This document shows positions 1 through 64,000 of a stretch of DNA of 64,000 bases, in pieces; the stretch's first letter is position 1, and every line of letters starts with the position of its first letter. Below the pieces are notes generated by a model. The model did no database searches. It had not been told where the DNA came from and saw only the letters and a list, made by a program, of their open reading frames with translations. Made by a program: the position numbers and the translations under genes. Origin of the DNA: Hysterangium stoloniferum (Eukaryota > Basidiomycota > Agaricomycetes > Hysterangiales > Hysterangiaceae); NCBI GenBank assembly GCA_015178975.1, contig WHVD01000071.1, positions 248,001-312,000 on the forward strand, written 5' to 3'.

Positions 1-87
1 TCAATCGGTAGCATTAGGAACCATGCATCCAAACTTGGAAGATCAAGCTATGCTGGGCAGTTTGTATAGATATTTATTAGGCGATGA
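1..87 (+). repeat. short arm of an inverted repeat pair
   Basis: These bases match the reverse complement of 2,655-2,741 with scattered differences; both share the core gcattaggaaccatgcatcc. The pair flanks a 2.6 kb stretch holding two foldback elements. Two reading frames stay open through part of both copies, so it may be an old coding fragment. I do not recognise the product. Confidence 0.6.
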
Positions 88-90
88 ATA

Positions 91-690
91 GTGATTGTCA
101 AGTGTCCCACACAGCCTGACGTGTTTTCTTAAAATAGATCAATCTATAAAATTATATTTATTATGTATTAAAAAAGAAAGTATGGGTTGGCTTAATTCAA
201 TACACAAACTACAATGCTTCAATAAGCTTGTAATGAAGTACTTGTACTAATAAATGTGTCAGTCAGTGAATCACCTTCTGACATGATAGGTTTGTTGATA
301 GTTTGGGTATAAATGAGTTAAATCAGGCATCGGCCCACTGAGCTTGGTCAAAGTACAAATTGGTAAACTATTTTTTTTTCATTTTGACATCAGCGGAATG
401 ACAATAATTCTGAATTATTTATGGACAAAAATAAGAGTATTTATCTTTATTGTTTTGGATGTAATGAAACCACAATTCCCTACATAACCTCTATTTGGCA
501 AAAGACGCAGAAAGACCAGACGGTTGAGAAACGAAGCATCGATGTGTGATCGGGATCGCCTGTTTTAAGCATTAGAATAATTCTTTTTGATGCCGCTTAA
601 TCTGACATGGGTGCCCATGATAGGCAAGTCGCTAGTGTTAATGTCGGTCATGGGAGGCCGTCGGCTGTGGTATGTGACTTGTGTATAGTA
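91..690. other. no feature recognised
   Basis: AT-leaning sequence with no long open frame, no terminal repeats and no similarity to the other repeats in the window that I could see. Confidence 0.5.
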
Positions 691-692
691 TT

Positions 693-1367
693 TACAGCTG
701 TTCCGGATACGTAGTGCGGAGTTTAAAAATCAATAAACAAATTCCGCTTTGGTCCCAAAAATAAATTGCCTTGTAACTCCATAATGGAGAGGAAGTAAGA
801 TATAATAATTTGTATTAAACATATATATATATGGGGCAAGCTATTCCTATAATCATAATTTCTTATTTCCTGTTATTTAACATTTAGACCTCTGTCAAAG
901 AATCAGCTCCTCCGCCACAATTGAACACTTGTTTAGGTTGAAACCCGGGAAGAATAATATGAAATATTATATATAAAAGTCTAAATAAGAATGGATGCTT
1001 ATAAGTACGGAATGTAGGGAACGGCAAGACTAGTGTAAATCTGGCCTTTCCCTACATTCTGTCCTGTATAGACATCCATTCTTGTTTATACTTTTATATA
1101 TAATATACAATATTATTCTCCCCAAGTTTCAAACAGAAAAAGTGTGTAATTGTGGTGGAGGAGCTGATTCTTTAACAGAGGTCCAAATGTTAAATAAGAG
1201 GGAATCAGAAATTCTGAGTCTAGGAATAGCTTGCCCCATATATATATATGGTGAATACAAAGTATTATATCTTACTTCCTCCCCATTATGGAGTTACATG
1301 GCTGGGACCAAAGCAGAATTTTTTTATTGATTTTCAAACTCCGCACTACGTACCCGGAACAGCTGTA
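693..1367. mobile_element. long foldback element (MITE-like) with TA flanks
   Basis: The two halves (about 695-1,021 and 1,048-1,365) are imperfect inverted copies of each other, with a loop of about 26 nt. Both outer ends read CAGCTGTTCCGG followed by a near-identical arm, and the element is bordered by TA on each side. TA duplications are typical of Tc1/mariner-type DNA transposons, so this is probably a non-autonomous relative. The small open frames inside are AT-rich and not convincing as genes. A transcript would fold into a hairpin of over 300 base pairs. Confidence 0.75.
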
Positions 1368-1612
1368 AGCCGATTTTCGGACGTCTCGGGGATGAAAATC
1401 TTTATTTACCCCTGCCTTTTGAATTGTGGATTTAATATGGAGACATCGTCTCTATTTTAGCTTGGCTTCTTTCTCTACAACCAGTAGTCATACTGGTCAC
1501 AATCGCACGAGGCCTGGAGCACCCATCAAATGTTGGAGGATCGCCAGGAGGGCTGAAACAGCCGAAACATGGCTCAAGTGTGGAGAATGTATAATGTATT
1601 GGTGTTTATATC

Positions 1613-1947
1613 TAGGGAGGCCGAGTTAAATTCGTTGACTACCTACCCTCCTTCTGATATACCCAACAAATCCACGGATGAACTGATGCTACCCAATCAT
1701 CGCACGCATATTTGACTAGGAATATAAATTTTTAATGTATCAGTTAATATATCTCCTAGCTAAGGGCTTCCGCCGGGATCGCCCCCATCAGGCTAGCATT
1801 CACCCCCGTGCAATCTTTAGCTCCACCGGATGTCGTGTCACAGGGTTAATGTATACCAAGTCAATGGACTACCGATGCCATAGACCCTATGACTATGCCA
1901 TTCAAGAAGGAGGGTAGGTAGTCAACGAATTTAACTCGGCCTCCCTA
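1613..1947. mobile_element. MITE with perfect 41-bp terminal inverted repeats
   Basis: The left end (1,615-1,655) starts GGGAGGCCGAGTTAAATTCG. The right end (1,905-1,945) is its exact reverse complement over 41 bases. TA sits directly outside both ends. The 331-bp size, the lack of a transposase gene and the TA duplication fit a Tc1/mariner-type MITE. The perfect ends indicate a young insertion compared with the rest of the window. It lies only 250 bp from the foldback element at 693-1,367. Confidence 0.85.
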
Positions 1948-2063
1948 CGACTGCCTCAGTGGGATAGAACGTACACCTGAACTCGGGTGGCAACAGGTCT
2001 GAGAACTAGTCCCGCACGTCCAAATACCCACCGCAATGTTCGGAAAAGACACTCGGTGGACCT

Positions 2064-2612
2064 CTAACTTCTCGGATGAAACCATTGCCTCTTGCTGCGC
2101 ATCCACCCAACGTGACCGACGGCGGAAAGAGAGGGCAAGAGGGGAGACAGACGTGGACGAAAAGCAGGGGCAGCGGCGGACGAGTGTAGTGTCAGAGGCC
2201 AGAAATACTTCTTTCTTATCAAGTTATCCATCTTCGTCTTCTTTCTTTGGATATTTCTACTTCTTTCGTTCATCCATTTCTCTGGTTCATGGGCTATTGG
2301 GGTCACTCGGTTGGTTCTGGCTCGTATCTTTGAGAACGGGGTGCGTTGTTTTATCACCTTTCTCGATATGGTGACCCATTCATTCTCGTTCAGCTGTGTC
2401 TGTTTGGTGAGTACTGTGTCTTCGGAGCTTCCTAGGCCGAATATCTGCTGTGCAAGCACTTGAGATGTCACTAAGGAGGTGCTGCGTGGTGGATAATTAA
2501 ACGTACGTCCATCTCTTAAACCATCGTAGTCCTTTCTAGTCTTATTTTCCCTCTTTCTTCGTCTTTCAACGGCTGGGCGAAACGGGGAATCCACGCAAGG
2601 CCTGGCTTGCAA
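2064..2612 (-). CDS. unrecognised open frame, 182 codons
   Basis: An uninterrupted minus-strand frame encodes a basic protein rich in Arg and Lys. I see no known domain, signal peptide or membrane segment. A run near codons 70-90 (TQLNENEWVTISRKVIKQ) is the most protein-like part and vaguely recalls the N-terminal protein of some non-LTR elements, but that is weak. Upstream on the same strand, 2,655-2,926 holds another short open stretch overlapping the repeat arm at 2,655-2,741. It could be an exon, an element fragment or chance. Confidence 0.2.
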   Translation of the reverse strand: MQARPCVDSPFRPAVERRRKRENKTRKDYDGLRDGRTFNYPPRSTSLVTSQVLAQQIFGLGSSEDTVLTKQTQLNENEWVTISRKVIKQRTPFSKIRARTNRVTPIAHEPEKWMNERSRNIQRKKTKMDNLIRKKYFWPLTLHSSAAAPAFRPRLSPLLPSLSAVGHVGWMRSKRQWFHPRS

Positions 2613-2654
2613 TTCCTGACTGCTGAAGTACGTAGCATTCGTATTTATTTTGGT

Positions 2655-2741
2655 GTCGCCTAACGCAATTTCTTCTATACAAGCTGACCAGCATTTCTTG
2701 ATATTCCAAGTTTGGATGCATGGTTCCTAATGCGATCGATT
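2655..2741 (-). repeat. second arm of the inverted repeat pair
   Basis: Reverse-complement match to 1-87. The rest of 1,948-2,937 shows nothing I can name besides the open frame at 2,064-2,612. Confidence 0.6.
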
Positions 2742-2961
2742 GATATTTTTGGCGCTCTAATATTGCCCATTGGGATACCCTCATTCCTTACCACCCCAGG
2801 TTTACTCTTCACTACCACCGAATCCAAGCACTTGAGAATAAAATCATCACTTCTACAATGATGATGAAGCCCCTCGGTTTCACCTAACCTATTTGTGGTC
2901 CTAAGTGGGATCACTCTGATGACCATGATACTATCAGTGTTCTATTGAAAAGGTCGCAACT

Positions 2962-3227
2962 TGTAGACGCAGTGCCACTCAGGAAACTCCTGAGTGCGAG
3001 TAGGGGAGTGCGAGTAGACTGACTCTGTTGTTTTTCTATCGTACAATACCTATTTACTTTATACTAATCTACGTCCATTGTTCTATCTAAATGAGTATAA
3101 CAATGGGCATATATATCCACAGTCATGTGCCACTTAGAATAAGGGGCATAATAGGAATCTAATAATAGATTCAAGTAGTCATTGTGCTCGGAGGTAATTC
3201 GACCGTTATTGTTCCCTTTTTACAACA
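2962..3227 (-). mobile_element. solo LTR of the Ty1/copia element
   Basis: Read on the minus strand it begins TGTTGTAAAAAGGGAACAAT and runs to GTCTACA. It matches the LTR at 41,490-41,685 at both ends. About 75 bases in its middle are absent from the other copy. No internal element sequence is present, as expected after recombination between LTRs. No clear target duplication was found. The outer boundary near 2,962 is uncertain by some 10 bases. Confidence 0.75.
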
Positions 3228-3897
3228 TGTTCCTGTGTCAGCTGCTGTTGATTACACAGTTGAACTTATCCTTTTTCCCGCTTGGATATTCACAGAGAGC
3301 ATCTCAAATGCTCAGTACGGGTATCTGCCCTTCTTTATCACATTACACCATACTCACATTACTGTCACAGTACCAATGTCAACACCGCCTCGCAAAGAGT
3401 ATTATCAGTCATCCTTCACCACTACGTCTCGGATACGCAGTTCAAGGTGTTGGATATACTGACCGATATGTCCATATTGCTTGGCTACTAGCTCTCGTGT
3501 TTCAACCGGGGTTTTAGTCCCTTCGCGGCTGCCGTCACAGGATTCAAGCTATTGGAAAACATCAAGTTGAACCTGGAGCAGGCTGCAAGATTGTTCGGTT
3601 TGCTTCCAGTGAGTGACATGAAACGTTCCTTATATTCGGTTTGCTACAATGATGTGTGAGTGGCGGTGGCTATTATTTTTTTCCTGCTATTTTGTCACTT
3701 ACCGGTTGTGTTCCCGTCATATTGCATCCATTCTAAAAAGGAAGCCTTGCGACGGTGTTGATGAGAAAGCCATTCAAAGGCGGACGCAGCCGCATCGCGC
3801 ACCTGCCACACGCGCTGCGTGTACACATCGAGGAGACAATCTGTCATGAGCTCAAGCAACGGTCAGTGTTATATGCAGCGATGAATAGTGAGATACA
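3228..3897. other. unrecognised sequence between LTR and first unit
   Basis: Short open frames occur on the + strand at 3,184-3,517 and 3,649-3,958, but none shows a domain I know and the frames overlap. At about 3,898 the sequence changes abruptly into the U block of the first A unit. Confidence 0.4.
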
Positions 3898-5255
3898 CCT
3901 TGGCAAGCGTCATAGCTTCCACCCAGGTTGTTATACTGATAGCCAATCATCAGATTAGAGGTTTGTGTGGACTCAGAGTAGCACATTAATTCCCGACTGA
4001 AAAATCATCAAACATGAGAAAATGAAGGGTGGATTGGGGCCACAAACTCAGAGCTGTGATGAACGATTATGCTGTGGGAGCTGAGAGGGACTGTTACAGA
4101 GACCGGTTTGGAATTCAAAGGACAGTCAGGTGGCCAGAAAGTAAGGGGGCAGTAAGATGCCAGAAGAGGGACATGCATAAACATAGCCCAGCATGGTGAA
4201 TATTGACATACCGGAAGAGCTCTGCCTGGAATAGGCCAAGCTACGGGTGGGTCACAGTCATTGATCTACCTTCTCATCGTCCCATCGAAGAGCATTCTCC
4301 ACCCATAATAGTATGAGCCTGGGGGAAACCTTCCACTCAGTCAGACAGAAAATACTAAGGGGAAAGTGTTGAATTAACACAACCACTGATGGACCCGCCA
4401 CAGCCGGGGAGATTTAACTTATTCACTTAGGCAGCTGAATGTTTAGAATATACGGCTGTGGGAGCATGCACAAGGATCTACACCGGCAATGTGCCGCCCC
4501 AGTGTTGTTTGAGTGTAGCATAATCCTTTGTTGCCACAGAGCTAGTGTTCTCATAGCATATATAGGTAGTATAGGTTTATTGTAATTACGTAATGTGTTT
4601 CCCTCCTACGAGTCACAGAGGTCAAACGGAAATTCTGTTGATATTTCCTTATGATTCTATGAGCTTCGAGAACTGATTTCAACAAAATGAAATCTACCTT
4701 GAGAACTCCAGTATTCCCCTTTTTCTCCCTCAGATGTTTCACAAAGTTCAAGCCGCTTGATATGGAAAGGGTGAATGAAAAAAAGAAATCACATTGCTGT
4801 CGAAAGAAAATTAAACAGGAAGCGCGCCATCTTGCTTGATAATGTTTATGGTTCACAGCGCCAACTTGAAGGCAGCAGCCAGGAAGCATCGCTCTTGACG
4901 TCATTTATATTATCCATGGCAATGTCGCTTTTTCAATATCAGAAAAGTCGGATTGATTTCATATACGATGCTCAAGAACACCAAAAATACTATACCATGG
5001 GGTGACAATTCACTAAACTATTATTAGATGCTGTGTGACTTCAGCGAGAGGCGGAAGAAGGTACTGATGTAACTTAGTGCACTGGAGCCTATATGGTTCA
5101 AAGAAGATAAGGGGACCAGGAAGGCAGGGATGAATTGCTGTGAATGCTGTGTAATCACGGCCCTAAGCTGTACCTGTGTGGAATCAACTCTCCGACTGAC
5201 TGCGTAATGAAAACATGACACCCCCTTCGAGTCTAAGTTCGACTGCTGCCCACCA
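3898..5255 (+). repeat. U block upstream of A1 copy 1
   Basis: This block recurs before other A copies, in either orientation: 7,366-8,499, 15,461-16,760 (minus), 33,335-34,560 (minus), 49,992-51,511, 56,050-57,059 and 63,000-64,000. Two stretches keep an open frame in several copies. One starts ATGGTGAATATTGACATACC near 4,194. The other encodes MAMSLFQYQKSRI near 4,916 and ends at a GTGTGA..TTCAG stretch that could be a short intron. They may be 5' exons of the A gene (inference). Confidence 0.7.
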
Positions 5256-7136
5256 ATGTCTACTTTCAAAGAGATGACGCTGAGGAATCAGGATTTGGAA
5301 ACGGCTGAGTCGCACCTTGAAGGCGTTGAGGAGATACCACCCTTAGTTTCCCCAAGTGTACTGATCTCAACGCAACAGGACCAGATGCTTGAGATGGGGA
5401 TGAGGAAAAGATTCCGGTTGAAGCTCAAGGAACGGTGTAAAGTATGATTCTATTTCCATGTTATTTGTGTCACGTCCTACACATTTCAGTGGCAAGGAGA
5501 AACGACCTACCATGACACACGGAGTGTTATTAACATGTCTTTGATATCCCACAACACGACAGCCAACCTCAGTCCATATCGCAGTCATGCCGAGGACTGG
5601 GGAATGGTCTCACAGTATGTCGGGACATCTTCAAGCATTGAAATTGGCCCCGGGTATTACTGTCGAGTCGGTTTGGAAAGGGTTGGGGTGAAATTACTTC
5701 GCATTGCCAAGACAGCTTCGTTGATCGCGAAGCTGACAGTATACCCGCAAATCACGAGTCGATTGGATGAAGACGACGGGGCCATTAGTAAGTTTCTACA
5801 CCAGTATCTCACGCCTCCCAGACTGGGAAGACTAGTTCAAGAGAGTGTGGATTTAGTGAGGTAGGGATAACTCAGCCTCAATCTTGAATACACTCGAAAT
5901 ACGGACGTTTTCGCAGACCCACATATCCATTTCACATTCGGAGAAGAGCGGCGACGGTTTTAAACAGTTTCACGGTGTATGTCCCGCGGAGTGGGAAAGG
6001 TCACACTACCCAGCTTATGGCATCTTTGGCTTCGGCCTTCTTATGGTGTCCCAACTTCCATTGGTCAGATAGAGATGCGTCACCTGCGATTACCTCATCA
6101 CTTTACAACGCTTTAGTAAAGTCACCGCTTCACATTAACTTTGATGAGGTTGCATCAACATTTATATCGTACACATGACCCGTTATTCAACAGGATTTAA
6201 TCATCCCTTTCCCGTTTTCATCCCTTTCCCGTTTTCATCCCTTTCCCGTTTTCATCCCTTTCCCGTTTTCATCCCTTTCCAGTTTTCATCCCTTTCCCGT
6301 TTTCATCCCTTTCCCGTTTTCATCCCTTTCCCGTTTTCCGCCTTATGCATATCGTGGAAGCGATCTGCCACGTGCGTCAACTATCCGTAGGGGAGCTAGC
6401 GATCAGAGGTTGGGCTGAATTCTTGGTACAACCGTGCGTCGCGACATCACATGATTTCATGCAGCCCACCAAAACCATAACAGACAATGTCACCCAAGAC
6501 GAGTTTACTTGTATGAAGAGCCTATACCGCTTTTCGTGTGTTGCATCCACCAAGATGCATGGTTTCGGGATATTGCTGGAGCTGTATTGACGGTTTTAGT
6601 GGACGACACAAATATTAATATAGCGTCATTGTCACGTCATATTGATTTGAGGACATCAAATTCCCTATTTTGGAGTATTGAGTGCTTGAACACATTCTTC
6701 GACGACAGCACGCTTCTCACCGATCACAATACCCAGGTGAATGTCGTTTCTTCGTTTATTGGGCCCATCGTAAGGTACGGTTGCAATATTTTCCCTTCTG
6801 GCACCGTCTTACATCCGCCTATGAAACTTTCCTACCAGCCTGATTCTGACGCACACAATTCCAAATTCGGATCTCCTCTATTCTGGTGAGGGAATAATCG
6901 CGCTGACTCTGAAGTTGATAGCTGGATCTTCCGAGCCCGAATCCGCGTGTACCACAGTGCGCAGCCTCGATACCATCCCCATTCTTGTTTCTCTTCTTCC
7001 ACACTGTGACATAATGCGCGGCTCGACCAATGACAAATCCATCAGTTACGACCTTCAGCGTTTGGATTACACCATGCGTTCCTTCCTTTGTGTCGTCGCG
7101 ACACCGTCCACTCGTGTGTCGGTAGGGTTTAATTAG
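5256..7136 (+). pseudogene. A1 family gene, copy 1 (degenerate)
   Basis: The first exon (from 5,256) starts MSTFKEMTLRNQDLETAESH and covers the N-terminal domain, but the part with the C-x(3)-GH-x(2)-CY motif is missing; the frame jumps from KLKERC to the intron region. The second exon (about 5,490-5,860) encodes YRSHAEDWGMVSQYVGTSSS and ends at GTAGGG, the splice donor used across the family. The third-exon region is broken into several frames and carries a 17-bp repeat expansion at 6,202-6,337. The C-terminal part, ACTTVRSLDTIPILVSLLPH, ends near 7,134. Function unknown. Confidence 0.7.
6202..6337 (+). repeat. 17-bp minisatellite, 8 units, inside A1 copy 1
   Basis: Eight head-to-tail copies of catccctttcccgtttt, one with a single change. 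In other A1 copies the same place has one unit-like stretch (for example 'cattatccctcaccccttttg' shortened, near 52,549). The expansion is therefore specific to this copy, and a unit length of 17 shifts the reading frame. Confidence 0.95.
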
Positions 7137-7365
7137 ACGCACATGTGAGTGTTTGGGCAATACGGTAACCCTGACAAAGGTCTTGCACCATCCATTGGAC
7201 ATACTTCCTACTGACTTCTCTTAGATAATGCTGACACATCAACCAACCCAGGAGGGACCCAATTACCCCGCCCTGTATTCAACTCACTTTCCAAGTTGTG
7301 GTTCCAGATGTTATACAGATATATGATTTGAGCGGATGTCAGAGCGCATATAGTCACTTTGCATT
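7137..7365 (+). repeat. T block fragment after A1 copy 1
   Basis: The start of the tail block seen after other A copies. It is cut at about 7,365, where the next U block begins in mid-sequence. This is a direct tandem junction between units. Confidence 0.7.
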
Positions 7366-8499
7366 ATTCGGGCAACAAACTCAGAGCTGCGATTAATGAC
7401 TATCGTGTGGAAACGAAAAGGGACTGTTACAGAGACAGTTTTGGAGTTAAAAGGAAAGTGAAGTGACCAGCAATGAAGGGGGCGGTAATTTGGCAGACAA
7501 GGGCCACAAATACGCATAGCCAGGCATGGTGAATCTTGACATACCGGAAGTGCTCTGCCTGGAATACGTCAAGCTACGGGAGGGTCACAATAAGTGATCT
7601 TCCTTGGCAGTGTTACTTTTAAGAGCATTCTCCACGCATCAATAGTGTGAGACTCTCAATGTGTTATAATATAGGGCTGTGAAAGCATGCACAAGGTTCT
7701 ACAGCGGCGATGTACTGCCCCATTCTTTGTTTGACTGCAGCATAATCCTTTCTTGCCACACAGCTACTGTTCTCAGGGCATATATAGGGAGTGTAGGTTT
7801 CTTGTAATTACGCTATCCGTTTACCTCCTACGAGACACAGAGTTAAAATGGAAATTATATTTGTCTTTCCTTATGATTCATATAAGCTTCGAGAACTGAT
7901 TTCAACACAATTAAATCGACCTTGAGAACTTCGGTGTTCCTCTTTGTATTCTTTATATTTCACAAATTTGAAGCCGCTTCATATGGCAAGGCTAAATGAA
8001 GAAATCACATCGCTACAATAAATCCGACTCAACTATCACCTGACCTGGGTTTCATCAAAGTTTGGACAAAATTAAACAGGAAGCGCCCAATCTCGCCAGA
8101 TCAGGTTTAAGGTTCACACCGCCAACTTGAAGGCAGCAGCCAGGAAGCATCGCTCTTCACAGCATCTATATTATCCATGGCTATGTCACTTCTCCAATAT
8201 CAGAAAAGTCGTATTTCTGATGCTCAAGAACACCAGAAATACTATACTATGTGACAATCGACTACACTATTATTAGATGTTGTATGACTTCAGCGGGAAG
8301 CGTAAGAAAGTAGTGAGATAGGTTAGAACACTGGAGCCTATATGGTTCAAGGAAGATGGAGGGACCACGACGGCAGGGATCAACTGCTGTGAAACCTGTG
8401 TAAGCACGGCCACAAGGCTGTACCTTGGTGGAATTAACTCCCCAAATGACTGCGGCATAAAAGCGCGACACCCCCTTCGAGTCTAAGTACGACTGCTAC
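7366..8499 (+). repeat. U block upstream of A1 copy 2
   Basis: Collinear with 3,980-5,255. Near its end (8,320-8,480) a frame encoding TLEPIWFKEDGG...NCCETC...LYLGGINSP runs towards the A start. The same frame appears before copies 5, 12 and 13, and in copy 13 it is open straight into the A start. The true A protein may therefore begin further upstream than MSTFNE. Confidence 0.7.
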
Positions 8500-10353
8500 C
8501 CACAAATTCTATTTTCAACGAGATGAAGCTGATGAATGACGATTTGGGAACGGCTGAGTCGTGCCTTGAAGGCGTTGAGGAACTACCACCCTTACTTTCC
8601 CCAGGTGTATTGAGCTCAGCGCAACAGGACCAGATGCTTGAGATGGGGATGAGGAAAAGATTCCAGTTGAAGCTCAAGGAACGTTGGAGCTGTAATGAAG
8701 CTGGACATGATTTATGTTACCGGCCCCCCGATGGAGAGCAGCACATACAACTGTCTGCAAAACATATAGAGGCTTGGGTTGAGGAGTTAGTGAGTAACGT
8801 ATGATGCCATTTCCATGTTATTTTTATCACATCGTGGACATTGAAGTGGCAAGGGGAAACAACCTACCATGACCCACCGACTGTTGTTAAGACGTCTTGG
8901 ATATCCCACAACACGACAACCAACCTCAGCCCATATCGCAGTCATACCAAGGACTGGGGAATGGCCTCACAGTATGTCGGGACAACTTCAATGATTGAGG
9001 TCGGGCCCGGGTATTTCTGTGGAGTCGGTTTGGAAAGGGTTGGAATGAAAGTCCTTCACATTGCCAAGATAGCTTCGCTAATTGCGAAGCTGACAATATA
9101 CCAGCACATCACGAGTCTATTGGATCAAGACGACATTAGAAAGTGTCTACACCAGCATCTCACGCCTCCAAGACTGGGAAGAGTAGTTCAAGACAGTGTT
9201 GACTTATTGAGGTAGGGATAATTCAGCATCAATCTTGAATACGAAATACAGACGTCTTCGTAGACCCACATATCCACGTCAAATTCGGCGCAGAGCGAGG
9301 ATTATTTTAGTGACGTTGGAGGGGTATTTATCGTGGAGGAGGAACGTTCACACGACCCAGCTTATGGCATCTTTGGGTTCGGCCTTCTTAGGGTGTCCCG
9401 GTGTTTGGCCAGATTCAGCGTCAACTGCAATTACGTCATCACTGTACAACACTTTAGTCAAGTCGCCGCTGCACACCAACTTGGATGAGGTTGCATCAAC
9501 ATTTATCATAAACCTTGCCGGGTCTTTAACCTATCATAATCCGTTGCCCATGACCGGCCTTCCGGATATCGTGGAAGCGGTCTGCCACATGCGCCAACTA
9601 TCTGTAGAGGAGCTCACAGCGATCAGAGGTTGCTTTGAAAGCTGGTTACAACCGTGCGTCACGACATCACACATCATGTCATCCAGCCAGAGCCATAACA
9701 AACAGAGTCACCGGCAACTAACTCTTTATTATGACGATCCTATACGGCTTCTCGTGTGTTGCATCCACCAAGATGCATGGTTTCGAGATATTGCTGGACC
9801 TGTATTGAAGGTGTTAGTGGACGATACAAATATGAATATAGCGCTATTGTCACGTCATGTCGGTTTGAGGACATCACGTTCCCTATTTTGGAGTATTGAG
9901 TGCTTGACAACCTTCTTCAACGACAGCACGCTTCTCTCCGATCACATAAACCAGCTGAGTATGGTTTCTCCGTTAATTGGGCTCATCGTGCGGTACGTTC
10001 ACAATATTTGACTTTCCAGCACCGTCTTACATCCGCCTACGACACTTTCCTACAGCCTGATTCTGACGCACACGATTCCAAATTGGAAACTCCTAGTCTG
10101 TGGGGAGCACATAATCGCGTTGACTCTGAAGCTGATAGCTGGATCTTCCGACCCCGAATCCGCGTGTACTACGGTGCGCAGCCTCGATCCCATCGCCATT
10201 CTCATTTTACTCCTTCCACATTGTGACATAATGCGCGGCTCTACCAATGACACATACATCCGTTCCCGCCTTGAGCGTTTGGATTCCATCGTGCGTTCCT
10301 TCCTTTGTGTCGTCGCGACACCTTCCACTCGTGTGTCCGTGGGTTCTAACTAG
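8500..10353 (+). pseudogene. A1 family gene, copy 2
   Basis: Exon 1 runs to 8,789 and includes WSCNEAGHDLCYRPP and HIQLSAKHIEAWVEEL. Intron 1 is 8,790-8,846 (GTGAGT..AAG). Exon 2 is 8,847-9,211. Intron 2 is 9,212-9,263 (GTAGGG..GTAG). Exon 3 is open from 9,264 to about 10,010, the longest open third exon in the window, and includes PIRLLVCCIHQDAWFRDIAG. A conserved C-terminal part continues in broken frames to 10,353. The usual start ATG is ATT here. The C-x(3)-GH-x(2)-CY plus H-x-x-L-S...W pattern recalls repeated hypothetical proteins of agaricomycetes, but I cannot name a function. Confidence 0.75.
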
Positions 10354-12340
10354 ACACCGATATGAGTGTTGGGGAAGCACAGTTGCCCTGACAGAGGTAC
10401 TGCACCATCGATTGGATGCACTTGCTACTCATTTCTCTTCGATAATGTGACACATCTCAACCAAGTCAAGAGGAGCCCAATTGCGTCGCCCTTTATTCGA
10501 CCCACTTTGCAGCCGGGGTTGCAGATGTGATAAAGGTATATTATTTGAGCCGATATAAGAACGCATATAGTCACTTTGTATCATCTCCGGGACTTCTGCT
10601 GTTGTCCCCATACACGTGTTAAATACATTTGAGCGGACTAGTCATGCTTGGACTAACCTCCGAATAAGCGACATGTGATTTAAATAAGATATTGTAGATG
10701 GTCTGAAAAAAGCCTCCCACGTCTCCATTTCGATGCATGTCTCCTTCAAGCTCATGTTCCCTTCACGCCAGTTTTGAATCGACAGGATCCATGATCTTAG
10801 AACCGACGTCCTTCACACTGTGCGAGGCACTGTTGGGTGAATTCCTTAAACTAATTCTACTTCATTGAATCCTTGAAAGCAAAGCTGCCATGGGTCGCGA
10901 CGTATCACAGCGCATACAGTCGCCTTTCACCCTCGCCGCGAGCTTAGGCGTTTATGCCATACATCCGTGCAATACACTTGCGGACACCACCAGTGTCTAG
11001 ACTGTCATCTGATTTATAAAAGACAATTATTTCAAACAGAACGTGTATTTGAGAGTTGAATGAAGCTACATAATTTGCCTCGATTCAAAGGCGAATATAG
11101 TCACTTGTAATGATCGCTGCGAGGTTCTCTAGACTGGTTTTGAATATATTGCGAGCACTGACCGTAGCTGTAGTCATATCGGATTTACTAGTGATAAAAA
11201 TTTCCATCGTATACCACTAGGACGGGTTGTCAAAAGAGGCCGTGCCACCTTTATTCTTGTGTTGTTTCCTTGCGAGAACAGGAACCCGGGCCAAGCCATT
11301 GGACAACACGACGATCAAAATACCTGCACTTCTCATCAGTCATGACTTTTCACATTGGATGAGAGAAAGGTAGCTCGTGGTTCCAATCAAGTAAGACCTG
11401 ACAGATAGCCACGACGACCGGGCCCATGGAGGAGCCAATCCACGGGAAATCTCGTTTATGTTGTGTCTCGATATTCCAGTCGTTCGCCTCACACGACACG
11501 CGAGGAAAATTTATTTTACTCGCTATCCAGACATTTCCCCTGCTCCTCCCATTTCAGTTGACTGGAGATAATTCCACCAATTGACATTTCGAATTAGTTC
11601 ATTTCGAGTCTGAACAAGACAGACAATAATACGACTTAATCGTTTTACTATGTGTACCCAAGCATGAATAATTAAATGCGCGGTTTACTAATACGACCCT
11701 GACCACTTCGCATCACCAAGGATATTCAAGTTCGACCCTCAACCACATCGAGAAAGTCCGCTCGGACATCCTCTTGGATATTCCAACCGACTTGCCAACT
11801 CTAGTCATCTTCCTTTCTTTGCTCATGTCTCCCAGAAAATGTAAGTCGCTTGAAAGATGTAAGTCGCTTGATATGGAAAGGGTACACGAGGAATCCAGTC
11901 CTCATTTTCCCGATAAATAATTCTTTAAACTCAATGTCTTGTGGAAACAATATTGATAGTATGGATGAGGTCAAGAGCAGCCGATGAGGACCGGTGAAGA
12001 TGGTATCTCTGTATTTATACTGATTATTATTATCCATGTCAACATGATTACTCAAATGACAGCCTGATTGACTGTATAATTATAGCATTTATGAACTATA
12101 GAGAGTCATCGCACAGACGTACTATTATCTGCCACGGGTGTACGGGAATGTCGCAGAGGCTACGAAATTGGTGTGATAAATTAGGACGATGCTATGAGAG
12201 TATCTTGGGGGCTGGAATATTAAATGAGGGTCAATGGGCACATTTAAACGTGAAGGGAATGGCATGCAGTATATCCTCTGCAAGCACAGTCCCAGCATTC
12301 TAGCTGGAAATTGACTCTCCCTCTGCCTGAATCATGAAAG
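10354..12340 (+). repeat. T block after A1 copy 2 (longest)
   Basis: About 2 kb of tail sequence that recurs, in pieces and in both orientations, after most A copies. It contains several diverged copies of a motif around gcgcatatagtcact followed by catacatgtgttgaatacatt (near 10,555, 10,910 and 11,093). The distal part keeps protein-like frames in several copies, such as SWSHIGFTSD and FVWENRKPGQAIGQH; the latter is followed by a plausible GTAGCT..GACAG intron. It may hold an old downstream gene. Confidence 0.7.
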
Positions 12341-12760
12341 TGCAGCATGTCATCCTGCTGAGAATGTACAGAGAAGCTGTATTACGTTGAAATATAACCT
12401 CACGAACTCGACAGCTGCTATATTATGCCGTGACAATTCACCAAAATACTCCTAGCTGTCATGTGTGCGCTTCGAAGTAGACGATCTCACTTGTGTAGCA
12501 GTAGCATCTTCTCCGAACTCCATATCAGGGTTGGAAAAGAGGGTGTTTGACCTGGAGAACGCCTTGCTCCATCACTCGACACGATCTCAAATCACGTAAC
12601 GCCGAGATGCTCTAACTGGATGATATTATTATTTTCCTTTTTTCAATTACTTTGGAGGGCGAATAAATATTGAATAAACCCGCAAAGTTTGAGGCAATGT
12701 GAGAGCACTTCTTCAGTGCTGAGTCCGTGACGAAAACTGCATCGATGATAACTCAGAATG
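12341..12760 (+). repeat. mosaic with B-tail fragment
   Basis: 12,300-12,350 resembles the end of a U block. 12,475-12,722 matches the B tail in + orientation (compare 62,220-62,480). This is the turning point of the large inverted repeat between units 2 and 3. Confidence 0.5.
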
Positions 12761-13845
12761 CTTTTGAGATTCTTGGTTGTTGACTAATAGCTATATATAT
12801 TGTAGGATTACATGTGTACATCTCAGCGGCAACGATTATTCCTGGACAATTTTTGAGCCGAACAGAGATGACTGGTATTTTAATCATCGTGTTGTCCAAT
12901 GGCTTGCCCCGGGTTCCTGTTCTCGCAAGCAAAAAACACATGACTAAAGGTGGAACGGCCTCCTTTGACAACACGTCTTAGTGGTATGCGATTGAAATGT
13001 TTATCGCTAGTAAATCCGATATGACTGCAGCTACGGTCAGTGCTCGCAATATATTCAACACCAGTCTAGAGAACCTCACAGCGGTGATTACAAGTGACTA
13101 TATTCGCCTTTAAATCGAGTCAAATTATGTAGTTTCATTCAACTCTCAAATCCACACTTTGTTTAAAATGTTTTGTCTTTTATAAATTGGATGACAGTCT
13201 AGACACTGCTGTTGTCCGCAAGTGCATTCAACGGATATAGGGCATAAACGCGAGGAACCTGCTCAGCTTGCGGCGAGGGTGAAAAGTGAATGTATGCGCT
13301 CGTATACGTCGCGACTCATGGAAGCTTTTCTTTCAAGTATTGGATGAAGTACAATTAGCTTAATGAATTCACCCAACAGTGCCTCGCCAAGTGTGAAGGA
13401 CGTCAGTTCTAAAATCATGGATCCTGTCAATTCAACACTAGTGAATGGGACATGAGCGTGAACGAGACATGCATCTACATGGAGATGGGGGAGGCTTTTT
13501 CAGACCTTATATAATATCTTATTTAAATCATATGTTGTTGATTCGGAGGTTAGATGACTAGTCACCTCAAATGTATTTAACACATGTATGGGGACAACAG
13601 CAGAACTCTCAGCGATGACATAAAGTGACTATATGCGTTCTTACATCGGCTCAAATCATACATCTTTATAACATCTGCAACCCTAGCTGCAAGGTGGGTT
13701 GAATAAAAGGCGACACAATTGGGGTCTTCTTGATTTGGTTAAGATGTGTCGCATTGTCGAAGAGAAATGAGTTGGAAGTGCATCCAATAGATGGTGCAGT
13801 ACCTTCGTCAGGGCAGCCGTGCTTCCCCAACACTCATATCGGCAT
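12761..13845 (-). repeat. T block of A1 copy 3
   Basis: Reverse-complement counterpart of 10,354-11,340. 12,723-12,880 is nearly identical to 28,955-29,110, which points to a more recent exchange or duplication between these two places. Confidence 0.75.
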
Positions 13846-15460
13846 CTAATTAGACCCTACCGACCCACGAGTGGAAGGTGTCGCGACGACACAAAGGAAG
13901 GAACGCACGGTGAAATCCAAACACTGAATGTGGGAACGGATGTATTCTTCATTGGTAGAGCCGCGCATTATGTCACAATGTGGAAGGAGTAAAATGAGAA
14001 TGGCGATGGGGTCGAGGCTGAGCACCGTGGTACACGCGGATTCGGGGTCACAAGATCCAGCTATCAGCTTCAGAGTCAACGCGATTATGTGCTCCCCACA
14101 CCAGAGGAGATCCAACTTTGGACTCGTGTGCGTCAGAATCAGGCTGTAGGAAAGTGTCGTAGGCGGGGGTAAGACGGTGCTGGACAGTCAAATATTGTGA
14201 ACGTACCGCACGATGGGCCCAATGAACGATGAAACCACATTCAACTGGTTGATGTGATCGGAGAGAAGTATGCTATTGTTGAAGAAGGTTTTCAAGCACT
14301 CAATACTCCAAAGTAGGAAATGTGATGTGCTCAAACCGACATGACGTGACAATAGCTATATTCATATTTGTGTCGTCCACTAACACCTTCAATATAGGTC
14401 CAGCAATATCTCGAAACCATGCATCTTGGTGGCTGCAACACACGAGAAGCCGTATAGGATGGTCCAAATGGAGAGATAGTTGCCGGTGACTCTGTCTGTT
14501 ATGGTTTTGGTGGGCTGGCTGGATGAAATGATGTCATGTCGCGACGCACGGTTGTAACCATAATTCAATGAAACCTCTGATCGCTGTGAGCTCCTCTACA
14601 GATAGTTGGCGCACGTGGCAGACCGCTTCCGTGATATACACAAGGTGCAAAAGGAGTGTGCAAAACCATTATCGCTCGTTTCCGAATTTGAGCCGGGTAT
14701 GTGGGTCTACGGCCTCAGACATGAGTATTTCGAGCATGACGCTTTGTTATCCCTACCTCATCAAATCAACACTCTCTTGAACTAGTATTCCCAGTCTTGG
14801 CAGTGTCAAATACGTTTTCAAAAACTTGTCAAAGGCCCCGTCTTCTCGATGCAGTCGACTTATGATTTCCTTGTATATTGTCAGCTTTACCATCAGCGAA
14901 GCTGTCTTGGCACTCTGAAGAACTTTCATCCCGACCCTCTCCATACCGACTCCACAGAAATACCCGGGGCTAATTTCAACACTTGAGGATGTCTCAAGAT
15001 ACCGTGAGATCATTCCCCAGTCCCTGGCATGACTGGGATATGGGCTGAGGTTGGATTTCTTGTTGATGGATATCTTAACCGCAGTTGGTGGGTCATGGTA
15101 GCTCGTTTCTCCTTGACACTGAAATGTGGTGGATGTGACACAGATCCTATGGAAATAGCATTACACTTTACTCACCAACTCGTCAACCCAAACCTCTATA
15201 TTGTTTGCAGACAGCTGTAAGTGCTGCTCGTTATCGGGGGCCCGATAACATAGATCATGACCTGGTTCATTGCAGCTCCATCGTTCCCTGAGCTTCAACC
15301 GGAATCTTTTCCTCATCCACTCTTCATTTATCTTGTCCTGTTGCGCCGAGGTCAATACAGCTGGAGAAACTAACGGTGGTAGTTCCTCAAGGCCTTCAAG
15401 GTGCGACTCAGCCGTTTCCAAATCTTGATTACCCAGGGTCATCTCGTTGAACGTAGACAT
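13846..15460 (-). pseudogene. A1 family gene, copy 3
   Basis: Exon 1 (15,460 down to about 15,176) is intact and encodes MSTFNEMTLGNQDLETAESH to VWVDEL, ending at GTGAGT. Exon 2 follows after a short intron and ends at GTAGGG near 14,756. Most of the start of the third exon is missing or scrambled; the later part (VEELTAIRGF region, HQDAWF region) is recognisable in broken frames. The C-terminal segment LWCGEHIIALTLKLIAGSCD is open at 14,115-13,846. It faces copy 2 in convergent orientation. Confidence 0.7.
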
Positions 15461-17490
15461 TGGTGGGTAGTAGTCGTATTTACGCTCGAATGGGATATCG
15501 CGTCACCGCCATGAGCCATATAAAATGCAGTGTATTAAGCTACCCCACTACGTTCTTACGCCTCCCGCTTAAGTCACACAGCATCTAATAATAGTGAAGT
15601 CGATTGTCACCCGATAGTGTAGTATTTCTGGCGTTCTTAAGCATCAGAGTTCAAAGCAATACGGCTTTTCTGATATTCGAAAAGTGACATTGCCATAAAT
15701 GCTGTTAAGAGCGATGCTTTCCGGCTTCTGCATTCAAGCTGTGAACCTTAAACCTTATCAGGGAAGATTGAGCGCTTCCTGTTTGATTTTAGCCAGACTT
15801 TCAACAAGGAGAAACCCAGGTCACGTGATAGTCAAGTCGGGTTTATTTCGGGTTTATTCTGGACAATGTGATTTCCTCATTCACCCTTGCCATGCTAAGG
15901 GGCTTGAATTTTGTGGAACCCCTGAGGCAGACAGAGAGGAATCCCAGGGTTCTCAAGGTAGATTTCATTGTGTTGAAATCAGTTCTCGAAGCTCATAAGA
16001 ATAATGAGGAAAGATAAATATAATTCACGTTTGACCTGTGTGTGTCATAGGAGGGAAAGATACCATGATTACAAGACACATATACTACCTATACTATTAA
16101 TATCCTTCTTGACAATAATCCCAGTGTGGCAACAAAGGATTATACTAAAATCAAAGAACAAGGGTGTGGGACATTGCCGGTGTAAAACCTCATGCATGCT
16201 TGCACAACCCTATATTCTAACACATTCATCTATGTAAGTGTCGGGATTAAATGTCTCTGGTTGTGGCGTGTCGATCATGGTTGTATTAATTCGATCCTTT
16301 CTGGCAGATCCCCCTATTATTATCTTTCCCCCTAACCTGACACTATTGATGCATATAGAATGCTCTTCGAAGTCACAATGACAATTCAGATGAATTATTG
16401 TGACCTACCCGTACCTAGACCTATTCCAGGCAGAACTCTTCTGGGATGTCAAGAATCACCGTGCTGGGCTATCATATATGTGCCCCTTGTCTGCCATCAT
16501 CCCATGCCCTCCATTGCTGGTCACTCCACTGTCCTTTGAGCTCCAAAAATGTCTCTGTAACAGTCTCTTTTTGTTCCCACACAATAGTCATTCATCGGAG
16601 CTCTGAGTTGTTGCCCCAATCCATCCTTCATCGTCTCATGTTTCAATATTTGTCAGCAAGGGAAATACTGAGCCACTCTGAGTTCATCCAAAATCCTAGG
16701 CTGATCATTGGCTATTGTTATAGCAAAATGGGGCGAGGGGAGGGGGGGCGAAGCTATGATGCCTGTTAAGGTAATGTATTATAATGCCATGACTCTGAAC
16801 AACAAGGATATTTATTGAGAATGTCCTCGGTATCACTCTACACCACAATACAACTTAGATATGTACAACCGGAATTCCGTTCAATGACATTGCCAACGGT
16901 CGAGGCATCAGACTGGTTCAAAAGCAGTCCAGGTCATTTGCTGCCTGTGAGATGTATACATGTGGTCCCACAATATATTTAATACCTAGTCAAAAAGCAT
17001 GAGTTTTGCCATGTTTAATGGTATAATCGATACAATCCTCGTCACCAATGCATCCCATAGTTGCACTGAGCACATGAAATGACTGTCTGTGCTCTTAACC
17101 CACATAATTCCTGGCAGTTGATTGCACACATGTAGTCCTCCAATGTATTTAATTATTAGTGACATATGACGAATCATACTAATTTACAGGCATCATTGAC
17201 CCAGTGTTCGTCATGGACTCAGCACAGAGCTGCAATGAGAATAAGGAGTGACTATATGCACTCTGAAATTCCCTCAAGCTACGCATTTGTTTTCAATGGT
17301 TAATCGTCTTCCGAAGGCAACTAAAATTGGGAAATGATGTGATGCTCATCTCAGTTTGTTTCAAGTATAGCAGCAATATCTGAGTAGAAATCATATCAAA
17401 TTATGTCAAATTATGGAGCAGGACGCTCATCAGTTCAAACCCCGTTTGTTTAACTCTGATATCGATTTCAAAGGAGATGCTACTCCTATG
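15461..17490 (-). repeat. U block and B tail upstream of copy 3
   Basis: On the minus strand this runs from the B tail (17,490-16,760) into the U block (16,760-15,461). It preserves the composite order B core, B tail, U, A. No separate gene is convincing. Confidence 0.65.
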
Positions 17491-17783
17491 TCAGTAAAAT
17501 GGTGTGGCCACCACAAAAAGGAAGAGGTGGTCAGTGGCCGATAAATTACCAAGACACTCAAGACTGAACCGGTTGGTGATACACTGTTCGATCAGTTGGT
17601 TATTAGTAGAGCAGCACATTGTGTCACAATGTGGAAAAAGAGAAACAAGAATGGCCACAGTATGGAGGCTGCGCACTGTGGTAACGCGCGGCTTCGGGAT
17701 TGGAAGATCCAGCTATCCTGAATTTGCCGTGTGCCCTTCCATATCAAACAACTTGCATCTTCTGGAGGGTCTGAACACAGCAA
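17491..17783 (-). pseudogene. B family gene, C-terminal fragment
   Basis: Only the last conserved part of the B core remains. It aligns with the ACTTVRSLDTIAILVSLLPH region of A copies through RSLHTVAILVSLFPHCDTMC. This segment is closer to A than other B copies are, so it may be a mixed copy. The frame is broken and nothing upstream is preserved. Confidence 0.5.
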
Positions 17784-17815
17784 GGAGGATCATTAGAGTC
17801 GGAAGGTTTATTTAA

Positions 17816-19789
17816 AAATTCAAGAGAATTTTAGACTCTTTCTCGACGTGTCTTAGGGTCGAACTTGAATACCCCCAGTAATGCGTAGCTGTCAGGGTCA
17901 TATTATTAGTAGACCGCATGTCCAATCCTTCATATTTGGGTACACATAATGAAACGATTAAGGCGTTTTATTGTATGCCTTTTTTTAGACTCGAAATGAA
18001 ATAATTCAAAAATTACAATTGATGGAATGATCTCCAGTCAATTGACATGGGAGCAGTGGGGGAAATGTCCAGATACCGGGGGAAATGAATTTTCCTCGCG
18101 TGCCGTGTGAGGCGAACGACTGAAATATTGAGACAAACCATGAACGAGATTTCCCGTGAATTGGCTGCACCATGAGGCAGGTCATCATGGCTATTTGTCA
18201 GCTCTTATTTGAGAGGAACCACGAGCTACCGTTCTCTTATCCAATGTGAAAGGTCATGAATGATGAGAAGTGCTGGTACTTTGATCATCATGTTGTCCAG
18301 TGGCCTCACCCGGCTTCCTGTTCTCCCAAACAAATAACACAAGAATAAAGGTGGCACGGCCCCCTGTGACAACACGTTCTAGTGGTATGTCATTGAAATG
18401 TGTATCGCTAGTAAATCCGATATGACTCCAGCTACGGTCAGTGCTCGCAATATATTCAACATCAGGGGAGAGAATCTCGCAGCGATCATTACAAGGGACT
18501 ATCTTCGCCATTAAATTGAATCACATTATGTAGCTTCATGCAACTCTCAAATCCGCCTTCTGTTTGAAATGATTGTCATTTAAAAATAGGATGTCAGTCT
18601 AGCCCCCGCAAGTGTATGCCACGGATGTATGGCATCACTGTGTGGAACCTGCAAGGCCCGCGGAGACGGTGAAAGGTGACTGTATGTGTTCCTCTATTTC
18701 ACAACCTCTGAGCTATTCTCAAGTTTTCAATGAAATAGAATTAGTTTAGGGAGTTCGCGCAACAGTACCTCGCAAGGTGTGAATGGTGTCAGTTCTATGA
18801 TCATGAATACTGGTGATTGAACACTGGGATGAAGGTAAAATGAGCCGGAACGAGACATGGATTGAAATGAAGATGGGGGAAGCCTTTTTTAGACCTTCAA
18901 TAACACCTTCATTAAACAAGTGTCGTTCATTCGGCAGGTAGTCCAAGAATCACTATCTGAGTCACTATGACCAAGTCATCTCCGTTCAGTTGAAAAACGG
19001 TGCAGGAATAATTGCTGCTGATGAGATGTACACATGTAGTCCTACAATATATATAACTATTTTTCACAAACCACGAAAGCTACCAATTCAGAGGAATTGC
19101 AGACCCAGTTTTCGTCACGGACTCAGCACACAGCTGTAATAAGAATAAGAAGTGATTGTATGCGCTGTGGAATTGCTTCCTATGCTAATATTAAATACGG
19201 CTCCACCAACAGGTTGAAACCATATATCTTGGTCGATGCAACCCACAAAAAGCTGAATAGGATCTTGATTAACCCAAAGTCATTACTGCCAACTTTTGCG
19301 CCAATGAGGACTGAATTATTCGTGTACCATTTCCATATCAAGTGACTTGCATCTTCTGGAACATCTGAGCAAAGAAAGGAAGATCACTAGAGTTGGCATG
19401 TCGGTTGGAAAATCCAAGAGGATTTCCAAATGGGTTTTCTCGAGGTCGCTGACGGTCGAACTTGATATCCCTGGGGATGCAGAGTCGTCAGGGTCGTATT
19501 AGTAAACTGCGCATCCAATCCTTCATACTTGGGTACAAATAGTGAAACGATTCCGTTGTATTATTCACCGTCTTGTTCAAACTCAAAATGAAATAATTCA
19601 GTATGACAATTGGTGGAATGATCTCCAGTTAACTGAAATGGGAGGAGTAGGGGAAATGTTCGGATAGCGAGTAAAATAAATTGTCCTCGCGTGACGTGTG
19701 AGACGAACGACTGAAATATTGAGACACAACATAAAGGAGATTTCCCATGGATTGGCTCCTCCATGCGGCCAGTCATCATGGCTATTTTT
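17816..19789 (-). repeat. two T blocks joined by a mosaic piece
   Basis: 17,830-18,960 is a T block on the minus strand. 18,961-19,090 resembles B tail. 19,100-19,270 holds a short A-like fragment (minus) reading PIQLFVGCIDQDIWFQPVGG, comparable to PIRLLVCCIHQDAWFRDIAG. 19,300-19,789 is a second T block start. It has been rearranged repeatedly. Confidence 0.6.
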
Positions 19790-21561
19790 ATAGTGTGCGT
19801 GCTGTAAAACCATGATTAAAATTAATTTCAAATTACAATGGAATAAGCACATATGTACATACCTTGCACCATGCTTTCACCCAATGTTGCTTGCATGACA
19901 CCCACTCTTTTTCCATGTATCGCAACCACATCGGCTGATCTGCCCACTCTATCTGTATTTCTTCCCACTTATTATTAAATTCCTTCGGTGTTTCAGCCTT
20001 AAGCAAATCCTGCAATGCAATCTGAATATCATGGAACGTTTCAGCATGGTCTTCTTTGCAAGACATGTGCTTAAGAACAATCTGGTGGAAAATTGAAAAA
20101 AAAAATTTAAATGATGATAAAAGAAAGTACCTTTGCTTTAATGTTTTTGTGCCAGGCCTGCCAAAGATGCCAATAGCAGTACAATACATGTACTGGAGTG
20201 TCAGAGAATGCTGAGGTAATGGCCAAGGCCTCTGTGTCGGAACAATCTATCATAATTGTGTGGGGATCAAAATAGCAATTCTGTTGAATCCACTCCCGGA
20301 ATTGCTTCAATGGGTAACTAAGTACCAGAACATGAGAGGGATTGAATAAGATTCTATAAACTGTGACACTTACTGTGATTTGTGGTTTGTGAGTAGGAAG
20401 CTCAATGGTACACCTTTGCCAGTAATGCAATCTCTACCTAACAATGTACTCAAATATACATTTTCTCCATTTTTTCCATGGGATGTATTGTGGGTTGAAT
20501 CTAAACAGACTGTATCACCATATCGTGGCATTAACTGGAGTAAGTTAGAGTGTCTGTGATGCCAATACACAAAATAAAAATATTCACTAACCTGACACTG
20601 CCATGACGAGCATAAAGCTATTATGTAGCCTCCTCGAGCTTCTTCACCTTGGGTAGCCTCATGTGATACTTGCCACCCCTTTTCTCGAAGCTTCACAAGC
20701 CATAACCAGAGACTCTCATCTGCATTTTCATCCAGATATGTATCTTTATTTGCTTTTCTTTGCACAGCATTGTAGATATCCTGGGAACTGATCTTGAGAC
20801 TAAAAGGCATTTCTTTTACTTCTGTTGTGATCTACAAACAATATAAGGCTTAGATAACTGATAGTGATGAGAATCTTAGTAGCACACCTTAGATAATTCT
20901 TCACTGGTCATTCAAAGCATGGCTTTGATTGATTTCGGATCAAAGCCCTCATTTATCTTATCATCCAGCCATTGTCGTATCTCATCTGGACTCCTCGAAG
21001 CTTTCATATCATTCAAAGAAGCAGGATCTGTAATATTCTTCAATTATAAGAAAACCTTATCAATGTACTAAAAATACGGACCATGACCATTGTGCATCCA
21101 ATGATATTCAATCTGCACCCCTGTTGCATCCACAAGTTGTGATATATGTACCTTCGCATTGCAATCACATTTAATACTTGTATTGCATTGGTGTCATTTG
21201 CTAGGACTCACATCATTGTTAGCCTGAGAATGGTATGAACCGGCATGGTCACAGTCATAAGTATCTTTCCACAAATATTTACTTCACCGTGTAATGTGTT
21301 TTTCTGAATATGTTCATATTAGATAATGTGGTTTGTCATTTTTAGCAGACACAGACACATACTGGGAACATAATGTTTTTTAAGATGCCAATTGGTCTTT
21401 CGAGATTGTAGTTTCAACCATTCCTTCCAAGTGTCACCTAGCAACTGGAAACAATGAGGATTTTCAGTGTGTACTTCTTCAGTGAGGAGTCGCTTGATAG
21501 CCAGTTTCACTGCTTCTGCTGTCATAATGATGTGAATATTGGAGTTTTCTTGTGAAAACAA
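19790..21561 (-). CDS. MULE transposase, nine exons, C-terminus missing
   Basis: Predicted exons on the minus strand: 21,561-21,363; 21,303-21,212; about 21,176-21,082; 21,027-20,888; 20,831-20,592; 20,534-20,374; 20,317-20,131; 20,091-19,863; and from 19,801. All introns have GT..AG ends and are 35-70 nt. Exon 6 has CLDSTHNTSHGKNGENVYLS, carrying the first catalytic Asp. Exon 7 has MIDCSDTEALAI with the second, then CYWHLWQAWHKN. The third acidic residue would lie beyond the truncation. Exon 4 contains one in-frame TGA. Exon borders 2 and 3 are uncertain. It would cut and move DNA in the nucleus, but this copy cannot be complete. Confidence 0.8.
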
Positions 21562-21709
21562 ACTTTATTTGACACTGTGACCAAACAAACACGATGCGAA
21601 TGACACGAATGTGTATTACAAAGCATGTGGGTGCTGTCGCCTAATGTCGCCTAAGGTAACATTTTCACGTCGGAGTGGGTTTATAAGGTCACCCCTCACT
21701 CCCTTACAG
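19790..21709 (-). mobile_element. Mutator-like DNA transposon (MULE), 3'-truncated
   Basis: A foreign insert between a T block (break near 19,789) and a U block (resuming near 21,710). It carries a multi-exon MULE transposase on the minus strand, cut soon after the last visible exon starts. No terminal inverted repeats are obvious and no target duplication is seen. The transposase exons are mostly open, so the copy is much younger than the surrounding A/B units. Confidence 0.8.
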
Positions 21710-22007
21710 TATGCGTGCCCCTCGTCTGCCATCTTACCACCCCCTTCATTGCTGGTCATTCCACTCTCCTTTGAGCTCTAAAAGGTCTCTGTAACAACCC
21801 GAATAATTGTGGCCAGTGAAATGCATATGTGTATTCCTGAAATATATTTCATTATTAGTTACAAATGACGAGTCCTACAAATTCGAAGGCATCATTGACC
21901 CAACATTTGTCACACTCTCAGCACAGAGCTGTAATTATAATAAGAAGTCACTGTATGCGCTCTGAGATTCCTTCAAACTATACAGGTTTGTAAGGGTTAA
22001 TCCTCCT
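21710..22007 (-). repeat. U block / B tail remnant beside the MULE
   Basis: Matches the U block near 41,940 and then B tail. An A core would be expected between here and 19,789; it is absent, and the MULE occupies its place. Confidence 0.6.
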
Positions 22008-22700
22008 TCAAAGTGAACTACTAAAGTAGAAATAGTGAGCTCCTCCTCTTAGTTTGTTCCAAGTATGTAGTGATGTGTAAGAGGAAAAAATACTTGTGAC
22101 GGTATTAAGATCGTGAGCTGGGGTGGATGCGAATGTTGGGTCAGAAGATCCAGATTTTAGCTTCAGTGCTACCGCACTTAGTCTTTCCCCAACCGACAAC
22201 TGCGGCCAATACGGACTCATTTGAGTGAGAATTAGAGAGGTGAGTTAATTTCATGTGCGAATGTGGAACAATAGTGGACGAGAAAAAATAGAGAATAGTC
22301 TAAAAAGGACTTTCCATGAGCCAAGAAAAAATCTTTCCCCTCTGCATGTATTTCCTACGATTACTGCGAAAGGGACAATAAAGTATCTTTATAATTTTAA
22401 AGGATCAAGGCACGATAAATTTCGGTGGATGTTTAAAGTAAATGTAGATGCAACCTTGTCCCACTTGGTAGATGTGGTTATTTACGTATAGTGTAATGAT
22501 GTATTCTCAGTTGACGGCTGACGCAGTATGTGAAGGCATCGCAAATAGGATGTATAGGTTTGACAGTATGACCTGTGATTCTCGGCTTCGTATGGTCAGG
22601 ATTCTACCATTGACTGCGAATGTATCCCGTATGTACCACATCATCGAGTTGAAACTCCACCTGCGGCGACGGTTAAAACTCACTGTATGGGCTCTTAATT
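22008..22700 (-). pseudogene. B family gene copy with internal deletion
   Basis: The C-terminal part (22,220-22,008) encodes SVGERLSAVALKLKSGSSDP. The part near 22,490-22,330 matches the region that reads DEVASTF in A copies. About 350 bases present in the B copy at 42,739-43,740 are missing at about 22,330, where the sequence jumps between two family segments. It is broken. Confidence 0.6.
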
Positions 22701-23192
22701 AACCTGGATGAAAATATGGTAACAACTATGATAATTTACTAATCCGGCTATAATGCGTCTCAAACCCAGGGGGAACGGCAGTATGTTCCTGCTGGGTTTG
22801 TTGAGTGGGCATTACTCAATAGACATGTTCAGAACTTACCTTGAGATTAATCCTAAAGTACCGCATAATATAGTGCGAAATATACTATAAACTATGAATG
22901 TGTTAGATTTCAGGCATCATCCAAGCTCGCCCTGTGTGCTTTTGGATGTCATTTTCCCATTGTCTCTTTGTTTTCCATTTGTGTTTGCACTGTTCCCATT
23001 CTACTCCCCTCTTTCTAATTTTATTGTCATAGTGTTTAAATCCATAGTTGTATGGATAAACGTTCCCTGCACCATTGTGAGGGAGCCCAGCTCTGATCAT
23101 GGTCAACGCAACGCGGTAGAATCAACTCTCTGGCTGACTGCACCATAAAAGGTCAGCCATCCCTTTGGGACGAGTACACCTGCTACACACCA
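22701..23192. repeat. spacer repeated at 43,900-44,260
   Basis: 22,720-23,040 matches 43,900-44,260 in direct orientation, including ggtaacaactatgataattt and actatgaatgtgttagattt. The last 90 bases resemble the leader just before an A start. No gene is evident. Confidence 0.65.
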
Positions 23193-23930
23193 ATGTCTAC
23201 CCTCAACTAAACGACGTTGAGGACTCACGGGATGGCAACGGCTGAGACCCTTCTTGAAGGAACTGACGAACTACCACTGTTGGCTTCCCCTGGTGGATCG
23301 AGTTCAGGACAAAATAAGTACATCATAATGACGGGAATGAGAGAGATATTGGGAGAGAAGCTTCGAGAACCATGGACCTATAGCAAACCCGTACATGAGT
23401 TATGTGACCGGGCCACGATGACGACCAGCACGTACCACTGTCTCAAGAAGACGTGGAAATCGGGTCAAGGGATGGTGCACGAAATGAAGTATCGTCATCG
23501 TGTACACTGTGGATAGACTCTATGTTTCAGTCCCAAGAGGAGACAAAATACCACCACCCACCGAACATTCATTGCCAAGCTTATGACATCTTTGGGTTAT
23601 ATGGTCCCCCGGCATCGATCAGTCAAGATAGAAGTCATACATCAACTCCAATCACGTCGTTACTGTATACTCCTCACCGGCCTTTCGTACCTTGCATCCA
23701 CCAAGGTCCATGGTTTCGAAATATTGTTGGAGCTATATCGAAGACTATAGTGGACGGCATAAACATAGTCATAGAATAGCTGACGCTTCATATTGATTAT
23801 GAACACTAGAATCACTGGGGAATGATGGCTATTTGAAGTTTTCTTCGAAGAGAGCAGGCTCTCTTCTCCGAATTATACGATAGTAGTAACCCTGCGATGA
23901 CACCCTCTCTCCAGGTGGGGGATGACTAGG
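23193..23930 (+). pseudogene. A3 subfamily gene copy (degenerate)
   Basis: A diverged A relative with HGMATAETLLEGTDELPLLA in the first exon and later HQGPWFRNIVGAISKTIVDG, matching A1's HQDAWFRDIAGAVLKVLVDD. Most of the middle is gone. The C-x(3)-GH-x(2)-CY motif is changed to KPVHELCDR. 23,690-23,930 matches the reverse complement of 59,740-59,990, part of another A3 copy. Broken. Confidence 0.6.
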
Positions 23931-24190
23931 ATAGTGTAAGCCTGGCGCCCCAGTCTTACTCATTTTCCTTTTGTACCACTCCTTTGTTCTCATTGTCCTT
24001 TTGTTCCACTCCCTTGTTCCACTCCCTTTGTTCTACCACGTGATCACAGCACATAAAGCCTAGGTAGTTTTCCTTCTCTTTCCTTACCGTACGCTGCACT
24101 TGCCTGTATCCTGTCTTGTTCTGGACAATACACCGTGGTCCTGTCAACTCGTGTGACCGCCAGTGATCCCAATTGACGACGGGAACCACG
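23931..24190. other. unrecognised piece with short tandem repeats
   Basis: 23,956-24,040 holds two to three imperfect repeats of about 28 bases built on ccttttgttccactccc. The rest shows no feature I can name. It abuts the truncated third exon of A1 copy 5. Confidence 0.5.
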
Positions 24191-25068
24191 TAAAGGTCCA
24201 AGCTAAACATGTCATCAAGTGGGAAATGTGATCTTTGTTACTCCGAAGTGAAGACGCCGGGAAATTATCGAAAACCAACGCGGCTCTTCTCCGAACTTGA
24301 ATTAGATATGTGGGTCTACGGCCAGATATGAGTGTATTCAAAGATTAACGCTAAGCTATCCCTACCTCATTAAATCAACAGTCTCTTGAAGTATCATTCC
24401 CAGTTTTCGCAGCGTAATATGCTTTTTCAGAAACTTGCTAAAGGCCCGGTCTTCTCGATACAGTCGACTTAGGATTTCCTTGTATATTGTCAGCTTTGCC
24501 ATCAACGAAGCTGTCTTGGCACGGTGAAGGACTTTCATCGGAACCCTTTCCATACCGACTACACAGTAATACCCGGGGCCAATTTCAATACTTGACGATG
24601 TCCCAAGATTCCTTGAGATTATTCCCCAGTCCTCGGCATGGCTGCGGTACGGGCTGAGGTTGGATGTCTTGTTGGTGGATACCCTACAATCATCGGTGGA
24701 TCATGGTAGCTCGTTTCTCCTTCAAACTGGAATGTGCGGGATTTTAGGCGCACCATATGGGAGTAGAATCATATTTTACTCACCAACTCTTCAACCCAAA
24801 CCTCTATATGGTTTGCAGACAGTTGGATGTGCTGCTCGTCAACGGGGGGCCGATAACATAAATCATGTCCGGGTTCGTTACAGCTCCATCGTTCCCTGAG
24901 CTTCAACCGGAAACTTTCCCTCTTCCCCGTATCAATCATCTGGTCCGGTGGCGGTGAGCTCAATATACCTGGGGGAACTAAGGGGGGCAGCTCCTCTTTG
25001 CCTTCAAGGTGGGTCTCAGCCGTTGCCAAATCGTGATTCCTCAGAGTCGTATCGTTTGAAGTCGACAT
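24191..25068 (-). pseudogene. A1 family gene, copy 5 (3'-truncated)
   Basis: Exon 1 (25,068 to about 24,784) is intact and encodes MSTSNDTTLRNHDLATAETH, RWSCNEPGHDLCYRPPVDEQ and VWVEEL. Exon 2 has YRSHAEDWG in altered form and ends at the GTAGGG donor near 24,365. The third exon starts after GTAG and reads ISHLMTCLAWTFTWFP before the family sequence stops at about 24,191. The first two exons look among the better preserved. Confidence 0.7.
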
Positions 25069-25562
25069 TGGTGGTAGTAGTCGTACTTACACTAGAAAGG
25101 GTGTCGCGCTTTTGTGGCGCAACCAGCCGGAGAGTTAATTCCACCAAGGTACAGCCTTGTGGCCGTCCTCACACAGGTTTCACAGCAGTTCATCCCTCCC
25201 ATCGTACACAAGGTCCCTTCACCTTCTGTGAATCACGTAGGCTCCAATGTACTAAGTTACCTCATTAATTTCTTCCGCCTCCCGCTGAAATCACAAGGCA
25301 TCTAATAATAGTTTGGTCGATTGTCACACCATAGTAAAGTATTTCCAGTGTTCTGGAGCATCAAAGTTGAAAGGAATACGGCTTTTCTGATATTCGAGAA
25401 GTGACATTGCAATGGATAATATAAATGCTGTCAAGAGCGATGCTTTCTGGCTGCCGCCTTCAAGTTGGCGCTGTGAACCATAAACTTTACCAGGCAAGAT
25501 TGCGCGCTTCCTGTTTAACTTTATCAAAACTTTCAACTGAGAAACCCAGGTCACGTGATATA

Positions 25563-25865
25563 ACCTTGTTTTTTATACATCTGTATACCGCATCGCATAA
25601 CGTAGATACATAGCGGTTGGGAGAAGGTACGGGGATGTACGCACTAGGGTGAGTAGGTGTGGGTATGCGGGTCAATTGTAGGGTGGGGGGGAGGGTGAGA
25701 GGGCAGAGGAAAAAAAAGAGAAAAGAAAAGAAAAGAACCGAGGGGGGCTACGTCTTGCCAATGGCCTTCGACGCGTCAATGAATTTTCCTGGAGCGGTGA
25801 GCCCTTTATGGGTTCTGAGGGTGGCGGAGGGAGACAGGTCCTGAGAGGCGTCGATTAGGAGGTGG
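25563..25865 (-). mobile_element. 5'-truncated LINE, 3' end
   Basis: Inserted in the U block with a 10-bp target duplication, acgtgatata, at 25,553-25,562 and 25,866-25,875. On the minus strand it encodes the last residues of a LINE ORF2 (ASQDLSPSATLRTHKGLTAP, ending at 25,748), followed by a 3' UTR matching the LINE end at 46,022-46,480 (both contain accgctatgtatct). It ends in an A-rich tail. The two 3' UTRs differ by many bases, so they are separate insertions of one family. Confidence 0.85.
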
Positions 25866-26026
25866 ACGTGATATATCCTTGTCGAGTTTATTGTAGCCAA
25901 TGTGATTTCTTCATTCACCCTTTACAATATCAAGCGGCTTGAATTTTGGGGAACATCCGAGAAAACAAAGAAGAAGACCAGAGTTCTCAAAGGAGATTTC
26001 ATTGTGTTGAAATCAGTTGTGGAAAC

Positions 26027-26191
26027 TGTTGACGCAAAGGGGGGGGTATATGTCGGTACACCGTGGACGCGAACAAAAAGTGTTAACATTACTAAGCTAC
26101 TATTCAGAATTACGTAGTTTAGCGCGAAGTATTCTAGGACCCACAAATATCATTACGTCGAGATTATTACCGAGCGGCCATAACTTCAACA
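26027..26191. mobile_element. very short solo LTR (165 bp)
   Basis: The insert starts TGTTGAC and ends TTCAACA, the TG..CA inverted ends of an LTR. It is bounded by a perfect 5-bp duplication, gaaac, at 26,022-26,026 and 26,192-26,196. Sister units have the uninterrupted site. The length suggests a small copia-type element or a TRIM. No internal sequence is present. Confidence 0.75.
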
Positions 26192-26300
26192 GAAACTCAT
26201 AAGAGTCAGAAGTAAAAATAAATATGATTTCCGTTTGACCTGTGTCTCGTAAGAGGGGAATAAATAAGCGTAATTATAAGAAAATTGCGCTACTTATAGA

Positions 26301-27140
26301 AGATTACTCGTCGTACCGAATAAAATGTTTTTCATCCACAAGAACAATCCCGAGTAGCGAACAAAAGAAGATTTATGGACGATCTCACAAAGGCATTTGA
26401 TATCATAGACACCTAGCTAGATATAGACGATAAAACCCATCAGAAACCACACGGCGTGTTGAAAGAGTTTCGGTTGGAATGAAAGAAAAGGCTTATTCAA
26501 ATTAATAGCTCCTCCTTTTTCGTGATTTTCTGAATACTTGGTGCTCTTCTTCTTCTACATAGCTCAAGAATCATTAGAGTCGCCGCAAAGTTGTTATTCG
26601 ACCATAAATCAACTATATTTGTTATCAACAACATTAACTCAAGGCGCCCCACACACGGACTATGATAGGAGTCAGCTGCAGGATAAACCCTATACAACAC
26701 TTTCAACTTGAAATTTGCAGCTTATTGACATTTTACAATGTAGGATGAAAACCGGACCACCTTCACGAGGACTATTTTCTATCAAGTGACCATGATCTCG
26801 GTTTTTGGATTCCTTCCTGTTCTACAGCACCAACAGGCATCAGTTACACCCGTTTCAAGAGTACTTTGGGGCTGCGTCTCACCTCGTATGACATATTTGT
26901 GGAAGAAAAATGTGAGAATTGTGGTCATTTCAAGTCAGATCCCAAGGGATCAGGAAAGGTTTAAAAGGAGAGAAATACTGTAAGGAATCCGCCCAAAACT
27001 GTCCCTACATTAATTAAAGGGTGTCATTTATTGTGGGGTCTTGGGCTATGAGATCGCCAATTCTGAAGAAAGAATTTGCATTTGAAGAGAGGTTTAGCTT
27101 GACCGAGACAACTATCTGCACCCTAGTGGATTGATAAGCA
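26301..27140. other. unrecognised sequence
   Basis: No match to the A/B unit blocks and no convincing gene. A 69-codon minus-strand frame at 26,497-26,706 is the longest protein-like stretch, but I do not recognise it. Confidence 0.4.
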
Positions 27141-28512
27141 ATTGTTGCGGTGTTCTTTGTTAGTCTTCAATAGCTTGCTTCATGTCATACCAATTGATAT
27201 GATAATAACAAGCGCGAGGCTTGCTTCGACACCCTCCAGTGGGATTCTATTTGAAATGATTGTCGGTCATAAATCAAATGGAATTGTAGCCACGACCAGC
27301 GCCTGCCAATATATCCAACGTATGTGTGGCATTAACGAATAAGAGGTACAGAGAATGCGCGAAGGTAAAAGTAACTACTGTATATTCCAAAAAGTCTCTG
27401 TAACAACCTCTCTTCATTCTCACACTAGTCATTCATCGCAGCTCTAAATTTGTTCCTGGAATCCATCATTCATTTTCTCATTTTTGATGATTTGTCAGTC
27501 TGGAAATCAATAAGCCATTCTGAGGCCATAAAAATGTCTAAGCTGATAATTGGCTATTGGTATAACAACCTGGGGGGAAGCTATGATGCTGCAAAGGTAA
27601 TACATCATAATGGATGGCTGGAAATAATCTTCAGTGCAGCAGGATAACATCAAACCTTTTGTTCCAAATGCCTTGGAATACCTAATAGGTGATATATTTA
27701 TTCAGAATGTCATTGATGTCACTCTGCACGACAGTACAACTTCGGTATGATGGCACAACCAGAATTCCGTTCAAAGACAGTGGCAACGGTCGACCCGGAA
27801 TCAGACTGGTTCGAAAACAATCCATGAACATGCACTGCCTGTGAGATGTATATATGTAGTCCCAAAATATATTTAATTATATAAATCACAAAACATAAGG
27901 CCTACAAAGTTCAAGGCATCATCGACACAATCCTAGGACATCAATGCACCCCACAGTTGCAGTGAGCACAAGACATGACTGTATGCATTATCACCCTGAA
28001 TAATAGTTGCCAGTGAGATGCATACATGTAGTCATACAATATATTTAATGATTAGTTACAAATGACAAGTCCTACAAATTCAAAGGTATCATCGACTTGG
28101 CATTCATCACGGACTCAGCACAGGGCTTTAATAAGAATAAGAAGTGTATACACACTGAAATTCCCTCAAGCTACACACATTTATGCAATGGTTAATTGTC
28201 CTACAAAGCCAACTATGAGATCCTCCTCTTCATTTGTTCCAAGTATGCCAGCGATATCTCATCAGAAATTCTGTCCCATTATGGAGTAGGAGGTTAATCA
28301 GATCAAACAGCATTTTTCCAACTCTGATATAGAGTTCGAAGGCAATTCTACTCATATATCAGTGAAAGGTGGGCCACCACAAAAAAGAAAGGGAGGGATG
28401 GCTGGGGGAAACTAAATGTTCCAGATACTCAACGGTGAAGAGGGTGTTGATGCGCTGTGCATTGTGTCTTAATATCGTGACGTGTAAGGGAAAAAAAAGA
28501 TTTGCGACGGCA
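27141..28512 (-). repeat. T fragment, U piece and B tail
   Basis: 27,180-27,380 is a T block fragment. 27,390-27,650 is the U/B-tail boundary with the SVWKS..LIIGYWYNNLGGSYD-like opposite frame. 27,650-28,500 is B tail. The order leads up to the B core at 28,513. Confidence 0.55.
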
Positions 28513-28950
28513 TCAAGATTGTGAGCTGCGGTGAATGGGAATTTCGGGTCGGAAGATCAAGATATTAACTTCGGCGCAATCCCAATTAGTCTTTCCCCAA
28601 CCGACAACTGCGGCCAATACGGACTGATTTGAGTGAGAATTAGAGAGGTAAGTTGGTTTAGTGTGCGAATATAGAACAGTGGTAGACAAGATAAAATAGA
28701 GAATATAGTGTAAAAAGGACTCCGTGAGCCAGGAAAAATCATTCCCCTGGTTAATCAGCAGCGTATCGTCATTGCAGAAGGTATGTGAGGTGATAAAATT
28801 CACTAAATAATTTGTCAGAAATTTATTATGAACCCTGAAGGGAGGAGTATTGATGTCCCTGTCCTCTACAACGATCTTGGAACCAACTCCAGAAACACCC
28901 TTGAAACAACCAATTTCTTTGATGCATAGACAAGAAACGTTGTTCTTCAT
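28513..28950 (-). pseudogene. B family gene copy (middle and C-terminal part)
   Basis: One open frame of 145 codons. It reads CIKEIGCFKGVSGVGSKIVV, then INTPPFRVHNKF and NDDTLLINQGNDFSW, then YILYF and SNSHSNQSVLAAVVGWGK. It aligns with A1 CIHQDAWFRDIAGAVLKVLV .. DDSTLLTDHINQLNVVSS .. IVRYVHNI. This alignment shows that A and B are paralogs. Upstream exons are missing. Function unknown. Confidence 0.6.
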
Positions 28951-29996
28951 TTTGCTGAGTCCGTGACGAAAACTGCATCGATGATACCTCAGAATATTTT
29001 TGAGATTCTTGGTTTTTGACTAATAGCTATATATATTGTAGGATTACATGTGTACATCTCAGCCGCAACAATTATTCCTGGACCATTTTTGAGCCGAACA
29101 GAGATGAGAGGCATCAGGGATTTGGGAATTTCTACACCTATTATGTAGACTCCCTAGCCTCCCTACACTTCCTACTATAATTATACAGTCAATCAGGCTG
29201 TCATTTGAGTATTCACGTCAATATAGATAATATGCCATCTTCATCGGTCCTCAATCGGTTGCTCTTGACCTCATCCATACTATCAATATTGTGTCCACAA
29301 TACATTGAGTTTAAAACATTCTTTATCCCGCCAATGAGGACTGAATTACTCGTGTACCCTTTCCATATCAAGGGACTTGCATCTTCGGGAAAATCTGAGC
29401 AAAGAAAGGAAGATAACTAGAGTTGGCAAGTTGGTTGGAAAATCCAAGAGGATTGCCAAGTGGATTTTCTCGAGGTGGATGAGGGTTTGAATATCCTTGG
29501 TGATGCGAAGTCGTCAGGGTGATATTAGTAAACCACACATCTAATTCGTCATATTTGCGTACAAATAGTGAAACGATTAGGTCGTACTATTGCCTGTCTT
29601 GTTCAGACTCGAAATGAAAAAATTCAAAATGACAATTGGTGGAATGATCTCCAGTCAACTGAAGTGGGAGGAGTAGGGGAAATGTTTGGATAGCGAGTAA
29701 AATAAATCTTCCTCGTGTGTCGTGTGAGGTAAACGACTGAAATATTGGGACACAACATAAACGGGATTGCCTGTGGATTGGCACCTCCATGGGGCCGGTC
29801 ATCGTGGCTATTTTTGAGGTCTTATTTGATTGGAATCACGAGCTACCTTTCTCTCATCCAATGTGAAAGGTCATGACTGATGAGAAGTACTGCTATTTTG
29901 ATCATCGTGTTGTCCAATGGCTTGGCCCGGGTTCCTGTTCTCACAAGGAAACAACACAAGAATAAAGGTGGCACAGCCTCCTTTGACAACAGGTGT
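28951..29996 (-). repeat. T block, distal part
   Basis: Minus-strand T block. 28,955-29,110 nearly repeats 12,723-12,880. 29,111-29,155 shares a segment (catcaggga..gggaat) with 38,926-38,970. The frame at 29,802-29,587 (LLLPLQLTGDHSTNCH) recurs in the T blocks at 18,006-18,188 and 19,561-19,779. Confidence 0.7.
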
Positions 29997-30143
29997 TAGA
30001 ATATTACAAGTTGTTGATAATGCTCACAGTCTGACTACACTTGGGTATTTAGTACTGTACAGTAGCTTAGTCATCACATGTATTTTGGTAGGGACTTTGT
30101 CATCCCCTCACCCACATAAAATCCTGTTGCATATTCTTACAGG

Positions 30144-30458
30144 TTATGGGCCCCGCCAGTTGCTTCTAATTTGCTTATCTACTGCTGCTATATCTAAACT
30201 ACACCCCTTTGTCATTGTCAACATTGCTGCTCCTATTTCAAAAATTTTTGTTGGCACAATGAGAGGTGAACTTACAAAGTGCAGTATTGGGACTAAAGAT
30301 ACTGTGGAGTGGCAGTGGTATACGGAGCATGGTTTATTAGGAATGGACTCACAGATTGTTGTACCTGTTCCAAGTACATCTATGGGTTTGATGAAGACAA
30401 CAACATTCGACTTCGAGTTCTGCGAACTGACCTTTGCAAAGTAGGCCTGTTGTCCCAC
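30144..30458 (-). pseudogene. fragment of an unrecognised protein gene
   Basis: A minus-strand open frame of 104 codons reads VPTKIFEIGAAMLTMTKGCS, then VDKQIRSNWRGP. A GTAAGA splice donor follows directly, which supports this strand. The pattern recalls repeated hypothetical proteins of agaricomycetes, but I cannot name it. A longer + strand frame (29,917-30,444) overlaps it and starts inside the T block, so it is less likely to be real. Confidence 0.3.
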
Positions 30459-30699
30459 AAGTGGCCAGGCTGAAGTATTCTGTTATTTGTGGGGACTAGG
30501 AGTTGTGAGCAGGGCTCTGCAGTCTAGCATGTGAAATCCGGGAGGTTAGGAGGATGTGTACTAGGAATTGTGAGCTGAAGGTACCATTCAACGCTAACAT
30601 AGCAGAGGTGTGGTCTGGGAGGTTGGGGGAATGTGTTCTAGGAGAAAGGGTCACTCCAAGGTTCGATTCGACACCAAAAGTACCAGATGGATTGTGTCT

Positions 30700-30917
30700 A
30701 GTGGGCACAGCGGGTGTCTCTTCAATTTTCAGATGGATTTTCGTCTAGTGGGCGCAGGCGTGTTTTTTCAATTTCGGAAGGATTTTCAGACAGATTTTCT
30801 GATGAGTTTTCAGATGGGTTTTGCATCAAGTCAGCACAGGTGTACGTTCAAATTTTGAATGGGTTTTGGATGGGTTTTGCATCGAGTGGGCATATTTTTT
30901 CTTATATTGAAAAGGAG
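30700..30917 (+). repeat. degenerate tandem repeat, four units
   Basis: Units begin agtgggcaca (30,700), agtgggcgca (30,747), agtcagcaca (30,829) and agtgggcata (30,885). Each continues with T-rich sequence and runs of gatgggtttt. Unit length varies from about 47 to 82. Confidence 0.7.
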
Positions 30918-31497
30918 TTTATATTCTTGGTGTATGCACTCTGATACATCACGACCAATGGCAGCTTTGCTTTCAAGTATTCAATGAAGTAGAATTAGCT
31001 GAAGGAATTCACCCAACAGTGCCTTGCACAGTGTGAAGACGTCGGTTCTAAGATCATGGATCCTGTCGATTCAACACTGGGGTGAAGGGAAAATGAGCAT
31101 GAACCAGACATGCATCGAATGGAGACGGGGGAGGCTTTTTTCAGACCTTCTATAATATCCTATTTAAATCACATGTCGTTCATTCGGAGGTTAGTCCAAG
31201 CATGACTAGTCCGCTCAAATGTATTTAACACATGTATGGGGACAACAGAAGAACTGCCAGCGATGATACAAGGTGACTATATGCATTCTTGCATCGGCTC
31301 AAATCATATATCTTTATAACATCTGCAACCCCAGCTGCAAAGTGGGTTGAATAAAGGTCGACTTAATTGGGCTCCTCTTGATGTGGTTGAGATGTGTCGC
31401 ATTATCGAAGAGAAATGATTAGCAAGTGCATCCAATCGATGGTGCAGTACCTTCGTCAGGGCAGCCGTGCTTCCCCAACACTCATATCGGCGTCTAA
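30918..31497 (-). repeat. T block, proximal part, after copy 6
   Basis: Collinear with 13,290-13,845 and with the reverse complement of 10,354-10,920. It carries the gcgcatatagtcact-type motif near 31,270. Confidence 0.75.
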
Positions 31498-33334
31498 TTA
31501 GACCCTACGAGTGGAAGGTGTCGCGACGACACAAAGGAAGGAACGCACGGTGAAATCCAAAGACTCAAGGCAGGAACTGATGTATTCTCTATTGGTCGAG
31601 CCGCGCATTATGTCACAATGTGGAAGGAGTAAAATGAGAATGGCGATGGGATCGAGGCTGCGCACCGTAGTACACGCGGATTCGGGGTCGGAAGATCCAG
31701 CTATAAGCTTCAGTGTCAACGCTACTATGCGCTCACCACAGCACAGGAGAAAAAAATGTGGAATCGTGTGCGTCAGAATCAGTCTGTAGGAAAGTGTCGC
31801 AGGCGGATGTAAGACGGTGCTGGAAATTCAAATATTGTGAACGTACCGCACGATGGGCCCAATGAACTGAGAAACTATATTCAGCTGGTTGATGTGATCG
31901 GAGAGAAGCGTGCTGTCGTCGAAGAAGGTTTTCAAGCAGTAAATACTCCAAAATAGGGAATTTGATGCGCTGAAACCGACATGACGTGACAATGACGCTA
32001 TATGCATATTTGTGTCGTCCACTAACACCTTCAATACAGGTCCAGCAATATCTCGAAACCATGCATCTTGGTGGATGCAACACACGAGAAGCCGTATAGG
32101 ATGGTCATAACGGAGCGATGGTTGCCGGTGACTCTGTTTGTTATGGTTCTGGCTGGATGACATGATGTGTGATGTCGTGACGCACGGTTGTACCCAGCTT
32201 TCAATGTAACCTCTGATCGCTGTGAGCTCCTCTACAGATAGTGGGCGCACGTGGCAGACCGCTTCCACGATATACGCAAGGCCGCTCATGGGGAACGGAT
32301 TATGATAGGTTAAAGAACCGGCAATGTTTATGATAAATGTTGATGCAACCTTATCCAAGTTGGTGTGCAGCGGCGACTTGACTAAAGTGTTGTACAGTGA
32401 TGACGTAATTGCAGTTGACGCTGAATCTGACAAAACACCGGGACACCCTAAGAAGGCCGAACCCAAATATGCCATAAGCTGCGTCGTGTGAACTTTGCTC
32501 CTCCACCATATATACCCCTGAAACGTCACTAAAATAATCGACGCTCTGCCCCGAATGTGAAGTGGATATGTGGGTCTACGAAGACGTCTGTATTTCGTAT
32601 TCAAGATTGATGGTGAATTATCCCTACCTCAATAAGTCAACACTGTCTTGAACTACTCTTCCCAGTATTGGAGGCGTGAGATGCTGGTTTAGACACTTTC
32701 TAATGTCGTCTTGATCCAATAGACTCGCGATGTGCTGGTATATTGTCAGCTTCGCAATTAGCGAAGCTATCTTGGCAATGTGAAGGACTTTCATTCCAAC
32801 CCTTTCCAAACCGACTCCACAGAAATACCCGGGCCCGATGTCAATCATTGAAGTTGTCCCGACATACTGTGAGGCCATTCCCCAGTCCTTGGCATGACTG
32901 CGATATGGGCTCAGGTTGGTTGTCGTGTTGTGCGATATCCAAGACATCTTAACAACAGTCGGTGGGTCACGGTAGGTCGTTTCCCCTTGCCACTGCAATG
33001 TCCAGGATGCGATAAAAATAACATGGAAATGGCATCATACTTTACTCACTAACTCTTCAACCCAAGCCTCTATATGTTTTGCAGACAGTTGTATGTGCTG
33101 CTCTCCATCGGGGGGCCGGTAACATAAATCATGTCCAGCTTCATTACATCTCCAACGTTCCTTGAGCTTCAACCGGAATCTTTTCCTCATCCCCATCTCA
33201 AGCATCTGGCCCTGTGGCGCTGAGCTCAATACACCTGGGGAAAGTAAGGGTGGTAGTTCCTCAACGCCTTCAAGGCACGACTCAGCCGTTCCCAAATCGT
33301 GATTCATCAGCGTCGTCTCGTTGAAAATAGACAT
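31498..33334 (-). pseudogene. A1 family gene, copy 6
   Basis: All three main exons are recognisable and largely open. Exon 1 starts at 33,334 (MSIFNETTLMNHDLGTAESC) and ends before GTGAGT near 33,050. Exon 2 starts WQGETTYRDPPTVVKMSW and ends at GTAGGG near 32,627. Exon 3 is open from about 32,570 to 31,828 through PIRLLVCCIHQDAWFRDIAG to GPIVRYVHNI. The C-terminal segment continues at 31,719-31,498 in another frame. It is very similar to copy 2, and both share the TTSMI variant in exon 2. The two therefore form the closest pair. Confidence 0.75.
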
Positions 33335-35280
33335 TGATGGGTAGCAGTCGTACTTAGACTCGAAGGGGGTGTCGCACTTTTATGCCACAGTCATTTGGGG
33401 AGTTAATTCCACCAAGGTACAGCCTTGTGGCCATGCTTACACAGGTTTCACAGCAGTTGATCTCTGACGTCGTAGTCCCTCCATCTTCCTTGAACCATAT
33501 AGGCTCCAGTGTTCTAACCTATCTCACTACTTTCTTACGCTTCCCACTGAAGTCACACAGCATCTAATAATAGTGTAGTCGATTGTCACATCGTGTAGTA
33601 TTTCTGGTGTTCTTGAGCATCAGAAATACGACTTTTCTGATATTGGAGAAGTGACATAGCCATGGATAATATAGATGCTGTGAAGAGCGATGCTTCCTGG
33701 CTGCTGCCTTCAAGTTGGCGGTGTGAACCTTAAACCTGATCTGGCGAGATTGGGCGCTTCCTGTTTAATTTTGTCCAAACTTTGATGAGGGAGAAACCCT
33801 GATAGTTGAGTCGGATTTATTGTAGCGATGTGATTTCTTCATTTAGCCTTGCCATATGAAGCGGCTTTAAATTTGTGAAACGTATGAAGAATACAAAGAG
33901 GAACACCGAAGTTCTCAAGGTCGATTTAATTGTGTTGAAATCAGTTCTCGAAGCTTATATGAATCATAAGGAAAGACAAATATAATTTCCATTTGACCTC
34001 TGTGTCTCGTTGGAGGTAAACGGATAGCGTAATTACAAGAAACCTACACTCCCTATATATGCCCTGAGAACAGTAGCTGTGTGGCAAGAAAGGATTATGC
34101 TGAAGTCAAACAAAAAATGGGGCAGTACATCGCCGCTGTAGAACCTTGTGCATGCTCTCACAGCCCTATATTATAACAGATTGAGCGTCTCACACTATTG
34201 ATGCGTGGAGAATGCTCTGAGAAGTAACACTGACAAGGAAGATATTGTGACGCTCCCGTAGCTTGACGTATTCCAGGCAGAGCACTTCCGGTATGTCAAT
34301 ATTCACCATGCCTGGCTATGCGTATCTGTGGCCCTTGTCTGTCATTTCACCGCGCCCTTCATTGCTGGTCCCTTCACTTTCCTTTTAACTCCAAATATCT
34401 CTGTAACAGTCCCTTTTCATTTCCACACGATAGTCATTCATCGCAGCTCTGAGTTTGTTGCCCGAATCCATCTTTCATTTTCTAATTTTTTATGATTTGT
34501 CAATCTGGAAATTAATAAGCCACTCTGAGTCAATACATACTTCTAAGCTAAGCATTGGCTATCGGTATCACAATATGGGCGGAAGCTACGACACTTGCCA
34601 AAGTAATGCATCATAATGTCATGACCCTGGGGATAGTATTCAGTGCAGTAGGACAACCCAAATATATTCTTCCCGATCTCTTTGGGATAACTAACGGACG
34701 GAGATATCTATTCAGAGTGCCATCGGTGCCATTCTGGGCGACAATACAACTTGGGTATGGTGGAACAAACAATCCAGGATCATGTCCTGTCTGTGAGATG
34801 CATATGTACTCCCATATTATATTCAATTATAGATCACAAAAATAATTTTTATAAAGTTAAACGTCTCATCGACACAATCCTCGCCACTAATGCATCCCAG
34901 AGTTGCAGTGAGCACGAGACATACTGTATGTGTTCTTAACCCGAATAATTGTTGCCAGTGAGAGGCATACATGTAGTACTACAATATATTTAATTATTAG
35001 TCACAAATTCCGTGTCCTAAAAATTCAAAGGTATCATCGTCCCAGAGTTCGCCACGGACACAGCACAAAGCTGTAATAAGAATAAGAAGTTATTGTATGC
35101 GCTCCGAGATTCCTGAAAACTACGCAATGGTTAATTGTCTTCCAAAGAGAACTAACAAAGCGGAAATTGTGAGAACCTCCTCTTAGTTTGTTCTAAGTAT
35201 GCCGGCGACACCTAGTGGAAATCGTGCCAAATTATAGAGCAGGACGTTCACCAGATGAAACCGCATTTTTTTAACTCTAT
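33335..35280 (-). repeat. U block and B tail between copy 6 and a B core
   Basis: On the minus strand the B tail (35,280-34,560) runs into the U block (34,560-33,335). A minus-strand frame at 34,826-34,611 reads CIVAQNGTDGTLNRYLRPLV. Related frames lie at the same place in the B tails at 36,872-37,102 and 62,689-62,916 (CIVVQSDTNGILNKYI), so the B tail once had its own coding exon. Confidence 0.65.
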
Positions 35281-35577
35281 ATGGCGTTCGAAGGAAAAGC
35301 TACTCATACATCAGTGAAAGGTATGTCCACCACAAAAAGGAAGGGGACGCCGAGGAAAGCTAAATGTTCAAGACACTCAATGGTGAGCCGGTTGTTGATG
35401 CGCTGTGCATTTTGTCTTGATGACTTGATATGGAAGCAAGCAAACCAGAAATGCGACGGTATCGAGATCTTGAGCTGCGCTGCACGCGAATTCAGGGTCA
35501 GAAGATCCAGATCTTATTGGCTTCCGCGTAATGGCGACTGGCTTTCCATCCGACAACCGCGGCCGGTCCGGACTCAT
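35281..35577 (-). pseudogene. B family gene, C-terminal fragment
   Basis: Encodes PIRSGSSDPEFACSAAQDLD and VAFLVCLLPYQVIKTKCTAH, the most conserved C-terminal block of the B family. Upstream parts are missing; a T block lies directly next to it at 35,590. Confidence 0.55.
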
Positions 35578-35589
35578 GTGATCCCCCCT

Positions 35590-36360
35590 GACATGACCAC
35601 GAGCTACTTTCTCTCTTATCCAAGGTGAAAGTTCACGACATGTGAAGAAGTGTCGGTGTTTTTATCAAAAGAAATGACACGAGAATAACGATGTGACCGT
35701 CCTTTTTGAGATGTCGTAGTGGTATTCGACTGAAATTGTTATCCCTAGTATATGCAATGTGATTTCAGCGATGGGTAGTCCTCGGAATATATTTAACACC
35801 ACTCGAAAGAATCTCGTAGCAATCGTTACAAGTGACTATCTTTGCTTTTACATTGCGTCAAATTATGTAGCTTCATACAGATTTCAACCGGGTTCTGTTG
35901 AAATGATTGTCACTTATAAATATGATGTCAGTCTAGCTATGGGTGATTCCCGCAAGTGTACTCAATGCTAGTATGGCATCAACGCGTGCAACATGCAGAA
36001 CTCATAGTGGTGGTGAAAAATAACTATATAAACTCTTATATTGATCGACCTACGGCAACTGTAGTGTCAAGTTTTCAATCGAAGAAGAGGAATTCCCCCA
36101 ACACATTGCCTCGCACGGTGTGAAGACCCTCAGTTTGAAGATTAATGGATCTTGTCAACTGAACACTGGCCTGAAGGTATGACAAGCCTGAACGAGAGAG
36201 ACATGCATCGAAATGGTGATGGGGGAAGCCTTTTTTAGACCTTCAGTGATATCGTATTTAAAGCAAGTGTCGTTCATGATCCGGATGTTAGTCTAGGCAC
36301 GGCTAGTGCCCCGAAAGGTATTCAACACATGTACGGGGACAACTGCAGAGCTCACGGCGA
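35590..36360 (-). repeat. T block
   Basis: Minus-strand tail that follows the A1 fragment at 36,361. It includes frames such as SPRNIFNTTRKNLVAIVTSD on the opposite strand that recur in other T blocks. Confidence 0.65.
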
Positions 36361-36765
36361 TAATACAAAGTGACTAATGTAGAAGGAGAGAGATGAGAAT
36401 GGAGATGGTATCGAGGCTGCGCACTGTGGAACACACGGACTCGGGCTCGGAAGATCCACCTATCAGCTTCAGAGTAACCTCCGTTATTGTCGCGGCAGAA
36501 TGTAAGAGCGGGTAATTTCGATTGGCTTCCATCAGAACCACGCTGGCAGTACAGTGCCATGGGAGGTAAGAGGGTGTTTAAGGGTAAAATATTGTGAACG
36601 GACCTTACGATACACCCAATGAACTAAGAAACGACATTGAGCTGGTTGATGTGATCGGTGAGAAGCGTGCTGTCGTCGAGGAAGGTTTTCAAGTAGTAAA
36701 TACACCAAACCAGGGAATGTGATGTCCTCAAATCAATATGACGTGTCAATCACGCTATATGCATG
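36361..36765 (-). pseudogene. A1 family gene, 3' fragment (copy 7)
   Basis: Retains the part around FDDSTLLTDHINQLNVVSSF and part of the C-terminus. A1 sequence stops abruptly at about 36,765, where B tail begins, so a deletion has fused an A 3' end to a B tail and removed the U block and the first exons. Confidence 0.6.
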
Positions 36766-37680
36766 TGCTTATTATTAGATATCGGCATAACAACCTGGGC
36801 GGAAGCTATGACGCTTGCCAAGGTGATGCAGCATGATGTCATGACTCTGGGCTCTGGGAATAATCTTCAGTTCAGCATAACAACAAAAATATTCTTCCCA
36901 TTATCTTTGGGATAATTAATAGGCAAATATATTTATTCAGAATGCCATTGGTGTCACTCTGCACGACAATACACGTTCGGTATGATGGGACACAACCGGA
37001 ATTCCGTTCAAAGACAGTGGCAACGGTCGACCCGGCATCAGACTGGTTCAAAAACAATCCAGGAACATATGCTGCCTCTGAGATGCATATATGTGGTCCC
37101 AAATATATTTAATTATATAAGTCACAAAACATAAGCCCTACAAAGTTCAAGGTATCATCGACACAATCCTCGTCACCCATGCACCCCACAGTTGCAGTGA
37201 GTACAAGACATGATTGTGTGCATTCTCAACGCAAATAATAGTTCCCAGTTAGATGCATACATGTATTCCTACAATAAATTTAATTATTAATTTCAAATGA
37301 CGAGTCCTACAAATTCAAAAGTATCATCGACCCAGCGTTCATCACTGACTTAGCACAGAGCTGTGATAAGAATAAGAAGTGATTGAATGCGGTCTGAAAT
37401 TCTCTCAAGTTACGCATGTTTATGCAATGGTTAATTTTCCTCCAAAGCGAACTAAAAAAAGGGGGAAATGAGGAGATCCTCCTCTAAGTTTGTTCTAAGT
37501 ATGTCGGCGATATCTGATTAAAGATCGTGTCAAATTATGGAGCAGGACTTTCACCAGATAAAACCGCGTTTTTCCAACTCTAATATGGAGTTAGAACGAG
37601 ATGTTACTCATGCATCAGTGAAATGTGTGACCACCATTAAACGGAAGGGGAGGCCGGGGGAAACTAAGTGTTCAAGACAC
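36766..37680 (-). repeat. B tail
   Basis: Includes the minus-strand frame at 37,102-36,872 (VFERNSGCVPSYRTCIVVQS), shared with the B tail at 62,689-62,916. Confidence 0.65.
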
Positions 37681-38460
37681 TCAGTGGTGAACCGGTTGAT
37701 GATTCTCTGTGCACTGTGTCTTGATATCTTGATGTGTAAGGAGGCAAACAAGAATTGTGACGGTATTGGGATCGTGAGCTGCGTTGCATGCGAATTCTGG
37801 GTCAGAAGATCCAGATATTATTGGCTTCAGTGCAATGGCAATTAATTTTACACAGCCGACAACCGCCGCCAATATGGACTCATTTGAGTCAGAATTAGTG
37901 ATGTGTTAATTTATTATGCGGATGTTAGACAATGGTGGAAGACATATGAGCAAAGAAAAAACATTCAGCTGGTTAATCAGCAGCATATTTTAGTTGAAGA
38001 AGGGTTGTAAGGTGACAACATGGGGTAAATATTTTGTTGGAAAATCATTGTAAATTCTCAAGGCTGGAATATTTATGTCCGTTCCATCTACAAGGATCTT
38101 CGAAACAGCTCCAGAAAGATCCTCGAAAATACGAATTTTGTTGGACGCAACGTATGAAAGGCTCCATCTGGTGCTGAAGTGCATAGAGAAGAAACACTGT
38201 TATTGATTCTTGAGGCTTGTAATAGGAAAACTAACGGTTCTAGCCAGAATGCAAAGCAACCGAATGTCAGGCAGGTCCCACGTGTTTCCTAGGATCAACG
38301 CAAAGAGGACTATAAATCCGGTGTCTTCACAATTCAAAGCACGATCAATATCGTGCTATGTTAAGCAGTGGTTATTGGGTGACAGGATCATCAAGTAATC
38401 ACGTTATTGCAGTTCAGGGATTACTTATATCTGACCGATCGATGCCGGGACACCACAGAT
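37681..38460 (-). pseudogene. B family gene copy
   Basis: Covers more of the B core than most. 38,460-38,210 matches the start of the third-exon region. 38,184-37,990 reads FEDLSGAVSKILVDGTDINI. 37,872-37,681 reads AAVVGCVKLIAIALKPIISG and SSDPEFACNAAHDPNTVTIL. The last segment joins two blocks that are out of frame in other copies, so it shows the original reading frame. Broken overall. Confidence 0.6.
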
Positions 38461-39840
38461 GACGACGACTAACGTTCAAGAGGCCCAGGGATCTACCTGA
38501 TGATTTATCTAATATGGGGTCGAATCAAATTAATTTAAACATGAAAATGGGTGGAATGAACTCCAGTCAACAGAAATGGGAGGAGGAGGGGAAATGGCGG
38601 GGCAGCGAACAAAATCAATTCTCCGGGGGTGCAATGTGACGCTAAAGACTTAAATATTCAAACACAAAAAAAACGAGATTTGTCATGGATTGGCTTCTCC
38701 ACGTGCTGGGGCCGTCGTGGCTATTCTTAAGCTCTTAGCTGAGAGGTGATTCCACCTGACAGTACCACGAGCTACCTTTCTCTTATCCAATGTGAAAGTT
38801 AGTGACTGTTGAGAAGTGCTGGTGGTTTGATCATGGTGTTGTCCAATGGCTTGGCCCGGCTTCCTGTTCTCCCAAACAAATAACACAAGAATAAAGGTAG
38901 CCCGGCCTCCTCTGAGATGCCCTACATCAGGGATTCGGGAATGTCTACACCCACTATATAGACTCCCTAGATCTATAGTAAGCTTTATACTGACTAGTAA
39001 ATAGGGATCTCACGAACGTAGGGTGTCTAGCCGAGTCTAGGCAAGCTAGCTAGCTCTCCTAGATGGTTTTAGACAATATAGATAGCATACTTACTGATCT
39101 TCCCACTTTCCTGACGTAGTAGTATTCGATTGAAATGTTTATCGCTATTAAATCCGATGTGAGGTCAGAACGGCTAGTGCTCGCAATTTATTCAATACCA
39201 GTGTAGAGAACCTCTCAGCGATCATTACAAGTGATTATCTTCGACTTATTTGTTTCATACAGCTCTCAAATGCACATTATGTTGTGGTGCCGGCAAGTGT
39301 ATTCAACGGATGTATGACATCAACGCGTGGAACCTGTAAGGCTCGCTGCGCCTGTGAAAATTTCCTGTATGCGTTCGAAATCTATGGCAACTTTGTTGTT
39401 AATTTTTCAATGGCATAGGATTAGTTTAAGGAATTTGACCAACAGTGCCTGGCACGATGTGAAGGTCATCGGGGCTAATATCAGTCATCCTGTCAATGTA
39501 ACACTGGCGTGAAGGTCGCATGAGCCTGAACGAAACATGCATCGAAATGGAGACAGGGGATGCCCTTTTCAGACCTTCAATAATATCTGATTTAACACAA
39601 GTGTTGTTTATTAGGAGGTTAGTCCATGAATGACTAGTGCCCTTAAATGTAGTTACCAGATGTATTGTAACAACTGCAATAATGCAAAGTGACTATATGC
39701 GCTCTTACATCCGCTCAAATCATATATCTGTATAAAATCCGGAACCACAACTTGGAAAGTGAGTTGAATACAAGGCGGAACAATTGGGTCCCTCCTGGGT
39801 TGGTTGATATGTCGGCAGTATCTAAGAGAAGTCCGTAGGA
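38461..39840 (-). repeat. T block with a small insertion
   Basis: Minus-strand T block. 38,461-38,530 resembles 44,640-44,760 (A3 3' flank). About 38,920-39,110 is an insert with no counterpart in other T blocks; its first 45 bases match 29,111-29,155. Confidence 0.65.
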
Positions 39841-39988
39841 AGTATGTCCAATGGATGGTGCAAGACCTTTGTCAGGGCAACCGTGTTGCCCAAACACTCA
39901 CATGTGCGTCTAATTAAACCCTACCGACACACGAGTGGACGGTGTCGCGACGACACAAAGGAAGGAACGCACGGCGTAATCCAAACGC
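39841..39988 (-). pseudogene. A1 3' end remnant beside the copia fragment
   Basis: The last bases of an A1 copy and its flank, nearly identical to the reverse complement of 7,060-7,200. The A sequence stops at 39,988 where the copia fragment begins. Confidence 0.75.
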
Positions 39989-41685
39989 ATGGATGGTGCA
40001 AGACCTTTATAATAAGACTTGGGAGCTGGTCAGTCTACCAAAAGGCCGGACCACCATTAAGAACAAATGGGTGTATGTGACGAAACGAAATACGCAGGGA
40101 GAAGTCACAAGATATAAGGCCCGGCTTTTCGCGAAAGGGTTCACAAAAACTGAAGGAATTGACTATGAGAAAACGTTCGCTCCAGTTGCTCGTCTGGACT
40201 CATTACGACTTTTATTATCATTGGCAGCTGTCTACGACTGGGATATCCACCAAATTGACATCAAGTCAGCCTATCTAAATGGGAATCTTAATGAAGAAAT
40301 ATACATGGATCAACCGCAAGGCTTCACAGTACCCGGGAAGGAAACACTCGTGTGTCGTCTCCTGAAAGCAATCTATGGCTTGAAGAAAGCAGGGCGCCAA
40401 TGGCATGAGCACCTGCAAGGGACTTTAGATAGCTTCAGATACAGTAAGCTACTTTCAGGGGATGTCTCCATCTTTTTCAAGAGTCACAACGAAGGGGGAG
40501 AGTTTACAATTATCCTAGTATATGTTGATGACATGGCGATTTTTGGCAACTTGAAAAACATTCAAGATGTGAAAGCTTTCATTGGTTCCAAGTATCAATA
40601 TACTGATCTAGGGGAAATTGAACAATTCCTGGGGCTTCACATTACCCGCAACCGTTCGAAAAGGACTATCACGATAGACCAGACCCACTACATACAACGT
40701 ATAGCTGAACCCTTCAATATGCAGAACTGCCGGCCGGCATACACCCCCTTTCCCACAGGAACCAATCTTGTATCCAATACAGAGACAGGATTCGATCTTA
40801 CGACTAGGTCACATTACCAACAACTTGTCGGGTCCCTCATGTATGCCATGCTAGGGACACGACTAGATATATGCTATGCTGTGAACAAGCTATCACAATA
40901 TGGACCGAACCCCACATCTGCTCATCTAGCCACTGCTCAGCACACCCTGCGATACCTCATCACGACACGACATCGCAAACTTACATATGGAAAAAACGAC
41001 TCTACAGAACTGGTCGGGTACAGTGACTCTGACTGGGCAGGAGATAAAGACAGTTGTCGATCAACTACAGGATACACATTTGTGCTCACAGGAGGGGCGG
41101 TAACCTGGGCCACTCAGATACAACGCACTGTCGCACTCTCTTCGACCGAAGCAGAGTACATGGCCCTCACCGAATGCTCTAAACATGCACAGTGGATTGT
41201 ATCCCTTCTCCAACAGCTCTATTTCGACATTGACCTCCCAATTAATATCTTTAGTGACTCACTTGGTGCCCGCTGAATTGCTTCAAACAATGTCTATCAC
41301 AAGAGGACAAAACACATCGATATTAAATACTACTACATCCGAGAATAAATTATGGATGGGACAGTCAGTGTAAATGAAGTCAACACTAAGAATAATCTTG
41401 CCGATGTTTCCACTAAATCACTACCACGGGATCAACACAACACTTTAATATCACGACTTGGACTCATTGAAAATTCGACCGAGGGGGAGTGTTGTAAAAA
41501 GGGAACAATAACGGTCAAATTACCTCCGAGAACATATACGCCCATTGTTATACTCATTTAGATAGAACAATGGACGTAGATTAGTATAAAGTAAATAGGT
41601 ATTGTACGATAGTAGGAAATAACAGAGTTAGTCTACTCGCACTCAGAAGTTTCCTGAGTGGCACTGCGTCTACAAGTTGGGACCA
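39989..41685 (+). mobile_element. Ty1/copia retrotransposon fragment with 3' LTR
   Basis: A fossil of the copia family. One long open stretch (39,942-41,276) covers the reverse transcriptase (NKWVYVTKRN, DYEKTFAPVARLDSLRLLLS, LVYVDDMAIF) and RNase H (GYSDSDWAGDKD, SSTEAEYMAL). A polypurine run, gagggggag, leads into the 3' LTR at 41,490-41,685. No 5' LTR, gag, protease or integrase part is seen. It is broken, with roughly two or three breaks. The long open stretch suggests it is younger than the A/B units. It sits where an A1 core would be expected. Confidence 0.9.
41490..41685 (+). repeat. 3' LTR of the copia fragment
   Basis: Starts TGTTGTAAAAAGGGAACAAT and matches the solo LTR at 2,962-3,227, which carries about 75 extra bases. 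The right boundary is uncertain by about 10 bases. Confidence 0.75.
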
Positions 41686-41689
41686 TAAA

Positions 41690-42738
41690 CGTCCTTGGTT
41701 GTGTTGGGCACATCCCGGTTTGTATTAACTGAACACTTTCTGTCAGATAGGCTTATTATAGTCCGTCTCTCTGATTGCAGTGTTTCCCCCCAGGCTCACA
41801 CTATTAATGCATGGAGAATGCTCTCCTAAGTGGCCATGACAAGGTATGTAGAACAATCATTGTGACCCACGGGTAGCTTGACCTATTCCCGGCAGAGCTC
41901 TTCCGGTATTTCAAGATTCACCGTGCTGGGCTATGGGTATCCGTGTCCCTTGTCTGCCATCTTACCACCCCCTTCATTACTACTCACTTCACCATCCTTT
42001 AAACTCCAAAAGATCTCTGAAACAACCTCTCTTCATTCCCACACGATAATCATTCATCACAGTTCTGAGTTTGTTGCCGGAATCCATCCTTTATTTTCTC
42101 ATTTTTGATGATTTGTCAGTCTGGAAATCAATGAGCCACTCTGAGTCCATACAAAATTCTAAGCTGATCATTGGCTATCGGTATAACAACTTGGGAGGAA
42201 GCTATAATGCTGACAAGGTAATGCATCCTAATGATGACTCTAGAGATAATCTTCAGTGCAGCAGGATAACATCAAACCGTTTTGCACCCAATATCTTTGG
42301 GATAACTAATAAGCAATCCTCATCACCAATGCACCACACAACCGCAGTGAGCACAAGAACATGACTTTATGCATTCTCACCCCGAATAGAATAATAGTTT
42401 CCAGTGAGATGCATACATCTAGTCATACAATATATTTAATGATAAGTTACAAATGACGAGTCCTACAATTTCAAAGGTATCATCCACTCAGTGTTCGTCA
42501 CGGACTCAGCACAGGCCTGTAATAAGGATAAGAAGTGAGGTATGCGCTCTGAAATTCCCTCAAGCTACGCACGTTCATACAATGGTTAATTGTCCTACAA
42601 AGCCGACTATGAGATCCTCCTCTTCATTTGTTCCAAGTATAGCGGCGATATCTCATCAGAAATTCTGTTCCATCATGGAGCAGGAGGTTCATCAGATCAA
42701 ATCGTGTGTTTCCAACTCTGATATGGGCTTAGGAGATT
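41690..42738 (-). repeat. U block and B tail
   Basis: On the minus strand this is B tail then U block, as at 33,335-35,280. Its A core is missing; the copia fragment lies there instead. Confidence 0.65.
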
Positions 42739-43740
42739 CTATTCATACATCAGTGAAAGGTGGGGCACCATAAAAAGGAAGGGAGGGCCGGGGGAAACTA
42801 CATATTCAAGACACTCAACGATGAACTGGTTGTTGATGTCCTGTGCATTGTGTCTTGATGTCGTGATGTGTAAGGGGAAAAAAAAAGACTTGCGATGGCA
42901 TTGAGATCGTGAGCTGCGGTGCATGGGAATTTCGGGTCAGAAGGTCAAGATATTAGCTTCGGCGCAATCCTAACTACTCTTTCCCCAACCGACAACTGCG
43001 GCCAATATGGACTCATTTGAGTGAGAATGAGAGAGGTGAGATAATTTAATGTGGGAATGTAGAGCAATGGTGGATGAGAAAAAATACAGAATATAGTGTA
43101 AAAAGGACTCCGTGTGCCAAGAAAAATCATTCCCCTGGTTAATCAATGGCGTATTGTCATTGAAGAAGGTATGCAAGGCGAACAAATTCAGTAAATAGTT
43201 TGTTGGAAAATTATTATGAACCCTGAAGGCTGGAGTATTGGTGTCCCTGTCCTCTATCACGATCTTAGGACCAACTCCAGAAACACCCACGAAACTACGA
43301 ATTTCTTTGGATGCGACATATGAACAGCCCTATCTGGTGCTGAAGTACATAGACAAGAAACGTTGTTCATTTTCTTCAGTAAGTGGTGCATTTGGGGCTA
43401 ATTGAGGCTTGTGACAGGACAACTCACGGTTGTAACCATTCTGGAAAGCCACCTCAAATGACAATGAGTTCGTTCACAGACAGGTCAGGCACGTAGCATG
43501 TACTTCCTACGATGAATGGAAAGGGGACAATAAATCCAGTGTCTTATACTTCAAAAGGATTAAAGCACGATAAATGTCGGGGGGTGTTTAAGGCAAACGT
43601 AGATGCAACTTCATCCCACTTGGTAGATGTGATTATGGACTCATAGAGTAATGATGTACTTGCAGCTGACGGCTGACACAGTATGTGAAAGCATCACAAG
43701 GATAAGTTTGACAGAATGACCTGTGATTCTGCCACAAGTG
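42739..43740 (-). pseudogene. B family gene copy (longest)
   Basis: 43,700-43,400 holds the third-exon start, with WDEVASTFALNTPRHLSCFN and DLSVNELIVI in changing frames, matching A1 LDEVASTFIIHIAG and LSVEELTAIR. 43,290-42,970 is open and reads GVSGVGPKIVIEDRDTNTPA and YILYFFSSTIALHSHIKLSH. The C-terminal segment continues to about 42,900. First and second exons are not found. Broken. Confidence 0.65.
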
Positions 43741-44255
43741 AAACAAAATCTTCTAGCCTCGTTCAGGCATTTGACCCGGGTATGTGGGTCTACCGCTGAT
43801 CGCGAATATATCTCGGAAGTATCACATCATCGAGTAGAAGCTGCAGGGCTCGCGGCGATGGGGAAAATGACTGTATGCGCTCGTAATTAACCTAAATGAA
43901 AATATGGTAACAACTATGATAATTTTTCCAATCCGGCTATAAAGCACGTCAAACCCAGGGGAAGGGCAGTTCTTGTTGGGTATAGACATGTCTATAAGTT
44001 GTGGAAAGTATACAATATATACGAGCAGATGAAGTTACGTTGATATTATTAAGCTACTGTAAAGTACGGTATAGCCCAGTGCGAACTATAGTACTAGTGC
44101 GAACTATACTACTAGTGCGAACTATACTATAAACTACGAATGTGTTAGATTTCAAGCATCATCGGTGTTCTTTGGATATCATTTTAAGTCTTTTTGTTTG
44201 CCATTTTCATTGTTTACACCGTTTCCATTGTACTCCACGCTTTATAATTTTATTG
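43741..44255. repeat. spacer repeated at 22,720-23,040
   Basis: Direct counterpart of the spacer at 22,720-23,040. 44,078-44,131 is a small tandem array of three 18-bp units (agtgcgaactatactact) that the other copy lacks. Confidence 0.7.
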
Positions 44256-44770
44256 TCATATGAAGAAAGTTTCCCTACACCATTGCAAGGGAGCCCGGCT
44301 CTGATCATGTTCAACGCAACGTCGTTGCTGACAATTTGTGTTACCATGTATTTCGTTCACAAGATGAGATGTGATGGAGCGACGCACTGTTATAACAAGA
44401 ATTCGAAGTAGCCTCAGATTTCGTCTACAGACAGCTGACGCACGTGGCAGATTGTTTCCACGATATACGCAAAGCCCGCCAATGAGTGAGATATCTTGAC
44501 TATCAAAGGATGATAAATTTCGGGCGAGTTGTATGATAAAGGCTGTCAACATCATCAAGGTTCGTGTAATTGGTGGGTTGGTGACCGGATTATAAAGTGA
44601 TGACGTCATTTCAGTTGAGGGATTACCTCTAACTGACCAATCGATGCCAGGACACCGTATCACGGTAGAACCCAAAGGAAGGAACAGGCGACGACAACTA
44701 CGTTCAAGAGGCCCAGGGATCTAGTCGATGAGGTCTCTAATATTAGATTGAATCAAATGAATTCTTCGCG
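44256..44770 (-). pseudogene. A3 subfamily gene, third-exon fragment
   Basis: A 139-codon minus-strand open stretch reads PGIDWSVRGNPSTEMTSSLY, matching A1 PGVHWSDRDASTAITSSLYN, then FIIQLARNLSSFD. Later parts diverge through frame changes. Flanking 44,640-44,760 resembles 38,461-38,530. Confidence 0.55.
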
Positions 44771-45231
44771 ACTACTCTAAATGAAATATTTCAAACATGA
44801 CAATGAATGGAAGAGAATAATTTTAAGAAATTCGCCCAAAAAAATGGCTCGCGCGGTGTGACGGCCCTCGGATTATTCCTGTCAATTGAGCACTGACCTG
44901 AAGGTCAGATGAGCCTGAACGAGACATGTATCGAAATCGCTACGGTGGAGGCCCTTGTCAGACTTTCCGCGATCTCTTATTTAAAACAAGTGTCGTTCAT
45001 TATTCTGAAGTCGGTCTAGGCACCGCTAGTGCCGCCAAATGTATTCAACACATGTGTGGGGACAACTGCAGAGCCCAGGGAGATACTGAAAAGCGACTAT
45101 ATGCGTTCTTACACAGGCTCAAATCATACATCGATTTAACATCTACACCCCCGGCTGTAACGCGAGGTGTGGCGGCATTATGGGAGAGAAATTAAAAGGA
45201 AGTGTGTCCAATTGATGGTTGAAGACCTTTG
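44771..45231 (-). repeat. T block fragment after copy 9
   Basis: 44,830-45,180 matches other T blocks, including the gcgactatatgcgttcttac motif. Confidence 0.65.
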
Positions 45232-47397
45232 TCAGAGCAACCATGTTGCTGTAACACTAATATGGACTGCCGATACACGAGTGGAAGGTGTGCCGACGAC
45301 GCATGAGAAGGAATTGGCGGTGAGAACGAGCTCTTGGAAGGGAATCTGGGATCCTTCGTTGATTGAGCCACGGATCACATCACAACGTGTAAGGAGAGAA
45401 ACGAGAATTGGAATGGTATCGAGGCTTCGCACTGTGGTACTCGCGGATTCGGGCTCGGAAGATCCAGCTACCAGCTTCAGAGTCAACGCGATGATGAGCT
45501 CCCCACCCAACAGGAGATCCGAATCTGGAATCGTGTGTCAGAATCAGGCTGGCAGGGAGGTTTCATAGGTGGATGTAAGACGGTGCTGGAAGGTCAAATA
45601 TTGTGAACGTACCTTACGATGGGCCCAATGAACGATGGAACAACATTCAGCTGGTTGGATGTGATCGGTGAGAAGCGTGCTGTCGCCGAAGAATGTTTTC
45701 AAGGAGTAAATACTCCAAAATAGGGAATGTGATGTCCTCAAACGACATAAGGTGACAATGACGCTATATGCATATTTGTGTCGTCCACTAACACCTTTAA
45801 TACAGCTCCAGCAATATCTCGAAACCATACATCTTCATGGATGCAACACACTAGAAGCCGGATAGGATCATCCTCCAAGTAAACTCGTTGTCGGTGATAG
45901 TGTCTGTTATGGTTTTGGCGGGCGGGATAAAATGATGTGATGTCGCAATGCACGGTTGTAACCATAATTCAATGAAACCTTTAATCGCCGTGAGCTCCTC
46001 TACAGATAGTTGACGCACGTGGCGTCCACACACGCGTCATCCAGGCCATATTGGGCCACGGCTTCTTCGGCGCCTACTACCAACGTTTCCTTCGCGACCT
46101 CCCCACCTCCTGTCCCTGTGGCACAGAAGACATCCAGTCCCGCCTCCACATCATTTCCGAGTGCCCCCTTCATGAGGAGCACCGCCACACCCTCCGCACT
46201 GCCTCTCAAGACTTATCACTCCCCATTATCCTCGGCACCTACAAAGGCCTTGAAGCCCTAGCTGAGTTCATTGCCACCTCTGATGCTTTCCGGAAAGCAT
46301 AACCGGCCCACCATCCCTGCTCTTCCCCGCCCTACATTCGACCCTCTTGCCCATACCAACCAGCTACATACACATCTTGCCGCCCCCACCTACCATTGGG
46401 GGACTTTTCTCCCAACCGCTATGTATCTTAGTTATGCGACGCAGTATACAAATGTATTAAAAAAATAAAAAATAAAAAAGTTGACGCACGTGACAGATCG
46501 CTTCCACGATATCCACAAGGCCGACAATGGGTGAGGGATTCTGATATGTCAGAGAACCGGCGATGTTTATGATAAATGTTGATGCAGCCTCATCCAGTTG
46601 GTGTGCAGCGGCAAGTGGATAAAAGGTGGGATGTGAATGTAGCGGGTTGGGATACGTGGGAGGGTCTAATGCAGGGCGGGGGTACACATGGTCTATCTCC
46701 CCAATGACCACTGGGACACCATATAAAGGCCGAACCCAAAGAGGCCATAATTTTCCCCCGCTGTATACGAGAGGAAAACACTGAGAAGTGATTTAGAACC
46801 ATCTGTGCTCGTTTCCGAATTTCAGTCGGGTAGGTGGGTCTACGGCCTCAGACATGAGTATTTCGAGCATGATGCTTTGTTATCCCTACCTCAATAAATC
46901 AACACTCTCTTGAACTAGTATACCCAGTCTTGGCAGCATCAAATATGTTTGTAGAAACTTGTTAAAGGCCCCGTCTTCTCGATGCAATCGATTTCCTTGT
47001 ATATTGTCAGCTTTACCATCAGCGAAGCTGTCTTGGCACTGTGAAGGACTTTCATCCTGACCTTCTCCATACCGACTCCACAGTAATACCCGGGGCTAAT
47101 TTCAACACTTGAAGATGTATCAAGCCACCGTGACGTCATTCCCCCAGTCCCTGGTATGACTGGGATATGGGCTGAGGTTGGATTTCCTGTTGGTGGATAT
47201 CTTCACAACAGTGGGTGGGTCATGGTAGCTCATTTCTCCTTGACACTGAAATGTGATCAATGTGACACAGATCTCAAGGAAATAGCAGTATACCTTCCTC
47301 ACCAACTCGTCAACCCAAATGTCTATATGGTTTGCGGACAGCTGTATGTGCTGCTCGTTATCAGGGGCCCAATAACATAGATCATGACCTGGTTATG
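45232..47397 (-). pseudogene. A1 family gene, copy 9, split by a LINE
   Basis: Exon 1 is cut at 47,397 after CNEPGHDLC; its beginning is missing. Exon 2 (about 47,250-46,890) is recognisable and ends at GTAGGG. The third exon is interrupted by the LINE end at 46,022-46,480 and continues as FRDIAGAVLKVLVDDTNMHI. The C-terminal segment is at 45,510-45,232 (SSEPESASTTVRSLDTIPIL). 46,600-46,720 carries a small rearrangement. It lies head to head with copy 10 across the segment at 47,398-49,991. Confidence 0.7.
46022..46480 (+). mobile_element. 5'-truncated LINE (non-LTR retrotransposon) 3' end
   Basis: Flanked by a 12-bp target duplication, ttgacgcacgtg, at 46,010-46,021 and 46,481-46,492. It encodes the C-terminus of a LINE ORF2 up to the stop at 46,302. 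The readable part includes GHGFFGAYYQRFLRDLPTSC, then PCGTEDIQSRLHIISECPLH, a Cys/His motif common at the end of basidiomycete LINE ORF2 proteins. The 3' UTR follows and ends in an A-rich tail of aaaaat units. The clean duplication indicates ordinary target-primed insertion, later than the A1 copy it splits. Confidence 0.92.
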
Positions 47398-47929
47398 GAT
47401 AACTGTTGAAAGCAACATCTAAACCTAAGACTATACTTCAGGTATAATTAGGCCCCAAACTTATACACTTACAACTCCTTTTAATTCTAGTTTAGATGTG
47501 ATCTGAACTTGTTGTTTAGGACACACTTTCACCAGAGTTTTTATTCTAAGTCCAGACAAATGTTTACCCCTTATAGAAACCTCAAGTTTGAACATAGGTT
47601 TAAAAATAAAATAAAACCCTAAGTTTTGTAAAGACCTTAAACTAATTGCCCACCCATTGCCTGCCCATTGCCTGCCCATCGGCAGATCAATGCCAGACCA
47701 TTGGCCAACCATTGCACACACTCTGCCTGCCCATTGCCTGAACAGTGCACAAGACACATGACAAGAATTTACTATCTAATCCTTGTGGGCCTGACTTATA
47801 CTTTATGTATGCACAATGTATTAATGTCACTGATATGGAGAGCAGTGACCTACTGTATTACAAAGATGAGCAATTTTATTAGAAGTTGAATTTCATGAAT
47901 CAGAAAATCTCCAGGTAGAACAATGACCT
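47398..47929. other. unrecognised spacer with a short repeat
   Basis: 47,645-47,745 has several imperfect copies of cccattgcctg. Nothing else is recognised. This is the left part of a foreign segment between two head-to-head A1 units. Confidence 0.5.
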
Positions 47930-49991
47930 CTACTCTTTGTGTAAAATATACCTTTCCACAAGCTTTGCGTTCTTAGTAGCCAGCTTTCCTTGTTTCTTCA
48001 ACAATACCAAGGAAGAGCCCCACTTCTTAGCACTTCTTACATTAGTAGACCCATTGAGAATGTGGGTAAGCCAGTTTTGAAACCACTCTTTGCAAGCATG
48101 TGACCAGTATCCAACATCCAAATTACCCCTTTGCCATATCGCAGATTTTGGCCACCATGACATATCTGCAGCCTATTGACCATACCCTGTACATAAAAAT
48201 TAGATGGAACAGAGATAAAAAAAAAAAGAGTCAGCTATTATTTACCTGTGAACACTTTGTATACCCCATAGATGAGGTTTAGCTCATCCTCTGAAAGGTC
48301 ATCGTCCCACCAGTAGGTGCCATCTGATGTTTGAAATGCTTGGCCATGTGTGAACACCTGATAAGTAGGACCCACAAGCACAGCATCCTGAGATATACTC
48401 TGCATCGCAACACACCATACGATACCACCTCTGAGAAGAGCCGTGTGTGCATGAGGGTGATGGAAGAACACGTCTCGCTGTTCTTGGTATGCCATGTAAT
48501 CAACTGCATCAGGTTTGTATGACATGTCACAACATCCAAGTCCAATGCTATGAATGCTGGGTGGAGGTGGGCCTGAGGGATAAGGGGGGATGAAAGGGAT
48601 GGAAGAAGGGATCCAAGTAGTGAATGGAATGCCTCTATCGAGGAGATAGCACACCAGATCCTCTTGATGATGTTTGCACACTCGAAGACACTGTGGTGCT
48701 GATGCTGCATCTTGTGTCATGATTTGCCATATGCCATGTATACTATCATTGAGGAAGTAGTAAGGCTTGTTGTAGTAAGGCTGTTGTTCACCAATTTGAA
48801 GGCGAGATCTTGAGAGGTCAATTTTTCCAACAAAGGCCATGGGGACAGGGGGTTCAGATTCCAAATACTCCCAGGTGGATTACGATCCACCAGTAGCAAG
48901 TCTGTGAAATCTCCAATTGCATCCTTATATTCATCCCCAATGGAGGATTCAGTGTTCATCAGGTTTCTCTTCACATGCCCCCAAGGCATATGCTGGAGTG
49001 TTGGGTCTGTGATTATCTGATATGGGAACTTTGAGATATCTAGTATGAATCCAAACCAAGCATGCAATATATCCAGTAATGGTTCCGTAGCACCAATGAC
49101 TTTCACCTCATCATTTGGATCACCAGTGCCATAGGTTCTCATGAGATCATCTCCCCAGGAGTTTCATGATGGTGGTGGGGGGAGGTTGCAAAGTTTGAAG
49201 GGTGGAGGCTTTTTCAACCTGTGGTCCATCCTGATGATCATAGCCACCAGAGGTCTCCTCGTAGTCAGTGAAAAAATCTTCATATGTGAATTGTTCTCTG
49301 GCTTCAGGGTCAAATTCGGTGCACAGGTCCCATTCATCCTCAAAACTGTTGTACCGCAATTGGTTCCTGCTGTAGTTTTCCCACCAATCTCCCACCTCCC
49401 CACAGTTGATGTTGGTTCACACACAGAAACCATTCTCCTCGATCCAAACATACACAACTGCCTTTCCCTTCCTGCTGGTTGGAGCCATGTTGCTGTGGGA
49501 GCATTCACGGTTGAACTGTTTTTGTTTCTTTTCTAGACTTTCATTCTTTTCCAACTCAACATGTCTAGCATCCTGTCTCTTGAAAAAGTCTTGCCAAGTT
49601 TCTCCTTGTCACTGATGGCTGCATACTTGGGGTTTAGGAGCTGTGGAAGGGGTCACAGCATTTTCATTGGAACCTGTGGCAGGTTGCCCTAGGTGAGCGA
49701 TCACCACTTCAACCTCTTTCCTTGTGAGGCAGTACTGCTGGACAGTCTTGAGCTCGCTATGTAGAGGCTTTCCACTACACTGTCCCCAGTAGTACCGGGA
49801 ACACTATTGGCCAACATGAGGGGTAAGAGACTGGGGTTATGAAAATTTGAGATGTGCACTAGGACACCAGCCTGTGGAATATCAGATGTGAGAGTACCAA
49901 TGCAAGACCTTCTGAGTTGCTCCACCCACTTGAAATGGATCCCATTGTCTTTGAGAGCATTGATCCACAGAGGAGTCTCTCCACACACCAT
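47930..49991 (-). pseudogene. agaricomycete hypothetical-protein family gene, near full length
   Basis: Reads from ATG at 49,991: PLWINALKDNGIHFKWVEQL, later QDFFKRQDARHVELEK, RYNSFEDEWDLCTEFDPEAR, IRTYG-like MRTYGTGDPNDEVKVIGATE, CLRVCKHHQEDLVCYLLDRG, TALLRGGIVWCVAMQ, and WWDDDLSEDELNLIYGVYKV. A last intron (48,245-48,166, GTAAAT..GCAG) joins to MSWWPKSAIWQRGNLDVGYW and the end at 47,930. The motifs DEWDLC, ALLRGGIVW, YW-D-x-L and SWWPK..W mark a large, multi-copy family in mushroom genomes. Its function is unknown as far as I know. At least two frame changes and one stop appear, so it is probably a recent pseudogene. It is far better preserved than its A/B neighbours. Confidence 0.75.
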
Positions 49992-51511
49992 GGTGAATCT
50001 TGACATACCAGAAGAGCTCTGCCTGGGCCACAATCATTTGTCTAACTTGTCATTTGAATTCAAAGAGCATTCTCCATGCATCAATAGTGTGATGCTGGTG
50101 GGAAACATTCCAATCAGACAGAGAAATAATAATAAGGTGATCTGCTAGAAAGGATTGAATTAATACAAACCACGATCGACACGACACATCAAGAAACATT
50201 TAATTCCGACACTTGTGTAGCTTAATGTGTTAGAATATAGGGCTGTGCGAGCATGCATGAGGGTCTACACCGGCAATGTCCCACCCCATTGTTCTTTGAT
50301 TTTAGCATGATCCTTTGTTGCCACATGGGGACTATTCTCAAGGCGTATATAGGTAGTATAGGTTTCTTGTAATGACACTACCTATTTGCCTCCTACGACA
50401 CGCAGAGCTCAAATGGAAATTATATTTATCTTGCCTCATAATTCTGTTAACTTTTTTGGTGAAAATATAACCAGATCTATAGAGGATGAGCGCAATACTG
50501 TCTGAGTGATATTGTTGGTTATTGTCAGGGGACAATCTCAAGTTTTCTAAATTCATCCCTGACCTTCCTTAATATAGTCTCATAAGTCAAGGATAAGAGT
50601 ACCTTGTTTTTATCACATTTTCAAACTCAGCTGCACCTTTAGTTAGTCACTCGCTAGCCGAGGGTTCCTTAGACTTTTCTCTTCGGATTCCCTCTGCTAG
50701 GTAAGTAATAATGTACATTGTATGTATATAATAGATAGGTATAAAACTTACTTCGGATTCCCTCTGCTAGTGCCCCAACTCAGTCATAGTGCGAGTCAGT
50801 GTGGTCTAGAGAGTCGCCCTTACAGTTATAAATGCATGGGGGGTTGAATGCGTAATTACGGTTATATATACTAACAATGAGAGTGGTAATGAATGTGGGT
50901 ATTGACGACCCCGGTCACTATATGAGTCCGACTGCTCGCTTTACCCCAAAAATCTAACAGATTCTTATGAGGTTCGAGAACTCATTTCAACACAATGAAA
51001 CCCACAATGAAACCTACCTTGAGGACTCTGGGATTCCTCTCTGTATGCCTCAGGGGTTCCACAAAATTCAAGCCGCTTAGCATGGCAAGGGTGAATGAGG
51101 AAATCACATTGTCTACAATGAACCCGAAATAAACCCGACTAGACTATCACGTGACCTGGGTTTCTCCTTATTGAAAGTTTGGATAAAATCAAACAGGGAG
51201 CGCTCAATCTTCCCTGATAAGGTTTAAGGTTCACAGCTTGAATGCAGAAGCCGGAAAGCATCGCTCTTAACAGCATTCATGGCAATGTCACTTTTCGAAT
51301 ATCAGAAAAGTCGTACTGCTTTGAACTCTGATGCTTAAGAACACCAGAAATACTATACTATCGGGTGACAATCGACTTCACTATTATTAGATGCTGTGTG
51401 ACTTAAGCGGGAGGCGGAAGAACGTAGTGGGGTAACTTAATACACTGCATTTTATATGGCTCATGGCGGTGACGCGATATCCCATTCGAGCGTAAATACG
51501 ACTACTACCCA
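49992..51511 (+). repeat. U block of copy 10, with a solo LTR inside
   Basis: The U block begins abruptly at about 49,992 (within atggtgaatcttgacatacc) next to the agaricomycete-family gene. It is interrupted by the solo LTR at 50,445-50,959 and otherwise matches the U block before copies 1, 2 and 12. Confidence 0.7.
50445..50959. mobile_element. solo LTR, 515 bp
   Basis: Ends are TGTTAACTTTTTTGG and AATCTAACA, inverted TG..CA termini. The flanks are aattc and gattc, a 5-bp duplication with one later change; empty sites in sister units read gattc. A 20-base sequence, cttcggattccctctgctag, occurs twice inside (near 50,683 and 50,753). It belongs to a different family from the copia LTRs in this window. 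The superfamily cannot be told from the LTR alone. Confidence 0.75.
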
Positions 51512-53355
51512 CCTCTACGTTCAACGAGATGACCCTGGGGAATCACGACTTGGAAACGGCTGAGTCGCACCTTGAAGGCGTTGAGGAACTACCACCCTTA
51601 GTTTCTCCAGCTGTATTGACCTCGGCACAACAGGACAAGATCAATGAAGAGTGGATGAGGAAAATATTCCGGTTGAAGCTCAGGGAACGATGGAGCTGCA
51701 ATGAACCAGGTCATGATCTATGTTATCGGGCCCCCGATAACGAGCAGCACTTAAAGCTGTCTGCAAACCATATAGAGGTTTGGGTTGACGAGTTGGTGAC
51801 TAAAGTGTAATGCTATTTCCATAGGATCTGTGTCACATCCAGCACATTTCAGTGTCAAGGAGAAACGAGCTACCATGACCCACCAACTGCGGTTAAGATA
51901 TCCACCAACAAGAAATCCAACCTCAGCCCATATCCCAGTCATGCCAGGGACTGGGGAATGATCTCACGGTATCTTGAGACATCCTCAAGTGTTGAAATTA
52001 GCCCCGGGTATTTCTGTGGAGTCGGTATGGAGAGGATCGGGATGAAAGTTCTTCACAGTGCCCAGACAACTTCGCTGATGGTAAAGCTGACAATATACAA
52101 CGAAATCACAAGTCGATTTCATCGAGAAGACGGGGCCTTTAACAAGTTTTTACAAACGTATTTGACGCCCCCAAGAATGGGAATACTAGTTCAAGAGAGT
52201 GTTTATTTAGTGAGGTAGGGATAACAAAGCGTTATGCACGAAATACTCATGTCAGAGGCCCTAGACCCACATACCCGACTCAAATTCGGAAACGAGCGAT
52301 AATGGTTTTGCAGAAATTCGCAATCTATACACCGCGTACACAGCGGGGGAAGAAATGTACCACTCGGGTTATGACATCTTTGGCTTCGGCCTTCGAAATG
52401 TGTCCCGGCGTTTATTGGTCAGATAGAGACGTCAACTGCTATTACGTCATCACTTTACAACGTTTTAGTCAAGTCGCCGCTGCACCCCAATTTTGATGAG
52501 GTTGCATCAACATTTATTATACAAATTTCCGGTTATCTAAAAGGATTTCATTATCCCTCACCCCTTTTGCGCCTTGTGTATATCGTGGAAGCGGTCTGCC
52601 ACGTGCGCCAACTATCTGTAGAGGAGCTCACAGCGATCAGAGGTTTCATTGAATTCTGGTTACAACCGTGCGTCGCGACATCACACATCAGGTCATCCAG
52701 CCAGAGCCATAACAAACAGACTCACCGGCAACTATCTCTCCATTTTGACGTTCCTATACGGCTTCTCGTGTGTTGCATCCACCAAGATGCATCGTTTCGA
52801 GATATTGCTGGAGCTATATTGAAGGTTTCATTGGACAACATAAACATGCATATAGCGTCATTGACACTTCATATTGATTTGACGACATCAAATTCCCTAT
52901 TTTGGAGTATTTACTGGTTGAAATCCTTCTTCGACGACACCATGCTTCTCACCGATCACATCAACCTGCTGAACGTCATTTCTTCGTTCATTTCGCCCAT
53001 TGTAAGGTACGTTCACAATATTAGACCTTCCAGCACCGTCTTACATCCGCCTATGAAACTTTCCTACAGCCTGATTCTGACGCACACCATTCCTAATTTG
53101 GATCTCCTGTGGTGTGGGGAGCACATAATCGCGTTGACTCTGAAGCTGATAGCCGTATCTTCCGAGATCCGCGTGTACCACGGTGCGCAGCCTCGATACC
53201 ATCGCCATTCTCATTTTTCTCCTTCCACATAGTGACATAATGTGTGGCTTGACCAATGACGAATACCTCAGTTACCACCTTGAGTGTTTGGATTTCACCG
53301 TGAGTTCCTTCCTTTGTGTAGTCGCCACACCTTCCACTCGTGTGTCGGTAGGGTG
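51512..53355 (+). pseudogene. A1 family gene, copy 10
   Basis: Exon 1 lacks the usual ATG (two bases lost) but reads on to RWSCNEPGHDLCYRAPDNEQ and HIEVWVDEL. Exon 2 reads CQGETSYHDPPTAVKIS-like sequence, then MISRYLETSSSVEISPGYFC, ending at GTAGGG near 52,216. Exon 3 starts after a short intron; its middle is shifted. From 52,567 a 221-codon open stretch runs through VEAVCHVRQLSVEELTAIRG and PIRLLVCCIHQDASFRDIAG into LWCGEHIIALTLKLIAVSSE. That stretch shows the third exon and the C-terminal block are one reading frame. It is closest to copy 3 (shared ETSSSVEISPGYF). Confidence 0.75.
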
Positions 53356-55229
53356 ATTAGACTCCCATGTTGGGGAAACACGGTTACACTGACAAAGGTC
53401 TTGCACCGTCCATTGGAAACACTCCCTAATAATTTATCTTAAATACTGCCGACACATACCAGGAAGAGCCCACTTGCGTCGCCGTTTATTCAACCTACTT
53501 TGCAGCCCGGGGGCCCAGTGTTATAAAGATATATGATTTGAGCCGATGTCATATAGTTACTTTGTATTATCCCCGCGAGTTCTTCAGTTGTCCCCATACA
53601 TGTTTTAAATGCATTTAAGGGCACTCGACATTCCTGGACTAACCTCCGCATGAACGACACTTGTTTTAAATAAGATATTATTGAAGGTCTGAAAAGGCCT
53701 CCTCCGTCTCCATTTCGACGCATGTCTCGTTCAGGCTCATGTGACCTTCACGCCAGTGTTCGGCCGACAGGATCCATGATCCTACGTCGACCTCCACACC
53801 ATGCGAGGCTTGGGCGACTTCCTTGAACTACTTCTATTTCATTGAAAACTTGCCAACAAAGCTACCACAGGTCGTGAAATATAAGAGCGCATACAGTCAC
53901 CTTTCACCCGCACCGCGACCTTATATATTCCAGTCGTTGATGCCATACATCCGTTGAATACACTAACGGGCACCACCAGTGGGTAGACTGACATCCTATT
54001 TATAAACTCAAACAGAACGCGTATTTGAGAGTTGTATGACGCTACATAATTTGACTCAATTAAAGGCGAAAATAGTCACTTGTAATGATCGCTGCGATGT
54101 TCTGTAGACTGGTGTTGAATATATTGCGAGCACTGACCGTGGCTGGAGTCATATCAGATTTACTAGCGATAACAATTTCAATGCAATAACACTAGGTGGT
54201 GTCAAAGGAGGCCGTGCCACCGTTATTGTTGTGTTATTTGTTTGGGAGAACCGGAAGCCGGCCCAAGCCATTGGACAACACGATGATCAGAATACCAGCA
54301 ATTCTCATCAGTCATGACTTTTCACATTGGATAAGAGAAAGGTAGGTCGTAGTTCCTATCAAATAAATCTCGTTTAAGTTGTGGCTGAAAAGTTCAGTTG
54401 TTCGGGTCACACGACACGCCACGACCATTTATTTTGCTCGCTATCCCCACATTTCCCCTACTGCTCCCATTTAAGTTTACCATCATTTCCCCAACTGTCA
54501 TGTTTGAATTATTTCATTTCGAGTCTTAGCCATACATGAAATAATACGACTTAATCGTTTCATTATTTGTACCCAAATATGAAAGATTAGATGCGCGGTT
54601 CACTAATACAACCCGAACGGCTCCCTATCACTAAGAATATTCAACCTCTACGGTGACCCACCTCGAGAAAAGCTACTCTGAATTCCTGATGGGTTTTCCA
54701 GCCTATTTTCCAACTCTCGCTCTCTTCTTTGCTTTGCTCAGACATTCCAGAAGATGCAAGTCGCTTTATATTGGAATGGCACACGAGGAATTCAGTCCTC
54801 ATTGGAGCGGTAAAGCATTGTTTAACCTGGATTTCTTGTGGCAACAATATCGATAGGATTGAATACGGGTGAGGTCAAGAGTAGGTGATGAGGACCGGTG
54901 AAGATGGCATCTTTATATTCATACTTATTATCCATGTCGACGCGATTACTCAAATAACAGCCTGATTGACTGTCCTTATAGCATTCGTGAACTCTAGAGA
55001 GTCGTCGTATTATGCGGTGATCACTCACATATACACTATTATCTGCCATGCATGTACGGAGATGTCAAGAAGTGTAAGACATTAGGGTGATCAACTAGGA
55101 GGGTGCTGTGAGAGTATCTTGCGGGCTGGAATATTTATTGAGGGTCAATAGGGCCATTTAAACATGAATGAATGACATGTGGTATGTCCTCTGCAAGAAA
55201 AGTCCCAACATTATAGATGGAAAGTAATT
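53356..55229 (+). repeat. T block after copy 10
   Basis: Collinear with 10,354-12,300 over nearly its full length, ending with the same distal part (55,020-55,220). It is the second long T block in + orientation. Confidence 0.75.
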
Positions 55230-55650
55230 CTCACTGACCACATCTTCCAGCTGAATGTCGTTTCTTCGTTCATTGGTCCAATCGCAAGGTACGTTCACAA
55301 TATTTGATTTTCCAGCATCGTCTTACATCCGCCCATTAAACCTTCCTACCGGCCTGATTCTGACGCACACCATTCCAAATGGGCATCTCCAATCTTCTGG
55401 TTAGTGTATAATCGCGTTGACTCTGAAGTTGATCGCTGGATCTTCCGAGCCCGAATCCGCGTGTACCACAGTGCGCAGCCTCGATACCATCCCCATTCTT
55501 GTTCATCTTCTTCCACACTGTGACATAATGCGCGGTTCGACCGATATCCAATCCAGGAGTTACCCGCTTGAGCGCTTAGATTTCACCGCACGTTCCTTCC
55601 TTTGCGTGGTCGCCACACCTTCCACTCGTTTGTCGGTAGGGCCTCATTAG
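55230..55650 (+). pseudogene. A1 family gene, 3' fragment (copy 11)
   Basis: Begins in mid-gene at LNVVSSFIGPIARYVHNI-like sequence right after a T block. It includes LIAGSSEPESACTTVRSLDT and FLCVVATPSTRLSVG and ends near 55,650. The junction implies unequal recombination between units. Confidence 0.65.
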
Positions 55651-57059
55651 ACGCTCATATGAGTGTTGGGGACACACGGTTGCCCCTGACAAGGGTCTTG
55701 CACCGTGGATTGGAAACACTTCCTACTAATTCTCTGACATATCTCCATGGAACCAGGAGGAGCCCAATAGCGGCGTCCTTTATTCAACTTACTTTGCAGC
55801 CGGGGGTCCAGATGTTATAAAGATAAATAATTTGAGCCGATGTAAGAGCGCATATAGTCACTTTGTATTATCGCGGCAAGTTCTGCAGTTGTTCCCATAC
55901 ATGTCTTGAATATATTTGAATGTACTAGTCATTCCTGGACTTGTTAAAAGTGATACCCTAGAATGTAGTTCTCAGTCTCGTATATTCGTAGTATAACGGA
56001 CTGAGGCAAAGCTATAATTGACGCCTAATATATATATGTGTGAAACCAGGGACATTTGTTATGCTATATGGCTGTGGGGGCATGCACAAGGTTATACACC
56101 GGCAATGTGCTGCCCCTTTGTTGATTGAGTGTAGAATAATTCTTTGTTGCCACGCAGCTAGTGTTCTCACGACATATATAGGTAGTATAGGTTTAGCGTA
56201 ATAATGCTATGCTTTTCCTTCATCCGGGTCCCAGAGGCCAAACGAAAATTCTGTTGATCTTTCCTGATGATTCTATGAGCTTCGAGAACTGATTTCAACA
56301 AAATGACATCTACCTTGAGAACTCCGGTATTCCCCTTTGTCTCTCTCACACGTTACACAAAGCTGAAGCCGCTTGATATGGCAAGGGTGAATGTAGGAAT
56401 CACATTGTTGAAAGAAAATTAAACAGGAAGCGCGCAATCTTGTCTGATAAGGTTTAAGGGTCACAGCGCCAACTTGAAGGCAGCAGCCAAGAAGCATCGC
56501 TCTTGACGGCATTTATATTATCCATGGCAATGTCGCTTCTTGACTATCAGAAAAGTCGTATTTGCTTTCATCTATCTTTCTCAAGAACACCAAAAATACT
56601 ACACGTTGAAAGTTTTGATAAAATTAAACCTGAAGCGCGCAATCTTCCCTGGGAGGGTTTAAGGTTCACAGCGCCAACGTGAAGGCAGCAGCCAGGAAGC
56701 ATCGCTCTTGACAACATTTATATTATCCATTGCAATGTCACTTATCGAATATAAGCAAGGCCGTATTGCTTTCAACTTTGATGCTCAAGAACGCCGAAAA
56801 TACTATACTATGGTGTGACAATCGACTAAACTATTATTAGATGCTTTGTGATTTCAGCGGGAGGAGATAACTTTGTACATTGGTGCCTATATGGTTCAAA
56901 GAAGGTGAGGGGATATTGTGTACGATAGTAGGGATGAACTGCTGTGAAACCTGTGTAAGGACGGCCACAAGGCTGTACCTTGGTGGAATTAACTCTCCGG
57001 CTGGTTGCGCCATAAAAGCACGACACTCCTTCTAGTGGAAGTATGACTGCTACCCACCA
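55651..57059 (+). repeat. T fragment and U block of copy 12
   Basis: 55,651-55,945 is a short T fragment. 55,946-56,050 is unrecognised. 56,050-57,059 is U block. 56,407-56,604 and 56,605-56,808 are two tandem copies of a 198-bp part of the U block (both contain ttaaac..gaagcgcgcaatctt), found once in other units. Confidence 0.7.
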
Positions 57060-58921
57060 ATGTCGGCTTTAAACGAGACGACTCTGAGGAATCACGATTT
57101 GGAAACGGCGGAGACGCACCTGGAAGGCATAGAGGAGCTGCCCCCCTTAGTTCCCCCAGGTACATTGAGCTCACCGCCACGGGACCAGATGATTGAGATG
57201 GGGAAGAGGGAAATATTCCGGTTGAATCTCAAGGAAAGATGGAGCTGTAACGAACCCGGACATGATTTATGTTATCGGGCCCCCGATGACGAGCAGCACA
57301 TCCAACTGTCTGCAAACCATATAGAGCTTTGGGTTGAAGAGTTGGTGAGTAAAGTGTGATGCTGTTCCCATGTGACGCGCCTCACATCCTGCACATTCCA
57401 GTGCCAAGGAGAAACGAGCCACCATGATCCACCAATGATTGTGAAGATATCCGTCAACAAGACATCCAACCTCAGCCCATATCGCAGTCAAGCCGATGAC
57501 TGGGGGATCGTCTCACAGTATGTCGGGACATCTTCAAGCATTGAAATTGGCCCCGGATATTACTGTGGAGTCGGTGTGGAAAGGGTTACGATGAAAGTCC
57601 TTCGCCGTGCCAAGACAGCTTCGCTGATGCCAAAGCTGACAATATACAAGGAAATCCTAAGTCGATTGTATCGAGAAGACCGAGCCTTTAGCAAGTTTCT
57701 ACAAAGGCATATTACGTTGCGAAGACTGGGAATGCTAGTTCAAGAGAGTGTTGATTTAATGAGGTAGGGATAACTTCGCGTTAATCTTGAACACACTCAT
57801 ATCTGAGTCGTAGACCCACATATCCACTTCAAGTTCGGAGAAGAGCCGCAATGATTTTCGATGATTTCCCAGCCTTTTCCGGAGGTTTGGAGGCAATAAT
57901 CCGCAGTAACAAAGGTCACACTTCCCACCTCATGATATCTTTAGCTTGGACCTTCATGTGGTGTCCCGGCGTTCATTGGTCAGATAGAGACGGGTCAACT
58001 GCGATTACGTCATCACTTTACAACGTTTTAGTCAAGTCACCGCTTCACACCAACTTGGATGAGGTTGCATCGACATTTATCATACACATCGCGGGTTATC
58101 TAACAGGATTGCATAATACGTTACCGCTTATCGGCCTTGCGAGTATCGTGGAAGCGATTTGCCACATGCGTCGGCTGTCTGTAGAGGAACTCACTGCGAT
58201 CAGAGGTTTCATTGAATTCTGGTTACACCCGTGCGTCACGACATCATTCCATTTCATCCTGCCCACCAAAACCATAACAGACAACATCACAGACAACGAC
58301 GTTCCTTTTATCAGTATTCTATACGGCTTCTCATGTACTGCATCTCCCAAGATGCATGGTTTCGAGATATTGCTGGAGCTGTATTGAGGGTTTTATTGGA
58401 CGACATAAACGTGCATATATCATCATTGACACTTGATCTTAACTTGGAGACATTGCATTCACTGTATCGGAGTATTTGCTCCTTGCAAACCTTCTTCGAC
58501 GATAGCACGCTTCTCACCGATCACATCAGTCAGTTGAATGTGGTTTCTTCGATCATTGGGCCGATCGTACGGTATGTTCACAATATTTTACTTTCCCGCC
58601 CCAACTTATATCTGACCATTAAACTGTCCTACCAGTCTGATTCTGACGCACAGGAATCCAAGTTGGGATCTCCTGGAGTCCGGTGAGCGCATAATGGGGT
58701 TGACTCTAAAACTGATAGGTGGATATTCCGACCCCGGATCCGCGTGTACCACAGTGCGCAGCCTCGATACCATAGCCATTATCACTTCTCTCCTTCCACA
58801 TTGTGAGACAATGCGTCGCTCGACCAATCACCAATATATCAGTTACCAGCTTGAGCGTTTATATTTCACCGCACATTCTTTCCTTTGCGTGGTCGCCACA
58901 CCTTGTGTCGGTAACGTTTAA
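57060..58921 (+). pseudogene. A1 family gene, copy 12 (best preserved; possibly partly functional)
   Basis: Exon 1, 57,060-57,344, is 95 codons: MSALNETTLRNHDLETAETH .. RWSCNEPGHDLCYRAPDDEQ .. HIELWVEEL. Intron 1, 57,345-57,401 (57 nt), has GTGAGT, a ctcac branch-like site and TTCCAG. Exon 2, 57,402-57,763, reads CQGETSHHDPPMIVKISVNK to ESVDLM. Intron 2, 57,764-57,813 (50 nt), has GTAGGG..GTAG. Exon 3 from 57,814 starts RPTYPLQVRRRA and is open to 58,387 (CPGVHWSDRDGSTAITSSLY). A frame change follows, and the stretch 58,231-58,686 continues in another frame. The C-terminal block lies at 58,694-58,921. No known domain, signal peptide or membrane segment. Possibly a nuclear or cytoplasmic protein; role unknown. 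Confidence 0.75.
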
Positions 58922-59640
58922 TTAGACCCCCCATATCAGTGTTGCGAAACATGGTTGCCCTGACAAAGGTCTTGCACCATCAATTGGACGTACTTCCTAA
59001 TCATTTTTCTTCCATAATCCCGTGAACATCTCAACCAAACTAGTGGGAGTTCAATAGCATCGCCCTTTAAATAACTTACTTTGTAGCTGGAGTTGCAAAT
59101 TGTACACAGCTATATAGTTTGAGACAATGTAAGAGCGCATATAATCACTTTTCCCCATCGCTGCGAGCCCTGCACCTTGTGACCATACATGTGTTGAATA
59201 CATTCGTGGTTAGATTAACAACCAAATCATGAAGGAAGTCTTTTTAACTAAAATATCACTGGATCAGGTGCATCTGATCTTCAATCTAGTGTGCAATCGA
59301 CATGATCCATGATTTTCCAAGAAAATGCTTTTGATAAGGGGAGGGCCTTTACAGTGCCAGGCACAGTGTTGGCCCTTAAACTAGCTCTCACCTGGTGAAA
59401 GCTTGACGCAATACTGCAGGGTCGCTTTCTCATCAATGGAAAATTCCGAAGAGTGAAACTATACCAATGTTTCAAATGATTCAGAGGAAGGTTAGACGTA
59501 AACCGGATACATTTGAGACTGATATGACATTGAAAGTTGAATGGTGTGAGTAAGAGAGATAATTGGTTCTCGCACAGGACATACAGCTGTCATCCGGAAA
59601 TAGAAAGAATCGCCTCGTCAGTAGCCGCAAACCGAGACTG
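58922..59640 (+). repeat. T block fragment after copy 12
   Basis: Matches the T blocks, including the gagcgcatataatcact motif near 59,133 and catacatgtgttgaataca near 59,185. It fades out by about 59,640. Confidence 0.65.
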
Positions 59641-59739
59641 TATGCTTGGATGATGCGCCATCATGCCACTCTGATTTTGGGAGGCTAAAATTCACACCGA
59701 TGCAGGGAAGTACGCTAATCCTTTCTCATAAATTCGGGA

Positions 59740-61150
59740 AGAAGGCTATCCTAATCATCGCGCACCTGGACAGAGTGTCATCACAAGGTTACTACTCTCG
59801 TATTATCCGGAGACGAGAGCCTGCTCTCTTCGAAGAACACTTCTATAAAATAACCGTCACTCCCCAATAATTTCAATATATCATAAGCAATATAAAGCGT
59901 CAGTTATGCTATGGCTATGTCAATATACTCTTCAATATAGCTCCAACAATATCTCCCCCCCATGCACCTTGGTGGATACAACGCACGAAAAGCCGGATAG
60001 CAGTATAAAGTAACGACGTGATTGGAGTTGACGTATTACTTATTTATTGACTGATCGATGCCGGGGGACCATATAACCCAAAGATGTCATAAGTGTGGCA
60101 ATGTGACCTCTCGGCTGTATATATAAATTAGTCTGCCTAGTCTTCCTAGAGTTAAATTCTTGCTCCTGGAACCTGTCAAGCCAACATGCCGTGAGACCAC
60201 TCCCCAGTCCACGGAATGATTGTGATATGGGCTGAATGTGGCATTGTTAGATGTCTCTGACATGGGAACATTGCTCGTTGGGCCGTGGTAATTTCTCTCT
60301 TCTTAGCAATGAAACATAGAGTCTGTCAACAGTGTACACAATAACGATACTTCATTTCGTGCCTTCTTGCACCATACCTTGACCCGAACTTCTACGTCTT
60401 CTTGAAACAGTGGTATGTGCTGGTCATCATCGTGGCCTGGTCACATAATTGATGTATGGGTTTGGTATAGGTCCATGACTCCCGAAGCTGGTAAGTTTTG
60501 AGACAAGAATAAGAAAGGATTGAGTCTTTATATGCGGCTCAGTGAGTGAATAACTTTCACTGAGGTATATGGCGAATTGTGTCCTTTTATTTACTTTGTA
60601 ATTGTTTAGGGGAGTCTTTAGAAAAAGGAGAAACTTAGATACTCGAAGTTTCTAGCTAATTGCATCATTAAAGGAGAAGTATATAATAAAAGGAGTTAGT
60701 TCCCCCTTATGGCACCATAGTATATGCACATATATGCGCATACACTCGTCATTGTGGATTCAATCCTGGTGCGAAGACTTGTATTATTAACAGAACCTTC
60801 TCCCCCAATATCTCTCTTATTTCCGTCATAATAATGTGCTTCTGTTGTTCTGAACTCGATACACCCGGGGAAGGAAATTGGTAGCTCCTCAGCTCCTTCA
60901 ACCAGGGTTTCAACCGTTGCCATGCCATGAGTCCTCAACATCGGTTCGTTGAAAGTAGACATTGGCTTGTAGCAGGAGTACTCGTACCAAATGGATGGCT
61001 GAGCCTTTATGGTGCAGTCAGCCAGAGAGTCAATATTAAGATGTAGCCTTGTGACCGTGCTTACACAGGAGACACAGGGTTTCATCGCCCTATTTGTAAA
61101 CAAGGCCTTCTCATCCTCCTTGAAACATATAGCCTGAATTATACTGTAAC
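59740..61150 (-). pseudogene. A3 subfamily gene copy
   Basis: On the minus strand, 61,103-60,696 is one open frame. It runs from an upstream part (MKPCVSCVSTVTRLHLNIDS) straight into MSTFNEPMLRTHGMATVETL and EGAEELPISFPGC. This is the best sign that the A protein starts upstream of MSTFNE. Exon 2-like sequence lies near 60,380-60,180, and third-exon sequence with the HQGAW-like region near 59,960. About 60,493-60,740 is an insert without counterpart. Broken. Confidence 0.6.
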
Positions 61151-61630
61151 TTTACCTCACTAACTTCTCATACTAGTGTCTTACCTTAACTTCCGACCAC
61201 TCCGATCGTCCTTGGAAGACGGCGACAATGTGATACTGTATGGTCTGGAGAAGCGTCCGAGGGTTGCTTGAAGCAGAGGTTTACTATGTGATTTTCTTGT
61301 CAGGAGAAGAGAAGTTGATTTCTTCCGCTCAACCCAGGTTGCCACAATCATCAAAAAATAGCATCAAATGCCCGTTAGGATTTCTTGAAAGCATTTATAC
61401 GGCTTGTAAATACATGCTATCATAGTTAATCAGATGGACATTTAGCAGATTGGAACCATAGATACTTGAGATAAGTCAGAGGATCGATATGCTCATGACG
61501 ATATATTATAGTTATTAATAAAGAGCCATAGATTGCAATCACATATAATAGGTTCATTAAAATATCTGTTTGTGTCTCCTGATCTGCCTGGGACAACAAA
61601 TGTCGGATAAATGAAGCAAGTCCACTAGGC
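61151..61630. other. unrecognised sequence
   Basis: No match to unit blocks. A 68-codon minus-strand frame (61,632-61,426) has a hydrophobic run (LYVIAIYGSLLITIIY) that could be a membrane segment, but support is weak. Confidence 0.4.
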
Positions 61631-62158
61631 ATGAGCTCTTACATAAAATCATCTAAATGCAACACTTCGTTACAAAATCAAATAACAACGTTTCTTGTCT
61701 ATGCACCTCAGTGCCAGGTGAAGCTTTTAATACGTTGTGTTCAACAAAATTCGTATTTTCGAGGATGTTTCTGGAGCTGTTTCGAATATCATTGTGGACA
61801 AAATGGTCATCAATATGACAATATGCTGCTGATTAACCAGCTGAATGGTTTTTCTTCGCTCATGGAGTCCTTTGACACTACATTCTCTATTCTTTATCTT
61901 CCACCATTGTCTTACATTCGCACAATAAATTAACTCATCTCTAACTCTGACTCAAATGAGTCCATATTGGCCGTGGTTGTCGGATGTGTAAAATTCATTG
62001 CTATTGCACTGAAGCCAATAATATCTGCACCTTCTGACCCGGAATTCACGTGCAACGCAGCTCATGGTACCAATACCGTCGCAATTCTTGTTTGCCGCCT
62101 GATAAATCAAGGCATCAAGACACAATGGACAGTGCATCATGAACCGGTTCACCATTGA
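61631..62158 (+). pseudogene. B family gene copy
   Basis: 61,631-61,933 reads CVQQNSYFRGCFWSCF-like sequence matching the CIHQDAWFRDIAGA position, then DNMLLINQLNGFSSLMESFD. 61,967-62,158 reads AVVVGCVKFIAIALKPIISA, PSDPEFTCNAAHGTNTVAIL and INQGIKTQWTVHHEPVHH. It is followed by B tail and a U block, giving the composite order on the + strand. Confidence 0.6.
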
Positions 62159-64000
62159 GTGTCTTGAACATTTAGTTTCCCCTGGCCTCCCCTTCCTTTT
62201 AGTGGTGGCCACACCTTTCACTGATGTACGAGTAGCATATCCTTCAAACTTGATATCAGAGTTGGAAAAACGAGGTTTTATCTGGTGAACGTCCTGCTCC
62301 ATAATTTGACACGATCTTTAATCAGATATCGTCTGCATACCTGGAACAAACTAAGAGGAGGATCTCGTCATTTCTCCTTTTTTAGTTCGTTTTGGAGGAC
62401 AATTAAGCATTTCATAAACGTGGGTAACTTGCGGGAATTTCTGAGCGCATACAATCACTTCTTATTCTTATTACAGCTCTGTGCTGAGTCCGTGACGAAC
62501 GCTGGGTCAATGACACTTTGAATTCGTAGGACTCGTCATTTGGAATTAATAATTAAATTTATTTTAGGACCCCACGTATGCATCCCTGGGAGCTATTATT
62601 TGGGTTGAGAATGGATACAGTCATGTCTTGTGCTCACTGTAACTGTGGTGCATTGGTGACGAGGATTGTGTCGATGATACCTTGAACTTTGGAGGGCTTA
62701 TGTTTTGTGACTTACATAATTAAATTTGATTTGGGACTACATATATGTATCTCACAGGCAGCACATGTTCCTGGATTGTTTTTGAATCAGTCTAATGCCG
62801 GGTCGATCGTTGCCACTGTCTTTGAACGGAATTCCGGTTGTGTTCCATCATACCGAAGTTGTATTATCGTGCAGAGTGACACCAATGGCATTCTGAATAA
62901 ATATATTGCATATTAATTATCCCAAAGATAGTGGGAAGAATATGTTTGCTGTTATGCTACTGCACTGAAGATTATTCCCAGAGCCCAGAGTCATGACATT
63001 ATGGTGTATTACCTTGGCAAGCATCATAGCTTCCGCCCACGTTGTTATACCCATAGCCAATCATCAGCTTATATTTTAGTGTGGACTCAAAGTAGCTCAT
63101 TAATTCCCCGACTGAAAGATTATCAAAACATGAGAAAATGAAAGATGGATTCGGGCCACAAACTCAGAGTTGCAATGGGCGATTATCGTGTGGGAACTAA
63201 GAGGGACTGTTACAGAAACCGGTTTGGAATTCAAAGGACAGTGAAGTGACCACCAATGAAGAGGGCAGAAGGGGGACACGTATAAGCATAGCCCAGCATG
63301 GTGAATCTTGCCATACCGGAATAGGGCAAGTTACGGATGGGTCACAGTTTTTTGATCTTCCTTGTCATAGTTCCGTCGAAGAGCATCCTCTACACATGAA
63401 TAGTGTGAACCTGGGGGGAAACATTCCACTCGGACAGACAGAAAATAATAAGGAGAAAGTGTTGGATTAATATGCCCACTGATGGATACGCCACAACCAG
63501 GGACATTTAAGTTATTCACTTGCGCAGCTCAATGTGTTATAATATACGGCTGTGGGAGCAAGCACAAGGTTCTACACCGGCAATGTGCGACCCCATTATT
63601 GTTTGAGTGTGCATAATCCTCTGTTGCCACACAGCTAGTGTTCTCATGGCATATATAGGTAGTATAGGTTTATTGTAATTATGCTATGCGTTTCCCTCCT
63701 ACGAGTCACAGAGGTCAAACGGAAATTATGATTATCTTTCCTTATGATTCTTTTCGAGAACTGATTTCAACAAATTGAAATCTACCTTGAGAACTCTGGT
63801 ACCCCCTTTGTCTCCCTGAGACATTTCACAAGGTCCAGGCCGCTTGATATGGCGAGGGTGAATGAAGAAATCACATTGCTGTTGAAAGAAAATTAAACAG
63901 GAAGCGCGCAATCTTGCCTGATAAGGTTTAAGGTTCACAGCGCCACCTTGAAGGCAGCAGCCAGGAAGCATCGCTCTTGACGGCATTTATATTATCCTAT
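62159..64000 (+). repeat. B tail and U block, cut by the window end
   Basis: 62,159-63,000 is B tail and includes the frame at 62,689-62,916 (VFERNSGCVPSYRSCIIVQS). 63,000-64,000 is U block up to the MAMSLL position; an A1 start would be expected about 300 bases beyond the window. Confidence 0.7.

Follow-up and report, generated by a model that had tools for sequence, protein, structure and literature searches.

The composite repeat that dominates the window, by which we mean the whole 64,000-nucleotide stretch analyzed here, is best read as a decaying tandem array of a two-gene locus that was amplified by unequal recombination, as in ordinary gene-family amplification, and we put the probability of this reading at about 0.85. 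We explain the repeat by a host gene pair amplified under relaxed selection; a mobile unit as its explanation lacks support. In a self-comparison, 48,307 of the 64,000 bases matched another site of the window over at least 100 bp, and mapping the copies onto two reference stretches gave 13 copies or fragments of gene A and 7 copies of gene B across the whole 64-kb window, where reading frames are short and interrupted. The picture is of a pair of genes that has multiplied as one module and is now breaking down where it lies, in an apparently repeat-rich and probably fungal genome. This puts on record a gene family without a Pfam model, but its main value is as a caution that behind such a composite repeat there can be an old gene cluster and not a new mobile element. 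The parts of the window are as follows, with U being the stretch located between B and A, T the stretch following A, and C a third paralogue.

3897-7367 (+): A1 copy, truncated at its 3′ end, with a minisatellite of eight 17-bp copies, 98% matching, at 6201-6338
7366-11324 (+): A2 copy, four exon segments tested, all open
11226-12322 (+): T after A2
12872-16797 (-): U and A3 copy, 5′ half A7-like, 3′ half A2/A5-like, with ~100 bp of T at the end
16808-17587 (-): B1 core and tail
17718-18955 (-): A12, A copy reduced to its 3′ end, with T
19298-19789 (-): extra T fragment
21715-23113 (-): B7, degraded B copy with part of the 5′ half
23110-23940 (+): C fragment, third divergent paralogue, inside the minus block
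24169-26290 (-): A4 (exons 1-2), with U remnants at 25881-26283
27378-28935 (-): B2 core (inside ORF 28513-29019) and tail
29175-29990 (-): T after A5
30931-34694 (-): U and A5 copy, further 3′ exons possible
34767-35581 (-): B3 core and tail
35668-36764 (-): A10, A copy with an internal deletion
36767-38139 (-): B4 core and tail
38520-39988 (-): A11, A copy reduced to its 3′ part, with T at 38520-38915
41686-42309 (-): U following B5
42314-44690 (-): B5, most complete B copy, with 5′ half
44806-47394 (-): A6 copy, interrupted at ~46023-46479
49986-55235 (+): U, A7 and T, with ~500 bp unmatched elsewhere in the window at 50448-50960
55225-55941 (+): A8, 3′ fragment of A
56054-59204 (+): U and A9 copy
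59700-61160 (-): second C fragment, inside the right plus block
61619-63068 (+): B6 core and tail
63068-64000 (+): U and start of A13, leaving the window

The original prediction had described a unit running from B core and B tail through U and A core to T. Self-alignment bore out the composite blocks and their order in both minus-strand examples (B3-U-A5 at 35,581-30,931 and B1-U-A3 at 17,587-12,872), as well as in the plus-strand example, where B6 starts at ~61,619-61,815 and is followed by A13, which leaves the window. In neither minus-strand example do the five parts run on unbroken, as T is not intact there: after A5 it is set off by ~940 bp (30,931-29,990) that match nothing else in the window, and after A3 it is reduced to ~100 bp (12,872-12,981).

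Order and orientation can be read directly from the alignments. Between 47.4 and 12.9 kb, the 13 A and B copies of the minus strand alternate throughout (p = 6e-4, given 7 A and 6 B), while alternation over all 20 copies in the window has a p of 0.0098; strands cluster, the 20 genes forming 3 runs (p = 2.9e-4) and, if the two C fragments are counted, the resulting 22 forming 7 (p = 0.04), all of these values being based on a block list assembled by hand after the map was seen. After every B copy (7/7), the next copy is an A on the same strand. Four of the seven lie no more than 75 bp from the following A or U block, and for B7, B2, and B5 a gap of 1.8-2.8 kb before A is filled with U remnants or foreign sequence. 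Spacings between B cores are 4694, 6654, 6646, 2558, and 5184 bp, with the 2558-bp spacing representing the unit whose A copy (A10) is internally deleted; the likeness of the two 6.65-kb units, in which there is an unmatched stretch or a truncated A, may be due to chance. Counter to the array reading, the two C fragments lie reversed, one of them inside the minus block. The plus blocks are without clean alternation (A1 A2; A7 A8 A9 B6 A13), and A1, A2, A7, A8, and A9 have no B directly before them. Because the closest full A pair (A2/A5, 93.6%, inverted, 20 kb apart) and the closest B pair (B4/B6, 90%) are both on opposite strands, stepwise tandem duplication alone is insufficient to account for the arrangement.

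The ends of the copies are ragged. Among A copies that lack a preceding B, the 5′ ends lie at differing places in U or A, and the 3′ ends differ too. At the A1/A2 boundary (7,366), the 3′ part of one A copy is joined directly to the next U, with neither T nor B between them. The closest relative of A3 switches near 14,650 from A7 (89-98% identity) to A2/A5 (84-92%), and ~250 bp are missing from A3 relative to A7 at this ~14,650 switch point, so A3 looks like a chimera of two other copies. Taken together, the ragged ends, the A1/A2 junction, and the two halves of A3 are consistent with a tandem array reshaped by unequal recombination, deletion, and conversion. We propose that an ancestral gene was duplicated to give B and A and that unequal recombination then multiplied the pair, with U and T, head to tail as a unit of several kilobases. 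Some stretches of the array would since have been inverted, and most of its members would have decayed through deletion, insertion of unrelated sequence, recombination or gene conversion between copies, and point mutation.

Two alternatives had been left standing by the original prediction, amplification by recombination and cargo of an unseen element, and only the first fits: the head-to-tail copies, the A/B alternation over 35 kb, the ragged ends, flanking duplications at chance level, and the chimera-like copy all favor recombination over cargo. We regard it as quite improbable that the composite is a non-autonomous mobile element, or the cargo of one, inserted here repeatedly. Copies in both orientations would agree with such an element, but A and B alternate, strands cluster, and the ends are not common to the copies; a search among the copies in the window turned up no shared sharp ends bearing terminal inverted repeats. 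Over 11 blocks, the two flanks had at most a 5-bp direct word in common, a chance-level figure given the mean of 4.5 bp in random pairs. A Ty1/copia reverse transcriptase fragment is contained in the region, as are MULE-like and LINE-like reading frames recognized by eye only, but the copia fragment interrupts a single unit. Of five stretches scanned for inverted repeats, one holds the B2 core, which sits between inverted B-tail repeat copies (arms of 82 and 43 nt, 73-79% complementary), but no such flanking arms were found at the other six B cores. Transposon-captured gene fragments are known, such as Pack-MULEs and Helitron captures, and the window resembles them in having gene pieces multiplied amid mobile-element remnants; it differs in its ordered alternation over 35 kb and in lacking shared termini or above-chance flanking duplications.

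Gene A is a coding gene with three short GT-AG introns, and its splice sites are kept in most copies. These introns, the broken-up reading frames, and the copia-type reverse transcriptase point to a eukaryotic host, which intron size and general resemblance suggest to be a fungus, probably a basidiomycete. The coding segments of A5 are at ~33334-33041, 32992-32628, 32575-31847, and 31783-31507 on the minus strand, separated by introns of 48, 52, and 63 bases, with all boundaries read by eye. A manual count across aligned copies found the GT donor of intron 1 in 7/8 (it is missing in A4) and its AG acceptor in 8/8, both sites of intron 2 in 8/8, and for intron 3 the donor in 9/9 and the acceptor in 8/9 (it is missing in A8). 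The intron loss that marks retrogene copies is not seen: at the first, second, and third joint, each of the 8, 8, and 9 aligned copies, respectively, has its intron. The A protein would have at least about 550 residues, and there may be further exons.

In all six full-length A copies, exon 1 has an open frame and no indels, with change at third positions of 0.191 versus 0.121 and 0.127 at the other two; this third-position excess is smaller in exon 2, is seen in the exon 4 segment, and is absent from exon 3. The dN/dS ratio is below 1 in 14/15 pairs for exon 1, 28/28 for exon 2, and 25/28 for the exon 4 segment, and above 1 in 8/21 pairs for exon 3. Frameshifts or stops are present in exons 2-4 of several copies. 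The open exon 1, the third-position excess, the dN/dS mostly below 1, and the broken exons indicate that the A family was duplicated as a coding gene and now experiences weak or no selection.

The same observations bear on a different explanation, in which the window is a cluster of a mostly functional, fast-evolving host gene family whose A and B pairs are kept by selection. An exon 1 open in 6/6 full-length copies, a dN/dS that for exons 1, 2, and 4 is below 1 in the majority of pairs, and splice sites that are mostly kept would be expected from such a cluster, but truncation, or a frameshift or stop in exons 2-4, is seen in the majority of copies, and among the 13 A copies only A2 and A5 are open in all four tested segments. 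Moreover, the dN/dS of this recent pair over the four segments (2.65, 0.79, 2.52, and 1.29) looks as it would under relaxed selection, though few changes underlie these ratios. On balance, we find a functional cluster highly improbable. The same small chance is given to A and B being an undescribed fungal two-gene locus whose paralogues multiply and recombine as a pair because they have a joint function, for instance in recognition or allorecognition that evolves fast and in which chimeric A copies would provide new specificities. Within the decaying array that we favor, expression of A2 or A5 may persist; the methionine codon of A5 is missing at the same place in A2, and A5 has an 8-base deletion near the end of its last segment. 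RIP-like mutation was considered for these copies and rejected, given that, of the changes derived in each copy, C-to-T and G-to-A account for only 15/45 in A2 and 13/61 in A5, and that dinucleotide indices are not extreme.

Tandemly duplicated gene clusters that evolve by birth and death are a general kind known in eukaryotes. The array is similar to them in its head-to-tail paralogues, its broken copies beside nearly intact ones, its chimera-like copies, and its turned blocks, but here what is repeated is a module of two paralogues that had diverged beforehand, and neither Pfam nor PDB has a match to the protein.

The paralogy of A and B, which had been claimed from the first reading, was confirmed, with 25 of 97 residues identical (E 5e-5). 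A tblastn search with the A protein reached all seven B copies, B6 at E 0.006 and the other six at 5e-6 to 7e-10. The similarity makes B a distant paralogue of A's 3′ part. The proposal of an ancient duplication that gave A and B and was afterwards copied as one block is supported. The B core makes up the 3′ half of a longer gene, and remnants of the 5′ half are preserved at 44,690-43,289 (B5) and 23,113-22,344 (B7). The third paralogue, C, is represented in the window by two fragments. The B-tail repeat is ~136 bp long and occurs as a head-to-tail pair with a period of ~170 bp in five of the seven B copies and singly in the other two. In total, 15 copies of it were found, three of them outside B tails (12,715, 18,997, and 28,953). 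The plus-strand copies at 12715-12849 and 28953-29086, beside minus-strand genes, are 94% alike over 165 bp; the latter flanks the B2 core, and the former lies between the plus and minus blocks.

T is probably spacer sequence and not a gene block. The A protein found no match to T by tblastn, and between-copy tblastx identity in T is about equal over the six frames, compared with the 5′ half of B5, which favors one frame (958 versus 487-762 residues). With neither an A match nor a frame preference, T as a coding block or as the missing 5′ half of B is disfavored, which is not proof. We word this as probable only because the decayed 5′ half of B7 is nearly frame-neutral too, showing hardly any preference (164-220 residues) in the same tblastx test.

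Neither A nor B matched a Pfam family at E up to 1, and a PDB sequence search returned one match only, at chance level (E 0.52). A fold model of the 244-residue exon 3, assembled from 9 fragments of 6 copies, was all-helical with a low-confidence mean pLDDT of 62, suggesting that the A protein is probably all-helical; a Foldseek search with this model gave 457 matches at E up to 10 and none at 0.001. No confirmed relatives were found in IMG/VR for a 472-residue A query or the copia ORF, nor in genome_contigs for 244 residues of A2, but these collections cover viruses, bacteria, and archaea, and single-protein searches of this sort find only close relatives; for a fungus the negative outcome therefore carries little weight. 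A literature search over titles and the openings of abstracts found the locus described in no title, which is not evidence of its absence from print.

Several neighboring elements accompany the array. A Ty1/copia-type polyprotein fragment lies at 39918-41276 (+), between the U of B5 and A11, and its RVT_2 domain (copia-type reverse transcriptase, 39,918-41,276, 243.7 bits) was the sole Pfam match above the cut-off among 10 proteins; pieces from its 3′ side (41490-41684) recur at 2952-3227. Reading frames resembling a MULE transposase and a LINE were recognized by eye at 20107-20831 (-) and 45994-46302 (+), respectively, and the two ORFs tested there (20370-20831 and 45994-46302) had no Pfam match. 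The segment between the inverted blocks, at 47395-49985, has a CpG observed/expected ratio of 0.18 versus 0.75 for the window and long broken reading frames with no Pfam match, and is perhaps an old methylated mobile element. Finally, a large palindrome at 692-1368 is 84.6% matched overall and 94% in its outermost 66 bp; it is a foldback-type element without obvious target duplication, and TTACAGCTG begins both of its ends.
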